A DNA stretch of 52,082 nucleotides, from the NCBI GenBank assembly GCA_902596375.1, contig CACJTU010000008.1, forward strand, positions 1 through 52,082, read 5' to 3'. This document shows positions 1-52,082 of the stretch, piece by piece. Every line of letters starts with the position of its first letter. Position 1 is the first letter of the stretch. Source of the DNA: an uncultured Pelagibacteraceae bacterium (lineage in GTDB: Bacteria > Pseudomonadota > Alphaproteobacteria > Pelagibacterales > Pelagibacteraceae). The notes below the pieces were generated by a model. That model was given only the letters and a program-made list of their open reading frames with translations. It searched no databases and was not told the origin of the DNA. The position numbers and the translations under genes are program-made.

Positions 1-1135
1 TAGTTGTTTTATTGTGAATTAACTTGTCTATAGCTCTTTGTATTTTTTCTTCTGTTTCTGAATCTAATGATGATGTGGCCTCATCAAGCAGTATTATTCT
101 GCTTTTTTTCAGAAACGCTCTAGCAATAGACAGTCTTTGTCTTTCTCCTCCAGATAATTTAACACCATTTTCACCAATTTTTGTTTCAAACCCTTTTTCA
201 AGTTTATTAATAAAGTCATCACACATTGAAAGTTTTGCAGCCTCATAAATATCCTCATTTGATGCATCTGGTTGTGCATACTTTATATTATTAAGAACTG
301 TATCATCAAATAAAGTAGTATTTTGATCAACAATAGATATTTGTCTTCTTAAAGAGTGTAAATTGATACTTGATATGTTTTCATTATCGACTTTTACTTC
401 TCCACTAGTTGGATTGTAAATTCTAGGTATCATATTCAAAAGAGTTGATTTTCCTGACCCACTATGACCAACAAGTGCAGTCATTTTTCCACCATTTATT
501 TTAATTGAGATATTTTTTAAAACTTGGTTTTCTAAATTTGACTTATATATAAAATTAACTTTGTCGAATTCAATATCGCCATTAGTTAATTTAAGATTTT
601 TGCTCTCTTTGTTTAAATTAATTTCATTCTTTGTATCTATGATTGGAAGTATTCTTCTTGCAGCTGATAAGCCTTGTCCTATCGAAACATTAACCTTTGT
701 TAATGATTTTACAGGTTGATAAGCCAACATCATTGCTGCAAGAAATGAAAAAAAATTATTGATACTTAACTCTTCATTAATTATCAAATGACCAGAATAA
801 AAGATAAGTAATGCAATCATAAAACCAGTTAAAACCTCCATGATAGGAGCTGACCTAAGGTAAACGGTGGCAATTTTAATAGATTTTTCTTTAAGCTGGT
901 TTACATATTCCTCAGATCTCTCGTTTTCAAATTTTTCTCTTTGAAAAATTTTAATAATCTTATGATTTTTAAATAGATCTACCAAATATCTATTTAAGTT
1001 TCCTGACTTTTCTTGAGCTTCAGTTGTGACTTTGCCCATTCTTCTACCTAGTTTCCTTGCAGTGATTGAAGCTAGAGGTATCATAATGATCGCAATTAAA
1101 GATAACTTCCAGTTTTGAAAGAACATCACCAACAT
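1..1135 (-). CDS. msbA: MsbA-type lipid A/phospholipid ABC exporter, fragment lacking both ends
   Basis: The reverse frame is open from the left edge to about 1135. It reads as the second half of a transmembrane domain followed by an ABC ATPase domain. A Walker A (GHSGSGKST) lies near 445-475, the signature LSGGERQRLSIARA near 120-160, and Walker B with D-loop (ILLDEATSSLDSET) near 60-110. The order of membrane domain then ATPase in one chain is that of MsbA-like exporters, which flip lipid A-core across the inner membrane. The 3' end runs off the window. The 5' end is missing: similarity stops near an internal Met (GLMLVMFFQNW) at about 1135, where an acyltransferase fragment begins on the other strand. 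MsbA is preferred over a general multidrug exporter because of the lipid A neighbours. Confidence 0.8.
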   Translation of the reverse strand, partial: MLVMFFQNWKLSLIAIIMIPLASITARKLGRRMGKVTTEAQEKSGNLNRYLVDLFKNHKIIKIFQREKFENERSEEYVNQLKEKSIKIATVYLRSAPIMEVLTGFMIALLIFYSGHLIINEELSINNFFSFLAAMMLAYQPVKSLTKVNVSIGQGLSAARRILPIIDTKNEINLNKESKNLKLTNGDIEFDKVNFIYKSNLENQVLKNISIKINGGKMTALVGHSGSGKSTLLNMIPRIYNPTSGEVKVDNENISSINLHSLRRQISIVDQNTTLFDDTVLNNIKYAQPDASNEDIYEAAKLSMCDDFINKLEKGFETKIGENGVKLSGGERQRLSIARAFLKKSRIILLDEATSSLDSETEEKIQRAIDKLIHNKTT

Positions 1136-1166
1136 AAGACCAAATAATCCATATCTCAATAAAACT

Positions 1167-1565
1167 ATGGAAGAGATAAGAATAAAATATATCTGTAAAA
1201 AACAGATTAAAAAAGGAAGAGCCGGAACAAGAGAAATAATTAAAAATTTGAATAAAGGAACTTCTATCGCACTAATGATTGATCAAAGAGTACGAGAGGG
1301 TGTAAAAGTACCATTTTTTAAACATCTAGCTACCACTACCACCATTCCAGCACAATTAATCAAAAAATATAATTGTGATTTGGTGCCTATATATATTGAA
1401 AGAGATAAATTAAATCATTTTAAAATGTATGTTTCCGAGCCAATTAAGATAAATAAAACTAAAAATATTTCTGAAATTACTACACACCTTAATAAAATTC
1501 TTGAAAAAATGATTAGAAAAAATATCGACCAATGGATCTGGACGCATGATCGTTGGAAAGATTAA
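1167..1565 (+). CDS. lpxL: LpxL/HtrB-type lipid A acyltransferase, C-terminal fragment
   Basis: This is the C-terminal part of a lysophospholipid acyltransferase-fold enzyme that adds a secondary acyl chain to lipid A. Visible blocks are KGRAGTREII, ALMIDQRVREGVKVPFF (the family's substrate-binding stretch) and the terminal WIWTHDRWK. Full-length members are close to 300 residues; only 132 follow the first in-frame ATG. The catalytic HxxxxD motif and the N-terminal membrane anchor are absent. Family-like residues continue upstream of the ATG in the same frame (IRPNNPYLNK, from about 1134) and then stop at the join with the msbA fragment; an in-frame TGA lies at 1116-1118. The start is therefore not the natural one. 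It ends with a 4-base overlap with the convergent DUF2093 gene. Confidence 0.8.
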   Translation: MEEIRIKYICKKQIKKGRAGTREIIKNLNKGTSIALMIDQRVREGVKVPFFKHLATTTTIPAQLIKKYNCDLVPIYIERDKLNHFKMYVSEPIKINKTKNISEITTHLNKILEKMIRKNIDQWIWTHDRWKD

Positions 1566-1765
1566 ACTTTTTTTTGATTAATTTTCTCTCGATATATTGA
1601 AGCTTCAACATAAGAAAAATAAGGTTCTTGCGTGTCAACATTCCAGTAATTTAAATTTTCTAATAAAATTTTTTTACCAGACACAGCACAAATAACATGA
1701 TCGCCCTCTTCAATTATATTAAAATTATTTGGAAGATATTTTAATTTAGCTAACTTATTTTTCAT
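1562..1765 (-). CDS. DUF2093 family small protein
   Basis: This 67-residue protein has the pattern of the alphaproteobacterial DUF2093 family: A(K/R)LKYLP near the start, then GDHVICAVSGKKILLENLNYWNVDTQEPY and a short tail with ASIYR. Members are about 65-75 residues and have no established function. From general knowledge of the group they are often found near lipid A genes such as lpxK and waaA, which fits the lipid A fragments beside it. It has one Cys and no membrane segment or signal peptide. It starts 23 bases from the divergent purD start, so the two must share a very short promoter region. Confidence 0.75.
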   Translation of the reverse strand: MKNKLAKLKYLPNNFNIIEEGDHVICAVSGKKILLENLNYWNVDTQEPYFSYVEASIYREKINQKKV

Positions 1766-1788
1766 TTATAAGATATATAAATAATTAT

Positions 1789-3054
1789 ATGAAAATTGCA
1801 ATTCTTGGAAGTGGTGGTAGAGAACATGCATTAGCTTTTTCAATTTCAAATTCTAAACAAACAAAAGAAATTTATTGTATACCAGGAAATGCTGGCACGT
1901 CTAAAATAGCTCAAAATATTTCGATCGATTTAAATGATTTTAAAAAAATTTATAAGTTTTTAAATAAAAAAAAAATCGATTTAGTGGTTGTAGGTCCTGA
2001 AGAACCACTAGTAAATGGGATTGTTGATTATTTAGAAAAATTAAATATAAAAGTTTTTGGACCAAACAAACTTGCATCACAATTAGAGGGATCAAAAATC
2101 TTTACAAAAAAAATTTGTAAAAAATATAATATACCAACTGCATCGTTTGGGGTTTTCAAAAATCAGGAGGAATCAAATAAATATATTGAAACAGCAAAAC
2201 ATCCTCTTGTAATTAAAGCAGATAATTTAGCTGCTGGGAAAGGCGTTTATATTTGTAAAAATAAAGATGAGTCTTTTTCAGCTGTTAAAGAAATATTTGG
2301 TGGGAAATTTGGTGATGCAAAAAATATTCTCTTTGAGGAATTTCTAGAAGGTGAAGAAATGAGCTATTTTATTATAACTGATGGAATTACTATTAAAAAT
2401 TTTGGTTCCGCTCAAGACCACAAGAGAGTTGGTGAAGGAGATACAGGTAAAAATACTGGTGGAATGGGTGCATATTCTCCGTCACGATTAATGAATGAAG
2501 ACTTAGAAAAAAAAATCTTAAAAAAAATAATAAAACCTACATTAAAAGGTATTGCTGAGCTAGGAACTAAGTACAAAGGTTTTTTATATGCAGGTTTAAT
2601 GATTGTAAATAATGAACCTTACCTAATTGAATATAATGTTCGAATGGGTGATCCTGAGTGTCAAACTATAGTTCCAAAATTAAATACAGACATAGTTGAT
2701 ATAATTTTATCATGTGTAAATGAAAAATTAGAAGAAATAAATATCTTATGGAATAATAAAAAAAGCATTTGTGTTGTTTTATGCTCGAAAGGATACCCAG
2801 AAGTGTATAAGAAAAATGTTGAGATTAAAAATTTTAATAAATTAATTTTAGATAATAATAATTATTTATTTCATGCAGGAACGAAAAATGAAAATAATCA
2901 AATTTTAGCTATTGGTGGAAGAGTATTAAATTTTGTTTCTCTATCAGATGATTTCTTTGAAGGAAGGAAAAATATTCACTCTAATATAGAGCTTCTTAAT
3001 TGGAATGAAGGCTTCTTCAGAAAAGATATTGCATTCAAAGTTATTAAAAAATGA
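1789..3054 (+). CDS. purD: Phosphoribosylamine-glycine ligase (GAR synthetase)
   Basis: The enzyme joins glycine to 5-phosphoribosylamine with ATP, the second step of de novo purine synthesis, in the cytoplasm. The 421 residues match the usual length of about 420-430. Visible are the N-terminal GSGGREHALA block (residues 7-16), an ATP-grasp core with KADNLAAGKGV near residue 145, DHKRVGEGDTGKNTGGMGAY, and the metal-binding EYNVRMGDPECQ near residue 285. The start ATG is directly preceded by an AT-rich promoter-like stretch with no clear Shine-Dalgarno. The stop overlaps the rsmD start by 4 bases, so the two are probably cotranscribed. Confidence 0.95.
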   Translation: MKIAILGSGGREHALAFSISNSKQTKEIYCIPGNAGTSKIAQNISIDLNDFKKIYKFLNKKKIDLVVVGPEEPLVNGIVDYLEKLNIKVFGPNKLASQLEGSKIFTKKICKKYNIPTASFGVFKNQEESNKYIETAKHPLVIKADNLAAGKGVYICKNKDESFSAVKEIFGGKFGDAKNILFEEFLEGEEMSYFIITDGITIKNFGSAQDHKRVGEGDTGKNTGGMGAYSPSRLMNEDLEKKILKKIIKPTLKGIAELGTKYKGFLYAGLMIVNNEPYLIEYNVRMGDPECQTIVPKLNTDIVDIILSCVNEKLEEINILWNNKKSICVVLCSKGYPEVYKKNVEIKNFNKLILDNNNYLFHAGTKNENNQILAIGGRVLNFVSLSDDFFEGRKNIHSNIELLNWNEGFFRKDIAFKVIKK

Positions 3055-3614
3055 GAATTATTTCAGGTAAATTTAAAGGAAAAAAAATTATTCAACCTAA
3101 AGATATTCAAACAAGACCTTTAAAAGATTTAACAAAGGAATCAATATTTAATATTATTAAACATTCCAAAAAATTTTCGATAAACTTGAAAGAATCTGAA
3201 ATATTAGATCTTTTTTCTGGGACTGGCTCGTTTGGAATAGAATGCTTATCAAGAGAAGCAAAATTTGTAACATTTGTTGAAAATTATTTAGGAATTTTAC
3301 CTATATTAAAAAAAAATTTATCCAGTTTAAAACTTACTAATAATTATCAAATAATAGAAAAAGATATTTTTTCTAATTTTAATTTTCAAAATTTTGAAAA
3401 CAAATTTGATATAATTTTCCTAGATCCTCCATATAAAGAAAAAAATTTAGAAATCCTAATTAGCTCAATCATTACAAACAAAATTTTAAAAAAAAATGGT
3501 ATTATAATTATACATAGACATAACAAGGAAAATGATAATCTGACAAATCAATTAAAAATAATTGAAGAAAAAAAATATGGAATTTCAAAAATTATTTTTG
3601 GCTCATACTATTAA
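3051..3614 (+). CDS. rsmD: 16S rRNA (guanine(966)-N2)-methyltransferase
   Basis: RsmD methylates G966 of 16S rRNA in the assembling 30S subunit using S-adenosylmethionine. The 187 residues show the family opening MRIISGKFKGKK and TRPLKDLTKESIFNI, the AdoMet-binding LDLFSGTGSFGIE (about residues 52-64) and the N-methyltransferase DPPY motif at residues 125-128. It is coupled to purD by an ATGA overlap and converges on pgi with another 4-base overlap at its stop. Confidence 0.92.
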   Translation: MRIISGKFKGKKIIQPKDIQTRPLKDLTKESIFNIIKHSKKFSINLKESEILDLFSGTGSFGIECLSREAKFVTFVENYLGILPILKKNLSSLKLTNNYQIIEKDIFSNFNFQNFENKFDIIFLDPPYKEKNLEILISSIITNKILKKNGIIIIHRHNKENDNLTNQLKIIEEKKYGISKIIFGSYY

Positions 3615-4765
3615 GTTAAAATTTTTTTGGTTTCATTCTTTATTAATTCAACAGCAGGCTGATTAAAAGGATTTATTTTTAAAGCTCTTCCAATCAAAAT
3701 TGTTTCAAGTATAAAAAAACAAAATAGTTCACCTAAAGTTTTTTCATCTCTATAATTTATCTCAAAACTTCTAAATGGAATTTTTTTTCTTTTAAATACA
3801 TTTTCTGTAGCTTTTTTTTGAGCAAAAATAATTTCATCTAATTTTTTATTTCTAAGATAATTATGCTCAGGCAAAATAATAGAATTTTTCAAACTTAGAG
3901 ATTTCTTCTCTTTCACATAAAAAAAAGTAAAAAAATTGTTTTTAAAACCATCTAAATATAATTGCATCACACTATGATTATCTTTTGGCATAGTTGATAC
4001 TATTGGCAAAACTCCCAAACCTTTCTTTCCTAGACTTTCAGCAACTAATTGCTGATACCAATTAAATAAATTGGTAGATTTCTCATCATAATTAATAATA
4101 ACTGAATTAAATTTTTTTTTTTTTTGAAAAAATAGAATAGCTTGAACATTTTTAATTAAATGATTTAAAAATCTTTTATTTTTTATTAAATTATTAAACT
4201 GTTTAAATTTATTTGAACTCAATCCCATTAATTCAGCAGGTAACATTCCAACTTCAGATAATACTGAATATCTACCTCCTATATAATTATTATGATGAAC
4301 AATTTCAGATTTTAATTTTTGAGCCAAAATATGCAAATAGCTCTTTTTATTTTCTGTAATAAAAATATTCTCTTGTTTTTTTTTTACAAATATATTCGTA
4401 TTAACAATTGTTTCAGTTGTATTACCAGATTTAGAAACTATTAAATTTAGGAAGTTATGAGTGTTTTGTTTTTTGGTAAATGATTTTAAGTTATTTATAA
4501 AATAAAATTTTTTTTTTATTTTATGTTTCAAAAAATCATATATTGCCTGAGTTCCTAATATTGATCCTCCCATACCAAAGATACGCACATTTGAAAATTT
4601 CTTATATTTGTGAATTAATTTTTTTTTATAACTAAATTTATAGTTTTTTTTTAAAGAGTTTATTAACTCATTGTTTAAATTTAGAAGATAATTAATATCT
4701 TTTTTAATTACTTTAGAATTGTTTTTTACTTGAAAATTTTTAAAGTTAATTCTGGGAGTAAGCAT
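3611..4765 (-). CDS. pgi: Glucose-6-phosphate isomerase
   Basis: The enzyme interconverts glucose 6-phosphate and fructose 6-phosphate. The chain carries the SIS-domain phosphate-binding run IVSKSGNTTETI, the PGI signature region GGRYSVLSEVGMLPAELMG, and C-terminal PFNQPAVELIKNETKKIL. It has 384 residues, much shorter than the 549-residue enterobacterial enzyme, but the signatures are complete and both ends look natural, so it reads as a compact form rather than a truncation. It is the last gene of a six-gene reverse operon; its ATG shares one base with the stop of the upstream lipoprotein gene (TAATG). Confidence 0.9.
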   Translation of the reverse strand: MLTPRINFKNFQVKNNSKVIKKDINYLLNLNNELINSLKKNYKFSYKKKLIHKYKKFSNVRIFGMGGSILGTQAIYDFLKHKIKKKFYFINNLKSFTKKQNTHNFLNLIVSKSGNTTETIVNTNIFVKKKQENIFITENKKSYLHILAQKLKSEIVHHNNYIGGRYSVLSEVGMLPAELMGLSSNKFKQFNNLIKNKRFLNHLIKNVQAILFFQKKKKFNSVIINYDEKSTNLFNWYQQLVAESLGKKGLGVLPIVSTMPKDNHSVMQLYLDGFKNNFFTFFYVKEKKSLSLKNSIILPEHNYLRNKKLDEIIFAQKKATENVFKRKKIPFRSFEINYRDEKTLGELFCFFILETILIGRALKINPFNQPAVELIKNETKKILT

Positions 4766-5073
4766 TAATTGCTTTTAATTTTATCTAAAACTAATTCTTC
4801 TAAACTACTATTACTATTAGATTTTTTTGTTTCATTTTTGTTATCTTTAATCATCTTTTCAATACTTGATTCCTTTTCGATTTCTTCGTTATTTGTTTCA
4901 AGCGGAGTTGGTAGTTGGTCATAATCTGGTGGTAATTTTAAAGGAGACTTTTTCTCGACTAAAAATTCATCACTTTTATTTTGTTTTGGAGATTTAAATC
5001 CTTCGCTTAAAACACCACAGGAAGATGTAAGACCAAATATAGCAATTATGAGAAAAAATTTGAATTTTTTCAT
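4765..5073 (-). CDS. Small outer-membrane lipoprotein, DUF3035-like
   Basis: The 102-residue protein begins with a lipoprotein signal peptide (MKKFKFFLIIAIFG, lipobox LTSSC, Cys about residue 19). Then comes a short block, DEFLVEKKSPLKLPPDYDQLPTP, which resembles the alphaproteobacterial DUF3035 family whose genes also follow lspA. Some databases call this family a BAM-complex subunit (BamF); I recall that naming but cannot check it here. The C-terminal half is charged and low in complexity. It lies between lspA, which processes lipoproteins, and pgi, separated by 4 and -1 bases. Confidence 0.65.
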   Translation of the reverse strand: MKKFKFFLIIAIFGLTSSCGVLSEGFKSPKQNKSDEFLVEKKSPLKLPPDYDQLPTPLETNNEEIEKESSIEKMIKDNKNETKKSNSNSSLEELVLDKIKSN

Positions 5074-5077
5074 GACT

Positions 5078-5569
5078 TTAATTTATCCCTTTATTATCTA
5101 CAAATTCTAGGTAAATCAAAAAAATTACACCCACTGTTATAAATATATCTGAAACATTAAAAATAAACCAATGAAAATTCCCTACATGAAAATCAATAAA
5201 GTCTGGAACAGCCTTGTAAAAAATTCTATCAAATAAATTACCTATTGCTCCGCCAAAAACCATCAGTAAAGCATATTTTTTTAAACCTTCAGCTTTAATT
5301 AAAAAAAACAAAATTATCAGAATAATTATTAAGATAATTACTGTTAAAATATTATATAAATTATCCTGATAAAATGAAAATAATCCAAAAGCAATGCCTT
5401 CATTCCAGATTAAATAAATATTTAAAAATTTGGATGTAAAAATTTCTGAGTTAAAATTTTTTTTATATAAGTATATAACATATAATTTAGAAATTCTGTC
5501 CAATGAAAAAATTGTTACAATTACAAATAAATTAATTAAAAAATTTTTACTTAATTTTTTTATTTTCAT
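5078..5569 (-). CDS. lspA: Lipoprotein signal peptidase (signal peptidase II)
   Basis: LspA cleaves signal peptides of diacylglyceryl-modified prolipoproteins in the inner membrane. Four hydrophobic segments are visible. The catalytic aspartates sit in GGAIGNLFDRIFYKAVPDFIDF and FNVSDIFITVG, matching the conserved GN..DR and FNxAD boxes. An upstream ATG at 5587 is possible, but the start at 5569 gives an ATGA overlap with the ileS stop and a normal family N-terminus (MKIKKLSKN), leaving 163 residues. Confidence 0.93.
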   Translation of the reverse strand: MKIKKLSKNFLINLFVIVTIFSLDRISKLYVIYLYKKNFNSEIFTSKFLNIYLIWNEGIAFGLFSFYQDNLYNILTVIILIIILIILFFLIKAEGLKKYALLMVFGGAIGNLFDRIFYKAVPDFIDFHVGNFHWFIFNVSDIFITVGVIFLIYLEFVDNKGIN

Positions 5570-8298
5570 TGTTGTTGCATTGTACAATTATCTCTATTGC
5601 AAGCTGACTCTTTAATTTTCCAGCAAGTAGAACATTTTGATCCCTTCGCTTTTGTAGTAATTGCAGATGTATCAATACCATTTTCATAAATTACTTCTGC
5701 TTTTGAAGTTATGCAGAGTTCTGAAAAATCAACATTATCAGTAAGAATTTTTAATTTTTGATCAATATTAATTTTTAACTCCGCCTCTAGACTTGAGCCA
5801 ATTTCTTTACTGGCTCTCTTTTCTTCAATACTTATATTGCAAATATTTCTAATTTTTATTAATTCCAACCATTTTTCATTTAGTTTTTCATTTTGAAATT
5901 TTTTCGGAAATTCTAAAAATTTTTCTAAATGTATACTTTTTTTATTATTAAATAATAATCTAAAAATTTCTTCGGTGGTAAAAGATAAAATTGGGGCAAA
6001 CCATTTTAACAAGGTATTTAAAATAATATTTAGTAAAATAATTGTAGATTTTCGTTTCTTAGATTTTATAGGGTCACAGTAAAGACAATCTTTTCTAATA
6101 TCAAAATAAAATGCAGATAAATCAACAGTACAAAAATTTAATAATTCTTTATATAGATTGTGGAAATCGTAGTTTTTAAAATATTTTTTAAACTTTTGAT
6201 CTAAAACAAATATTTTATGCAACATAATCTGTTCCAATTCAGGTAAATCTGTAATTTCAAGCTGTTCGAAATCTATTTTTTCAAAATTGTCATTAATATT
6301 TCCAAGCAAATATCGAAAAGTATTTCTAATTTTTCTATATGAATCTGCGTGCTGATCTAAAATAGAATAATCTATTCTCAAATCCTCAGCATAATTTGAT
6401 GATGCAACCCATATTCTTAAAATATCAGCTCCATATTTTTTTAAAATATCCTCAGGAGCTATTACATTTCCTAACGATTTTGACATCTTAAGGCCTTTGC
6501 CATCGACTACAAAACCATGTGATAAAATTGATTCAAATGGTGCCCTCCCCCGTGTCCCACAAGATTCAAGCAGAGAAGAGTGGAACCAACCTCTATGTTG
6601 ATCTGATCCCTCTAAATACATTGATGCTGGCCATTTTAAATCTTCTCTTTTCTCTAATACGAACGAATGAGTAGATCCGCTATCAAACCAAACCTCAACA
6701 ATATCACTTAATTTTTCATATTCAGAAGCTTCATATTTTGCACCTAAAAATCTTTGAGGATCATCTGAAAACCAACAATCAGATCCCTCTTTCTCATAAA
6801 TAGATGCAATATTTTCTGTAACCTCATCGTCAACTAAAATTTCTTTTGTTTTTTTGTTCACAAATATTGGGAGAGGTACACCCCAAACTCTTTGTCTTGA
6901 AACACACCAATCAGGTCTTGTTTCTATCATTGATTTTAATCTCTCTTTACCTTTGCTTGGATAAAAAGTAGTCTCATCAATAGCCTTTAATGCTTTATTT
7001 CTTAATTCGTGACTTTCCATTGAAATAAACCATTGTGGTGTAGCTCTATGAACAAGTGGAGCCTTTGATCTCCATGAATGTGGATATGAATGAACTAATT
7101 CGCCATTAAATAATAAATTTTTTTGTTCTTTGAGTTTTTCAATTACTATAGGATTTGCTTTAAAAATATGAATTCCTTCAAATAATTTCACGTTGCTTGT
7201 ATATTTTCCATCCCCATCAACTGTTTCTATTGCTTTGATACCGTTATTTAAACAAAGGTTAAAGTCATCAGGTCCGTGACTAGGTGCACAGTGAACTATT
7301 CCAGTTCCTTGCTCAGTAGTTACAAATCTAGCCTCAAGCATTGGGATATCATAATTATAGCCAAGATTTAAAAAAGGGTGACTACAAATAGTATTATTAA
7401 ATTCTTTTCCCTTAAAGGAATGAATTTTTTTATAATTTTTTAGTCCGCACTCTTTAACAACTGATTCTAGCAGAGCGTTTGCAATAACAATTTTTCTATT
7501 TTTAAAATCACCTTCGTCATTTATTTCTAATATTATATAATCAAGAGACTCGTTATATGCTAAAGCTTTATTGGCTGGTATTGTCCAAGGAGTCGTTGTC
7601 CAAATAACTATTTCACTTCCAGCTAAATCTTTTAAATCAGATGATTTAACTTTGAATGACGTATAAATTGTATCTGATTTATGATCCTGGTATTCTACCT
7701 CAGCATCTGCAAGTGCAGTCTTCTCAACTGTTGACCATAAAACTGGTTTGAAGCCTCTATAAAGACTTCCCTCCTTTAAAAATTTACCAAGCTCTCTAAC
7801 TATCTGTGCTTCTGCTCCAAAACTCATCGTAGAGTAATAATTTTCCCAATCCCCCACAACACCCAATCTTTTAAATTGGCTTTTGTGAACTTCAATCCAC
7901 TTCTCAGCAAATGCTCTACATTCTTTTCTAAACTCAACTATCGGAACATCGTTTTTGTTTTTTTTATTTTTTTTATATTGTTCTTCAATTTTCCACTCAA
8001 TAGGCAAGCCATGACAATCCCAACCTGGAACATAAATCGAGTCTTTTCCGTCCATTTGATGAAATTTTACAATTATATCTTTAAGAATTTTATTAAGAGC
8101 CGTTCCCATATGGATATTTCCATTGGCATATGGAGGTCCATCATGCAGAACAAATTTTTCTCTTCCTTGACTTCCTTTTCTCAACTCTTCGTAAAGATTT
8201 ATTTTTTTCCAATATTCAAGAGTTTCTGGCTCTCTAATAGGCAAGTTAGCTTTCATAGAAAAAGCAGTTTTTGGCAGATTTATTTGTGATTTAGTCAT
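5566..8298 (-). CDS. ileS: Isoleucyl-tRNA synthetase
   Basis: This class I synthetase charges tRNA-Ile. The 910 residues show the HIGH-type motif as GPPYANGNIHMGTALNK, the editing-domain regions WTTTPWTIPANKAL and GTGIVHCAPSHGPDD, and the KMSKS loop as GLKMSKSLGNVIAPEDI. The C-terminal zinc finger is reduced and irregular: CSTCW followed by CNRDNC, instead of two regular CxxC pairs. It overlaps ribF upstream and lspA downstream by 4 bases each. The ribF-ileS-lspA order is common in proteobacteria. Confidence 0.97.
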   Translation of the reverse strand: MTKSQINLPKTAFSMKANLPIREPETLEYWKKINLYEELRKGSQGREKFVLHDGPPYANGNIHMGTALNKILKDIIVKFHQMDGKDSIYVPGWDCHGLPIEWKIEEQYKKNKKNKNDVPIVEFRKECRAFAEKWIEVHKSQFKRLGVVGDWENYYSTMSFGAEAQIVRELGKFLKEGSLYRGFKPVLWSTVEKTALADAEVEYQDHKSDTIYTSFKVKSSDLKDLAGSEIVIWTTTPWTIPANKALAYNESLDYIILEINDEGDFKNRKIVIANALLESVVKECGLKNYKKIHSFKGKEFNNTICSHPFLNLGYNYDIPMLEARFVTTEQGTGIVHCAPSHGPDDFNLCLNNGIKAIETVDGDGKYTSNVKLFEGIHIFKANPIVIEKLKEQKNLLFNGELVHSYPHSWRSKAPLVHRATPQWFISMESHELRNKALKAIDETTFYPSKGKERLKSMIETRPDWCVSRQRVWGVPLPIFVNKKTKEILVDDEVTENIASIYEKEGSDCWFSDDPQRFLGAKYEASEYEKLSDIVEVWFDSGSTHSFVLEKREDLKWPASMYLEGSDQHRGWFHSSLLESCGTRGRAPFESILSHGFVVDGKGLKMSKSLGNVIAPEDILKKYGADILRIWVASSNYAEDLRIDYSILDQHADSYRKIRNTFRYLLGNINDNFEKIDFEQLEITDLPELEQIMLHKIFVLDQKFKKYFKNYDFHNLYKELLNFCTVDLSAFYFDIRKDCLYCDPIKSKKRKSTIILLNIILNTLLKWFAPILSFTTEEIFRLLFNNKKSIHLEKFLEFPKKFQNEKLNEKWLELIKIRNICNISIEEKRASKEIGSSLEAELKINIDQKLKILTDNVDFSELCITSKAEVIYENGIDTSAITTKAKGSKCSTCWKIKESACNRDNCTMQQQ

Positions 8299-9218
8299 TT
8301 AGTATTTTTTGCAATATTTAGATCTTTTTTAATTTGAGCTCTTAATTGATTAACATTCTTAAATTTTTTTTCTTTTCTTATAAACTTTAAAAACTCTACT
8401 GATAAAAGCTTATTGTAAAGATTTCCAGAAAAATTAAATAAATGAACTTCTAGTAATATTTTTTTTTGATTAAATGTTGGTCTATATCCAAGATTAGCAA
8501 TTCCTTGAAGATATTTGTTGCTATTTTTCCTCATAACCTTGACAGCATAGACTCCTGGTTTTGCTAGAACATAATCTTTAATATCTATATTGCACGTCGG
8601 AAAGCCAATTTTTTTTCCAACTTGTCTTCCCTTTTTGACAATTCCTTGTATCGTCCACTTTCTGTTTAAAAAATTATTGGCCTTAGCTAAAAAACCTTTT
8701 TCTAAAAGATTTCTTATTAAAGATGAGGAAACTATCTTTTTGTTTTTAATTAATGGTTCTGGTTTTATAACTTTGTAATTAAACGATCTCTCATGTTTTT
8801 TTAATAAATTAACATTTCCCTCTCTTCTATTACCAAATCTAAAATTGTTACTCACAAAAATAAATCTAGAGTTTAATTTTTTACTCAAAATTTGAATTAT
8901 AAAATCTAGAGCTTTAGTTTTTGAAAATTTTTTATCAAATTTTTTTGTAATAACAAAATCTACTTTTAAATTGCTAAGTAACTTTATTTTTTGATCAATA
9001 TTAGAAAGTCGAAAATTTTTTAATTTTTTATTAAAAAACATTTTTGGCATTGGATCAAAATTTACAACACCAATCTTTAAATTATATTTTTTCTTATATG
9101 ACTGTGCTAATTGAAATAATTTTTGATGTCCCAAATGTAAACCATCAAAATTACCAATTAAAATAATTGATCCTCTGTGTAATTTTTTAATATTAAAATT
9201 TTTATAATGTTTTACCAT
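8295..9218 (-). CDS. ribF: Bifunctional riboflavin kinase / FAD synthetase
   Basis: RibF phosphorylates riboflavin to FMN and adenylylates FMN to FAD. The N-terminal adenylyltransferase half has GNFDGLHLGHQKL (residues about 23-35) and SSSLIRNLL. The C-terminal kinase half has KKIGFPTCNI, where the usual PTAN is PTCN, then PGVYAVKV and LLEVHLFNF. Its 307 residues are normal for the family. The start overlaps the HAD phosphatase stop by 7 bases and the stop overlaps ileS by 4. Confidence 0.93.
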   Translation of the reverse strand: MVKHYKNFNIKKLHRGSIILIGNFDGLHLGHQKLFQLAQSYKKKYNLKIGVVNFDPMPKMFFNKKLKNFRLSNIDQKIKLLSNLKVDFVITKKFDKKFSKTKALDFIIQILSKKLNSRFIFVSNNFRFGNRREGNVNLLKKHERSFNYKVIKPEPLIKNKKIVSSSLIRNLLEKGFLAKANNFLNRKWTIQGIVKKGRQVGKKIGFPTCNIDIKDYVLAKPGVYAVKVMRKNSNKYLQGIANLGYRPTFNQKKILLEVHLFNFSGNLYNKLLSVEFLKFIRKEKKFKNVNQLRAQIKKDLNIAKNTK

Positions 9219-10030
9219 TTTAAATCTGATTGAATAAAATTAACTATAGCCTCGTACTCTTTTGAAACGTCTTGGATACCATTATTTTTTATTTCATTTC
9301 TATGTATTCCGTTACTAATTAATAAAGAGTCATAATTTAAAAGATTTGCACCTCTGATATCAGTATTTAAATTATCACCAATTGCTAATATTTTTTTATT
9401 TTTATTATCAATTGACTGATTATAAACTTCTGGATGTGGTTTTCCGAAATATACTGCTTCTCCACCCATTTTTTCAAAAACCATTGCAACAGAACCTGCA
9501 CACAACTCTCTAACTTCACCACGATCAACGATTAAATCTGGATTTGTGCAAATCATTTTTTTGTTAATATGTTTTTCAAGTAAATCTTTATAAAATTCTA
9601 AATCCTTATCATGATCATCAAATAACCCGGTACACAATAAATATTCACTATCGCTAATATCTTCACACTTATTTTTCTCAAATAAATAAAATAAATCAAA
9701 ATCTCTAGGTGGACCTATGTGATAAAACTTTTTAGATAAGAAAGATTTTTTCAAATAATTCAATGCTGCTTCTCCTGAAGTAAATACGTGATCTGTGAGT
9801 GCTTTGTCCATGCCCATCTTTTCTAAAAAATTTTGAACAGTTTTATTTGGTCTTGGGGCATTTGTTAAAAGTACTAACATTTTCTTTTTTTTTAAAAGTT
9901 CATTTAAAACAGCTATGGCTTTTTCATGAAGATTAACCCCATTATGAACAACACCCCATAGGTCTATATAAAAAAGATCGTAGTTATCAGCAATTGATTG
10001 TAAGCCATTTGAATCTAAATTTTTGGTCAT
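9212..10030 (-). CDS. HAD-superfamily class IIA hydrolase (NagD-like)
   Basis: The 272-residue protein has a HAD motif I of YIDLWGVVHNG with nucleophile Asp, motif II LTNAPRPN, and motif III/IV GKPHPEVY...ILAIGDNLNTDIRGANLL. The DxWGV form and the PRPN run match the proteobacterial group listed as TIGR01459, whose substrates are not settled; sugar phosphates or nucleotides are likely. It is the first gene of the reverse operon leading into ribF, so a role in nucleotide or flavin phosphate turnover is possible but only inferred. Confidence 0.85.
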   Translation of the reverse strand: MTKNLDSNGLQSIADNYDLFYIDLWGVVHNGVNLHEKAIAVLNELLKKKKMLVLLTNAPRPNKTVQNFLEKMGMDKALTDHVFTSGEAALNYLKKSFLSKKFYHIGPPRDFDLFYLFEKNKCEDISDSEYLLCTGLFDDHDKDLEFYKDLLEKHINKKMICTNPDLIVDRGEVRELCAGSVAMVFEKMGGEAVYFGKPHPEVYNQSIDNKNKKILAIGDNLNTDIRGANLLNYDSLLISNGIHRNEIKNNGIQDVSKEYEAIVNFIQSDLKW

Positions 10031-10097
10031 ATTTTAAGGTATAAACCATAAAATCCCGAATTTACTAGCATTATTAATATCCTTAAGTCTTTCTGAT

Positions 10098-10125
10098 CTT
10101 GAAATAGGCGGTGAAATATCTATAT
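10098..10125 (+). promoter_or_regulatory. Heat-shock (RpoH/sigma-32-type) promoter for groESL
   Basis: A -35 element CTTGAAA (10098-10104) is followed after 14 bases by TCTATAT (10119-10125), close to the alphaproteobacterial RpoH pattern of CTTG...CYTATNT. It lies 38 bases upstream of the groES ATG. No CIRCE (HrcA) inverted repeat is seen in the 132-base gap between the HAD gene and groES. Confidence 0.6.
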
Positions 10126-10162
10126 GAGGCTCATATTTATAAAGATTTATAAAGGAGAATTT

Positions 10163-10453
10163 ATGAAGTTTAAACCGTTACATGACAGAGTTTTAATCGA
10201 AGTATTGGACGGCAGTGAAAAAACTGCTGGAGGAATAATTATCCCTGACACAGCTCAGGAAAAACCTCAAGAAGGTAAAGTGGTTGCTGTAGGTGGTGGA
10301 GCAAAAACGGAAGATGGAAAGATAATTCCAATGGATGTTAAAGTTGGTGATAAAGTTTTATTTGGCAAATGGTCAGGAACTGAAGTCAAAATTAATGGCA
10401 AAGAATACAGCATAATGAAAGAGTCTGACATTATGGGTATTTCAGGAAAGTAA
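10163..10453 (+). CDS. groES: Co-chaperonin GroES (Cpn10)
   Basis: GroES caps the GroEL ring. The 96 residues begin [16 protein letters not shown] and include the mobile loop [22 protein letters not shown], followed by [14 protein letters not shown] and a C-terminal ESDIMGI. An upstream in-frame ATG at 10124 exists, but it lies inside the -10 region of the promoter, and a good Shine-Dalgarno (AAAGGAG at 10151-10157) sets the start at 10163. groEL follows 22 bases later. Confidence 0.96.
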
Positions 10454-10463
10454 TTTAATTTAA

Positions 10464-12137
<1,674 letters not shown>

Positions 12138-12161
12138 TCCCTCATTTTCTTAACAAATTCT

Positions 12162-12191
12162 AAAAGGCCATCTCAAGATGGCCTTTTTTTT
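12162..12191 (+). terminator. Rho-independent terminator of groESL
   Basis: A perfect 11-bp stem AAAAGGCCATC / GATGGCCTTTT with a TCAA loop is followed by a run of T. It starts 24 bases after the groEL stop. Confidence 0.9.
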
Positions 12192-12206
12192 ATGTGAAGC
12201 TTAATT

Positions 12207-12323
12207 ATGTCAAAAAGATATAGCGGGAAATCATTTAAAGACTCTAGTGTTAAAAAAAAACCTAAATTGAGCTTTAAAGAAAAAAGAAAACTTAAAAAAG
12301 ATAAGCAAAAAAAGACAAATTAA
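12207..12323 (+). CDS. 38-residue lysine-rich mini-protein
   Basis: A short open frame starts at ATG 12207 and ends at TAA 12321-12323. It encodes MSKRYSGKSFKDSSVKKK and then a run ending KLKKDKQKKTN. About half of the residues are Lys or Arg, with almost no acidic residues and no membrane segment. It sits between the groEL terminator and typA, a gap otherwise empty of genes. No clear Shine-Dalgarno precedes it. The non-random start (Ser, Tyr, Gly, Phe between basic residues) and the clean fit in the gap make it a plausible real gene, possibly an RNA- or ribosome-binding peptide, but no family is recognised. Confidence 0.5.
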   Translation: MSKRYSGKSFKDSSVKKKPKLSFKEKRKLKKDKQKKTN

Positions 12324-12408
12324 TCCTGAATTTTGAAAATTATTCAAGCCAGTTATGAGTTTTTTTGAGTTTTAATATCCTTTTAAATATGTATAAGAGC
12401 CAGAATTT

Positions 12409-14235
12409 ATGAGCAATAATATCAGAAACATCACAATCATTGCCCATGTTGATCATGGCAAAACTACTCTAATTGATAATTTAATGAAACAAAGTGGTTC
12501 ATTTAGAGACAATGAAGTTGTTGATGAAAGATTAATGGACTCAGGTGAGCTTGAAAAGGAAAGAGGAATTACAATTTTAGCTAAACCTGCTTCAATTAAT
12601 TGGAATAACTCAAGAATAAATATAATCGACACTCCGGGTCACAGAGATTTTGCGGCTGAAGTTGAAAGAGTTTTAAGTATGGCAGATGGAGCCTTGTTAT
12701 TAATTGACTCTGCAGAAGGTGTTATGCCTCAAACAAAATTTGTATTATCCAAAGCGCTTAAACAAGGATTGAAACCAATTGTTGTTATTAACAAATTAGA
12801 TAAAGCCGATCAAAGAGCTAATGAAGTTTTAGATGAAACATTTGATTTATTTGTGAGCTTAGATGCAAATGAAGAACAATTAGATTTTCCTGTTATATAT
12901 GCAAGTGGAAGATCAGGTTGGGCAGACCATGAAGTTGATGGTCCAAGAGAAAATTTAAATCCTTTGTTAGATTTAATTGTTGATCATGTAAAACCTGCTG
13001 AACTTGATAAAACCAAACCTTTTGCAATGTTGTCAACGCTACTTTATGCAGATAGTTTTTTAGGAAGAAGTTTAGTTGGAAGAATTACACAAGGTACTGC
13101 GAAAGCTAATCAATCTATAAAAGCAATCAATTTAAATGGTGAAAAAGTTGATGAAGGAAAATTAACTAAAATTTTTAGATATGAAGGGACAAAAAAAGTT
13201 CCGATAGATGTTGGTGAGGCTGGGGATATTGTAGTTGTTGCCGGGTTAGAAAAAGCAAACGTTGCTGATACAATATGTGACCTAGAGGTAAATGAACCGA
13301 TCCCTGCTACTCCTATAGATCCTCCTACAATGTCAATTACAATTACTGTGAATACTTCACCTTTAGCTGGAACTGAAGGTAGAAAACTAACTAGCACTCA
13401 AATAAGAGATAGATTAGTTCAAGAGGCACAAAATAATGTTGGTATTACATTTTCAGAAAACGAAGGAAAAGACTCTTTTGTTGTTAGCGGTAGGGGTGAG
13501 TTGATGTTGGAAATTCTTTTAACTCAAATGAGAAGAGAAGGTTTTGAAATGACAGTAAGCCCTCCAAAGGTTTTATACAAAACTGATGAAAGTGGAAATA
13601 AACTTGAACCAATTGAAGAAATTACTATGGACCTTGATGAAGAACATTCATCAAAAGTAATTGATTCAATGAACAGGAGAAAAGGTAAATTAGTAGAATT
13701 AAAAGATACTGGAACTAATAAAAAAAGATTAATTTTTCATGCGCCTACTAGAGGCTTAATGGGGTACACAAGTAGATTTCTTACACTTACAAAAGGAAAT
13801 GGGGTGATCAACAGAATATTCCATAGCTATGGTCCTTTTGAAGGAGAAATGGAAGGTAGAAGAAATGGAGCGTTAATCTCAATGGAACAAGGAAAAGCTG
13901 TTGCATTCGCTATATTTAACTTACAGGCTCGAGGAGAAATGTTTGTTACACACAATGACTCTGTTTATCCTGGAATGATTGTTGGTCTTTCACCTAAACC
14001 AGGTGATATGATCATTAATGTAATGAAGGGTAAAAAATTGACTAATATGAGAACTCAAGGTACCGATGAAAATGTTGTGCTCACACCAGTAAGAAAAATG
14101 TCAATTGCAGAACAATTAAGCATGCTTAATACAGATGAAGCTTTAGAGATAACTCCAGACTCTTGTAGATTGAGAAAAGCAATTCTTGATCCTCACGAAA
14201 GAAAAAAAAGCGAAAAAGCTATAGCTGCAGCCTAA
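12409..14235 (+). CDS. typA: Ribosome-associated GTPase TypA/BipA
   Basis: TypA is a translational GTPase related to EF-G that acts on the ribosome under stress and in 50S assembly. The 608 residues have G1 AHVDHGKTTLID (about residues 12-23), switch I with RGITILAKPAS, G3 DTPGHRDF, G4 NKLDKAD, and the TypA-specific C-terminal region with RTQGTDENVVLTPVRKMSIAEQL. Length and motif order are those of the family. The stop overlaps the end of the convergent membrane protein gene by 4 bases. Confidence 0.96.
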   Translation: MSNNIRNITIIAHVDHGKTTLIDNLMKQSGSFRDNEVVDERLMDSGELEKERGITILAKPASINWNNSRINIIDTPGHRDFAAEVERVLSMADGALLLIDSAEGVMPQTKFVLSKALKQGLKPIVVINKLDKADQRANEVLDETFDLFVSLDANEEQLDFPVIYASGRSGWADHEVDGPRENLNPLLDLIVDHVKPAELDKTKPFAMLSTLLYADSFLGRSLVGRITQGTAKANQSIKAINLNGEKVDEGKLTKIFRYEGTKKVPIDVGEAGDIVVVAGLEKANVADTICDLEVNEPIPATPIDPPTMSITITVNTSPLAGTEGRKLTSTQIRDRLVQEAQNNVGITFSENEGKDSFVVSGRGELMLEILLTQMRREGFEMTVSPPKVLYKTDESGNKLEPIEEITMDLDEEHSSKVIDSMNRRKGKLVELKDTGTNKKRLIFHAPTRGLMGYTSRFLTLTKGNGVINRIFHSYGPFEGEMEGRRNGALISMEQGKAVAFAIFNLQARGEMFVTHNDSVYPGMIVGLSPKPGDMIINVMKGKKLTNMRTQGTDENVVLTPVRKMSIAEQLSMLNTDEALEITPDSCRLRKAILDPHERKKSEKAIAAA

Positions 14236-14879
14236 TCAAAAGTTTTATCAACTAAATAAAGTCCTAACGCAACACATGGGCCTATACCAAATGCGAACAA
14301 TAAGGTTCCAACCCCTACTGTTCCTCCTAAATACCATCCAATACTAACAACTGAAATTTCTAATGTTGCTCTTACAACAGCTATAGGAAAATGTGTTACT
14401 TTTTGTAATCCTATCATAAGCCCATCTCTAGGACCGGCTCCTAAATTTGATACTAAGTAAATACCCCCACCTATTCCTACCATGATTACAGAAATTACAG
14501 CTAAAATTAATTGATAAATATAATTTGATGGTGTTGGAACATATTTGATACAAAGATCAATCATAATTGCAATTATCAAAGCATTAAATATTGTACCTAT
14601 CCCTGGTTTTTGTCCAAGAGGGATCCATAAAATTAAAACAGCAATACTTATTAATAATGTAATAGTTCCAATACTTAAATTAATATTTAAGGAAATACCT
14701 TGGGCTAAAACACTCCAAGGAGAGGCTCCTGTGAATGAAACAATTAATAATCCTTCACCTAATCCAAATAAAGACAAACCAAAACATAAGAAAAAAAATG
14801 TAGAAAACTTTGGTTTAAAATTAAATGGTTTTTCTGAGCTCCATTTTACTTTTGGAATTTTTTTTATTTTTAAAAACAT
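14232..14879 (-). CDS. YczE-like integral membrane protein
   Basis: The 215-residue protein has about five to six hydrophobic segments and glycine-rich loops typical of the YczE/YyaS membrane family (COG2364-like): GEGLLIVSFTGASPWSVLAQG, GIGGGIYLVSNLGAGPRDGLMIGLQ and GVGTLLFAFGIGPCVALGLY. The GAGPRDGLM run is the clearest landmark. No biochemical function is established for the family. It is transcribed alone toward typA. Confidence 0.7.
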   Translation of the reverse strand: MFLKIKKIPKVKWSSEKPFNFKPKFSTFFFLCFGLSLFGLGEGLLIVSFTGASPWSVLAQGISLNINLSIGTITLLISIAVLILWIPLGQKPGIGTIFNALIIAIMIDLCIKYVPTPSNYIYQLILAVISVIMVGIGGGIYLVSNLGAGPRDGLMIGLQKVTHFPIAVVRATLEISVVSIGWYLGGTVGVGTLLFAFGIGPCVALGLYLVDKTFD

Positions 14880-14932
14880 AATTATAATAAGCTATATCTA
14901 TTAATGAAAAATTCTAATATTGTAATCAGCAA

Positions 14933-15613
14933 ATGAAAAAGATTGTAATTATTTTACTTTTAACATTTTTCTCATCAATTTCTTTAGCTCATATTGGTCA
15001 TTATAACAAATTTGACAAAATAGAAATGGAGATATTGAGAAATGATGAAGTAATTGGGTATAACAATTATTTTTTTAAAAGAGATGGTGAAAAAACGATA
15101 GTAAAAAATCAATATAAATTTGAGGTAAAACTCCTATCTGCAACAATATTTAAAGTAGAGGGATATGGAGAAGAAATTTATTTAAAAGATAATTTAATAT
15201 CTTTTCAATCAAAGACGCTTCAAAATAAAAAAGAAAAATTTGTAAACTTAAAACTGGATAAAAATAATAAGAAATTTGACATCAAAGGATCTTCATACTC
15301 AGGTGAAGCTTCTATTAAAAATATTATTGGAAATTGGTGGAGTCATAAAATTTTACAAGCAGAAAGCCAAATAAGTCCTATTTCTGGAAGTATTAAAGAA
15401 CAAATTGTTACATTTATTGGCAAGGAAAACATTTCAATTAATGGTAAACAATACGAAACAGATCATTTCAAACTTACCTCTAAAGACATGTCTCTTCCTG
15501 AAGATAAAAAATTAAATTTTGACATTTGGCTTGATAAAAAAACTTCAGTGATTGTTAAAATTACATATGAGAGAATGGGAAATTGGGAATATCGCTTAAA
15601 AAATCTTGAATAA
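14933..15613 (+). CDS. Secreted DUF6134-like protein
   Basis: The 226 residues begin with a clear Sec signal peptide (MKKIVIILLLTFFSSISLA, cleavage before HIGHY). The mature part is beta-rich: FDKIEMEILRNDEVIGYNNYFFKRDGEKTIVKNQYKFEVKLLSATIF and, near the end, LNFDIWLDKKTSVIVKITYE. The layout resembles the DUF6134 family of periplasmic proteins of unknown function. Its stop is 2 bases from the end of the convergent FAD-protein gene. Confidence 0.6.
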   Translation: MKKIVIILLLTFFSSISLAHIGHYNKFDKIEMEILRNDEVIGYNNYFFKRDGEKTIVKNQYKFEVKLLSATIFKVEGYGEEIYLKDNLISFQSKTLQNKKEKFVNLKLDKNNKKFDIKGSSYSGEASIKNIIGNWWSHKILQAESQISPISGSIKEQIVTFIGKENISINGKQYETDHFKLTSKDMSLPEDKKLNFDIWLDKKTSVIVKITYERMGNWEYRLKNLE

Positions 15614-15615
15614 AA

Positions 15616-16587
15616 TTATTTATTTATTTTTTTATAAAGATCATTTGCACTTATCCATCCGGCCTCTACTCTAGGACCTACAAACCAATCTGCACACACA
15701 CCTAAATTTAATTTAGTATTCCAATAACTTTTGATTTTAAAGGGCGTAGAGTTTGAGGAATATTTCCAACCATGATTTAATGAAGTTAATATTTTTGTTT
15801 TTTTAATTCTGGTAAGTTTAAAAAATCGATCAATTAAAATCTTTGAATTTTTTTCTTTATTCTCTCTATTTTTATTTATTTTTTTATTTGCCCATAGGTT
15901 TGTGCTTTGTAAAGTCCATAAATCATTATTACTTTTAAATCTTTTTTTACTATTTTCTTTAGCCGCCCAACCTAAAATTTTATCGTTAAATAAATAACTT
16001 GATATGTTTTTATTTGTTTTTTTAATTTCGATCATGACTGTAATATTTGCATCCATTTTGATTTTTTGCTTAATGAATGAATCCTTAATAAATTTTTTTG
16101 ATAATTTTTTTAATTGTGGGAATGGGCAAGTTAATACCAATTTATCATAATATTTTGTTTTATTGTTCTTAAATACTAGCTTCCATTTTTTGTTTACAAA
16201 TTTAATCTTCTCTAACTCACTTTGAAAATTACAATTTATATTCTTTATTAAATGTTTGCTAATATCATTGTTACCCTTGCAGCCAATTATTTTAACATGA
16301 TTTTTATTTTCTTTTTTTAATTTGTTTAAAAAAATATGTTTGCCACTCCATTTTTTTAGAATTTTTTTTTTACATAAATTAGTAATAAATTTTTTAAATT
16401 GAATTGTTTTTGGAGAAATATATTGTGCACCATGATCAAATCCTTTAGTCTTATTTAATCTTTTAAAAGAAGATCTTCCACCTGGGCCCCGAGCTTTATC
16501 ATAAATGTGTACAGAATTTTTTTTACTTAACAAATTAGCTATTGTTGCTCCAGAAATACCAGAGCCAATTACACAATAACTACTCAT
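15616..16587 (-). CDS. Renalase-like NAD(P)/FAD-dependent oxidoreductase
   Basis: The 323 residues start with a Rossmann dinucleotide-binding motif, VIGSGISGATIANLL, followed by YDKARGPGGRSSFKR and FDHGAQYISP, the pattern of the renalase/COG3380 group of flavin amine-oxidase-like proteins. The C-terminal FAD-binding box is NLGVCADWFVGPRVEAGWISANDL. Substrate is unknown; renalases oxidise aberrant dihydronicotinamides. The start overlaps the pmbA stop by 4 bases, so it follows tldD-pmbA in one operon. The middle is unusually Lys/Asn rich. Confidence 0.8.
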   Translation of the reverse strand: MSSYCVIGSGISGATIANLLSKKNSVHIYDKARGPGGRSSFKRLNKTKGFDHGAQYISPKTIQFKKFITNLCKKKILKKWSGKHIFLNKLKKENKNHVKIIGCKGNNDISKHLIKNINCNFQSELEKIKFVNKKWKLVFKNNKTKYYDKLVLTCPFPQLKKLSKKFIKDSFIKQKIKMDANITVMIEIKKTNKNISSYLFNDKILGWAAKENSKKRFKSNNDLWTLQSTNLWANKKINKNRENKEKNSKILIDRFFKLTRIKKTKILTSLNHGWKYSSNSTPFKIKSYWNTKLNLGVCADWFVGPRVEAGWISANDLYKKINK

Positions 16588-17900
16588 TTTCCTGCAACAG
16601 TCATACCTTCTATCATCATAGTTGGTGAATTGACTGAATATTCGAATTCTAAATCATTAGCTAAAATTATATTTTTGAACATATCCTTAAAATTTCCAGC
16701 AATTGTTATTTCATTAACAGGAAATTTAAATTCTCCATCTTCAACTAAAAAACCAGTGGCACCTACTGAATAATCTCCTGTTACTAGGTTAGATCCGTGG
16801 CCAATAGTTTCAGTAATATAAAGACTTCTTGAATTTTTTTTCATAAGATCTTCGTAGCTTATATTTCCTTTTTCAAAATATAAATTGGTAGTACCACCAC
16901 TTCTTCCATTTGATTTTAAATTTAATTTTTTTCCATTGTAAGTGTCCACAAGATAATTTTTAAGTATTCCATTCTCTATAAGTTGTAATGTATTTGAATT
17001 TACACCTTCTGAATCAAAATTTTGAGAGCCCATTCCTTTAATTATATCTGGTTTATCAATTACATTTATCGAATTAGCAAAAACCTGTTGATCAATTTTA
17101 TTTTTTAAAAATGAAGTACCTCTTGCAATTGCAGAGGCAGATATTGCACTTGCAAAAGCACTTAACATTCCCTTTGAAATTCTTTTATCAAAAATTATGC
17201 TGATCTTTTCACTTCCAATTTTTTTAGGGCTCAATTTTCTAATAGTTTGCTTGGCAGCTTTATTTCCGAGATCTGTTGCTTGCTTAATATCAGACAAATG
17301 ACGTTTGCTAGAAAATTCGTAGTCTCTTTCCATGCTATTTTCATCTTTTGCAACTGTTACACAAGAAGCAGCAAAAGAAGAGGTTTTATAACCGTCACAG
17401 AAACCGTCACTGTTAGCTAAAATAAAATTTGATTTATTTTCAGTGAAACTAGATTCTGTATTTATGATTTGTTTATCAGATGAAGCCGATTCCTCTAAGT
17501 CTTTTAAATATTTTATTTTTTTATCGTTTTCGAATCTTGTTTCATCATACAAATTAAGGCTACTAATTTGTTTGGCTAATAAATTTTTATCAGGCAAAGA
17601 ATTAAATTCATCTTCTGGTGTAATTTTTGTAGTTTCAAAGCACTTTTCAATTAATGTTTTTATATTTTCATCTAGTAAATTTGATGATGAAATTGATGAT
17701 CTTCTTTTGCCTAAATAAGTTTCTATACTTAATGCTAATCCATCTGATCTATCTGAGGCCTCTAGTGATTTATTTCTAAAATTAACTGTTTCAGAAATTG
17801 AGTGACCAACTGTAACACTTGCATCAGTTGCTCCCATTTTTTTTGCTAAATCTAAACAATATGAAGCTTTCGATTTTAGAAATTCTTGATCCTTAACCAT
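16584..17900 (-). CDS. pmbA: TldE/PmbA family metalloprotease subunit
   Basis: PmbA (TldE) pairs with TldD in a heterodimeric peptidase. The 438 residues have the family opening AKKMGATDASVTVGHSISETVNFRNKSLE and the C-terminal ETIGHGSNLVTGDYSVGATGFLVEDGE and NEITIAGNFKDMFKNI. As expected for TldE, the HExxxH zinc motif of TldD is absent. It starts 6 bases after the tldD stop. Confidence 0.9.
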   Translation of the reverse strand: MVKDQEFLKSKASYCLDLAKKMGATDASVTVGHSISETVNFRNKSLEASDRSDGLALSIETYLGKRRSSISSSNLLDENIKTLIEKCFETTKITPEDEFNSLPDKNLLAKQISSLNLYDETRFENDKKIKYLKDLEESASSDKQIINTESSFTENKSNFILANSDGFCDGYKTSSFAASCVTVAKDENSMERDYEFSSKRHLSDIKQATDLGNKAAKQTIRKLSPKKIGSEKISIIFDKRISKGMLSAFASAISASAIARGTSFLKNKIDQQVFANSINVIDKPDIIKGMGSQNFDSEGVNSNTLQLIENGILKNYLVDTYNGKKLNLKSNGRSGGTTNLYFEKGNISYEDLMKKNSRSLYITETIGHGSNLVTGDYSVGATGFLVEDGEFKFPVNEITIAGNFKDMFKNIILANDLEFEYSVNSPTMMIEGMTVAGK

Positions 17901-17906
17901 AATACT

Positions 17907-19319
17907 TTAAAGTTTTGTTCCACCAACTGTCATTTTATCGATCAAAATTGAAGGTTGAGCAACTCCCACTGGAACTCCTTGTCCTGCTTTTCCACAAGTT
18001 CCTATGCCTGGATCTAGCATCATATCATTTCCTACCATCGATACCTCTTTAAGTATTGATGGTCCATCACCAATAAGTGTTGCACCTTTAATTGAAGATC
18101 CAATTTTACCATTATTTATTTCATAAGCTTCAGTACAATTAAATACAAACTTACCAGATGTAATATCTACCTGGCCGCCTCCAAAACTTACTGCAAAAAT
18201 TCCTTTATCAACAGATTTAATCATTTCATCTTGAGTTTGATTGCCACTTAACATCATTGTATTTCTCATCCTTGGCAAAACAATATGTCTATAATTTTCT
18301 CTTCTTCCAGATCCGGTAGATCTTGTATTCATTAATCTTGCATTGTGCCTGTCTTGCATAAAGTTTTTAAGAATACCATTTTCAATTAAAACTGTTCGCT
18401 CAGTTGGCGTTCCCTCATCATCAATAGTTAGACTACCTCTTCTATTATCTATCGTTCCGTCATCAACAATTGTTACACCTTCACTTGCAACTTTTTCTCC
18501 CATAAGATCATGAAATGCTGATGTTTTTTTTCTATTAAAATCTCCTTCTAGACCATGACCAATTGCTTCATGAATTAATATAGCAGGCCAACCAGGTCCT
18601 AGGACTACTTTCATCTCACCAGCAGGTGCTGGTTTACTCTCTAAATTTACTGATGCAATTCTAAAAGCCTCCTCACAAACATTTTTCCAATTATCATTTT
18701 TTAAATAATCATCATAAGATTGTCTGCCACCAATTCCATATACACCTGTTTCTTTTCTTCCATTTTTTTCCAACATCACAGAGACGTTAAATCTAATTAA
18801 TGGACGTACATCAGTAAGCGCCTCTCCACCTGATCGAATAATTTCTATTGATTTTTGCTCACCAGCAAAACTAGCAGTCACTTGCTTTACTGATCCATCT
18901 TTTTTTCTTAAAAAATCGTTTACTTTATTTAAGACTTCTAATTTCGAGTCTAAAGTTTTTTGTTCAATTGGATTAATATCTTCATAAAATTTTTTATTAG
19001 ATTTTGGAATTTCATGATTATATGTCCCTTTAATTGATTTCAGAGTTGATTTAAGATTTTCTGAGGAATTTTTTAGTGAATCTTTTGAGATTTCATTTGA
19101 ATATGAATAAGCAACAACCTCGTTTGAGATAGCCCTAAAACCAAATCCTAAATCAGAACTATAATTTGAGCTTTTTATTTTATTATCATCTAACAAAATT
19201 GACTCTGATTTAGACTCCTCTAAATAAAGCTCACCATCATCACAATTATTTAGTGTTTCAGATACTATTTTATCTGCGTGCTGTCTTGTTAAATCAGATT
19301 TATTAAAGAAATCACTCAT
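17907..19319 (-). CDS. tldD: TldD metalloprotease
   Basis: TldD is the catalytic subunit of the TldD/TldE peptidase, known from microcin B17 maturation and CcdA degradation in E. coli. The 470 residues contain the zinc motif HEAIGHGLEGD with His250, Glu251 and His254, plus the C-terminal GGGQVDITSGKFVFNCTEAY and MLDPGIGTCGKAGQGVPVGVAQP. Length is normal. It is the first gene of tldD-pmbA-renalase-like. Confidence 0.95.
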   Translation of the reverse strand: MSDFFNKSDLTRQHADKIVSETLNNCDDGELYLEESKSESILLDDNKIKSSNYSSDLGFGFRAISNEVVAYSYSNEISKDSLKNSSENLKSTLKSIKGTYNHEIPKSNKKFYEDINPIEQKTLDSKLEVLNKVNDFLRKKDGSVKQVTASFAGEQKSIEIIRSGGEALTDVRPLIRFNVSVMLEKNGRKETGVYGIGGRQSYDDYLKNDNWKNVCEEAFRIASVNLESKPAPAGEMKVVLGPGWPAILIHEAIGHGLEGDFNRKKTSAFHDLMGEKVASEGVTIVDDGTIDNRRGSLTIDDEGTPTERTVLIENGILKNFMQDRHNARLMNTRSTGSGRRENYRHIVLPRMRNTMMLSGNQTQDEMIKSVDKGIFAVSFGGGQVDITSGKFVFNCTEAYEINNGKIGSSIKGATLIGDGPSILKEVSMVGNDMMLDPGIGTCGKAGQGVPVGVAQPSILIDKMTVGGTKL

Positions 19320-19404
19320 TCATCTTAAATAGTGGTTTGTTGATAATTTTCAACTGATCATTTTACGCATGTACAATTTCTTACTAAAAGTTAATTATTA
19401 TTAT

Positions 19405-19752
19405 ATGAAAGTATATTTTAATAATTCTTGTAAAATTTGTAGATCGGAAATTAACTTATATAAAAAAGAAAATATCAAAGATATTGACTGGATAGATATA
19501 ACTAATAATTCAGATGCTGAAAAAGAAACTTCAAGAAATGATAAAGAATTATTAAGAAGACTACATGTTAAAGAAAATGGTAAAATTATTCAGGGCGCAG
19601 AGGCATTTCTTTATGTTTGGAAAAAAATTCCTAAATATAAATTTTTGTATAAATTTTTTAAACTACCAATAGTTTTTACAATCTTTAAATATGTTTACGA
19701 AATGATTGCTTTTTTTTTATATTTAAAAAATAAAAAGCAACTTAAAAACTAA
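19405..19752 (+). CDS. DUF393 thiol-disulfide oxidoreductase-like protein
   Basis: From the ATG at 19405 the protein has 115 residues and begins KVYFNNSCKICRSEINLYKK, the DUF393 start with a CxxC pair in a thioredoxin-like position. DIDWIDIT, QGAEAFLYVWKKIP and a hydrophobic C-terminus follow. An upstream ATG at 19369 would add 12 hydrophobic residues and break the family N-terminus, so 19405 is preferred. Function is unknown. It converges on the next gene with a 4-base overlap. Confidence 0.75.
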   Translation: MKVYFNNSCKICRSEINLYKKENIKDIDWIDITNNSDAEKETSRNDKELLRRLHVKENGKIIQGAEAFLYVWKKIPKYKFLYKFFKLPIVFTIFKYVYEMIAFFLYLKNKKQLKN

Positions 19753-20042
19753 GTTAAGAAAAATATTAAAAATTCACTTAGTAAAGACATTGATAGCAAG
19801 AACATTATCAATAGTATTGAATACATAAGAGTTATAACTCTATTTCTTTTTCTCCTCAATCTTACAAAAATTTTATCATCTAAATCCGAAATATCTCTTT
19901 CACCAACTACAGGATAATCATAACTCCATCGCCATGTAGATTGGCCCAATCTAGAATCGAGGCTATTAAAATACCTTATCCACGCAAGAACATATTTTAA
20001 TATTAGATATAATATAATCATTAGTATTGAAGAAAATAACAT
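19749..20042 (-). CDS. Small membrane protein of unknown function
   Basis: A 97-residue protein has one N-terminal and one C-terminal hydrophobic segment flanking a charged loop with SLDSRLGQSTWRWSYDYPVVGERDISDLDDKIF. The loop is the only distinctive part. No family is recognised. It follows the lysine-rich coiled-coil gene by 30 bases on the same strand. Confidence 0.65.
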   Translation of the reverse strand: MLFSSILMIILYLILKYVLAWIRYFNSLDSRLGQSTWRWSYDYPVVGERDISDLDDKIFVRLRRKRNRVITLMYSILLIMFLLSMSLLSEFLIFFLT

Positions 20043-20072
20043 TCTTAATGATACTTAATTATATAAGATAAT

Positions 20073-21266
20073 TTAATTGATATTTTTGGCTCTTTTTCTT
20101 GCGATTAATTGAGTGAGCGCATCAACCATAGTATCTGAGGCCTTAAATATTTCATTATTTTTAAACTCGTGAGATATATTTTTTTCAGGATTGGTTTTAT
20201 CTTCAATAACTATTCCTTCATCTGGTGAATTATTTTTTATATAAATTAATAAAAGCCATTCATCATCTAAAGCTTCATCCCATTTAACAAATATTTCTCC
20301 TGTTTCAAACCTTCTGTCTATACATCTAAAGATAGACATATGCCTTGTTATGTGTCTTTTGTTTAATTGAAACACTAAACTGCTAGCACTTCTGTAAAAA
20401 CTTTCGAGAGCAAACTCAATTTTTTGTCTAGCTAAAGTATATTCTTTTTCTTTTTGTAGAAGTGTTTCTCTATCTTCGTCTCCTTGAATTTTTACTCCTA
20501 AAGCCTCTACTCTTTCCCTAATTTTTTGATCTCTTATAATTCGATATTTTTCTTTTAGTTTTTCTATTCTTTGTTGTAAACCAGCATAATCCTCTCTCTT
20601 TTCTTTTAAGGAAATTTTTTCTAATTTTTCTAATTCTTTTACCTCTCTAACTCTAAATTTTTCAATTTGCTTATCTAATTTTAATTGTTGTAAAAATTGC
20701 TTTTGTTTTTCTGATTGTTCAATTCTTAAAAGAGCTTGTTCTTTTCTTAAAAATAATTTTATTTCTTTTGTTCTTTGTTTTTCTAATCTAATTTCATCTT
20801 TTAGAGCTTGTTCTTTTAATTTAACCTTTAGTTCAGCCTCTTTTTGTTTTTCTTTTGCAATTTCAATCTTTTCTAATCTCTCTTTTTCTTGTTTTTCTAA
20901 TTTTAACCTTCTTGCTTCATCCTTTTTAAGCACTCTGTATTGAGAAATTGTATCTGATATTTTGTCAAAAAATGCTTGAATATATTTTTCAAAACCTAAA
21001 TTTATTTTAAACTTAAGTTCGGGTTTTAAAGAATTTTGAAAATTTATTAACTTTAAAAGAAAACTTGTTTGCTTTGGTTTAATTGATTTAAATTTTTTTA
21101 TTACTTTTTTTGTTTTTTTAATTTTACTTTTTTTTAAAGTTTTTTTCTGTTTTACTTTTGTTTTTTTTAAATTTCTTTTTTTTGATTTTTTAAAAGTTTT
21201 TTTAGTTTTTCGCTTATTTTTGTTTTTAGAAACGTTTTTTTTTAACTTTTTTTTCTTTTTTTTCAT
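20073..21266 (-). CDS. Lysine-rich, coiled-coil protein with a small C-terminal domain
   Basis: Three regions are visible in about 397 residues. Residues 1-70 are mostly Lys with Ser/Thr (KKTKKTFKKSKKRN), resembling histone-H1-like tails. About 100-275 is a long charged helix with heptad-like spacing (LKLEKQEKERLEKIEIAKEK), a strong coiled-coil candidate. About 280-397 looks globular: SFYRSASSLVFQLNKRHITRHMSIFRCIDRRFETGEIFVKWDEALDDEWLLLIYI. A TTG start at 21290 would add eight residues; the ATG at 21266 is taken as safer. There is no signal peptide or membrane segment. The family is not recognised. It lies 28 bases after cfa, probably in one operon. Confidence 0.75.
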   Translation of the reverse strand: MKKKKKKLKKNVSKNKNKRKTKKTFKKSKKRNLKKTKVKQKKTLKKSKIKKTKKVIKKFKSIKPKQTSFLLKLINFQNSLKPELKFKINLGFEKYIQAFFDKISDTISQYRVLKKDEARRLKLEKQEKERLEKIEIAKEKQKEAELKVKLKEQALKDEIRLEKQRTKEIKLFLRKEQALLRIEQSEKQKQFLQQLKLDKQIEKFRVREVKELEKLEKISLKEKREDYAGLQQRIEKLKEKYRIIRDQKIRERVEALGVKIQGDEDRETLLQKEKEYTLARQKIEFALESFYRSASSLVFQLNKRHITRHMSIFRCIDRRFETGEIFVKWDEALDDEWLLLIYIKNNSPDEGIVIEDKTNPEKNISHEFKNNEIFKASDTMVDALTQLIARKRAKNIN

Positions 21267-21294
21267 TTTAAGGAAATTAATATCTATCAATAAT

Positions 21295-22485
21295 TTATTG
21301 ATAAATATAGTCTCTTGTAACTGGAGTTGATGAATAATCTTTTGTTAATTGAAATTGATATACAACTTGATCACCCCATTTAAATGCCATCTCACAACCA
21401 GCGAGATAAAATTCCCACATTCTGAAAAATCTTTCGTCAAACATTTGAATTATTTTCTCTTTATTTTTAAGGCAATTTTCTTTCCAATGTCTTAGGGTAT
21501 GAGAATAATGCATTCTCAAAACCTCAATATCTGCAACGATTAAACCTGCTTTTTCTATTGGCGTTGTAACTTCACTCAAGCTTGGAGTGTAACCACCTGG
21601 AAATATATACTTCGTAATCCAAGGGTGTGGATCCCTTGGTGGATTTACAGATCCAATAGTATGAATTAAAGACACTCCATCATCTTTTAATAATTTTTCA
21701 ACTTGTGAAAAAAATTTTTTATAAAATTTTCTACCGACATGTTCAAACATTCCAACGCTAACTATTCTGTCAAACTTTTCATTAAGCTCTCTATAATCCA
21801 TTAATTTAAAATTTAATTGATTTTCTAAATTAAGTTCCTTCGCTTTTTTTTTGCAATAATTAAATTGGTTTTCTGAGAGTGTTATTCCTGTAACTTCACA
21901 ATTTGCACTTTTAGCAATATCTATTGCTAGTGAACCCCATCCACATCCTATATCTAAAACCTTTTGATTTGGTTTTATATTTAATTTTTTAATTATATGT
22001 TGAATTTTGTTGTTTTGTGCAATTTCTAAACTATCGGTCTCGTTTTTAAAATAAGCGCAAGAGTATTGTCTTTTAGGATCTAGAAACAAGTCATAAAGAT
22101 CATCTGAGATATCGTAGTGATGAGAAACGTTCATTTTTGATTTTTTAATAAAATTGAAATTAGTTAAGTATCTATAAGAACCCCTCAATCTATTGATTAA
22201 ATAACTAAAAACATTTAAATCCCCTCTTCCAAAATTCATTAATGATAAATCTAGAAAATCAGTAAGACTTCCATTTTCAATAACTATCTCACCATCCGTA
22301 TAAGCTTCTCCAAAATAAAGATCTGGATGAAATAACAGCTTATAATGAAGATTTTTGTTTAAAATTTTAACTTTAATAGGATTGTCACTTTTGGGATTTC
22401 CAATAATATAATTTTTAGAATTAGCATCAACTAATATAAATCCATCTTTCTTAAAAACACTGTTTAGGAATCTTGCTAATTGCAT
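21295..22485 (-). CDS. cfa: Cyclopropane-fatty-acyl-phospholipid synthase family methyltransferase
   Basis: The enzyme would methylenate double bonds of membrane phospholipid acyl chains using AdoMet. The 396 residues have the AdoMet site VLDIGCGWGSLAIDIAK, preceded by HYDISDDLYDLFLDPKRQYSCAYF and followed by FDRIVSVGMFEHVGRKFY and RMWEFYLAGCEMAFKWG, all Cfa landmarks. The N-terminal lipid-binding domain is present. It begins 1 base after the aldolase-family gene upstream and continues into the coiled-coil gene. Confidence 0.9.
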   Translation of the reverse strand: MQLARFLNSVFKKDGFILVDANSKNYIIGNPKSDNPIKVKILNKNLHYKLLFHPDLYFGEAYTDGEIVIENGSLTDFLDLSLMNFGRGDLNVFSYLINRLRGSYRYLTNFNFIKKSKMNVSHHYDISDDLYDLFLDPKRQYSCAYFKNETDSLEIAQNNKIQHIIKKLNIKPNQKVLDIGCGWGSLAIDIAKSANCEVTGITLSENQFNYCKKKAKELNLENQLNFKLMDYRELNEKFDRIVSVGMFEHVGRKFYKKFFSQVEKLLKDDGVSLIHTIGSVNPPRDPHPWITKYIFPGGYTPSLSEVTTPIEKAGLIVADIEVLRMHYSHTLRHWKENCLKNKEKIIQMFDERFFRMWEFYLAGCEMAFKWGDQVVYQFQLTKDYSSTPVTRDYIYQ

Positions 22486-22486
22486 T

Positions 22487-23371
22487 TTATGCTGCCATTA
22501 AAGATTTAATTGAAAAGTTAAGTTTTTCTAAATTGTTAATAAGTTCTTTTTCATGTTGAGTATCTAAAACTCTTAAAGGAGGTAATAAATTTTCGTAGAT
22601 ATTTTCCTTTTTTTTATAAAAAGTATGAAGCCCAGAGATAAGATTATACTTTTCAAACTCACGTCTAACTTCACAAAGTTTTTCATTAACTGTTTGAGGT
22701 GTACCCTTGCCAAAATCATCATAAACTTTTCTTGCCAATCCTGCTGTAGCATTGCAAGTAGCTGTAATGATGCCAGAGCATCCTAGTTCAAGTCCTTTTA
22801 GTAGCTTTGACTCGGAGCCAGGCATTACAGAAAAATTATCTAACTTTAAATTTTCAAAAAGATTATAAGAACTATCTTTCACTCCAACTATTTGATTTGG
22901 AAATCTTTTTACAAGTTCTTTGACACATTCTACACTAAATTTATATCCACATAATTTTTCAAAATTATAAAGAATAATTTTACTTTCAGGAATTGCCTCA
23001 ACAATTTTGCTATAAAAATCAATTACTTCACTGTCTCCATACAAATAGTAAGCAGGAGGCATAATTAAGAATTTTTCAAAATTTAATGATCTAGCCACTC
23101 TCATAAGATTTATTGTATCTCCTAATGAATTAAGGCCAGTTCCAATTAAATATTTGTCTTTGTATTTGTTTGTAGCAAGTTTATTCAATAAATTAATCTT
23201 TTCTGAAATAGGAATAAGTTGTGCCTGCCCAGTACTTCCAAAGATTGCAGCACCATGACAACCTTGGTCAATAACCATCTCTGCATGGTCTATTGTTTTA
23301 TCAATATTTAATGTCAGGTTTTCATTTAATACTGACATTGATGCAGCGTATATCCCTTTAATATTATTCAT
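22487..23371 (-). CDS. DapA/NanA-family aldolase, probably not DapA itself
   Basis: The 294 residues form the class I aldolase barrel of the dihydrodipicolinate synthase / N-acetylneuraminate lyase family. The GSTGQ loop, the Tyr of LYNFEK, and the Schiff-base Lys in VGVKDSS are visible. The arginine that DapA uses to bind aspartate semialdehyde (YNVPxRT) is replaced here by YNFEKLCG, so another substrate such as a 2-keto sugar acid or hydroxy-oxo acid is more likely. It stands first in an operon with cfa, a link with no obvious metabolic meaning. Confidence 0.8.
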   Translation of the reverse strand: MNNIKGIYAASMSVLNENLTLNIDKTIDHAEMVIDQGCHGAAIFGSTGQAQLIPISEKINLLNKLATNKYKDKYLIGTGLNSLGDTINLMRVARSLNFEKFLIMPPAYYLYGDSEVIDFYSKIVEAIPESKIILYNFEKLCGYKFSVECVKELVKRFPNQIVGVKDSSYNLFENLKLDNFSVMPGSESKLLKGLELGCSGIITATCNATAGLARKVYDDFGKGTPQTVNEKLCEVRREFEKYNLISGLHTFYKKKENIYENLLPPLRVLDTQHEKELINNLEKLNFSIKSLMAA

Positions 23372-23416
23372 ACTTAAAATTTATATAAAAATTAAATTTA
23401 GTAAAGATTAAATAAT

Positions 23417-23920
23417 TTAACCTATGTCTCTTAAAACAATTTCTTTTGCTTCATTTACCAAAGAAGACAGTCTTGATGTTTCTGGAGAAATATCTGGATG
23501 TATTTTTTTTTGAATTTTAATGTATGCTTTATTTACTTCTTCTTTTGTTATGCTTTTTGAAGGATTTAAATTTAAAATTCTATATGCTTCTTGAGTTGAC
23601 ATCGTACTTAAATTCGAGGGATTTTGATTGTTAAAAGAAAACCTTCCAGAATTTCTTAAAGTTTGGATTAATCTATATAGAGAAATTAATTGAAAAATGG
23701 AAAGACCCTTTAATTTTAAAAGTGCTAAACTTGCAAGTGTGAGAGGTAGAGTTAATAAAACTTTTCCACCTATTGCAAATAATACTGCAAAAACAGCCAA
23801 TATTAGAAATAATAAAATTCTTAGTCCCTTGGATATTTTTTTTGATGCAACTCCAGTTAAATATCTTAGTAAAAAATATAAACCTGCTAAAATTAATACT
23901 GTATAAATTATAATATTCAT
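23417..23920 (-). CDS. Membrane-anchored J-domain protein (DnaJ-like, Tim14-like)
   Basis: From the ATG at 23920 the protein has 167 residues. Two or three N-terminal hydrophobic segments (about 2-22, 33-50, 55-70) are followed by a C-terminal J domain, EAYRILNLNPSKSITKEEVNKAYIKIQKKIHPDIS, with the essential HPD at 141-143. The order, membrane first and J domain last, matches the alphaproteobacterial relatives of mitochondrial Tim14/Pam18. It would recruit DnaK to the inner membrane. A start at 23950 would overlap the divergent oligopeptidase start and add a non-hydrophobic lead, so it is rejected. Only 15 bases separate the two divergent starts. Confidence 0.85.
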   Translation of the reverse strand: MNIIIYTVLILAGLYFLLRYLTGVASKKISKGLRILLFLILAVFAVLFAIGGKVLLTLPLTLASLALLKLKGLSIFQLISLYRLIQTLRNSGRFSFNNQNPSNLSTMSTQEAYRILNLNPSKSITKEEVNKAYIKIQKKIHPDISPETSRLSSLVNEAKEIVLRDIG

Positions 23921-23935
23921 ATATTTCCTATAAAA

Positions 23936-26011
23936 ATGAAAGTACCACAACTGAAAAAAAAACTAGAGATAAAATCTTGTCACAATATAGAGTGGGAAGA
24001 TAATTACAGCTGGATACATCAAAAAAATATTTTAGAAGTTCTTAAAGATAAATCAAAACTAGACTCGGAAGTTAAAAAATATTTAGAAGAAGAAAACGCT
24101 TATACCGATTATCACTTAAAAGATACTAAAAATATTCAAAAAAAATTATTTGATGAAATTAAAGGTAGAATAAAATTAGATGATGAATCTTTGCCTTATA
24201 AAGATCATACATATGAGTATTGGACAAAAACTACAGCAAAAGGAAACTATTCCATAAAACTTAGAAAAAAAATTGGTTCAAAAAATATAGAAGAAATATG
24301 GAACGGAGATAAAGAAAAGGAAAAACTTAAAACAGAATATTTTGGAGTTGGAGATTTAGAGGTAAGTAACAATGATAAATATCTTGGATACTCATTAGAT
24401 ATTAAAGGATCTGAATATTATACAATTTATATAAGAGACATAGAAACAAATAAAATAATTTCTAAAGAAATTACTGAAACTTCAGGAGGTATAACATTTA
24501 GTTTAGATGATAAATATATTTTCTATTCAAAACTAGATGAAAATCATAGAGCAAGAAAAATTTATAGGCACAAAATTGGAGATTTTGATACTGAAGATGA
24601 ATTAATATTTGAGGAAAATAGTGAGGCATTTACGGTTGGTATTGGGATTAGTTCAGATGAAAAATATTATTTTATAAATACTTCTGATCACAACACTTCA
24701 GAGCAATATTATTTTAAATCAGATGAAATAAATCCATCTCCCAAACTTATTATTAAAAGAGAGAGGGGTGTTCTCTATTCTGTAAATTCATGGGGTAATA
24801 AATTTTACAATCATACAAATAAAAATGCTGAAGACTTTAAAATAGACATTTGCAACAATTTAGAGAAACAAGATTGGACGACATTCATACCAGCTAAAGA
24901 TGAAGTTTTAATTGGTGGACTAACATTTCTTAAAAATTGGATTATTAGAGGTGAAACATCAGGTGCTTTAGATAAATTGTTTGTTAAAAATATTTCTACG
25001 AACTTAGAAGAGGAATTAATTTTTTCTGATGAAAAAGTTTATGTACCAGGAGTTACATTAACTCAAAAAGATAGAGATACAGACGAAGTATATTTAGGAT
25101 ACTCATCTCCTAAAACACCATCTAGAGTTTATAAATATAATCTATCAAATAAATCTAAAGAACTTGTTAAAGAACAAGAAATTCCATCTGGACATAACAA
25201 AGATGATTACATAGTTGAAAGAGTCGAGTTTGAATCTCATGATGGAAGAATGGTGCCACTAACAATCACGAGACACAAAGAGACTAAAATTGATGGTTCT
25301 GCAAATCTTTTGTTGTACGGTTACGGATCTTATGGAAACTCAATGTATCCAAGTTTTTCCTCCACAAGATTAAGTTTAATAAATAGGGATATTATATGGG
25401 CGACAGCTCATATCAGAGGTGGGATGGAAAAAGGTATGAGATGGTGGAAAGAAGGAAAGTTAATAAACAAAAAAAATACGTTTGAAGACTATATTTATGC
25501 AGCAAAATACCTGATAAAAAAAAATTATACCTCTAAAGGAAAAATTATTGGTATGGGTGGCTCTGCAGGAGGATTATTAATGGGTGCTGTAATCAATCAA
25601 TCTCCTGAATTATTTTTAGGAATTATCATGGCTGTTCCTTTTGTAGATTCTTTAACAACAAATCTAGATCATTCTTTACCTTTAACTGTAGGAGAATTTG
25701 ACGAATTTGGAAATGCAAAAGAAAATAAAGAACACTTTGATTATATTTTTTCATATGCACCCTATAACAATATTAAAAAAATGGATTATCCACATATTTT
25801 AATTACAACAAGTTTAAGTGATAATAGAGTTTTGTTTGATGAACCTGCAAAATTCACAGCAAAACTAAGAGACTATAAAACAGATGATAATTTACTTCTT
25901 TTAAAAACTGAGATGAATGCTGGTCATGGTGGAAAATCAGGAAGAGATGGTGCAATAGAAGAAATTGCGATTGATTATGCATTTGCATTAAAAATTTCAA
26001 ATAAAATTTAG
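23936..26011 (+). CDS. ptrB: Oligopeptidase B (prolyl oligopeptidase family, S9A)
   Basis: A 691-residue serine peptidase with an N-terminal beta-propeller and a C-terminal alpha/beta-hydrolase domain. The catalytic triad is visible: Ser543 in GMGGSAGGLLMG, Asp629 in SLSDNRVLF and His664 in NAGHGGKSGR. GYGSYG and the HIRGG run are also family landmarks. Oligopeptidase B cleaves short peptides after Lys or Arg. No signal peptide is seen, so it acts in the cytoplasm. The start overlaps nothing but leaves just 15 bases for divergent promoters. Confidence 0.92.
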   Translation: MKVPQLKKKLEIKSCHNIEWEDNYSWIHQKNILEVLKDKSKLDSEVKKYLEEENAYTDYHLKDTKNIQKKLFDEIKGRIKLDDESLPYKDHTYEYWTKTTAKGNYSIKLRKKIGSKNIEEIWNGDKEKEKLKTEYFGVGDLEVSNNDKYLGYSLDIKGSEYYTIYIRDIETNKIISKEITETSGGITFSLDDKYIFYSKLDENHRARKIYRHKIGDFDTEDELIFEENSEAFTVGIGISSDEKYYFINTSDHNTSEQYYFKSDEINPSPKLIIKRERGVLYSVNSWGNKFYNHTNKNAEDFKIDICNNLEKQDWTTFIPAKDEVLIGGLTFLKNWIIRGETSGALDKLFVKNISTNLEEELIFSDEKVYVPGVTLTQKDRDTDEVYLGYSSPKTPSRVYKYNLSNKSKELVKEQEIPSGHNKDDYIVERVEFESHDGRMVPLTITRHKETKIDGSANLLLYGYGSYGNSMYPSFSSTRLSLINRDIIWATAHIRGGMEKGMRWWKEGKLINKKNTFEDYIYAAKYLIKKNYTSKGKIIGMGGSAGGLLMGAVINQSPELFLGIIMAVPFVDSLTTNLDHSLPLTVGEFDEFGNAKENKEHFDYIFSYAPYNNIKKMDYPHILITTSLSDNRVLFDEPAKFTAKLRDYKTDDNLLLLKTEMNAGHGGKSGRDGAIEEIAIDYAFALKISNKI

Positions 26012-26023
26012 TACATATTCAAT

Positions 26024-26051
26024 CTTGAAAAAAAAAAATTAATTCCCATAT
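26024..26051 (+). promoter_or_regulatory. Heat-shock (sigma-32) promoter of hsp20
   Basis: CTTGAAA (26024-26030) and TCCCATAT (26044-26051) are separated by 13 bases, an almost exact match to the RpoH consensus CTTGAAA...CCCCATNT. It predicts a transcript start near 26058 and a leader of about 57 bases before the hsp20 ATG. Confidence 0.75.
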
Positions 26052-26057
26052 GAATTT

Positions 26058-26110
26058 GGTAAGTCGCCTAACGGGGCTTGCATAAATAAACTTGCTTAAA
26101 AAAAGGAGGA
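26058..26110 (+). promoter_or_regulatory. Structured hsp20 leader, possible RNA thermometer
   Basis: The leader holds a hairpin AAGTCGCC / GGGGCTT with loop TAAC and one bulged G (26061-26079). A second element, TTGCT (26092-26096), lies seven bases before AGGAGGA (26104-26110). ROSE-type thermometers ahead of small heat-shock genes carry a UUGCU-like motif that faces the Shine-Dalgarno, so the arrangement is suggestive. The pairing is short and unproven. Confidence 0.35.
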
Positions 26111-26114
26111 TATT

Positions 26115-26561
26115 ATGACAAGTAAGGATCTATCTATATTTAACTCGCTTAGACCTTTTTCAATTGGTTTTGATGATATGTTCGACCAATTTGAAAATAT
26201 GTTGGGAAATGGGAATTTGACAATGCAGTCAAATTATCCACCATACAACATACGAAAGACAGGCAAAGACAACTATGCAATTGAAGTGGCATTGGCTGGC
26301 TTTAGCAAAAAAGACGTAGAGGTTGAGTTTGAGGATAACTTATTAACAGTTAGAACAAAACAAGTTAATAAATCTGAGAACAGTGATGTTGATGGAGAAA
26401 TAATTCATAAAGGTATTTCTCAAAGACAATTTGCAAGATCATTCACTATAGCTGATGATGTAAAAGTTAATGGTGCTGAGCTTAAAGATGGTCTTTTAAC
26501 AATATCTTGTGAAAGAATAATTCCAGAACATAAAAAAAAGAAGCTTATTGAAATTAAATAA
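26115..26561 (+). CDS. Hsp20 small heat-shock protein (IbpA-like)
   Basis: The 148 residues have the alpha-crystallin domain: YPPYNIRKTGKDNYAIEVALAGFSKKDVEVEFEDNLLTV to GAELKDGLLTISCER. The N-terminal arm SIFNSLRPFSIGFDDMFDQF is typical of bacterial class A members, and the C-terminal IxI anchor appears in LIEIK. It would form oligomers that hold unfolding proteins. A strong Shine-Dalgarno (AGGAGGA) precedes the ATG. It is a single-gene unit with its own promoter and terminator. Confidence 0.95.
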   Translation: MTSKDLSIFNSLRPFSIGFDDMFDQFENMLGNGNLTMQSNYPPYNIRKTGKDNYAIEVALAGFSKKDVEVEFEDNLLTVRTKQVNKSENSDVDGEIIHKGISQRQFARSFTIADDVKVNGAELKDGLLTISCERIIPEHKKKKLIEIK

Positions 26562-26573
26562 GTCTTAAACCTT

Positions 26574-26599
26574 ACTTGTGGGGATTTCTCCCCACAAGT
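26574..26599. terminator. Hairpin terminator between hsp20 and the NCS2 permease
   Basis: A perfect 11-bp stem ACTTGTGGGGA / TCCCCACAAGT with loop TTTC lies between two convergent genes. The T run after it is short (TTTAAATT), so it may work in both directions with moderate strength. Confidence 0.7.
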
Positions 26600-26608
26600 T
26601 TAAATTAA

Positions 26609-27931
26609 TTATTTCTTTGCCATTATAGCATTCAAAACAAATGCTAATAATCCAGCAGGTATAAGTCCGGTTGTTAACAGTAGTTTTAAACTTATTCCAA
26701 AATCAGGAATATTTTTCACAAAGTCTGGTAACAATGACATCCCAATTCCAAAAGATAGAGATAGAGCTAAGATTAATAAATTTCTTTGATCCATTTCTGC
26801 CCTTGAAATCAATTTAATACCAGCAGCTACAATCATACCAAACATAATAATTGCTGCTCCACCTATAACAGACTCTGGCATCGCTGCAATTATTCCACCT
26901 AATTTTGGAAATAATCCCATAAGAACCAAAACTATTCCAGCTATAGTTCCAACGTGTCTACTTACAACTCCTGTAAACGCAACTAGTCCAGCATTTTGAG
27001 AATAAGATGTATTTGGCATCGCATTAAATATTGCACCAAATGCAGTACCAACACCATCTGCCATAATTCCACCTGATATTTCTTTATCTGTTGCCTCTCG
27101 TTTAGCACCACCCATTGTCGTAGCACTAATGTCTCCAATTGTTTCAATTGTAGTAACAACTGACATAAACAACATTAGAATTATTGCACCAGGTACAAAA
27201 TCAATTCCATATTGAAGTGGCATTGGAAATGCAAACCATGATGCGGAAGAAATTTTTCCGTAGTTTACCATCCCTAGTGCTGCTGCAACTATGAAGCCGG
27301 CTACTATTCCAATTAAAATTGATCCTGCAGAAGCCATGCCTTTGCCTCTAAGATTAAAAAAGATAGCAACTATAAACACTGTGAAAGCAACCGTTAAGTG
27401 ATTTGCATTTGCAAAGATTTCTGGTTTATTGTTCATTAACCATCCACCTCCACCAGCATACATGAAGCCAACTTTAAGCAAACTAAATCCGATCATTAAC
27501 ACAACTATACCAGTGACTAATGGTGGGAATAGATGTCTTATTGGTTTTAAAACTTTTCCAATAAAAATTTGAAAAATTCCTCCAATGAATGCTGCTGTAA
27601 ATACTGCACCTAATCCTGCTGCTTTAAATGGTAGCATGATTGGTATAAACGCAAAACTTGTTCCTTGAACAATAGGAAGTCTTGCACCAATTTCTTTGTA
27701 TCCAACTGTTTGGATAATTGTTGCAACTCCCGCAACAAACAAAGCCATTTGAATCAAAAATATTTTTTGTTCAGGCGTTTGACCAAAAACTCCAGCCACA
27801 ATAATAGGAACCGTTATATTACCCGCAAACATTGCTAGTACGTGCTGAATTCCTAAAGGTATGGATTTATTTAATGGAAGTTTTTTATCCGGACTGTTTG
27901 TAGAGCCCACTTTTGATTTTCTTGAAGCCAT
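26609..27931 (-). CDS. NCS2-family purine (xanthine/urate-type) permease
   Basis: A 440-residue inner-membrane symporter with about 12-14 hydrophobic segments. The opening KSIPLGIQHVLAMFAGNITVPIIVAG is typical of nucleobase-cation symporter 2, and the family signature is visible as QNAGLVAFTGVVSR. NCS2 members take up xanthine, urate or uracil. The neighbouring xanthine dehydrogenase and urate genes point to xanthine or urate, but the sequence alone does not decide. It has a good Shine-Dalgarno (GGAGG) and is transcribed away from the lipoprotein gene with a 138-base leader region. Confidence 0.9.
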   Translation of the reverse strand: MASRKSKVGSTNSPDKKLPLNKSIPLGIQHVLAMFAGNITVPIIVAGVFGQTPEQKIFLIQMALFVAGVATIIQTVGYKEIGARLPIVQGTSFAFIPIMLPFKAAGLGAVFTAAFIGGIFQIFIGKVLKPIRHLFPPLVTGIVVLMIGFSLLKVGFMYAGGGGWLMNNKPEIFANANHLTVAFTVFIVAIFFNLRGKGMASAGSILIGIVAGFIVAAALGMVNYGKISSASWFAFPMPLQYGIDFVPGAIILMLFMSVVTTIETIGDISATTMGGAKREATDKEISGGIMADGVGTAFGAIFNAMPNTSYSQNAGLVAFTGVVSRHVGTIAGIVLVLMGLFPKLGGIIAAMPESVIGGAAIIMFGMIVAAGIKLISRAEMDQRNLLILALSLSFGIGMSLLPDFVKNIPDFGISLKLLLTTGLIPAGLLAFVLNAIMAKK

Positions 27932-28069
27932 ATAACCTCCGTCGTTAACTAAATAGACGTTACATTATTGGCTATGAATTAATATAAAAAAACTGATTAA
28001 TTTAGAACAACTCCAATTTAGATAGTAAAAAAAACCTATAATGAGCAGATTTATTTTAATTAATAAATT

Positions 28070-28375
28070 TTAAAAGCAACCGTTTGAAACAAAACCCACA
28101 ACTATATTTTCTGAATTTATTTCAAACCTCCGTTCACATGGAACAAGGTATTTTTTACTATTATAAACTAGCTCAAAATTGCCTTTAGCATTTTTAAAGT
28201 CTTCGTCTGGTTTTCCAAGCTCCATCTGAAGTTCACTAGCTGATTTCCCAAGAAATTTACTTAATTTTTCATTTTCCTTTTCAACAATAGCATCTGTTTT
28301 ATCTTTAACGGTTTGGCACCCTGAAAAAAAAATTAATATAATTACAAGAATTATTGCAGATTTTAATTTTGACAT
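28070..28375 (-). CDS. Small lipoprotein of unknown function
   Basis: The 101 residues begin with a lipoprotein signal (KSAIILVIILIFFSGC, Cys20). A short helix follows, then a region resembling SmpA/BamE-type folds (KFLGKSASELQMELGKPDEDFKN, LVYNSKKYLVPC), ending in a Cys-containing tail (SNGCF). The GKP(D) turn after a helix is the main hint of the BamE-like superfamily, and that assignment is weak. It lies between the permease and the deaminase-ABC operon and may share a transcript with the permease. Confidence 0.65.
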   Translation of the reverse strand: MSKLKSAIILVIILIFFSGCQTVKDKTDAIVEKENEKLSKFLGKSASELQMELGKPDEDFKNAKGNFELVYNSKKYLVPCERRFEINSENIVVGFVSNGCF

Positions 28376-28411
28376 AAGTTTAAATTAACATTTTTTGTTT
28401 CATAAATTATT

Positions 28412-28457
28412 AACTTTTAAGTTGTATAAATAATTTATTTCTTATTACTTTTAAGTT
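28412..28457. promoter_or_regulatory. Twin ACTTTTAAGT sites upstream of the ABC importer operon
   Basis: ACTTTTAAGTT occurs twice, at 28413-28423 and 28447-28457, 34 bases apart. Each copy is an inverted repeat (ACTT-TT-AAGT). They lie 45-90 bases upstream of the first gene of the operon, in a 126-base gap. Paired palindromes about three helix turns apart fit an operator, but AT-rich sequence makes chance copies possible. Confidence 0.35.
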
Positions 28458-28501
28458 TAATTATAGTAACAAATGTGTTCTTTATTTGATGGTTCAAGCA
28501 T

Positions 28502-29092
28502 ATGAATGAAAAAGCCCTAGAAAAGATACTAAATATATTTTTAAAAGAAGTTTTACCCTTAACTGAAATAGGTGTTGCCAAGGGTAGTAAAATATTTGGG
28601 GCAGCCATAATTAAAAAAGATGATTTATCGCTTGTAGTTGCAGAAACAAATAATGAAATAGAAAATCCGTTGTGGCATGGAGAAATGCATACTCTTAAAA
28701 AATTTTATGAGTTAGACGCAAATACAAGACCAAAAGAAAAAGACTGCATGTTCTTAAGTTCTCATGAGCCCTGCAGTATGTGTTTAAGTGCAATCACATT
28801 TTCTGGATTTGATAATTTTTATTATTTGTTTCCGTATATTGCCACAAATGATGAATTTAATATTCCACATGATTTAAATATACTCAAAGAAGTATTTAAA
28901 ATTAATGATGGAGAATATAATAAAGAAAATTCCTATTGGAAAAGTCAGAATATAAATTTACTTATTAAAAATTTACCTTCTCCAAAAAAAGAAAGTATTT
29001 TAAATCAATTACACGAAATTAAAAAAAAATATCAAAAATTATCAATTCAATATCAGGAAAATAAGGATGGAAATTCTATACCATTAAATTAA
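28502..29092 (+). CDS. CDA-superfamily deaminase of unknown substrate
   Basis: The 196-residue protein has the zinc motifs of the cytidine/deoxycytidylate deaminase superfamily: HGE (His59, Glu61) and PCSMC (Cys91, Cys94), inside WHGEMHTLKKFYEL and SSHEPCSMCLSAITFSGF. After the deaminase core there is about 90 residues of extra sequence ending in a charged tail (HEIKKKYQKLSIQYQ). It differs clearly from the guanine deaminase later in the same locus. It starts the operon for a nucleoside-type ABC importer, with 3 bases to the ATPase gene, so it probably acts on the imported compound: guanosine, cytidine, adenine and pterins are all open. Confidence 0.75.
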   Translation: MNEKALEKILNIFLKEVLPLTEIGVAKGSKIFGAAIIKKDDLSLVVAETNNEIENPLWHGEMHTLKKFYELDANTRPKEKDCMFLSSHEPCSMCLSAITFSGFDNFYYLFPYIATNDEFNIPHDLNILKEVFKINDGEYNKENSYWKSQNINLLIKNLPSPKKESILNQLHEIKKKYQKLSIQYQENKDGNSIPLN

Positions 29093-29095
29093 TTA

Positions 29096-30586
29096 ATGAA
29101 TACAAACCTTAAAATTTCAAATGTAACTAAAATATATCCTGGGTGTGTTGCAAACGATAATATTTCACTCGAATTTAATAGTGGTAAAATTTATGCTCTT
29201 CTTGGAGAAAATGGTGCTGGAAAATCTACACTAGTTAAAATTCTATCAGGCGTCATCATTCCTGACGAAGGTAAAATTTATTTAAATGAAAATAATCTAA
29301 AGCTTAATTCGCCATTAGATGCAAAAAAAAATGATATCGGAATGGTATTCCAGCATTTTAATCTTTTTGAAACTTTATCAGTATTTGAAAACTTAATAAT
29401 AGATTCAGATGAACAAAGGGAAAGTTTAAGAGAAAAAATTGATACAATTATGAAAAAATATAATTTTTCAATTGATCTTGATATTCCTGTTCTAAATCTA
29501 TCAGCAGGTCAAAAACAGAAAGTGGAAATAATAAGATGCCTAATAAGGAGTCCAAAAGTTTTAATTATGGATGAACCAACATCTGTATTAACTGAACAAG
29601 AAACGAGTGAATTATTCTTATCTTTGAAAAAATTTTCAGAAGAAGGAATTTTAATTATTTATATTACACATAAACTAAAGGAAGTTATGCAGCTTTGTGA
29701 TGAAGTTGCTGTAATGAGAAGAGGAAAGTTAGTTTCTGTAAGTGAAATAAAGAACGAAAATATTGAGTCACTTGCTAACAAAATGGTGGGTCAGAACCTA
29801 AAAATAATTAAGAAAAAAAAAGCAAAAACCTCATCAGATCAATTAATTAAAATAACGAATCTTAATTTTACAAGTGAAGATCCTTTTGAAACAAATTTAA
29901 TGGATATTAATTTTTCTGTTAATCGAGGGGAGTGTTTAGGAATTGCTGGTATATCAGGAAACGGACAAAGTGAATTATTTCAAGTATTAAGTGGTGAAAT
30001 TATTTCGGAAAAGAACTCTATAGAATTTAAGAATAATTACATAGGAGATTTAAATCCTCAAGAAAGAAGAGAATATTTGATGGCCTTTTCTCCAGAGGAT
30101 AGGCTTGAGCAGGCTGCAATTCCACAAATGAAAATTTTTGAAAATGTAGCTCTAAACAATTTTAAATCATCAAATTTTTTTGATAATGGATTAATAAACG
30201 AAAACAAAATTAAAGAGCATTCCAAAAAAATAATTTCAGATTTTAATGTTAATACGGACAACATTGAATTAAAAAGCCAATTTTTGTCCGGAGGTAATCT
30301 TCAAAAATTAATTATTGGAAGAGAATTAATAACTTCTCCAGATTTATTAATTTGTTTTAATCCAACTTGGGGTCTAGATGTTGGAGCAATAAATTATATC
30401 CACGAAACATTGATTAAAATTAATGAACAAAATAAATCAATTATATTAATATCTACAGATACTGATGAGTTATTAAAATTAAGTGATAAAATTTCAGTAA
30501 TTCATAAAGGAAAATTGTCAAAAATTATGAATGCTGAAGAAGTTACCTCTGAAAAACTTGGGATACTAATGGGAGGAGCAAATTGA
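29096..30586 (+). CDS. ABC importer ATPase, nucleoside/BMP-type (two ATPase domains)
   Basis: The 496 residues contain two ABC cassettes. The first has Walker A GENGAGKSTL, signature LSAGQKQKVEI and Walker B VLIMDEPTSVL. The second is degenerate, as usual in this family: GISGNGQSELF, signature LSGGNLQKLII and CFNPTWGLDVG. This is the layout of the ATPase in simple sugar and nucleoside importers that pair with BMP-type binding proteins (YufO/NupA-like). It energises the two permeases that follow; the next gene starts inside its stop codon. Confidence 0.9.
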   Translation: MNTNLKISNVTKIYPGCVANDNISLEFNSGKIYALLGENGAGKSTLVKILSGVIIPDEGKIYLNENNLKLNSPLDAKKNDIGMVFQHFNLFETLSVFENLIIDSDEQRESLREKIDTIMKKYNFSIDLDIPVLNLSAGQKQKVEIIRCLIRSPKVLIMDEPTSVLTEQETSELFLSLKKFSEEGILIIYITHKLKEVMQLCDEVAVMRRGKLVSVSEIKNENIESLANKMVGQNLKIIKKKKAKTSSDQLIKITNLNFTSEDPFETNLMDINFSVNRGECLGIAGISGNGQSELFQVLSGEIISEKNSIEFKNNYIGDLNPQERREYLMAFSPEDRLEQAAIPQMKIFENVALNNFKSSNFFDNGLINENKIKEHSKKIISDFNVNTDNIELKSQFLSGGNLQKLIIGRELITSPDLLICFNPTWGLDVGAINYIHETLIKINEQNKSIILISTDTDELLKLSDKISVIHKGKLSKIMNAEEVTSEKLGILMGGAN

Positions 30587-31647
30587 TTAAAATCGTAAAA
30601 AGAGATCAACCATCAAGAGCTATTTTTTTCTTTACACCTGTGTTAGCTATTTTTCTAACATTAGTAGCGGGAGGTTTGATTTTTTTTATTTTAGGTTTTA
30701 AACCATTTGAAGCTCTTAAATTTTTTTTCATAGTTCCAATTGCAGATAAATATGGTTTCAGTGAATTACTATTAAAAGCTACACCTCTTTGTTTAATAGC
30801 AATCGGTTTATCTTTTTGTTTTAAAAGTAATAACTGGAATATTGGAGCCGAAGGACAATTAACTTTCGGGGCGATAGTTTCTGGAGGAGTTGCATTATTG
30901 TTTTATGAGCAAGAAGGATTTTACATTCTTCCAACAGTAATTTTAGCTGGTGCAATCGGTGGTATGCTGTATGCATCGATACCCGCAATCTTAAAAACTT
31001 ACTTTAATACAAATGAAATATTAGTAAGTCTTATGTTGGTATATGTCTCAAAATTAATTTTGGACTATCTTGTTGTTGGTCCTTGGAGTAATCCAGAGGG
31101 GTTTAATTTTCCTGAAACTAGACAGTTTAGTGACTCTGCTAAACTTCCGTTGTTATTTGAAGGACTGAGAATTCACGCGGGAATATTTTTAGCTTTAGCT
31201 GCGGTGGTTATCAGTTGGTTTGTTTTTTATAAAACTTATTTAGGGTTCCAAATGAAAGTTTCGGGTTTTAGTTTAAAGACAGCAAAATATGCCGGATACA
31301 AAGGTAAAAAAATGATCATCCTTGTTTTTCTAATAAGTGGTGCTTGCGCAGGTTTAGCTGGAGTTGGAGAAATAACCGGACCTATTGGACAGCTTCATAG
31401 AGAAATTTCTCCAGATTATGGTTTTACTGCTATAATTGTAGCGTTCTTGGGTCGTTTACATCCTGTTGGTATCATCTTTGCATCTCTAGTTGTTGCAATA
31501 ACTTATCTTGGTGCTGAGACAGCTCAAATATTTATGCAAATACCTAAATATACTGGTCAGGTTTTTCAAGGAATGATTTTATTTTTTCTTCTTGCATCGG
31601 ATTATTTACTTTTTTTCAAAATTAAATTTATGGGTTTAAAAAAATGA
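30583..31647 (+). CDS. ABC importer permease 1, nucleoside/BMP-type
   Basis: A 354-residue membrane protein with about eight to ten hydrophobic segments. Landmarks are NWNIGAEGQLTFGAIVSGG and YFNTNEILVSLMLVYVSKLILDYL, typical of the COG4603 (YufP-like) permeases. The start is TTG, overlapping the ATPase stop (TTGA) and preceded by GGGAGGAG. A segment GACAGLAGVGEITGPIGQLH matches the conserved cytoplasmic loop. Confidence 0.9.
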   Translation: MIKIVKRDQPSRAIFFFTPVLAIFLTLVAGGLIFFILGFKPFEALKFFFIVPIADKYGFSELLLKATPLCLIAIGLSFCFKSNNWNIGAEGQLTFGAIVSGGVALLFYEQEGFYILPTVILAGAIGGMLYASIPAILKTYFNTNEILVSLMLVYVSKLILDYLVVGPWSNPEGFNFPETRQFSDSAKLPLLFEGLRIHAGIFLALAAVVISWFVFYKTYLGFQMKVSGFSLKTAKYAGYKGKKMIILVFLISGACAGLAGVGEITGPIGQLHREISPDYGFTAIIVAFLGRLHPVGIIFASLVVAITYLGAETAQIFMQIPKYTGQVFQGMILFFLLASDYLLFFKIKFMGLKK

Positions 31648-32576
31648 TCATCGATATAAATTTTATCGGACTAATAATTGCATCAATCATGGCATCTGCT
31701 GTTCCTTTAATCCTAGCGTCTTGTGGTGAACTGATTACAGAAAGGTCTGGAGTTTTAAACCTCGGTGTTGAAGGAATGATGATCATCGGTGCTATTTCAG
31801 GTTTCGCATTAATGACTGTTACTGGAAGTTTAATTATTGCAATTATTGGAGCAATGTTAGCTGGAGTTTTAATTTCAACTATTTTTGCATTCCTGACTCA
31901 AACATTGATCACAAATCATGTTGCTACTGGTTTGGCACTTACCATATTTGGAATTGGTATTTCTGCGATGATAGGAAAAAATTTTGTAGGTATTCCTGGA
32001 AAAGAGTTTCCTGTTTTATTTGAGGGTTTAAAAGATACAATACCACTTTTAGGTCCAATATTATTTGGACATTCGATTGTTTTTTATTTTGCATTTGCCC
32101 TTCCCTTCATAACTAGCTATTTTTTAAAAAAAACGAAAATTGGATTAATTGTAAGAGCTGTAGGAGACTCACCTGAGTCTGCATCTAATCAAGGAATAAA
32201 TGTTAGGCTAGTTCGTTATGCTTGTATACTTTATGGAGGCGCAATGAGTGGGCTTGCTGGTGCATATTTATCCATGATTTATACTCCTCAGTGGATTGAA
32301 AATATGACAGGTGGAAGAGGTTGGATCGCATTGGCTCTGGTGGTTTTCTCAACGTGGAACCCAATTAAAATTTTGATTGGTGCTATGATTTTTGGTGGAT
32401 TAACAATTATTCAGTTTCATATGCAAGCAATTGGAGTAAGAATTCCTGTGCAATTTTTAACAGCTCTACCTTACATCGTTACAATAATAGTTTTAGTTGT
32501 AATTTCTCGTGATAGTAGAAAAATTAGGCTAAGTACTCCTAGTTCCCTGGGGAAATCTTTTCATAAAGACAATTAA
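31644..32576 (+). CDS. ABC importer permease 2, nucleoside/BMP-type
   Basis: The 310 residues match the partner permease family (COG1079-like): LGVEGMMIIGAISGFALM, GLALTIFGIGISAMIGKNFVG and TGGRGWIALALVVFSTWNP. About eight or nine hydrophobic segments are visible. It overlaps permease 1 by 4 bases. The 77-base gap before the binding-protein gene could house a separate promoter, which is common where binding proteins are made in excess. Confidence 0.9.
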   Translation: MIIDINFIGLIIASIMASAVPLILASCGELITERSGVLNLGVEGMMIIGAISGFALMTVTGSLIIAIIGAMLAGVLISTIFAFLTQTLITNHVATGLALTIFGIGISAMIGKNFVGIPGKEFPVLFEGLKDTIPLLGPILFGHSIVFYFAFALPFITSYFLKKTKIGLIVRAVGDSPESASNQGINVRLVRYACILYGGAMSGLAGAYLSMIYTPQWIENMTGGRGWIALALVVFSTWNPIKILIGAMIFGGLTIIQFHMQAIGVRIPVQFLTALPYIVTIIVLVVISRDSRKIRLSTPSSLGKSFHKDN

Positions 32577-32653
32577 TTATAAAATAATTATTTTTTTTAA
32601 GATAATTTAATCTAAATTTAAATAATTAAAAAATCAAAAGGGGAAATAAATTT

Positions 32654-33724
32654 ATGCATAAATTTTTAATTCGATCTTTCGTCTCTTCTTTAGTTTTATT
32701 ATTTACATTAACTGTAGCTGCAGTTGCCAAAGATGTTAAAGCAGCATTTGTTTATATTGGTCCAACTGGTGACCATGGTTGGACATATCAGCATGATGTA
32801 GGTAGAAAAGCTGTTGAAGCTGCCGGATTTAAAACAACTTACGTAGAAGGTGTTCCAGAAAGTGCCGATGCTGAGAGGGTTCTTAGACAATTAGCTAACT
32901 CTGGTCATGATGTTATCTTTACAACTAGTTTTGGATATATGAATCCAACTAACAAAGTTGCAAAAGAATTTCCAAATGTAAAATTTGAACATGCTACTGG
33001 ATACAAAAGAGAACATCCAAATGTTTCGACATACGCAGCTAGATTCTATGAAGGTAGAACTATCTTAGGAACAATTGCTGGAACTATGACAAAATCAAAT
33101 ATTATTGGTTATGTTGCATCTTTTCCAATTCCTGAAGTTATCAGAGGTATCAATTCATTTACTTTAGCAGCTCAAAAAGTTAACCCAAATATTAAAACAA
33201 AAATTGTTTGGGCTTTCACTTGGTATGATCCGGGTAAAGAAGCAGAGGCAGCAAAAGCTTTAATCGATCAAGGTGCTGATGTAATTGCTCAACATACAGA
33301 TAGTACTGCTATTGTTCAAATGGCTGAAAAAGCTGGAGTATATGCTTTTGGACAAGCAAGTGATATGGACAAGTTTGCTCCTAAAGCTGTATTAACTTCA
33401 GTTGAAAACAATTGGGGACCATATTACGTAGACAGAGTTAAAGCAGTTGCAAATGGTACATGGAGTCAAAAAGATACTTGGCATGGTATTGGAGATGGTA
33501 TGGTTGTGATATCAGATTTAGATTCACAAATGCCAGCTGACCTGAGATCAAAAGTTAAAAAACTTCAGGCAGATTTAGCATCTGGAAAAGTTCATTCTTT
33601 CACAGGACCAATTTATGACCAGAAAGGTAACTTGATGGTTGCTGAAGGAAAAACTGCAGATGATGGAATGCTTGCAGGAATGATGACTTACGTTAAAGGT
33701 GTTGAAGGAGATATACCTAAGTAA
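32654..33724 (+). CDS. BMP-family periplasmic substrate-binding protein
   Basis: The 356 residues start with a signal peptide (RSFVSSLVLLFTLTVAAVA, cleaved near KDVKA) and continue with the Bmp/PnrA-type fold: KAAFVYIGPTGDHGWTYQHDVGRKA, DVIFTTSFGYMNPTNKVAKEFPNVKFEHATGY and VIAQHTDSTAIVQMAEKAGVYAFGQ. Characterised members bind purine nucleosides (PnrA) or autoinducers; relatives next to purine genes may bind hypoxanthine, xanthine or urate. There is no lipobox, so it is probably soluble in the periplasm. Codon use is more even than in neighbours, as in strongly expressed genes. Shine-Dalgarno is GGGGA. Confidence 0.92.
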   Translation: MHKFLIRSFVSSLVLLFTLTVAAVAKDVKAAFVYIGPTGDHGWTYQHDVGRKAVEAAGFKTTYVEGVPESADAERVLRQLANSGHDVIFTTSFGYMNPTNKVAKEFPNVKFEHATGYKREHPNVSTYAARFYEGRTILGTIAGTMTKSNIIGYVASFPIPEVIRGINSFTLAAQKVNPNIKTKIVWAFTWYDPGKEAEAAKALIDQGADVIAQHTDSTAIVQMAEKAGVYAFGQASDMDKFAPKAVLTSVENNWGPYYVDRVKAVANGTWSQKDTWHGIGDGMVVISDLDSQMPADLRSKVKKLQADLASGKVHSFTGPIYDQKGNLMVAEGKTADDGMLAGMMTYVKGVEGDIPK

Positions 33725-33747
33725 TCAGTTTCCAATTTAAAAAATTT

Positions 33748-33778
33748 AAAAGGCCGGTTTTTTAACTGGCCTTTTTTA
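33748..33778. terminator. Terminator after the ABC importer operon
   Basis: A 12-bp stem AAAAGGCCGGTT / AACTGGCCTTTT (one G-T pair) with loop TTTT runs into T residues. It lies 24 bases after the binding-protein stop, and its right end touches the stop codon of the convergent phosphoribosyltransferase gene, so it may serve both. Confidence 0.85.
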
Positions 33779-34300
33779 TATCTGATGTTTTTTTTTGATT
33801 TGTTCAATCCTTAATTCTTCATAAATTTCGAAGGGTTGTACTATCCAAGGATTATCAGGAAGTCTCTTTGCACAGAAGTCTGGCTCAAATGTTGATTTCT
33901 TTTTTTTGAATAATGTTGCAGTTTTAATGTCTTCTATTTTATCCTTAATGGGTTCGTATTTTTTTAACCAATCTATACTTTTGTTAAAAGTAATTCCTGT
34001 GTCAGATAAATCATCACATAAAAGTATTTTTCCACCCATATTAGGTGCTATCGAACTCATTTCTCTTGAAAATACAATATCACCTTGCTCATCCTCTACT
34101 CCCTTACCACTGTAAGATTCAACGGCAAGATACGCACATTTTAATTTAAAGATTCTACTTAAAACATCTATCATCGGCGCTGCTCCACGCATGATGCCAA
34201 TTAGTATGGTTGGTTTATATCCGCTTTCATCAATTTGGATTGCAAGCTTCTCAACAGTTTTATTGTACTCGTCCCAGCTGACAATCATTTTTTCAGGCAT
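33776..34300 (-). CDS. Purine phosphoribosyltransferase
   Basis: A 174-residue type I phosphoribosyltransferase. The PRPP-binding motif is KILLCDDLSDTGIT (residues 91-104), preceded by ILIGIMRGAAPMIDVLSRIF and followed by WIVQPFE, which matches the xanthine/hypoxanthine group (COG2236-like). It would salvage xanthine, guanine or hypoxanthine to the nucleotide. It is the last gene of the operon that starts with HIU hydrolase, 16 bases after puuD, so salvage and breakdown of imported bases appear coupled. Confidence 0.85.
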   Translation of the reverse strand: MPEKMIVSWDEYNKTVEKLAIQIDESGYKPTILIGIMRGAAPMIDVLSRIFKLKCAYLAVESYSGKGVEDEQGDIVFSREMSSIAPNMGGKILLCDDLSDTGITFNKSIDWLKKYEPIKDKIEDIKTATLFKKKKSTFEPDFCAKRLPDNPWIVQPFEIYEELRIEQIKKKHQI

Positions 34301-34316
34301 AATTTTTTATATCTAT

Positions 34317-35225
34317 TTATTTAAATAATAAAACTAAAACTGCAAGAACGATAAGTGCTATTATTGAGGATATTAAAATATACAACCTATGAATGTTTCT
34401 TCCTCTTAAATTAAAATAATGTCTTGCTACACCAGAAATAACAGCAATCGCACACAATATTAACCAATTATATTGATGATAAACTAAAAAGCTCGAATGC
34501 CCTGAAAGCATTATAAACAAAACTAAAAAAGTTGAATAATTATTGTGAATTGATCGTTGTTTTGCTGCCAAAGATAAACTCATGTCAAATTTTTCACCTC
34601 TTTCACTACTACTAATTATGTTCATTTGATTGGGGATAATTACTGTAAAAACATTACCAAACATATTAGTACCTATGATTAATCCAACACTTAAAATTGC
34701 AAATTTCGGTCCAAATAGTTTTGTAAGTCCAAATGAAACAACTGCTAACAAAATTATTCCTAAGGATATAAATAAAATATTATTCTCAATTAATTTTGAT
34801 TTACATAAAAGATCATAAATAAACCAAGCTACAATCAATGATAAAAGCGAGATAATAATAGCATAACTTGGAGGCATTAACAGAACACGCTTATCAACCA
34901 TCAATACTCCAGCGTTATAATAGTAAATTACAACTAAGAGCAACATTCCAGTTACAAAAGTTAAGTAACTTTGCCACTTAAAGATTACCAATCTATTTAA
35001 GTAATCCTGAGGTGGAGATGTTTTTAACCTCGAAAGTTTGTAAAAAAAACCTGAATGCATCAGATATCCTTCACCATCGATATCATCACTTGTTATATTT
35101 TTATTTAAATTATTATCTAAGTAATTAAATAAAAAACTATTTCCTACCCATAATATTGCAAATAATACATGGCCCCATCTAAGAATAACTTCTAACCATT
35201 TTATTGTATAAGGTAAAAATTCCAT
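34317..35225 (-). CDS. puuD: PuuD-type membrane urate hydroxylase without cytochrome domain
   Basis: PuuD oxidises urate to 5-hydroxyisourate at the membrane. The 302 residues start IKWLEVILRWGHVLFAILWVGNSFLFNYLDNNL, with HSGFFYKLSRLKTSPPQDYLNRLVIFKWQSYLTF and YYNAGVLMVDKRV after it, all close to the N-terminal (DUF989) domain of known PuuD. About eight membrane segments are visible. Known PuuD proteins carry a C-terminal cytochrome c domain; this one stops after the last membrane segment with no CxxCH. The gene is a clean reading frame between guaD (one shared base) and the phosphoribosyltransferase. A free cytochrome c lies at 42709-43032. Confidence 0.88.
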   Translation of the reverse strand: MEFLPYTIKWLEVILRWGHVLFAILWVGNSFLFNYLDNNLNKNITSDDIDGEGYLMHSGFFYKLSRLKTSPPQDYLNRLVIFKWQSYLTFVTGMLLLVVIYYYNAGVLMVDKRVLLMPPSYAIIISLLSLIVAWFIYDLLCKSKLIENNILFISLGIILLAVVSFGLTKLFGPKFAILSVGLIIGTNMFGNVFTVIIPNQMNIISSSERGEKFDMSLSLAAKQRSIHNNYSTFLVLFIMLSGHSSFLVYHQYNWLILCAIAVISGVARHYFNLRGRNIHRLYILISSIIALIVLAVLVLLFK

Positions 35226-35695
35226 TAATATTTTATTTTATCTACTTTTTTATCCCAAATTTCAAATGCTTTTAAAGCTTCATCTCTGAGCATTTGAACC
35301 ATTTTAATTTTCCTATCATCAATTTTTTTTGGGATTTCAGAATATATAAACGAGTCATCGAAATCTATATTTTTTGCATCTTCTCTAGTATTTGCATAAT
35401 ATATTTTATCTAATCTTGACCAATAAATTGCTGAGAGACACATCGGACAAGGTTCACAAGATGTATAAATCTCGCATCCAGAAAGATCAAAAGTATTTAA
35501 ATTTTTACAGGCTTCTCTAATTGCTACTATTTCTCCATGAGCAGTTGGATCATTTGAAGAAGTAACTTTATTTGAACCCTCTGCAATAATCTTATCATCC
35601 TTAACTATAACACTTCCAAAGGGACCGCCAATTGTATTTGCACTATTTATTGAAAGTTCAATAGCTTTCGCCATAAATTTTTTTTTATCTTCCAT
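35225..35695 (-). CDS. guaD: Guanine deaminase
   Basis: The enzyme converts guanine to xanthine and ammonia. The 156 residues equal the length of the Bacillus subtilis enzyme and follow it block by block: GGPFGSVIVKDDKIIAEG, NDPTAHGEIVAIREACK (His53, Glu55), TSCEPCPMCLSAIYWSR (Cys83, Cys86) and DFDDSFIYSEI. It is of the CDA fold, unlike the amidohydrolase guanine deaminases of many proteobacteria. It lies 1 base after xdhB, feeding its product straight to xanthine dehydrogenase. Confidence 0.92.
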   Translation of the reverse strand: MEDKKKFMAKAIELSINSANTIGGPFGSVIVKDDKIIAEGSNKVTSSNDPTAHGEIVAIREACKNLNTFDLSGCEIYTSCEPCPMCLSAIYWSRLDKIYYANTREDAKNIDFDDSFIYSEIPKKIDDRKIKMVQMLRDEALKAFEIWDKKVDKIKY

Positions 35696-35696
35696 T

Positions 35697-38000
35697 TTAA
35701 TTTTTTATTTTATTTTTAATTTTGTTAATGCTCATTAAAATTCTTTCAGGGGTTGCTGGTGCATTTAGTTCTGGTGCAAACTGATAATTTCCAATTGAAG
35801 CAACTGCATCTTTTATTGCATAAAAAACACTCATGGCTAGCATCAAAGGGGGTTCACCAGTTGTTTTTGCTTTATTAACAACTTTTTCTTTATTTAATCC
35901 TTCTTTAAAAATTTCTACATTAAATTTTTTTGGAATATCACTTACTGCAGGTATTTTGTAAGTCGATGGAGAAAAAGTTGTAATCTGGCCATCTGATTTC
36001 CACTTCAATTCCTCAATTGTAAGCCAACCTTGTCCTTGTACAAAACCGCCCTCTATCTGGCCCAATTCTAGTGCTGGATTTATTGGTTTACCAGCATCAT
36101 GTAAGATATCCACTCTTTCCAGAATATTTTCACCGGTCAATGTATCTATAGTTACTTCCGAAACAGCTGCTCCGTAACAAAAGTAATAAAAAGGTCTTCC
36201 TCTAAATTTTTTTTTATCAAAATTAATTTTTGGTGTTGAGTAGAAGCCTGATGAAGAAAGAGAAATTCTATTTAAATATGCCTCTTGAATTATGCTTTTA
36301 AATTCAAATTGTCTGTTTCCAAATATTATATATTGATCTTTATAAATTGCCTCTTGATTATAGATCTTATATTTTTTCTTAATAAATTTTTCTAAATTTA
36401 ATTTAATTTTTGCTACTGCATTTAGAGCTGCTGCTCCATTAAGATCAGTTGTTGAAGAAGCGGCACTAGCTGAAGTATTTGGAACCTTGGCCGTATTTGT
36501 TGATGAGATATGAACTAAATTATATGGCAATCCTAATGAATTTGCCACTAACTGAGCAATCTTTGTATGAGTCCCCTGACCCATTTCAATTCCTCCATGA
36601 TTCAAATGAACACTTCCATCTGTGTAAATATGAACTAGGGCTCCAGCTTGATTTAAATGAATTGTAGTAAATGAAATACCAAATTTTAAAGGTGTAATGG
36701 CTATCCCCTTCTTTTTAAATTGATTTTTTTCATTAAATTTTCTTATATATGAATATCTTTTCTTATAATTAGATTTATTTTCTAATTTTTTAAATATTTC
36801 ATTAATAACATTATCTTCAACAGTCATTCCATAATGAGTTACATTATTTTTATCTTTTTGATAAAAATTTTTCTTTCTGACTTCTATAGGATCTTTTTTC
36901 AAATACCTTGCGATATTATCTATAATATTTTCTATAGCCATCATCCCTTGATTTCCACCAAAGCCTCTAAATGCAGTTGAGGTTGGAATATTTGTTTTAC
37001 ATAAATTATTTGTTACCTCGATATCTGAAATATAATATGCATTGTCCACATGAAGCAAAGCTCTCTCGTTTATTGCTGCTGATAAATCAGGTGACATTCC
37101 ACAATTAGAAGATAAATTTAATTTTAACCCTTCAATGATACCATGATCATTAAAACCAACTTCATATTCAGATAAAAATTCATGTCTCTTACCAGTTAAA
37201 ATTATATCATCATCTCTATCCAATCTTAATTTAACTGGTTGACCTGATTTTTTTGCCAACAAGGCACAAATGCATGCTGTCATGAAATTTGTTTCCTTCC
37301 CCCCAAAACCACCTCCAATTCTTCTGACTTCAACATTTATTGAATTACTTTTTTGATTAAACATTTTTGCAATTAATTGTTGAGTTTCCGATGGATGTTG
37401 TGTTGAACTATAAACTAAAAAATTATCGTCTTCTTTAGGAACAACAAAAGCTGCTTGGCCCTCTAAATAAAAGTGCTCTTGGCTTCCAGTTGTAAAATTT
37501 CCTTTTAAATTATTTTTTGAATTTTTTATTTTTTTAGAAGGGTTACCTTTTTTAATTTTTCTAGGTTTAAATAAAAATTGCCTTTTATTTAGAGCTTCTT
37601 TAATTGTAATAACAGGTTTTAAATCTTTATAGGTAATTTTGGCTTTTAATACTGCCTTTCTAGCAAGTTCTGTAGTTGTAGCAGCTACAGCAAATAATGG
37701 CTGACCAAAAAACTCAACTTTTTTTTCTGGAAAAATCGGATCACCATCAAAAACTGGACCCACATCATTTCTACCAGGGATATCTCTTTGAGTAACTACC
37801 GATATCACTCCTTCACTTTTTTTTACTTCAGTGAGGTCCATATTTTTGATTATTGCATGGGCTTTTTTGCTTAAACCAATAGCACCATAAATGGTATTTT
37901 TTGGTTCATTAATATCATCAGTATACTCTGCATATCCACTCACATGCTTATAAGCACTATCATGTGGTCTTATTTCCTCAATGTAGTTCTCTTTACTCAT
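35697..38000 (-). CDS. xdhB: Xanthine dehydrogenase, molybdenum-binding subunit
   Basis: This 767-residue large subunit oxidises hypoxanthine and xanthine to urate. Visible are SAYKHVSGYAEYTDDI at the start, STQHPSETQ, the molybdopterin loop RRIGGGFGGKETNF, the active-site arginine region TAFRGFGGNQGM, EMGQGTHTKIAQLVANSLGLP, and the C-terminal TTGEPPLMLAMSVFYAIKDA containing the catalytic Glu-bearing stretch. Length is normal for the bacterial two-subunit form. It abuts xdhA with no spacer. No xdhC insertion chaperone is visible in the window. Confidence 0.95.
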   Translation of the reverse strand: MSKENYIEEIRPHDSAYKHVSGYAEYTDDINEPKNTIYGAIGLSKKAHAIIKNMDLTEVKKSEGVISVVTQRDIPGRNDVGPVFDGDPIFPEKKVEFFGQPLFAVAATTTELARKAVLKAKITYKDLKPVITIKEALNKRQFLFKPRKIKKGNPSKKIKNSKNNLKGNFTTGSQEHFYLEGQAAFVVPKEDDNFLVYSSTQHPSETQQLIAKMFNQKSNSINVEVRRIGGGFGGKETNFMTACICALLAKKSGQPVKLRLDRDDDIILTGKRHEFLSEYEVGFNDHGIIEGLKLNLSSNCGMSPDLSAAINERALLHVDNAYYISDIEVTNNLCKTNIPTSTAFRGFGGNQGMMAIENIIDNIARYLKKDPIEVRKKNFYQKDKNNVTHYGMTVEDNVINEIFKKLENKSNYKKRYSYIRKFNEKNQFKKKGIAITPLKFGISFTTIHLNQAGALVHIYTDGSVHLNHGGIEMGQGTHTKIAQLVANSLGLPYNLVHISSTNTAKVPNTSASAASSTTDLNGAAALNAVAKIKLNLEKFIKKKYKIYNQEAIYKDQYIIFGNRQFEFKSIIQEAYLNRISLSSSGFYSTPKINFDKKKFRGRPFYYFCYGAAVSEVTIDTLTGENILERVDILHDAGKPINPALELGQIEGGFVQGQGWLTIEELKWKSDGQITTFSPSTYKIPAVSDIPKKFNVEIFKEGLNKEKVVNKAKTTGEPPLMLAMSVFYAIKDAVASIGNYQFAPELNAPATPERILMSINKIKNKIKN

Positions 38001-39437
38001 TTAATTTACTCTTGATAACTTATTAGAATTTATTTCTACAAAACATTTCATCAATAAATTTTTTGCTATCTCTAGTCTGTATTCTTTACTAGCCCTCATG
38101 TCTCCAATAGGACTTAAATCTTTTTCTAAATATTTTTTCGCTTGATCAAAAGTATTGATGGTAAGAGGTTTATTTTTAAGAATTTTTTCACATGCTTTAG
38201 CTCTTTTTGGTACAGCAGCCATGCCTCCATATGCAATATAAACCTCTTTAATTTTATTATTATTAATCTCAAAATTAAAAGATCCACAAACAGATGAAAT
38301 ATCATCATCAAATCTTTTTGATATCTTAAATGCCTTAAAAATATTTTTCTTAAATAATGGTATTTTTATTGAATGTATAAATTCATTGTTTTTTAATTTA
38401 GTTTTTCTGTAATCAAGAAAAAAATTATTTAAAGGTATCACTTTTCTTTTGTTAAAACTTTCAATTAAAACCTCTGCGTTTAAAGATAATAGAATTGGCA
38501 GTGAGTCACCAATTGGAGATGCTGTTGCAATATTGCCACCTATAGTTCCAACATTTCGAATTTGAACAGACCCATATCTTTTTAGAACCAAATAAAAATC
38601 TGGATAATATTTTTTAATTTCTTTTTCAAATTTTATTAAAGGTGTAGCAGAACCAACTTCTAAATAATTTTTACTTACTTTAATAAAATCTAATTCATTA
38701 ATTTCTTTTAAATCAATTATAAACGGAATTTCTTTTCTTTCTTTTGTGACTTTTAAAGATAAGTCAGTTCCACCAGCAAGAAAACTAAAATTAGAATGTT
38801 TTTTAATTATACCTTTTAAATCTTTAATATTTTTTGGTGAAAAATAAATTTTATCATCTTTTTTAATATAAATATTTTTTGATTTAATTTTTTTTAATTG
38901 TTGAATAACTTTATTTTTATTTTTAGAAAATTGATCATTTTTATTTAGTTTATTTAAACTTTTTGCAGCATCAATTATGGGTCTGTAACCAGTACAACGA
39001 CATAAATTACCAGATATAGAATCTGATATTAATTCGTTATTAAGATTTTTGTTATTTTTAAACATTGAAAATAACGACATAACAAATCCTGGTGTGCAGA
39101 AACCACATTGCGAGCCATGAAATTTCACCATTGCATCTTGCACAGGATGAAGTTGTCCATTTTTAGAAACTAAATCTTCGACAATTATAAGTTGTTTACC
39201 ATTCAGTGTTGGTACAAAAGAAATACAAGAATTAATTGCTTTATATTCAATTTTATTATCGACTAATTCACCTAAAACAATTGTACATGCGCCACAACCA
39301 CCCTCTGAACATCCTTCTTTAGTTCCAGTCTTTTTTAATTCAGTTCTAATATAATTAAGTAACGTTTGATTTGGATCGGGATTTTTAATTACTATAAGCT
39401 TGTCATTTAATAGAAATTTAACAGAACTCGATATCAC
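38001..39437 (-). CDS. xdhA: Xanthine dehydrogenase, iron-sulfur and FAD subunit
   Basis: The 478 residues hold two [2Fe-2S] clusters and FAD. The plant-type cluster is CSEGGCGAC (Cys43, 48, 51) plus Cys71; the second uses Cys111 and Cys114 (CGFC) and Cys146, Cys148 (CRC). The FAD domain has LAGGTDLSL and SVQIRNVGTIGGNIATASPIGDSLP. The start is GTG, placed directly after the HIU hydrolase stop (TAAGTG). It passes electrons from the molybdenum subunit to NAD. Confidence 0.95.
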   Translation of the reverse strand: MISSSVKFLLNDKLIVIKNPDPNQTLLNYIRTELKKTGTKEGCSEGGCGACTIVLGELVDNKIEYKAINSCISFVPTLNGKQLIIVEDLVSKNGQLHPVQDAMVKFHGSQCGFCTPGFVMSLFSMFKNNKNLNNELISDSISGNLCRCTGYRPIIDAAKSLNKLNKNDQFSKNKNKVIQQLKKIKSKNIYIKKDDKIYFSPKNIKDLKGIIKKHSNFSFLAGGTDLSLKVTKERKEIPFIIDLKEINELDFIKVSKNYLEVGSATPLIKFEKEIKKYYPDFYLVLKRYGSVQIRNVGTIGGNIATASPIGDSLPILLSLNAEVLIESFNKRKVIPLNNFFLDYRKTKLKNNEFIHSIKIPLFKKNIFKAFKISKRFDDDISSVCGSFNFEINNNKIKEVYIAYGGMAAVPKRAKACEKILKNKPLTINTFDQAKKYLEKDLSPIGDMRASKEYRLEIAKNLLMKCFVEINSNKLSRVN

Positions 39438-39788
39438 TTAACTACCTCTATAAGTAGAGTAACTCCAAGGTGAAACAAGTAAAGGAACATGATAATGCTG
39501 TGAGGGATCTGAAATACCAAATCTTATCACAACATCATCCAAAAATGGTACATCGCTAGCTGAAGATATATTTTTAAAATAGTCGCCAATATGAAAAATT
39601 AATTCATATTTACCCTTAATGAAAACATCTCCCTCTGCTAATGGTGAATTAGCTCTACCATCATCATTGAGTTTTGTTGACGTTAATTTTTTTCGTTCTG
39701 AATTATTAATATAAAACAACTCAACTAGGATATCTTTGCCAGGTTTACCAGAATACACATCTAAAACATGAGTTGTGAGCTTTGTCAT
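39438..39788 (-). CDS. uraH: 5-hydroxyisourate hydrolase (transthyretin-like)
   Basis: HIUase hydrolyses 5-hydroxyisourate, the product of urate oxidation, to OHCU. The 116 residues have the N-terminal TTHVLDVYSGKPG (His7), Arg45 in DDGRANSP, the histidine pair HYHVPLLVSPWSYSTYRGS, and the diagnostic YRGS C-terminus. There is no signal peptide, so it is cytoplasmic. It is the first gene of the left operon; its start lies 47 bases from the divergent uraD start. Confidence 0.95.
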   Translation of the reverse strand: MTKLTTHVLDVYSGKPGKDILVELFYINNSERKKLTSTKLNDDGRANSPLAEGDVFIKGKYELIFHIGDYFKNISSASDVPFLDDVVIRFGISDPSQHYHVPLLVSPWSYSTYRGS

Positions 39789-39835
39789 AAAATTATAGTA
39801 TCATTTAATTTCAAACTTAAATTTTTAAAAGTTAT

Positions 39836-40333
39836 ATGAGAACAATAGATAACATTAACGATCTTAACAAGTCTGATTTTTTGTCTATATTTGGTAATGT
39901 TTTTGAAAAAACTGAGTCAGTTGCTATGGAAGCTTTTGAGTTAAAACCATTTAAAAACTTTGAAGATATTGTGTCTAAAATGCTTGATATTTATGAAAAT
40001 TACGAAAAGAATAAAATTTTAGACATTTTAAATGCTCATCCTGAGCTTGCTGTAGCAAAAAAAATGACCTCTGAATCTATATCAGAACAAGCCTCTGCAA
40101 AATTGAACCAATGTTCAAATGATGAATATGAAGAATTTAAAAAATTAAATTCAGAATATAAAAAAAAGTTTAATTTTCCTTTTATAATTGCTGTAAAAGG
40201 TAAAGATAAAAATGAAATTTTGAATAATTTTAGACAAAGAATACAAAGTGATGTAGAAAATGAATTCCTTGAAGCAAAAAAACAAGTAAAAAAAATCGCA
40301 ACCTTTCGTTTGAATGAAATAAATAAAAAATGA
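39836..40333 (+). CDS. uraD: OHCU decarboxylase
   Basis: The enzyme decarboxylates 2-oxo-4-hydroxy-4-carboxy-5-ureidoimidazoline to S-allantoin. The 165 residues are all helical in appearance, with the catalytic AHPELA (His68, Glu70) and the family run ESISEQASAKLNQCSNDEYEEFKKLNSEYKKKFNFPFIIAVKGK. It opens the right operon uraD-alc-allA-puuE, all joined by 4-base overlaps. Confidence 0.93.
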   Translation: MRTIDNINDLNKSDFLSIFGNVFEKTESVAMEAFELKPFKNFEDIVSKMLDIYENYEKNKILDILNAHPELAVAKKMTSESISEQASAKLNQCSNDEYEEFKKLNSEYKKKFNFPFIIAVKGKDKNEILNNFRQRIQSDVENEFLEAKKQVKKIATFRLNEINKK

Positions 40334-41316
40334 AAAAATTTATAAATGCAAAAATGATTAACTTAGCGGATCCAAGAATTGGATCTAAAGTTATATTTAA
40401 GACTGACGATTTTTTTGCAGCTGCTCATAGAATATTAAACATCGAAACTCCAGTTTTTAAAGATGGATTGTTTGACAAACATGGTAAATGGATGGATGGA
40501 TGGGAAACAAGGAGAAGAAGATCAAAAGGTTTTGATTATTTAATTTTAAAACTTGGTAAACCCGGAAAGATATTTGATATAGACATTGACACAACACACT
40601 TCAATGGAAATCAGCCAACACATGCTTCGTTAGAGGGTTGCTTAAGTAAAACAAAACCTAATAAGAAAACAAAATGGATTTCTTTACTGAGCAAAAAAAA
40701 ACTTGGGCCAAGCCGAAACCATAACTTCAAATCAAACAACAAATCTGTTTTTAATTATATAAGACTAAACATTTTTCCAGATGGTGGAGTTGCAAGACTA
40801 AGGCTTTATGGAAAAATTGAAATGGAGAAAAACTTTTTAAATAACAAAACTATCAACCTTACATCTGTTTTAAATGGCGCTTCAATTATTGGTTGTAATA
40901 ATGAACATTTCGGCAGGGCTGAAAATATCATAGCACCTGGTAAAGGGAAAAATATGGGAGATGGTTGGGAAACAAGAAGAAGTAGAGGAAAAAACTTTGA
41001 TTGGCTTATAATAAAATTTGGAAAACCAGGATTAATAAAAAAACTAGAGATAGATACCCATCATTTTAAAGGAAACTATCCCGATAGTTGTTCAATTCAA
41101 ACTGCAAGCATTTCAAAAGATCTGTCCAATAAATCAATTGTCAATAATTCAAAAAATTGGAAGTTTATTTTAAATAAGTCAAAACTGTCAGCTCACAAGA
41201 AACATATTTTTAAAAAATTCTTAATTAAGAGAAGTAAGGAAAATTATCTTAAAATAAATATCTATCCAGACGGTGGAATTTCAAGAATAAGGGCATTCGG
41301 AAATTTTGTTAGATGA
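40330..41316 (+). CDS. alc: Allantoicase
   Basis: Allantoicase splits allantoate into ureidoglycolate and urea. The 328 residues contain the expected internal duplication: DGWETRRRRSKGFDYLILKLGKPG with IDTTHFNGNQP in the first half (about residues 55-100), and DGWETRRSRGKNFDWLIIKFGKPG with IDTHHFKGNYP in the second (about 215-260). Each half ends with a PDGG..R.R.(F/Y)G strand. Both repeats look intact. It overlaps uraD and allA by 4 bases. Confidence 0.95.
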   Translation: MKKFINAKMINLADPRIGSKVIFKTDDFFAAAHRILNIETPVFKDGLFDKHGKWMDGWETRRRRSKGFDYLILKLGKPGKIFDIDIDTTHFNGNQPTHASLEGCLSKTKPNKKTKWISLLSKKKLGPSRNHNFKSNNKSVFNYIRLNIFPDGGVARLRLYGKIEMEKNFLNNKTINLTSVLNGASIIGCNNEHFGRAENIIAPGKGKNMGDGWETRRSRGKNFDWLIIKFGKPGLIKKLEIDTHHFKGNYPDSCSIQTASISKDLSNKSIVNNSKNWKFILNKSKLSAHKKHIFKKFLIKRSKENYLKINIYPDGGISRIRAFGNFVR

Positions 41317-41804
41317 AAATAATAAAAGCAAAAAAAATTACTAAAAAAAATTTTTCTAAATTTGGTCAATTAATAGATACGTCAAAAAAAAATCCTATTA
41401 ATATTAATGATGGTTATGCAAAAAGATTTGATAATTTGATTAACGTAGATGCATCTAAAAACAAAGGGAAAGCAATTGTTAGTATTTTTAAAGCAAAAAA
41501 AAGAAGGTTTCCTATGAAAATTGATATGATGGAAAAACATCCTTTAGGAAGCCAAGCCTTTATACCAATGGAAGATACAAAATTTTTAGTATTTGTAGCA
41601 CCAAAAGGAGATAAACCAGATGTAAATAAAATCCAATCCTTTTTAGTCCCAAAACAAACTGGGGTTAATTACAATGCTGGTATTTGGCACTTTCCATTGA
41701 TCTCTATGAAAAATATGAATTTTCTAATTGTTGATAGAAAAGGAAAAGGAAACAATCTTGTTATTTATAAATTTAAAAAAGATAAAATTATTTTGAAAAA
41801 ATGA
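41313..41804 (+). CDS. allA: Ureidoglycolate lyase
   Basis: The enzyme releases glyoxylate and urea from ureidoglycolate. The 163-residue cupin-like protein begins KIIKAKKITKKNFSKFGQLID, with MMEKHPLGSQAFIPMEDTKFLVFVAP and NYNAGIWHFPLISMKNMNFLIVDR matching the AllA fold landmarks. It sits between allantoicase and allantoinase, which supports the assignment. Confidence 0.92.
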   Translation: MKIIKAKKITKKNFSKFGQLIDTSKKNPININDGYAKRFDNLINVDASKNKGKAIVSIFKAKKRRFPMKIDMMEKHPLGSQAFIPMEDTKFLVFVAPKGDKPDVNKIQSFLVPKQTGVNYNAGIWHFPLISMKNMNFLIVDRKGKGNNLVIYKFKKDKIILKK

Positions 41805-42700
41805 AAAAAAAATACCCAAGAGATTTGGTGGGATATGGTTCCAAAAAAATTAAGGTAAAGTGGCCTGGTAATGCTAAGTTAGCTTTGCAATTTGTGCTTA
41901 ATTACGAGGAGGGAGCAGAAAATTGTACTCTTCATGGTGATAAAACTTCAGAAGTATTTTTATCAGAAATTATAGGAGCAAAACCAATTAAAGGTCGACA
42001 CTTAAATATGGAATCAATTTATGAATATGGATCAAGAAGAGGGTTTTGGAGAATTCATGATCTATTTAATAAAAAGAAAATTCCACTTACTATTTTTGGA
42101 GTTGGTATGGCATTGGAAAGAAATAAAGAAGTTTGTTTGGCTATAAAAAAAGCAAATTATGAAGTTGCTAGTCATGGGTGGAGATGGATTGACTATCAAA
42201 ATGTATCAAAGAAAAAAGAAAAGAATGATATGGAGCTTGCAGTCAAATCTATAAAAAAGATTTTTGGTAATCAACCTGCTGGTTGGTACACAGGTAGGTG
42301 TAGCGAAAATACTTTAGATTTAGTAATTGATAATGGTAATTTTTTATACTGTAGTGACACATACAGTGATGATCTTCCTTACTGGATAAAAAAAGGTAAT
42401 AAAAAACAACTAATGGTTCCTTACACACTTGATAACAATGATATGAGGTTTGCAACCAATCAAGGATTTAATTCAGGTGAACAATTTTATAATTATTTAA
42501 AAGATAGTTTCGATGCTCTTTATGAGGAAGGAAAAACTTCACCAAAGATGATGTCGGTTGGCTTGCATTGTAGATTAATTGGAAGACCTGGTAGAATACA
42601 GTCTCTTAAAAAATTTTTAAATTACATCAAAAAATTTAAGGATATTTGGATCTGCAAAAGAGTAGATATAGCTAAACATTGGATAAAAAATTATAGTTAA
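41801..42700 (+). CDS. puuE: PuuE-type allantoinase (polysaccharide-deacetylase fold)
   Basis: The 299 residues belong to the carbohydrate-esterase 4 fold and match PuuE, the metal-independent allantoinase that opens allantoin to allantoate. It starts YPRDLVGYGSKKIKVKWPGNAKLALQFVLNYEEGAE and has YEYGSRRGFWRIHDLF, EVASHGWRWIDYQNV, QPAGWYTGRCSENTLDL and CSDTYSDDLPYWI. It replaces the unrelated amidohydrolase allantoinase (AllB). It is the last gene of the right operon. Confidence 0.93.
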   Translation: MKKKYPRDLVGYGSKKIKVKWPGNAKLALQFVLNYEEGAENCTLHGDKTSEVFLSEIIGAKPIKGRHLNMESIYEYGSRRGFWRIHDLFNKKKIPLTIFGVGMALERNKEVCLAIKKANYEVASHGWRWIDYQNVSKKKEKNDMELAVKSIKKIFGNQPAGWYTGRCSENTLDLVIDNGNFLYCSDTYSDDLPYWIKKGNKKQLMVPYTLDNNDMRFATNQGFNSGEQFYNYLKDSFDALYEEGKTSPKMMSVGLHCRLIGRPGRIQSLKKFLNYIKKFKDIWICKRVDIAKHWIKNYS

Positions 42701-42708
42701 AATTTTTA

Positions 42709-43032
42709 TTATTGTTCCGCAGCTATAGAAGTATAGTGAGCAACCGCTTCTATTTCCTCATGAGTAAGAATGCCCTCCATTGCAGGCATTACTCCTATAC
42801 CGTTTCTAACTGCCATTATAATTCTTTGAATATCAGGTCTAATTTCATTTAAATTTGGACCCACCATTGCGTTTGATTCAGCATCTGAGAGCATATGGCA
42901 TGCTGCACAATTTCCTGCTCCCAGAAAAACTTCTTTTCCCTTATTAAACAATTCATCAGCATTAACGTGAGTTAATGATGAAAATATCAAAAATAATGAT
43001 GCACTAAAGAAATTTAAAAATAATTTTTTCAC
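42709..43032 (-). CDS. Secreted class I cytochrome c
   Basis: The 107 residues begin with a Sec signal peptide (cleavage about after THVNA, before DELF). The haem motif is CAACH (Cys42, Cys45, His46), and a methionine in VMPAMEG (Met82 or Met85) is the likely sixth ligand. The order is that of short mono-haem c-type cytochromes. It ends 8 bases from puuE on the opposite strand. PuuD in this locus lacks its own cytochrome domain, so this protein may be its periplasmic electron acceptor. That is an inference from position. Confidence 0.9.
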   Translation of the reverse strand: MKKLFLNFFSASLFLIFSSLTHVNADELFNKGKEVFLGAGNCAACHMLSDAESNAMVGPNLNEIRPDIQRIIMAVRNGIGVMPAMEGILTHEEIEAVAHYTSIAAEQ

Positions 43033-43075
43033 ATAAATTTGGTATCATAATTAAAAAAATTTAAAAAGGAGAATT

Positions 43076-43363
43076 ATGAAAGCTTATTGGGTTGCAAATT
43101 ACACTGAAATAAAAGATGACGAAAGACTTAAAAAATATGCCGTTAAAGCAAAAGAAGCGGTTGAAAAATATTCTGGAAAAATAATAGCGAGAAGTGCAAA
43201 TAATGTAACTTTAGAAGGTAGGGAAATGGTGAGAGTAGCACTTGCAGAATTTCCAGATATTGAAACAGCAAAAAATTGTTACAATTCCGAAGAGTATGTT
43301 GAAGCTAGAAAACATTTAGAAAATAATGCTACTAGAGAACACATAATTTTTGAGGGAATGTAA
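43076..43363 (+). CDS. DUF1330 family protein
   Basis: The 95 residues form the ferredoxin-like dimeric alpha/beta-barrel fold of DUF1330: KAYWVANYTEIKDDERLKKYAVKAKEAVEKYSGKIIARS and VALAEFPDIETAKNCYNSEEYVEARKHLENNATREHIIFEG. Members have no settled activity. AAGGAG precedes the ATG. It is divergent from the cytochrome gene by 43 bases. Confidence 0.88.
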   Translation: MKAYWVANYTEIKDDERLKKYAVKAKEAVEKYSGKIIARSANNVTLEGREMVRVALAEFPDIETAKNCYNSEEYVEARKHLENNATREHIIFEGM

Positions 43364-43375
43364 GCTGATAAAGAC

Positions 43376-44011
43376 TTAATATTGAATAGGTTCTGGATCT
43401 ATACTTCTCCATAAATACCAAGTTGCAACAGAACAGTAAGGGGAAAACTTTTTGTTTAGATATTTTACGTAACTTTCTGGGGGCAGATATTTTTTATTAA
43501 AATTTTTTGAAATAGCTCTTAACAAACCAATATCCTGGATTGGCCAAATATTAGGACGATTATAAGTAAATAATAAAATCATTTCTGCTGACCATCTTCC
43601 AATTTGTCTTAATTGAGAAAGATAAATTATAGCATCTTCATCAGACATATTTGAAATAAGTCTTGGATTAAACTCTTTGCTTAATATTTTTTGGGCTAAA
43701 CTTTTTATTCCTTTTACTTTCTGTCTACTTAGACCACAACTTTTGAGCTGAATAGTAGATAACTTGCTTACTGTTTTTGCATTAATTTTATTTTTACATT
43801 TTTTCTTAAATTTTAAAAAAACTGAATTAGCAGCAGCAACGCTAATTTGTTGACCAATTATACTTTTACATAGAGAGAAGAAAACATCTTTTCTTGATGT
43901 TAGAACAGTTTCTGAAGGAGATTTATATTTTTTAATCAAAGAAGACATGGTTTTGTCTTTTTGAGATAAATATTTTTTTGCTTTATTCCAATATATTGGA
44001 GTTTTACTCAT
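43376..44011 (-). CDS. DNA-3-methyladenine glycosylase II (AlkA-like)
   Basis: The 211-residue HhH-GPD glycosylase removes alkylated bases. The helix-hairpin-helix is at about residues 133-147 (LRQIGRWSAEMILLF), and the catalytic Asp160 lies in IWPIQDIGLLRAI. IIGQQISVAAANSVF is also typical of AlkA. The N-terminal TBP-like domain of E. coli AlkA is absent, so it is the short form common in bacteria. It overlaps the EamA transporter gene by 8 bases. Confidence 0.9.
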   Translation of the reverse strand: MSKTPIYWNKAKKYLSQKDKTMSSLIKKYKSPSETVLTSRKDVFFSLCKSIIGQQISVAAANSVFLKFKKKCKNKINAKTVSKLSTIQLKSCGLSRQKVKGIKSLAQKILSKEFNPRLISNMSDEDAIIYLSQLRQIGRWSAEMILLFTYNRPNIWPIQDIGLLRAISKNFNKKYLPPESYVKYLNKKFSPYCSVATWYLWRSIDPEPIQY

Positions 44012-44885
44012 GACGTGAAACAGATAACTTTTTTTTCAAATACATCTCTCTTCTAAATATAATAATAGATGAAACAATAACCAATAAAGCACCTAATAAA
44101 GTTTTAGAAGTTGGTATTTCATTCCAAATAAAATATCCAAAAATTATTGCAAATACTAATCCAAGATATTTTAAAGGGGAAACTAAACTTACCTCTGAAT
44201 ATTTGTAAGATTGTGATAACCATAAATTAGCGAGACCACCTAATATACCGACCATAGATAACAAAAATAAATCAATTAAACTTGGCAAAATCCATCCCTG
44301 ATAGAAAGATAGAAAACTTAAAAGCATTATTGAAAATGAAAAGAAAAAACTAATCAACCAGGCAGGTTCAGTTGATGATAATTTTCTTATAGCAATAGCA
44401 ACGTAAGATAGACCTAAGCAAAAAATTATTGGATAAATATAATATAAATTTAAAGAGCTAAAACCTGGTTCAGTTATGAAAATTATACCAACAAATCCAA
44501 CTAGTACTGCTAACCATCGATAAATACCAACTTTTTCTTTTAATAAAAAAATTGAAAATATTGTTATAAATATTGGTGCTGCAAAAGATATACTTACAAC
44601 TGTTGCCAAAGGTAAATTTCTTAATGCTACAAATATAGAAACTAAAGCAATTAATCCTGCTAAACATCTTTTAAAATGAAGGAAGGGTCTAGTTGTTTTA
44701 TAAAAATCTAAATATCTGTCTTTAGGAATAAGAAATAAAATAGGAATTATTCCACAAAATCCTCTGAAAAATAATACTTGTCCAACGGGATAATCCTCAG
44801 ACCATTTAACAATCACATCCATAAGTGAAAATGCACATACCGATATGAACATGTAAAAAAAGCCTAATTGATTTTTTGATAGCAT
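44004..44885 (-). CDS. EamA/DMT-family transporter
   Basis: The 293 residues have ten hydrophobic segments in two EamA repeats. Landmarks are SLMDVIVKWSEDYPVGQVLFFRGFCGIIP, the NLPLATVVSISFAAPIF loop and the second-half LVSPLKYLGLVFAIIFGYFIWNEIPTSKTLLGALLVI. Substrates of this superfamily range from amino acids to nucleobases and cannot be read from sequence. The C-terminus is a basic tail. Confidence 0.85.
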   Translation of the reverse strand: MLSKNQLGFFYMFISVCAFSLMDVIVKWSEDYPVGQVLFFRGFCGIIPILFLIPKDRYLDFYKTTRPFLHFKRCLAGLIALVSIFVALRNLPLATVVSISFAAPIFITIFSIFLLKEKVGIYRWLAVLVGFVGIIFITEPGFSSLNLYYIYPIIFCLGLSYVAIAIRKLSSTEPAWLISFFFSFSIMLLSFLSFYQGWILPSLIDLFLLSMVGILGGLANLWLSQSYKYSEVSLVSPLKYLGLVFAIIFGYFIWNEIPTSKTLLGALLVIVSSIIIFRREMYLKKKLSVSRHE

Positions 44886-44919
44886 ATGATTAACTTTAGA
44901 TTAATTAAGTTAATTATCA

Positions 44920-45363
44920 ATGGAAATAGCAATTTTAGGATTAGGATGTTTTTGGGGACCAGAAATTAAGTTTAGTAAACTTGATGGAGTTATAAAAACA
45001 GAGGTAGGTTATTGTGGAGGTCATAATGCTGAAACAAATTATAAAGAAGTATGCACAGGCACAACAAATCATGCAGAAGTAGTAAAATTAGATTTTGATC
45101 CTAATGTAATTTCTTACGAGAAAATTCTTGAATATTTTTTTGAAATTCATGATCCAACAACATTAAATTCTCAAGGACCAGATTTCGGAACTCAATATAG
45201 AAGTGAAATATTTTATCTAAATGATCAGCAAAAAATTACTGCTGAAAAAATGATAGAAAAAGAAAACGTCAAATTATCAGGAAAAGTAGTAACAAAAACT
45301 TCTTTAGTTAAAAATTATTGCCCAGCTGAAGAGTATCACCAAAGATATTTGGAAAAAAGATAA
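44920..45363 (+). CDS. msrA: Peptide methionine-S-sulfoxide reductase A
   Basis: MsrA repairs oxidised methionine. The active-site Cys10 is in GLGCFWGPE, followed by VGYCGGHNAETNYKEVCTGTTNHAEVV and the C-terminal PAEEYHQRYLEKR. At 147 residues it ends immediately after the YHQ block, lacking the C-terminal resolving cysteines of longer forms; extra cysteines at NYCPAEE and KEVCTG may serve instead. Confidence 0.92.
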   Translation: MEIAILGLGCFWGPEIKFSKLDGVIKTEVGYCGGHNAETNYKEVCTGTTNHAEVVKLDFDPNVISYEKILEYFFEIHDPTTLNSQGPDFGTQYRSEIFYLNDQQKITAEKMIEKENVKLSGKVVTKTSLVKNYCPAEEYHQRYLEKR

Positions 45364-45364
45364 A

Positions 45365-46177
45365 ATGTCATTAGTTGATACAAGTTGGTTAGAAAATAAT
45401 ATTGATAAAGTAAAAATCATTGATTGCTCATGGCATATGCCTCAAACTCAAAGAAACGGTTTTGAGGAATATACAAAGGAACACATTCCAAATGCTATTT
45501 TTTTTGATTTAGATAAAAATTCCAAATTAGATACTGATTTACCACATATGCTTACCGATACTAAATCTTGGGAAAAAATAATGAGTAATATGGGTATAGA
45601 AAATAATGATCGAATAATAGTTTACGATAACTCTGATGTTATTAGTTCTTGTAGATGTTGGTACAATTTAATTTATTATGGACATGACCCTAAACTAGTT
45701 CATGTTCTAGATGGTGGATTAAAAAAATGGAAAAAAGAAAATAAATCTACAGATAACAAAAAAGTGATCACTCAAACTTCTAACTATACATCTAAAGAAA
45801 ATAAAGAACTTGTTAAAAATAAAAAACAAATAGATGAAAATATTGATACGGGAGAATTTAATGTTGTTGATGCAAGAAGTAGAGAAAGATTTGAAGGCAA
45901 AGTTGTTGAACCAAGGAAAGGTCTTAGAAGTGGTTCAATAAAAAATTCTTTTTGCCTACCCTTTTCTGAATTAGTAAACGAAGACCATACTTTCGTTAGT
46001 AAAGATAAAATAATGGAAAAATTTAAGTCCTTTAAATTTGACCATGATAAAAATCTAGTATTTTCATGTGGTTCTGGAGTGACTGCAAGTGTATTGGCAC
46101 TAGCTTATTCTTTAATAAATGCTAAATATATGCCGACAATTTACGATGGCTCTTGGGCTGAATACGGAAAAAATTAA
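45365..46177 (+). CDS. sseA: Sulfurtransferase, 3-mercaptopyruvate/thiosulfate type
   Basis: The 270 residues hold two rhodanese domains. The first (about 1-125) is inactive; the second carries catalytic Cys235 in VFSCGSGVTASV, the CGSGVTA form typical of SseA mercaptopyruvate sulfurtransferases. VVDARSRERFEGKVVEPRKGLRSGSI is the linker landmark. It starts 1 base after msrA, suggesting a shared sulfur or oxidative-stress operon. Confidence 0.9.
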   Translation: MSLVDTSWLENNIDKVKIIDCSWHMPQTQRNGFEEYTKEHIPNAIFFDLDKNSKLDTDLPHMLTDTKSWEKIMSNMGIENNDRIIVYDNSDVISSCRCWYNLIYYGHDPKLVHVLDGGLKKWKKENKSTDNKKVITQTSNYTSKENKELVKNKKQIDENIDTGEFNVVDARSRERFEGKVVEPRKGLRSGSIKNSFCLPFSELVNEDHTFVSKDKIMEKFKSFKFDHDKNLVFSCGSGVTASVLALAYSLINAKYMPTIYDGSWAEYGKN

Positions 46178-46180
46178 CTT

Positions 46181-47176
46181 ATGAAAACATCTACAAAAAT
46201 AACAAGTATAGTAATAATATTTTTCTTAATCATTGCAACAGTGATCATTGGAAGAACAATGATAGGAAATCATTTCAAAAAAAAATTTAGTAAAAGACCG
46301 CCTCCTGGAATAATAATAACTACTACTCAAGAAAGAGTTTTTGAAAATATTGTTAGTACCTATGGGACTGCAACTCCAATTCAAACACAATCATTTAAAA
46401 TTGAAAAATATGAAATATTAAAACCTATAAAATTTAATCAAAAAGTTAAAAAGGGCGATGTAATTGCTGAGCTTAAAAATCGAAAATTAATTGCACAATT
46501 TGATGGTATTATTGGAAAAAGAGAATTTTCGGAAGATATAGAGGTTTCAAAATCTTCAATATTAATTAATCTTGAAGATACTAGCTCAATATATTGTGAT
46601 GTAGATATTCCTGAAATTTTTGTACCATTTATTAAGGTTGGTCTGCCAGTTGATATTAAATTTTCTGGATATAAAAATAAAATTTACAAAGGTGAAGTAG
46701 ACTCTTTTGCTAGCAGGATAAGTGAAGATACAAGAGCATTAGCAACAAGAATTAAGATGGACAATTCATCAGGTGAAATATTACCTGGCTCATTTTTAGA
46801 AATATCAATTAAATATGATGTAAGAAATGGCTTAAGTGCTCCTGACACTAGTACAATTGTCGAAGGTGAAAATGTTTTTATTTATAAAGTAGATAAAAAA
46901 AATAAAGTAATGAAAACAAAAGTAACCATTGGTGATAGATATTTGGGCTTTGTAGAAATATTAGATGGATTAAATAATGGAGATAAAATTGTTGCAGAAG
47001 GAACAAAAAAAGTAAGACCAAATTTAACAATCAGACCTATAGAGAAAGGTGCTAAACAAAAGCAGGGAAATTCTAGCTGGGGTAAAAAAGATAAATCAAA
47101 AAAAGCTGAAGAAAAAAAAGGTAAATTTGATTGGTTTAAAAATATTTTTAAAAAATCAGATAAAGAGAAAAAATAA
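46181..47176 (+). CDS. RND efflux periplasmic adaptor without coiled-coil hairpin
   Basis: The 331-residue membrane-fusion protein has an N-terminal membrane anchor (residues about 9-27), a lipoyl domain, beta-barrel (about 125-205) and a proximal domain (about 210-285). In ordinary adaptors a long helical hairpin separates the two lipoyl halves; here VKKGDVIAELKNRKLIAQFDGIIG (written without break at residues 89-112) joins them directly. The C-terminal 45 residues are Lys-rich and unlike the family. It lies 4 bases upstream of the pump gene. No TolC-like gene is nearby. Confidence 0.88.
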   Translation: MKTSTKITSIVIIFFLIIATVIIGRTMIGNHFKKKFSKRPPPGIIITTTQERVFENIVSTYGTATPIQTQSFKIEKYEILKPIKFNQKVKKGDVIAELKNRKLIAQFDGIIGKREFSEDIEVSKSSILINLEDTSSIYCDVDIPEIFVPFIKVGLPVDIKFSGYKNKIYKGEVDSFASRISEDTRALATRIKMDNSSGEILPGSFLEISIKYDVRNGLSAPDTSTIVEGENVFIYKVDKKNKVMKTKVTIGDRYLGFVEILDGLNNGDKIVAEGTKKVRPNLTIRPIEKGAKQKQGNSSWGKKDKSKKAEEKKGKFDWFKNIFKKSDKEKK

Positions 47177-47180
47177 TTAA

Positions 47181-50100
47181 ATGTATATAACTGAAGTTAG
47201 CATTAAACGACCAGTGGTAGCTTGGGTCATGTCTTTAATATTAATTATTTTTGGTATTTTTGTCTTTTTAGAATTACCTGTAAGAGAACTTCCTGATGGT
47301 ATACAGCCTCCTGTAGTTCAAGTTCAAACCGATTATAAATCTGCTTCAGCTGAAATTGTTGATGAAGAAATAACTCAAAAATTAGAGGATGTAATTGGTG
47401 GAGCTGAAGGTATCAAAAATATTGACTCAAGTTCTCTCAATGGAAGAAGTAGGATCAATATTCAATTCAACACAGACATTGATTTAGATGATGCTGCTAA
47501 TGATATAAGGGAAAGAGTTGCGAGGGTTGTGGATAATTTACCAAGTGAGTCAAACCCTCCACAAATTTTAAAACAGGCAGCAGGTTTTACAACTACAATG
47601 TGGGTAGCATTATCGTCCCCAACTTGGAATGATTTAGATCTTGGAGATTATGCTGAAAGATATCTGATAGATGCATTCTCAAGTGTACCAAACGTAGGTA
47701 GAATTTTAGTTGGTGGATTAAGAGAACTTAGTGTTAGAGTTTGGATAGATCCAATAAAATTAGCTGCAAACGATCTTACAATTCAAGAAGTTGAAAGAGC
47801 TCTTAGAAATGAGAATATAAATCTTCCAGCTGGAACCTTAGAAGCTAATAACAAAGACTTAACTTTAAACATTGATAAATCTTATTCTAATATTGATACA
47901 ATTAAACAATTGCCACTTAAGAAAAATAAAGAAAAAGTTATCATTTTATCTGATGTGGCTAATATAGAGTTTGGACCTGTTTCAGAAAAAACTTTATTTA
48001 AAGCACAAAGAAAAAATGCAGTAAATTTAAAAACTGTTGGTATTGGTATTTATGCAAAAAGTGGTGCATCAACGGTAGAGCTTTCTAAACAAATAAAAAC
48101 TAAAATCAAAGAACTTAACAAATCTTTGCCTGATGGATTAAAGTTAGAAATAGCATTTAATAGAGCAACCTACATTGGTGCTGCAATAGAAGAAGTATAT
48201 AAAAGTTTAGTAATTGCATTTGTATTAGTTGTTTTAATTATTTATCTTTTTTTAGGTAACCTTAAAGCGGTAATAGTTCCTGCGGTTGCTTTACCAGTTA
48301 GTCTTATTGGATCATTTCTCGGTTTATATATATTTGATCTATCAATTAATATTTTTGTATTACTAAGTTTCATTCTGGCAATTGGTATAATCACTGATGA
48401 CTCGGTGATCATGACCGATGCAATTTATACAAGAATTGAAAATGGTGAAACACCTTTGGTGGCTGCTTATAAGGGTTCTAAACAAATTACATTTGCAATC
48501 ATTGCAACGACTTTAATTCTTATAGCAGTATTTTTACCTTTAATTTTTATTAAAGGAATATCAGGAACTTTGTTTAAAGAAACAGCAATAGCCTTATCTT
48601 TTTCAATTGTTGTATCTTCTTTTGTAGCATTAACATTATCTCCAATGCTAGGAAGTAAATTTTTAAATAAAAAAGAAAAAATTAATTTCTTTGTAAAAAA
48701 ATTCAATAATGGATTCAAATCTTTCACAGGATTTTATGTAAACTCCCTTAAATATTGGGTGAATAAACAAAAAACTATTTCAATATTTATAATTTTAATA
48801 ATTGCTGCCTCCGCTTATTTGTTTAGTTTTTCCAAAAAAGAATTGATACCAATTGAAGATAGGGGTGCTTATTTAATTATTGGGTCAACTGATGAAGGAA
48901 GTTCATTTGAATATACCCAAGAAAAGGCGCAAATAATTGAAGGAAGAATATTAAGATTATTGCAGGCTGAAGATAGTCCATATGCAAGATTAATCATGAG
49001 AGTTCCTGGTTTTGGAAGATCTGCAACGTCTTATAACAGTTTTATAATTATTGCGTTACTTGATGAATGGAAAAATAGAGAAAAAGGTAGTCAACAAATC
49101 CTAAGGGAAGCTATCGGACAAGTGGTTTCTGTACCTGAAACTTTTGCATTTCCAATTTCTCCCCAATCAATAAGAGTATCTAGTTATAATAAGCCTGTTC
49201 AAATGGTCATATATGGATCTAGCTATGAAGAATTAGAAGAAATTCAAAATAATGTCTTAAGAGAATTAAGAAAAAATAGAAATATGTCTAGAATTGAAAG
49301 TGATTATACAAAAAATAAACCCGAGGTTAAATTAATTACTAATAAAAATAGAGCAAATGATTTGGGAGTTTCTACAGAAAATATAGGTAGAACTTTAGAA
49401 ACTCTTTATGGAGGAAAAAGAGTAACAACTTTTAGTAAAGAGGGTAGAGAATACCCAATTATTTTACAACAATATTTAGCAGACAGAAGAGATAAAGATG
49501 GTTTATCAAAAATTTTTGTTAGATCTGAAACGACTGGTAAACTTGTATCTGTGGCAAGTTTAGTTGAATTTAAAGAAAAAGGTACTGCAGAAGCTCTTCC
49601 TAGATATAATAGACAAAGGGCAGTTACAATCTCTGCTGCTCTATCTGAAGATTATACTCTAACAGAGGCAATAAAATATCTAGAAGATGTCATGAATAGA
49701 GTTGCCCCTCAAAATCAAATCACCTGGAAAGGGAAATCTGAAGAGTTAAAAGAAACAACAAATGAAATATACTTAATCTTTGCTCTTGCTTTGTTAACTG
49801 CTTATTTAGTAATGGCAGCAACATTTAACTCTTTTGTTCATCCATTTATTATTATTTTAACAGTACCATTAGCTGTATTTGGTGGCTTAGTATTTATTTT
49901 ATTTTTAAATAGTTCAGTAAATATTTTCTCTCAAATCGCTTTAATAATACTCATTGGTATATCCACAAAGAATAGTATTTTGATTGTAGACTACACAAAT
50001 CAGATAAGAACTACCGGTGTGAAAATACAGGACGCTATAATTAAAGCTTGCCAACTAAGAATTCGACCAATCATAATGACCTCTCTTAGTACAATGATAG

Positions 50101-50303
50101 CAATGCTTCCATTAGTTATTGGGAATATTGGCCCAGGTGCAGGTGAAGGCTCTAGATTGGCTGTGGGTTCTACAATTTTAGGAGGAATGATTATTTCAAC
50201 TTTCTTTACTTTATATGTAACTCCAACAATGTATTTGGCTCTTGCAAAAAATACTAAACGAATTGATGCAGTTGATATTGAATTAAAAAAACAGCTAAAT
50301 TAA
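47181..50303 (+). CDS. RND efflux pump permease (AcrB-like, HAE1 type)
   Basis: A 1040-residue inner-membrane antiporter with 12 membrane segments in two halves and two large periplasmic loops. The opening YITEVSIKRPVVAWVMSLILIIFGIF and the proton-relay helix GIITDDSVIMTDAIYTRIENG with the Asp pair are clear, as is GISTKNSILIVDYTNQIR in the second half. HAE1-type pumps export drugs, bile salts or lipids; the substrate here is unknown. It works with the preceding adaptor. Its stop overlaps the convergent lipoprotein gene by 4 bases. Confidence 0.94.
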   Translation: MYITEVSIKRPVVAWVMSLILIIFGIFVFLELPVRELPDGIQPPVVQVQTDYKSASAEIVDEEITQKLEDVIGGAEGIKNIDSSSLNGRSRINIQFNTDIDLDDAANDIRERVARVVDNLPSESNPPQILKQAAGFTTTMWVALSSPTWNDLDLGDYAERYLIDAFSSVPNVGRILVGGLRELSVRVWIDPIKLAANDLTIQEVERALRNENINLPAGTLEANNKDLTLNIDKSYSNIDTIKQLPLKKNKEKVIILSDVANIEFGPVSEKTLFKAQRKNAVNLKTVGIGIYAKSGASTVELSKQIKTKIKELNKSLPDGLKLEIAFNRATYIGAAIEEVYKSLVIAFVLVVLIIYLFLGNLKAVIVPAVALPVSLIGSFLGLYIFDLSINIFVLLSFILAIGIITDDSVIMTDAIYTRIENGETPLVAAYKGSKQITFAIIATTLILIAVFLPLIFIKGISGTLFKETAIALSFSIVVSSFVALTLSPMLGSKFLNKKEKINFFVKKFNNGFKSFTGFYVNSLKYWVNKQKTISIFIILIIAASAYLFSFSKKELIPIEDRGAYLIIGSTDEGSSFEYTQEKAQIIEGRILRLLQAEDSPYARLIMRVPGFGRSATSYNSFIIIALLDEWKNREKGSQQILREAIGQVVSVPETFAFPISPQSIRVSSYNKPVQMVIYGSSYEELEEIQNNVLRELRKNRNMSRIESDYTKNKPEVKLITNKNRANDLGVSTENIGRTLETLYGGKRVTTFSKEGREYPIILQQYLADRRDKDGLSKIFVRSETTGKLVSVASLVEFKEKGTAEALPRYNRQRAVTISAALSEDYTLTEAIKYLEDVMNRVAPQNQITWKGKSEELKETTNEIYLIFALALLTAYLVMAATFNSFVHPFIIILTVPLAVFGGLVFILFLNSSVNIFSQIALIILIGISTKNSILIVDYTNQIRTTGVKIQDAIIKACQLRIRPIIMTSLSTMIAMLPLVIGNIGPGAGEGSRLAVGSTILGGMIISTFFTLYVTPTMYLALAKNTKRIDAVDIELKKQLN

Positions 50304-50899
50304 AAAATAATATATTTTGACGTTGATAAAGAATTTTTACATTCTGATAATTGTTGCTTATAAATATTTGATTGTTTCTCCACTCTTTTGGCTAGATTAA
50401 TTACTTTTATATTATTTTTATAATTTTTATAGTTACCCCACCCTTCATGATAAGCAATATAATGCTTGAAAGCATCTTTTTTTGAAACTTTCAAAATTTT
50501 TTCAGTTTTATTTGTGTACCAACCAATAAAATCTACACTATCTTTAAATCTTGTTCTTGTTGCAAATTTATTACCTGTCTCATCTTTATATTGTTTCCAT
50601 GTTCCCTTTACTGCCTGTGAGTAGCCAAAAGAACTTGATAGTCTTTTGTATGGTACAACTTTAAATAGTTTTTGTCTGGGTGGCTTTGCTAACCAATCAA
50701 ACCCAGACTCCATTTTGATTATTGCAAGTTGAAGATAAATTGGTGTTCCCCATTTTTGCTCTGATTTTTTAGCATGCTTATACCAAAAGTACCTTTCATC
50801 AAAAATTAAACAGCTATTTGTGGTATTTGTAGGTACAGAGCTACAACTCGAAAGAAAGAAAATTATTAATAAAAAAATTTTATATTTAAAAAAACTCAT
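50300..50899 (-). CDS. Lysozyme-like (SLT-type) lipoprotein, probable peptidoglycan transglycosylase
   Basis: The 199 residues begin with a lipoprotein signal (IFLLIIFFLSSCSS, Cys19). The catalytic-domain landmarks of SLT-type transglycosylases are present: AIIKMESGFDW with a candidate catalytic Glu, SSFGYSQAVKGTWKQYK and KHYIAYHEGWGNYKN. It would cut peptidoglycan glycan strands from the outer membrane. Its start overlaps the VanZ-like gene by 14 bases. Confidence 0.85.
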   Translation of the reverse strand: MSFFKYKIFLLIIFFLSSCSSVPTNTTNSCLIFDERYFWYKHAKKSEQKWGTPIYLQLAIIKMESGFDWLAKPPRQKLFKVVPYKRLSSSFGYSQAVKGTWKQYKDETGNKFATRTRFKDSVDFIGWYTNKTEKILKVSKKDAFKHYIAYHEGWGNYKNYKNNIKVINLAKRVEKQSNIYKQQLSECKNSLSTSKYIIF

Positions 50900-51269
50900 T
50901 TTTTATAAAATATATAGATAATATCAATATAACACCAATAAAGTTACCAAATAAGTCTGCTATCTGAAAAGCTCTAACAGGAATAACAATGTGAAGTAGT
51001 TCTAAAATTATTGAAATAAATATTAAGTATACAAATAGAAATTTAATATTTGAATTTTTATTATATGCTAAAATTCCAAAAAAAGTTAGAATACTAAATG
51101 CATATAAATGATTTGTTGATACTATAAAATCTTTTGTAATTTGAGGATCATAATTACAGTCATTAAATAGATAACATCCTAAAAGACTGCCAGGATATAT
51201 TGACAATATAATGATTAATATATTTAAAAAATGAAAAATTAACTTATAAACTATTTTAAATTTATTCAT
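50886..51269 (-). CDS. VanZ-like membrane protein
   Basis: The 127 residues have four hydrophobic segments and the VanZ-type landmarks NHLYAFSILTFFGILAY and ELLHIVIPVRAFQIADLFGNFIGV. VanZ-like proteins have no agreed function outside teicoplanin resistance. It is upstream of the lysozyme-like lipoprotein and divergent from gpmA. Confidence 0.7.
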   Translation of the reverse strand: MNKFKIVYKLIFHFLNILIIILSIYPGSLLGCYLFNDCNYDPQITKDFIVSTNHLYAFSILTFFGILAYNKNSNIKFLFVYLIFISIILELLHIVIPVRAFQIADLFGNFIGVILILSIYFIKNEFF

Positions 51270-51306
51270 TTAATTTTATATGCATTAAATTTAACTAAAA
51301 CACAAC

Positions 51307-52017
51307 ATGATGAAAAAACTAATTCTAGTTAGACACGGTCAAAGTTTATGGAATCTTGAAAAAAGATTTACTGGTTGGGTAGATGTAGACTTGACTGATA
51401 ATGGTAAATTGGAGGCAAAAAAATCAGGAGAGTTAATTAAAAAAGAACAATTAAATATTGATCTATATTATTGTTCGTTTCAATTAAGAGCAAAAAATAC
51501 ACTTAAAATAATTCAAGATGAATTAAATGATCATAAAGAAGTCAAAGAGGCCTGGCAGTTAAATGAAAGACATTATGGTGCTCTTACAGGCCTGAATAAA
51601 GATGAAATGAAGATAAAACTAGGAGAAGAAAAAGTCCATCAATTTAGAAGATCTTGGGATTTAAGACCAGATCCTCTAGAAAAAACAAACCCTTTCCATC
51701 CCTTAAATATTGAAACATACAAAGAAATTCCTACAGATAAAATTCCAGATACAGAGTCTTTAAAAGATACCTATGAGAGAGTTATTGAATTTTATAAAAA
51801 CGAGATAGAAAATAATAAAGGTAAAAGTATTCTTATTTCTGCACATGGAAATTCTATAAGAGCTCTTTGTAAATATTTATTTATTTTAGATAATACTCAG
51901 ATATCTAAACTCGAAATTCCTACAGGTAATCCTCTTTTAATTGAATTTGAAAATAGTAAAGTTATTAAGTGCAAATATCTTAATAAAGAAAGAGCTAAAG
52001 ATCTTTTAGTTTTTTAA
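51307..52017 (+). CDS. gpmA: 2,3-bisphosphoglycerate-dependent phosphoglycerate mutase
   Basis: The enzyme interconverts 3- and 2-phosphoglycerate. The 236 residues have the phosphohistidine box LVRHGQSLWNLEKRFTGW (His10), NERHYGALTGLNK, and the second catalytic histidine in SAHGNSIRALCKYL. Two ATGs occur in tandem (51307 and 51310); either could be used. It overlaps the 3' end of the converging gene at the right edge. Confidence 0.93.
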   Translation: MMKKLILVRHGQSLWNLEKRFTGWVDVDLTDNGKLEAKKSGELIKKEQLNIDLYYCSFQLRAKNTLKIIQDELNDHKEVKEAWQLNERHYGALTGLNKDEMKIKLGEEKVHQFRRSWDLRPDPLEKTNPFHPLNIETYKEIPTDKIPDTESLKDTYERVIEFYKNEIENNKGKSILISAHGNSIRALCKYLFILDNTQISKLEIPTGNPLLIEFENSKVIKCKYLNKERAKDLLVF

Positions 52018-52082
52018 AAATATCGAGATCAGTTAAATGATAAAAATCTTTTTGGCTTTCATAACCATATAACTTTTTTTGA
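51995..52082 (-). CDS. 3' end of an unidentified gene
   Basis: The reverse frame is open from the right edge to a TAG at 51995-51997 and encodes 28 visible residues ending YHLTDLDIFKKLKDL. It would overlap the gpmA 3' end by 23 bases, which is in keeping with this compact genome. No family can be named from so little. Confidence 0.4.
   Translation of the reverse strand, partial: QKKLYGYESQKDFYHLTDLDIFKKLKDL

Follow-up and report, generated by a model that had tools for sequence, protein, structure and literature searches.

A SAR11 purine uptake and breakdown island with a PuuD homologue lacking the cytochrome c domain

A dense block of purine genes in a small SAR11 genome raises two questions: whether it could carry a cell from imported purine bases to glyoxylate, and how a urate oxidase homologue without a cytochrome c domain would pass on its electrons. 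The block lies in a draft Pelagibacteraceae genome (G000; 1.16 Mb, 87% complete), within the 52,082-nucleotide stretch of DNA that we analysed in full, hereafter the window.

An island from guanine to glyoxylate

The initial annotation described a dedicated block for purine uptake and breakdown at 26609-43032, with every step from guanine to glyoxylate present. Each gene that it named is an open frame of the window, and the gene identities cover all eight steps; in an NCBIfam search with 10 island proteins, XdhA, XdhB, PuuE and the NCS2 superfamily model exceeded their cut-offs. The features of the island and its edges are:

26609-27931, minus strand: NCS2 nucleobase permease, xanthine-permease-like (PF00860, E 1.4e-91; TIGR00801 above cut-off)
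28070-28375, minus strand: small putative lipoprotein (by eye), a core gene of the chromosomal site, without a Pfam match; relative in 14 of 17 island-less loci
28502-29092, plus strand: divergent CDA-fold deaminase, 'purine deaminase 2' type (PF00383, E 8.2e-10; closest solved protein Bacillus GuaD, E 2.4e-5)
29096-30586, plus strand: ABC importer ATPase with two ABC domains (PF00005, two stretches, E 1.5e-52)
30583-31647, plus strand: ABC importer permease 1 (PF02653, E 1.7e-44)
31644-32576, plus strand: ABC importer permease 2 (PF02653, E 1.2e-34)
32654-33724, plus strand: BMP-family substrate-binding protein (PF02608, E 9.6e-54; closest solved 3s99, E 9.5e-120; atrazine-binding 6pi5, E 4.3e-109)
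33776-34300, minus strand: purine phosphoribosyltransferase (PF00156, E 2.3e-27; closest solved 4z1o, purine PRT GpT-2, E 1.1e-10)
34317-35225, minus strand: PuuD-type urate oxidase, membrane domain only, without a cytochrome c domain (PF06181, profile 2-293 of 295, E 4.9e-85)
35225-35695, minus strand: guanine deaminase, GuaD type (match to 1wkq over residues 5-155 of 156, E 1.5e-48)
35697-38000, minus strand: xanthine dehydrogenase molybdopterin subunit, XdhB (TIGR02965, 1109.3 bits, cut-off 849.5)
38001-39437, minus strand: xanthine dehydrogenase FeS/FAD subunit, XdhA (TIGR02963, 582.9 bits, cut-off 467)
39438-39788, minus strand: 5-hydroxyisourate (HIU) hydrolase (PF00576, E 1.6e-34)
39836-40333, plus strand: OHCU decarboxylase (PF09349, E 1.1e-41)
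40330-41316, plus strand: allantoicase (PF03561, two repeats, E 2.8e-97)
41313-41804, plus strand: ureidoglycolate lyase (PF04115, E 7.1e-50)
41801-42700, plus strand: PuuE allantoinase (TIGR03212, 484.6 bits, cut-off 424.6; solved PuuE 3cl6, E 6e-112)
42709-43032, minus strand: stand-alone small cytochrome c (PF13442, E 7.3e-11; CxxCH at residue 42 behind a hydrophobic N-terminus)
43076-43363, plus strand: DUF1330 protein, a core gene at the island edge (PF07045, E 6.3e-26); relative in 14 of 17 island-less loci

The NCS2 permease scores 409.5 bits against pbuX (TIGR03173), slightly below the cut-off of 414.15, and the BMP-type ABC importer forms a unit at 29096-33724. Homology of the guanine deaminase to Bacillus GuaD (1wkq) runs over nearly its whole length, and its score against the TadA model (74.8 bits) falls below the cut-off of 150; both xanthine dehydrogenase subunits exceed NCBIfam equivalog cut-offs. 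Alongside GuaD, the island holds a second, divergent deaminase (28502-29092). The stand-alone cytochrome c gene (42709-43032) and the absence of the PuuD cytochrome domain had both been missed initially. RNA-family and tRNA searches gave no hits in the window, and a promoter and terminator scan yielded fewer sites than in shuffles.

The arrangement recurs widely among relatives. Strong puuD matches occur in 57 of the 397 family genomes searched, a count that leaves out fragments in G126, G025 and G006 as well as the frames of ~200 aa found in most SAR11 genomes, which are partial profile matches (PF06181, ~1e-9). The core order phosphoribosyltransferase-puuD-guaD-xdhB-xdhA-hiuH-uraD was found again, with variants and as far as contigs extend, in 40 loci of other genomes, so the island arrangement is not due to chance. 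HIU hydrolase is present in 33 of these loci and OHCU decarboxylase in 34; where HIU hydrolase is missing, the stretch ends first in six loci and the seventh (L059) looks internally deleted. The island alone is already published in SAR11, as excerpts of three papers attest (PMC7318151, PMC11698098, PMC12636525).

Carbon, nitrogen and salvage

Judged by these identities, purine bases would be imported by the NCS2 symporter and the BMP-type ABC importer, and then either salvaged via the phosphoribosyltransferase or broken down. Breakdown would lead from guanine to xanthine (GuaD), urate (XdhAB), 5-hydroxyisourate (PuuD) and OHCU (HiuH), on to S-allantoin (UraD) and allantoate (PuuE), and from allantoate to ureidoglycolate plus urea (Alc) and from ureidoglycolate to glyoxylate plus urea (AllA). 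Glyoxylate could then enter central metabolism through malate synthase, encoded outside the island in the same genome together with two further helpers, MoaA and a member of the XdhC family whose gene lies at a contig edge, in keeping with a dedicated block in a small genome. A lack of XdhC was considered and rejected, XdhC-family proteins being above cut-off in 40 of 42 puuD-positive genomes tested versus 2 of 7 puuD-negative ones.

In the initial proposal that dissolved purines serve as a source of both carbon and nitrogen, the nitrogen half is the weaker point and has partial support. Urease alpha (PF00449) has no match in the source genome, at 87% completeness, so that urea would take up four of the five nitrogens in guanine and the directly usable nitrogen would be the ammonia from guanine deaminase only (one of five). 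Urea export would be forced on cells without urease, which sharpens the nitrogen question; urease is present in 19 of 37 same-genus puuD-positive genomes. The suggested choice between salvage and breakdown is plausible, the phosphoribosyltransferase being kept at the same site in all 17 island-less loci examined, but its NCBIfam matches all lie under cut-off and do not fix its base specificity.

PuuD without its cytochrome domain

The PuuD of the source genome has the full-length PF06181/DUF989 membrane domain and a purine degradation context, between the phosphoribosyltransferase and guaD-xdhB-xdhA-hiuH. At 302 aa it stops after the last helix; because the C-terminal cytochrome c domain with its CxxCH is absent, we file it as a cytochrome-less PuuD homologue and not as a standard PuuD. 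An AlphaFold2 model of the protein has a pLDDT of 90.8. A sequence search of the PDB returned no convincing solved relatives, Foldseek gave 0 matches at E <= 0.001 and VIA-align none with Z >=8 among 157 chains (best Z 6.9); no match from these fold searches was informative on cofactor binding.

The missing domain follows lineage. A scan of a second collection, which partly overlaps the 397 family genomes, yielded 80 loci: CxxCH is absent from PuuD in 28 of 28 Pelagibacteraceae loci and C-terminal in 52 of 52 others; it is likewise absent from all 40 PuuD frames of the retrieved loci. Among the 57 strong family matches, 56 frames span 248-308 aa (the 248-aa frame at a contig edge), and the remaining one, in G338, reaches 451 aa because it continues into the phosphoribosyltransferase. 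Frames of at least 395 aa are found at 89 of 91 non-own places in a class sample and 117 of 118 in a phylum sample, two overlapping samples judged by frame length and not by CxxCH; an 842-aa frame with a weak match (G627, E 4e-35) belongs to the 89 by length only.

A single branch separates split from fused PuuDs in the tree (SH-aLRT 100), and one change suffices to account for the pattern. We infer that the Pelagibacteraceae lineage lost the C-terminal cytochrome c domain and that its PuuD is a derived form; the stem branch of SAR11 PuuD is long, at 0.81 changes per column. Four histidines (H19, H57, H227, H243) are invariant across 57 aligned PuuDs, indicating that the membrane domain is still constrained. 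PuuDs of genera g3 and g6 (about 280 aa) have also lost the last helix. As a second origin of the cytochrome-less form we considered and rejected a 308-aa frame in G523, which has Asn at the H243 position; no CxxCH was seen in the 18.5 kb around it, nor by eye any purine breakdown genes, and we treat it as an orphan relative.

A small cytochrome c as candidate acceptor

If the cytochrome domain was lost, electrons from urate must leave PuuD in trans, and in the source strain the likeliest acceptor would be the small cytochrome c of the island (42709-43032). Some 7.5 kb separate its gene from puuD, and genes on the opposite strand lie in between. A stand-alone cytochrome c gene is present in 17 of the 28 Pelagibacteraceae loci and in 0 of the 52 others; of the 11 loci without one, four (L138, L142, L144, L149) end short of the expected place and seven (L154, L155, L159, L161-L164) lack it, among them L154, whose island is otherwise whole and retains alc, allA and puuE. 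Nor is there an island cytochrome in four genomes of the same genus (G149, G194, G214, G362), where the sole copy lies elsewhere beside a sulfite-oxidase-type enzyme. No CxxCH frame was seen in 14 loci of genera g3 and g6, whose homologues, where context was inspected, adjoin an APS reductase or sulfite-oxidase-type gene; the closest homologue in g14 (55%) adjoins APS reductase, not puuD.

Since some SAR11 islands have no cytochrome, the small cytochrome c is probably not the sole possible acceptor but one among several. Of eight islands in the same genus that have no alc, allA or puuE, four retain it, which suggests that the gene, where present, accompanies the oxidative half of the pathway; its co-location inside one island of one lineage may reflect a single event. 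Fission of PuuD into two genes was examined as its origin and rejected: BLAST against eight PuuD cytochrome domains gave two 6-residue matches with E above 2. With no similarity to the lost domain, the protein looks like a recruit, probably drawn from the small-cytochrome family that SAR11 also retains beside sulfur-oxidation genes.

Routes for the urate electrons

Taken as a whole, the locus is probably a system for purine import followed by salvage or breakdown, in which a derived, cytochrome-less PuuD delivers electrons in trans to the island cytochrome c. More tentatively, and with doubt and belief nearly balanced, we suggest that an ancestor of purine-eating Pelagibacteraceae removed the PuuD cytochrome domain, leaving a bare membrane dehydrogenase that feeds small cytochromes of the periplasm, interchangeable members of a family common to sulfite dehydrogenase and APS reductase loci, one copy of which the island captured.

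Electrons might instead pass from PuuD straight to quinone or oxygen, the island cytochrome c having another role. The seven contig-covered SAR11 loci, the four islands of the same genus and those of g3/g6, none with a local cytochrome near a cytochrome-less PuuD, fit such a route, as do the g3/g6 proteins without even the last helix; we nevertheless think it rather unlikely, given that a small-cytochrome homologue occurs anywhere in the genome in 52 of 57 puuD-positive versus 4 of 23 puuD-negative genomes (a partly circular contrast, most same-genus homologues being the island copy itself) and that purine use is tied to cytochrome c maturation in PuuD-bearing Sinorhizobium, according to an excerpt of PMC4562309. 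A reading in which SAR11 PuuD has given up urate oxidation and instead carries purines or urate across the membrane is improbable: the missing electron-transfer domain and the long stem branch would suit a carrier, but the core residues are invariant, HIU hydrolase and OHCU decarboxylase persist in 33 and 34 of the 40 loci, the island proteins include no match to another urate oxidase family, and the island already has importers. An artefact of assembly or reading frame is scarcely credible as the source of the short PuuD, for although the genomes are mostly drafts, length is near-uniform across all 57 strong matches and the 28 loci of the overlapping collection, once G338 is accounted for.

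Comparison with known systems

By its closest named model (NF052248), the island cytochrome c resembles SorU of sulfite dehydrogenase, and its closest solved chain is 4pw9, deposited as 'Putative cytochrome C' and presumably a SorU. Unlike SorU, it scores 83.5 bits, below the cut-off of 100, and has no adjacent sorA, its neighbours being puuE and the DUF1330 gene; SAR11 cytochromes beside a sulfite-oxidase-type gene form a branch separate from the island copies (support 90/88).

The purine genes match the SAR11 purine catabolism operon outlined in excerpts of Haro-Moreno 2020 (PMC7318151), Braakman 2025 (PMC11698098) and ISME J 2025 (PMC12636525). The legend of Braakman Fig. 3 names NCS2, an ABC transporter, two deaminases, PPRT, PuuD, XDH, hiuH, uraD, alc, ugl and PuuE, and the source island has xdhAB, puuD, hiuH, uraD, puuE, alc, ugl and purine importers. 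In the excerpted accounts some genomes cover the pathway only partly, urease is rare and an ABC transporter is linked to nitrogen harvest; HIMB083, an isolate with the island, is named in PMC11698098. These excerpts make no mention of an absent PuuD domain or an island cytochrome c, and the word 'cytochrome' has 0 occurrences in PMC11698098 and PMC7318151; the cytochrome-less SAR11 PuuD is the new part, not found in print as far as those excerpts extend.

That part concerns the mechanism by which PuuD oxidizes urate, for which the cytochrome domain was previously held invariant and essential; it offers a natural two-part system whose membrane domain and acceptor are testable separately. With PuuD/COG3748 as presented in excerpts of the founding paper (Doniselli 2015, PMC4562309), which used an Agrobacterium strain deleted for puuD and terms the C-terminal cytochrome c domain invariant, the SAR11 form shares the full-length multi-helix DUF989/PF06181 membrane domain and the purine gene context, and it differs in having no C-terminal cytochrome c domain or CxxCH and, in g3/g6, in having shed the last helix too.

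A purine island in SAR11

The window is contig C8 of a draft assembly that totals 1,157,850 bases and is 87.3% complete. It contains every purine uptake and breakdown gene listed in the initial annotation, each where it had been placed: on the minus strand the permease, phosphoribosyltransferase, puuD, guaD, xdhB, xdhA and hiuH, and on the plus strand the importer, uraD, alc, allA and puuE. The annotated interval closes with a gene that had gone unlisted; its product, a cytochrome c of 107 aa, has a hydrophobic N-terminus and carries its CxxCH motif at residue 42. Four genes in and beside the interval lie as follows:

28070-28375, minus strand, small lipoprotein-like gene
34317-35225, minus strand, puuD (urate oxidase, 302 aa, PF06181/DUF989 membrane domain)
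42709-43032, minus strand, stand-alone cytochrome c
43076-43363, plus strand, DUF1330 gene

The assignment to SAR11 holds, since the window's PuuD shares 100% identity with the PuuD in Pelagibacteraceae record L138, and the claim of a complete pathway stands on paper: the predicted enzymes would carry guanine to glyoxylate and two urea. Helper proteins are encoded on other contigs of the genome: MoaA and, at the contig's edge, an XdhC-family protein on C6, and malate synthase on C5. The nearest relatives of the island's BMP protein are 3s99 and the atrazine-binding 6pi5; such relatives presumably bind adenine or guanine.

Haro-Moreno et al. (PMC7318151) describe a SAR11 genomic island holding an aerobic purine degradation cluster, and Braakman et al. 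(PMC11698098) list its genes, estimate its frequency at ~18 to 22% of SAR11 genomes, and report that some groups use only part of the pathway, that urease is often missing and that nitrogen harvest is tied to an ABC transporter; xdhAB, nupNOPQ and uraA are reported in offshore genera (PMC12636525). The headline of the initial annotation, a complete purine uptake and breakdown island, is therefore not new.

PuuD without its cytochrome domain

The known form of PuuD couples its membrane domain to a fused cytochrome c domain, whose presence is termed "invariant" in a passage of Doniselli et al. (PMC4562309); the PuuD of the window, by contrast, ends after its last helix. Strong matches (E < 1e-60) occur in 57 of 397 Pelagibacteraceae genomes, with frames of 248-308 aa in 56 (the 248-aa frame, in G130, lies at a contig edge), and CxxCH is found in none of the 40 PuuD frames of the fetched loci. 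The 57th match, in genome G338, is a 451-aa frame running on into phosphoribosyltransferase; in its locus (L039:3790-5139) a single 449-aa frame joins PuuD residues 1-282 to phosphoribosyltransferase residues 19-173, either a fusion by deletion or a misassembly. Most SAR11 genomes searched also hold frames of ~200 aa that match part of the urate oxidase membrane domain (profile ~169-238).

A second collection, partly overlapping the first, shows the same division among the best 80 of a longer list of matches: PuuD at the 28 Pelagibacteraceae loci is always 280-303 aa long and without CxxCH, whereas at the 52 others it is always 391-508 aa with a C-terminal CxxCH. Among these 52 we count L168, titled Pelagibacteraceae yet with a puuD matching at 98% that of genome G556, placed in another family; were its title right, it would be one fused exception. 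Beyond the family, frames reach at least 395 aa in 89 of 91 cases in a class sample and 117 of 118 in a phylum sample (the samples overlap), the shorter ones being contig-edge pieces (G686, G999) and an orphan (G523).

In a membrane-domain tree (quick search, midpoint root), PuuDs with and without the cytochrome domain are parted by one branch (SH-aLRT 100). Because the sequences next to SAR11 are fused PuuDs of other marine Alphaproteobacteria, loss of the domain in the SAR11 line is the simplest reading. Residues H19, H57, H227 and H243 are invariant across 57 aligned sequences, and the AlphaFold2 model of the window's PuuD is confident (pLDDT 90.8, pTM 0.87); fold searches with it returned no informative match. 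Searches of the open literature turned up no paper that, judged by its entry, treats a cytochrome-less PuuD. Four loci of other marine Alphaproteobacteria (L132, L168, L170 and L171) combine these purine genes with a fused PuuD; the order at L132, hiuH-xdhA-xdhB-xdhC-guaD-puuD beside a DNA glycosylase-like gene, is close to the SAR11 arrangement (the xdhC label comes from inspection by eye and from where an XdhC-family match falls).

A stand-alone cytochrome c

Among the same best 80 matches, the fetched flanks hold a stand-alone cytochrome gene at 17 of the 28 SAR11 loci versus 0 of the 52 others, where small CxxCH frames at L199 (antisense in puuD) and L215 (~8 kb off) look like chance. The remaining 11 SAR11 loci comprise four that end too early and seven without the gene; at L154 it is absent from an island otherwise whole. 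Within the window's genus the gene lies at the island in 31 of 37 puuD-bearing genomes, counting the broken-contig G368 and G396, in which it adjoins puuE; four have their sole copy beside a sulfite-oxidase-type gene, and two have no copy, their contig ending first. It is kept in four of eight same-genus islands that lack the allantoin genes.

That this cytochrome is the lost PuuD domain is unlikely, BLAST between the two giving nothing of note. SAR11 small cytochromes beside APS reductase or a sulfite-oxidase-type gene (one representative of each neighbour scanned, others labelled by eye) share 36-55% identity with it, and the island copies do not form one clade in a cytochrome tree. Two puuD-less SAR11 genomes carry a small cytochrome c gene between rpoB and an apparent rpoC (L109:4157-4471 and L110:4031-4339). 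We infer that the bare PuuD would pass its electrons to small cytochromes, the island's stand-alone copy first; counting against this are the stand-alone gene's absence from some islands, its distance from puuD and the confinement of the pattern to a single lineage.

The chromosomal site

Within the sequence available at each of 40 loci in other genomes, the island is flanked by S9 peptidase and Hsp20 on one side and by HhH-GPD glycosylase, EamA, MsrA-type and rhodanese genes on the other (families assigned on the window's genes). We examined this site in 17 puuD-less genomes, of 18 located. These 17 island-less sites hold a phosphoribosyltransferase (17/17), a DUF1330 relative (14/17), the small lipoprotein-like gene (14/17; the window's copy has no Pfam match) and a distant NCS2-type match (12/17). 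One of them, G101 (L230), has the purine ABC importer without catabolic genes, which suggests import for salvage only. By the gene content of the puuD-less genomes, therefore, the locus is one of purine salvage, and the breakdown genes are a variable addition to it. The DUF1330 gene persists at the purine locus (relatives at 14 of the 17 island-less loci, L219-L235) and directly adjoins puuD in two other Pelagibacteraceae genera (g3 and g6).

Urease and nitrogen

Across 80 genomes, urease exceeds the cut-off in 19 of 57 with puuD versus none of 23 without. Among same-genus genomes with a fetched island, it is present in 10 of the 15 that have the ABC importer and in none of the 10 that lack it. 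The window's own genome has the importer, but urease alpha was not found in the 87.3% complete draft. The co-occurrence of urease and ABC importer agrees with the link between nitrogen harvest and an ABC transporter drawn by Braakman et al. (PMC11698098).
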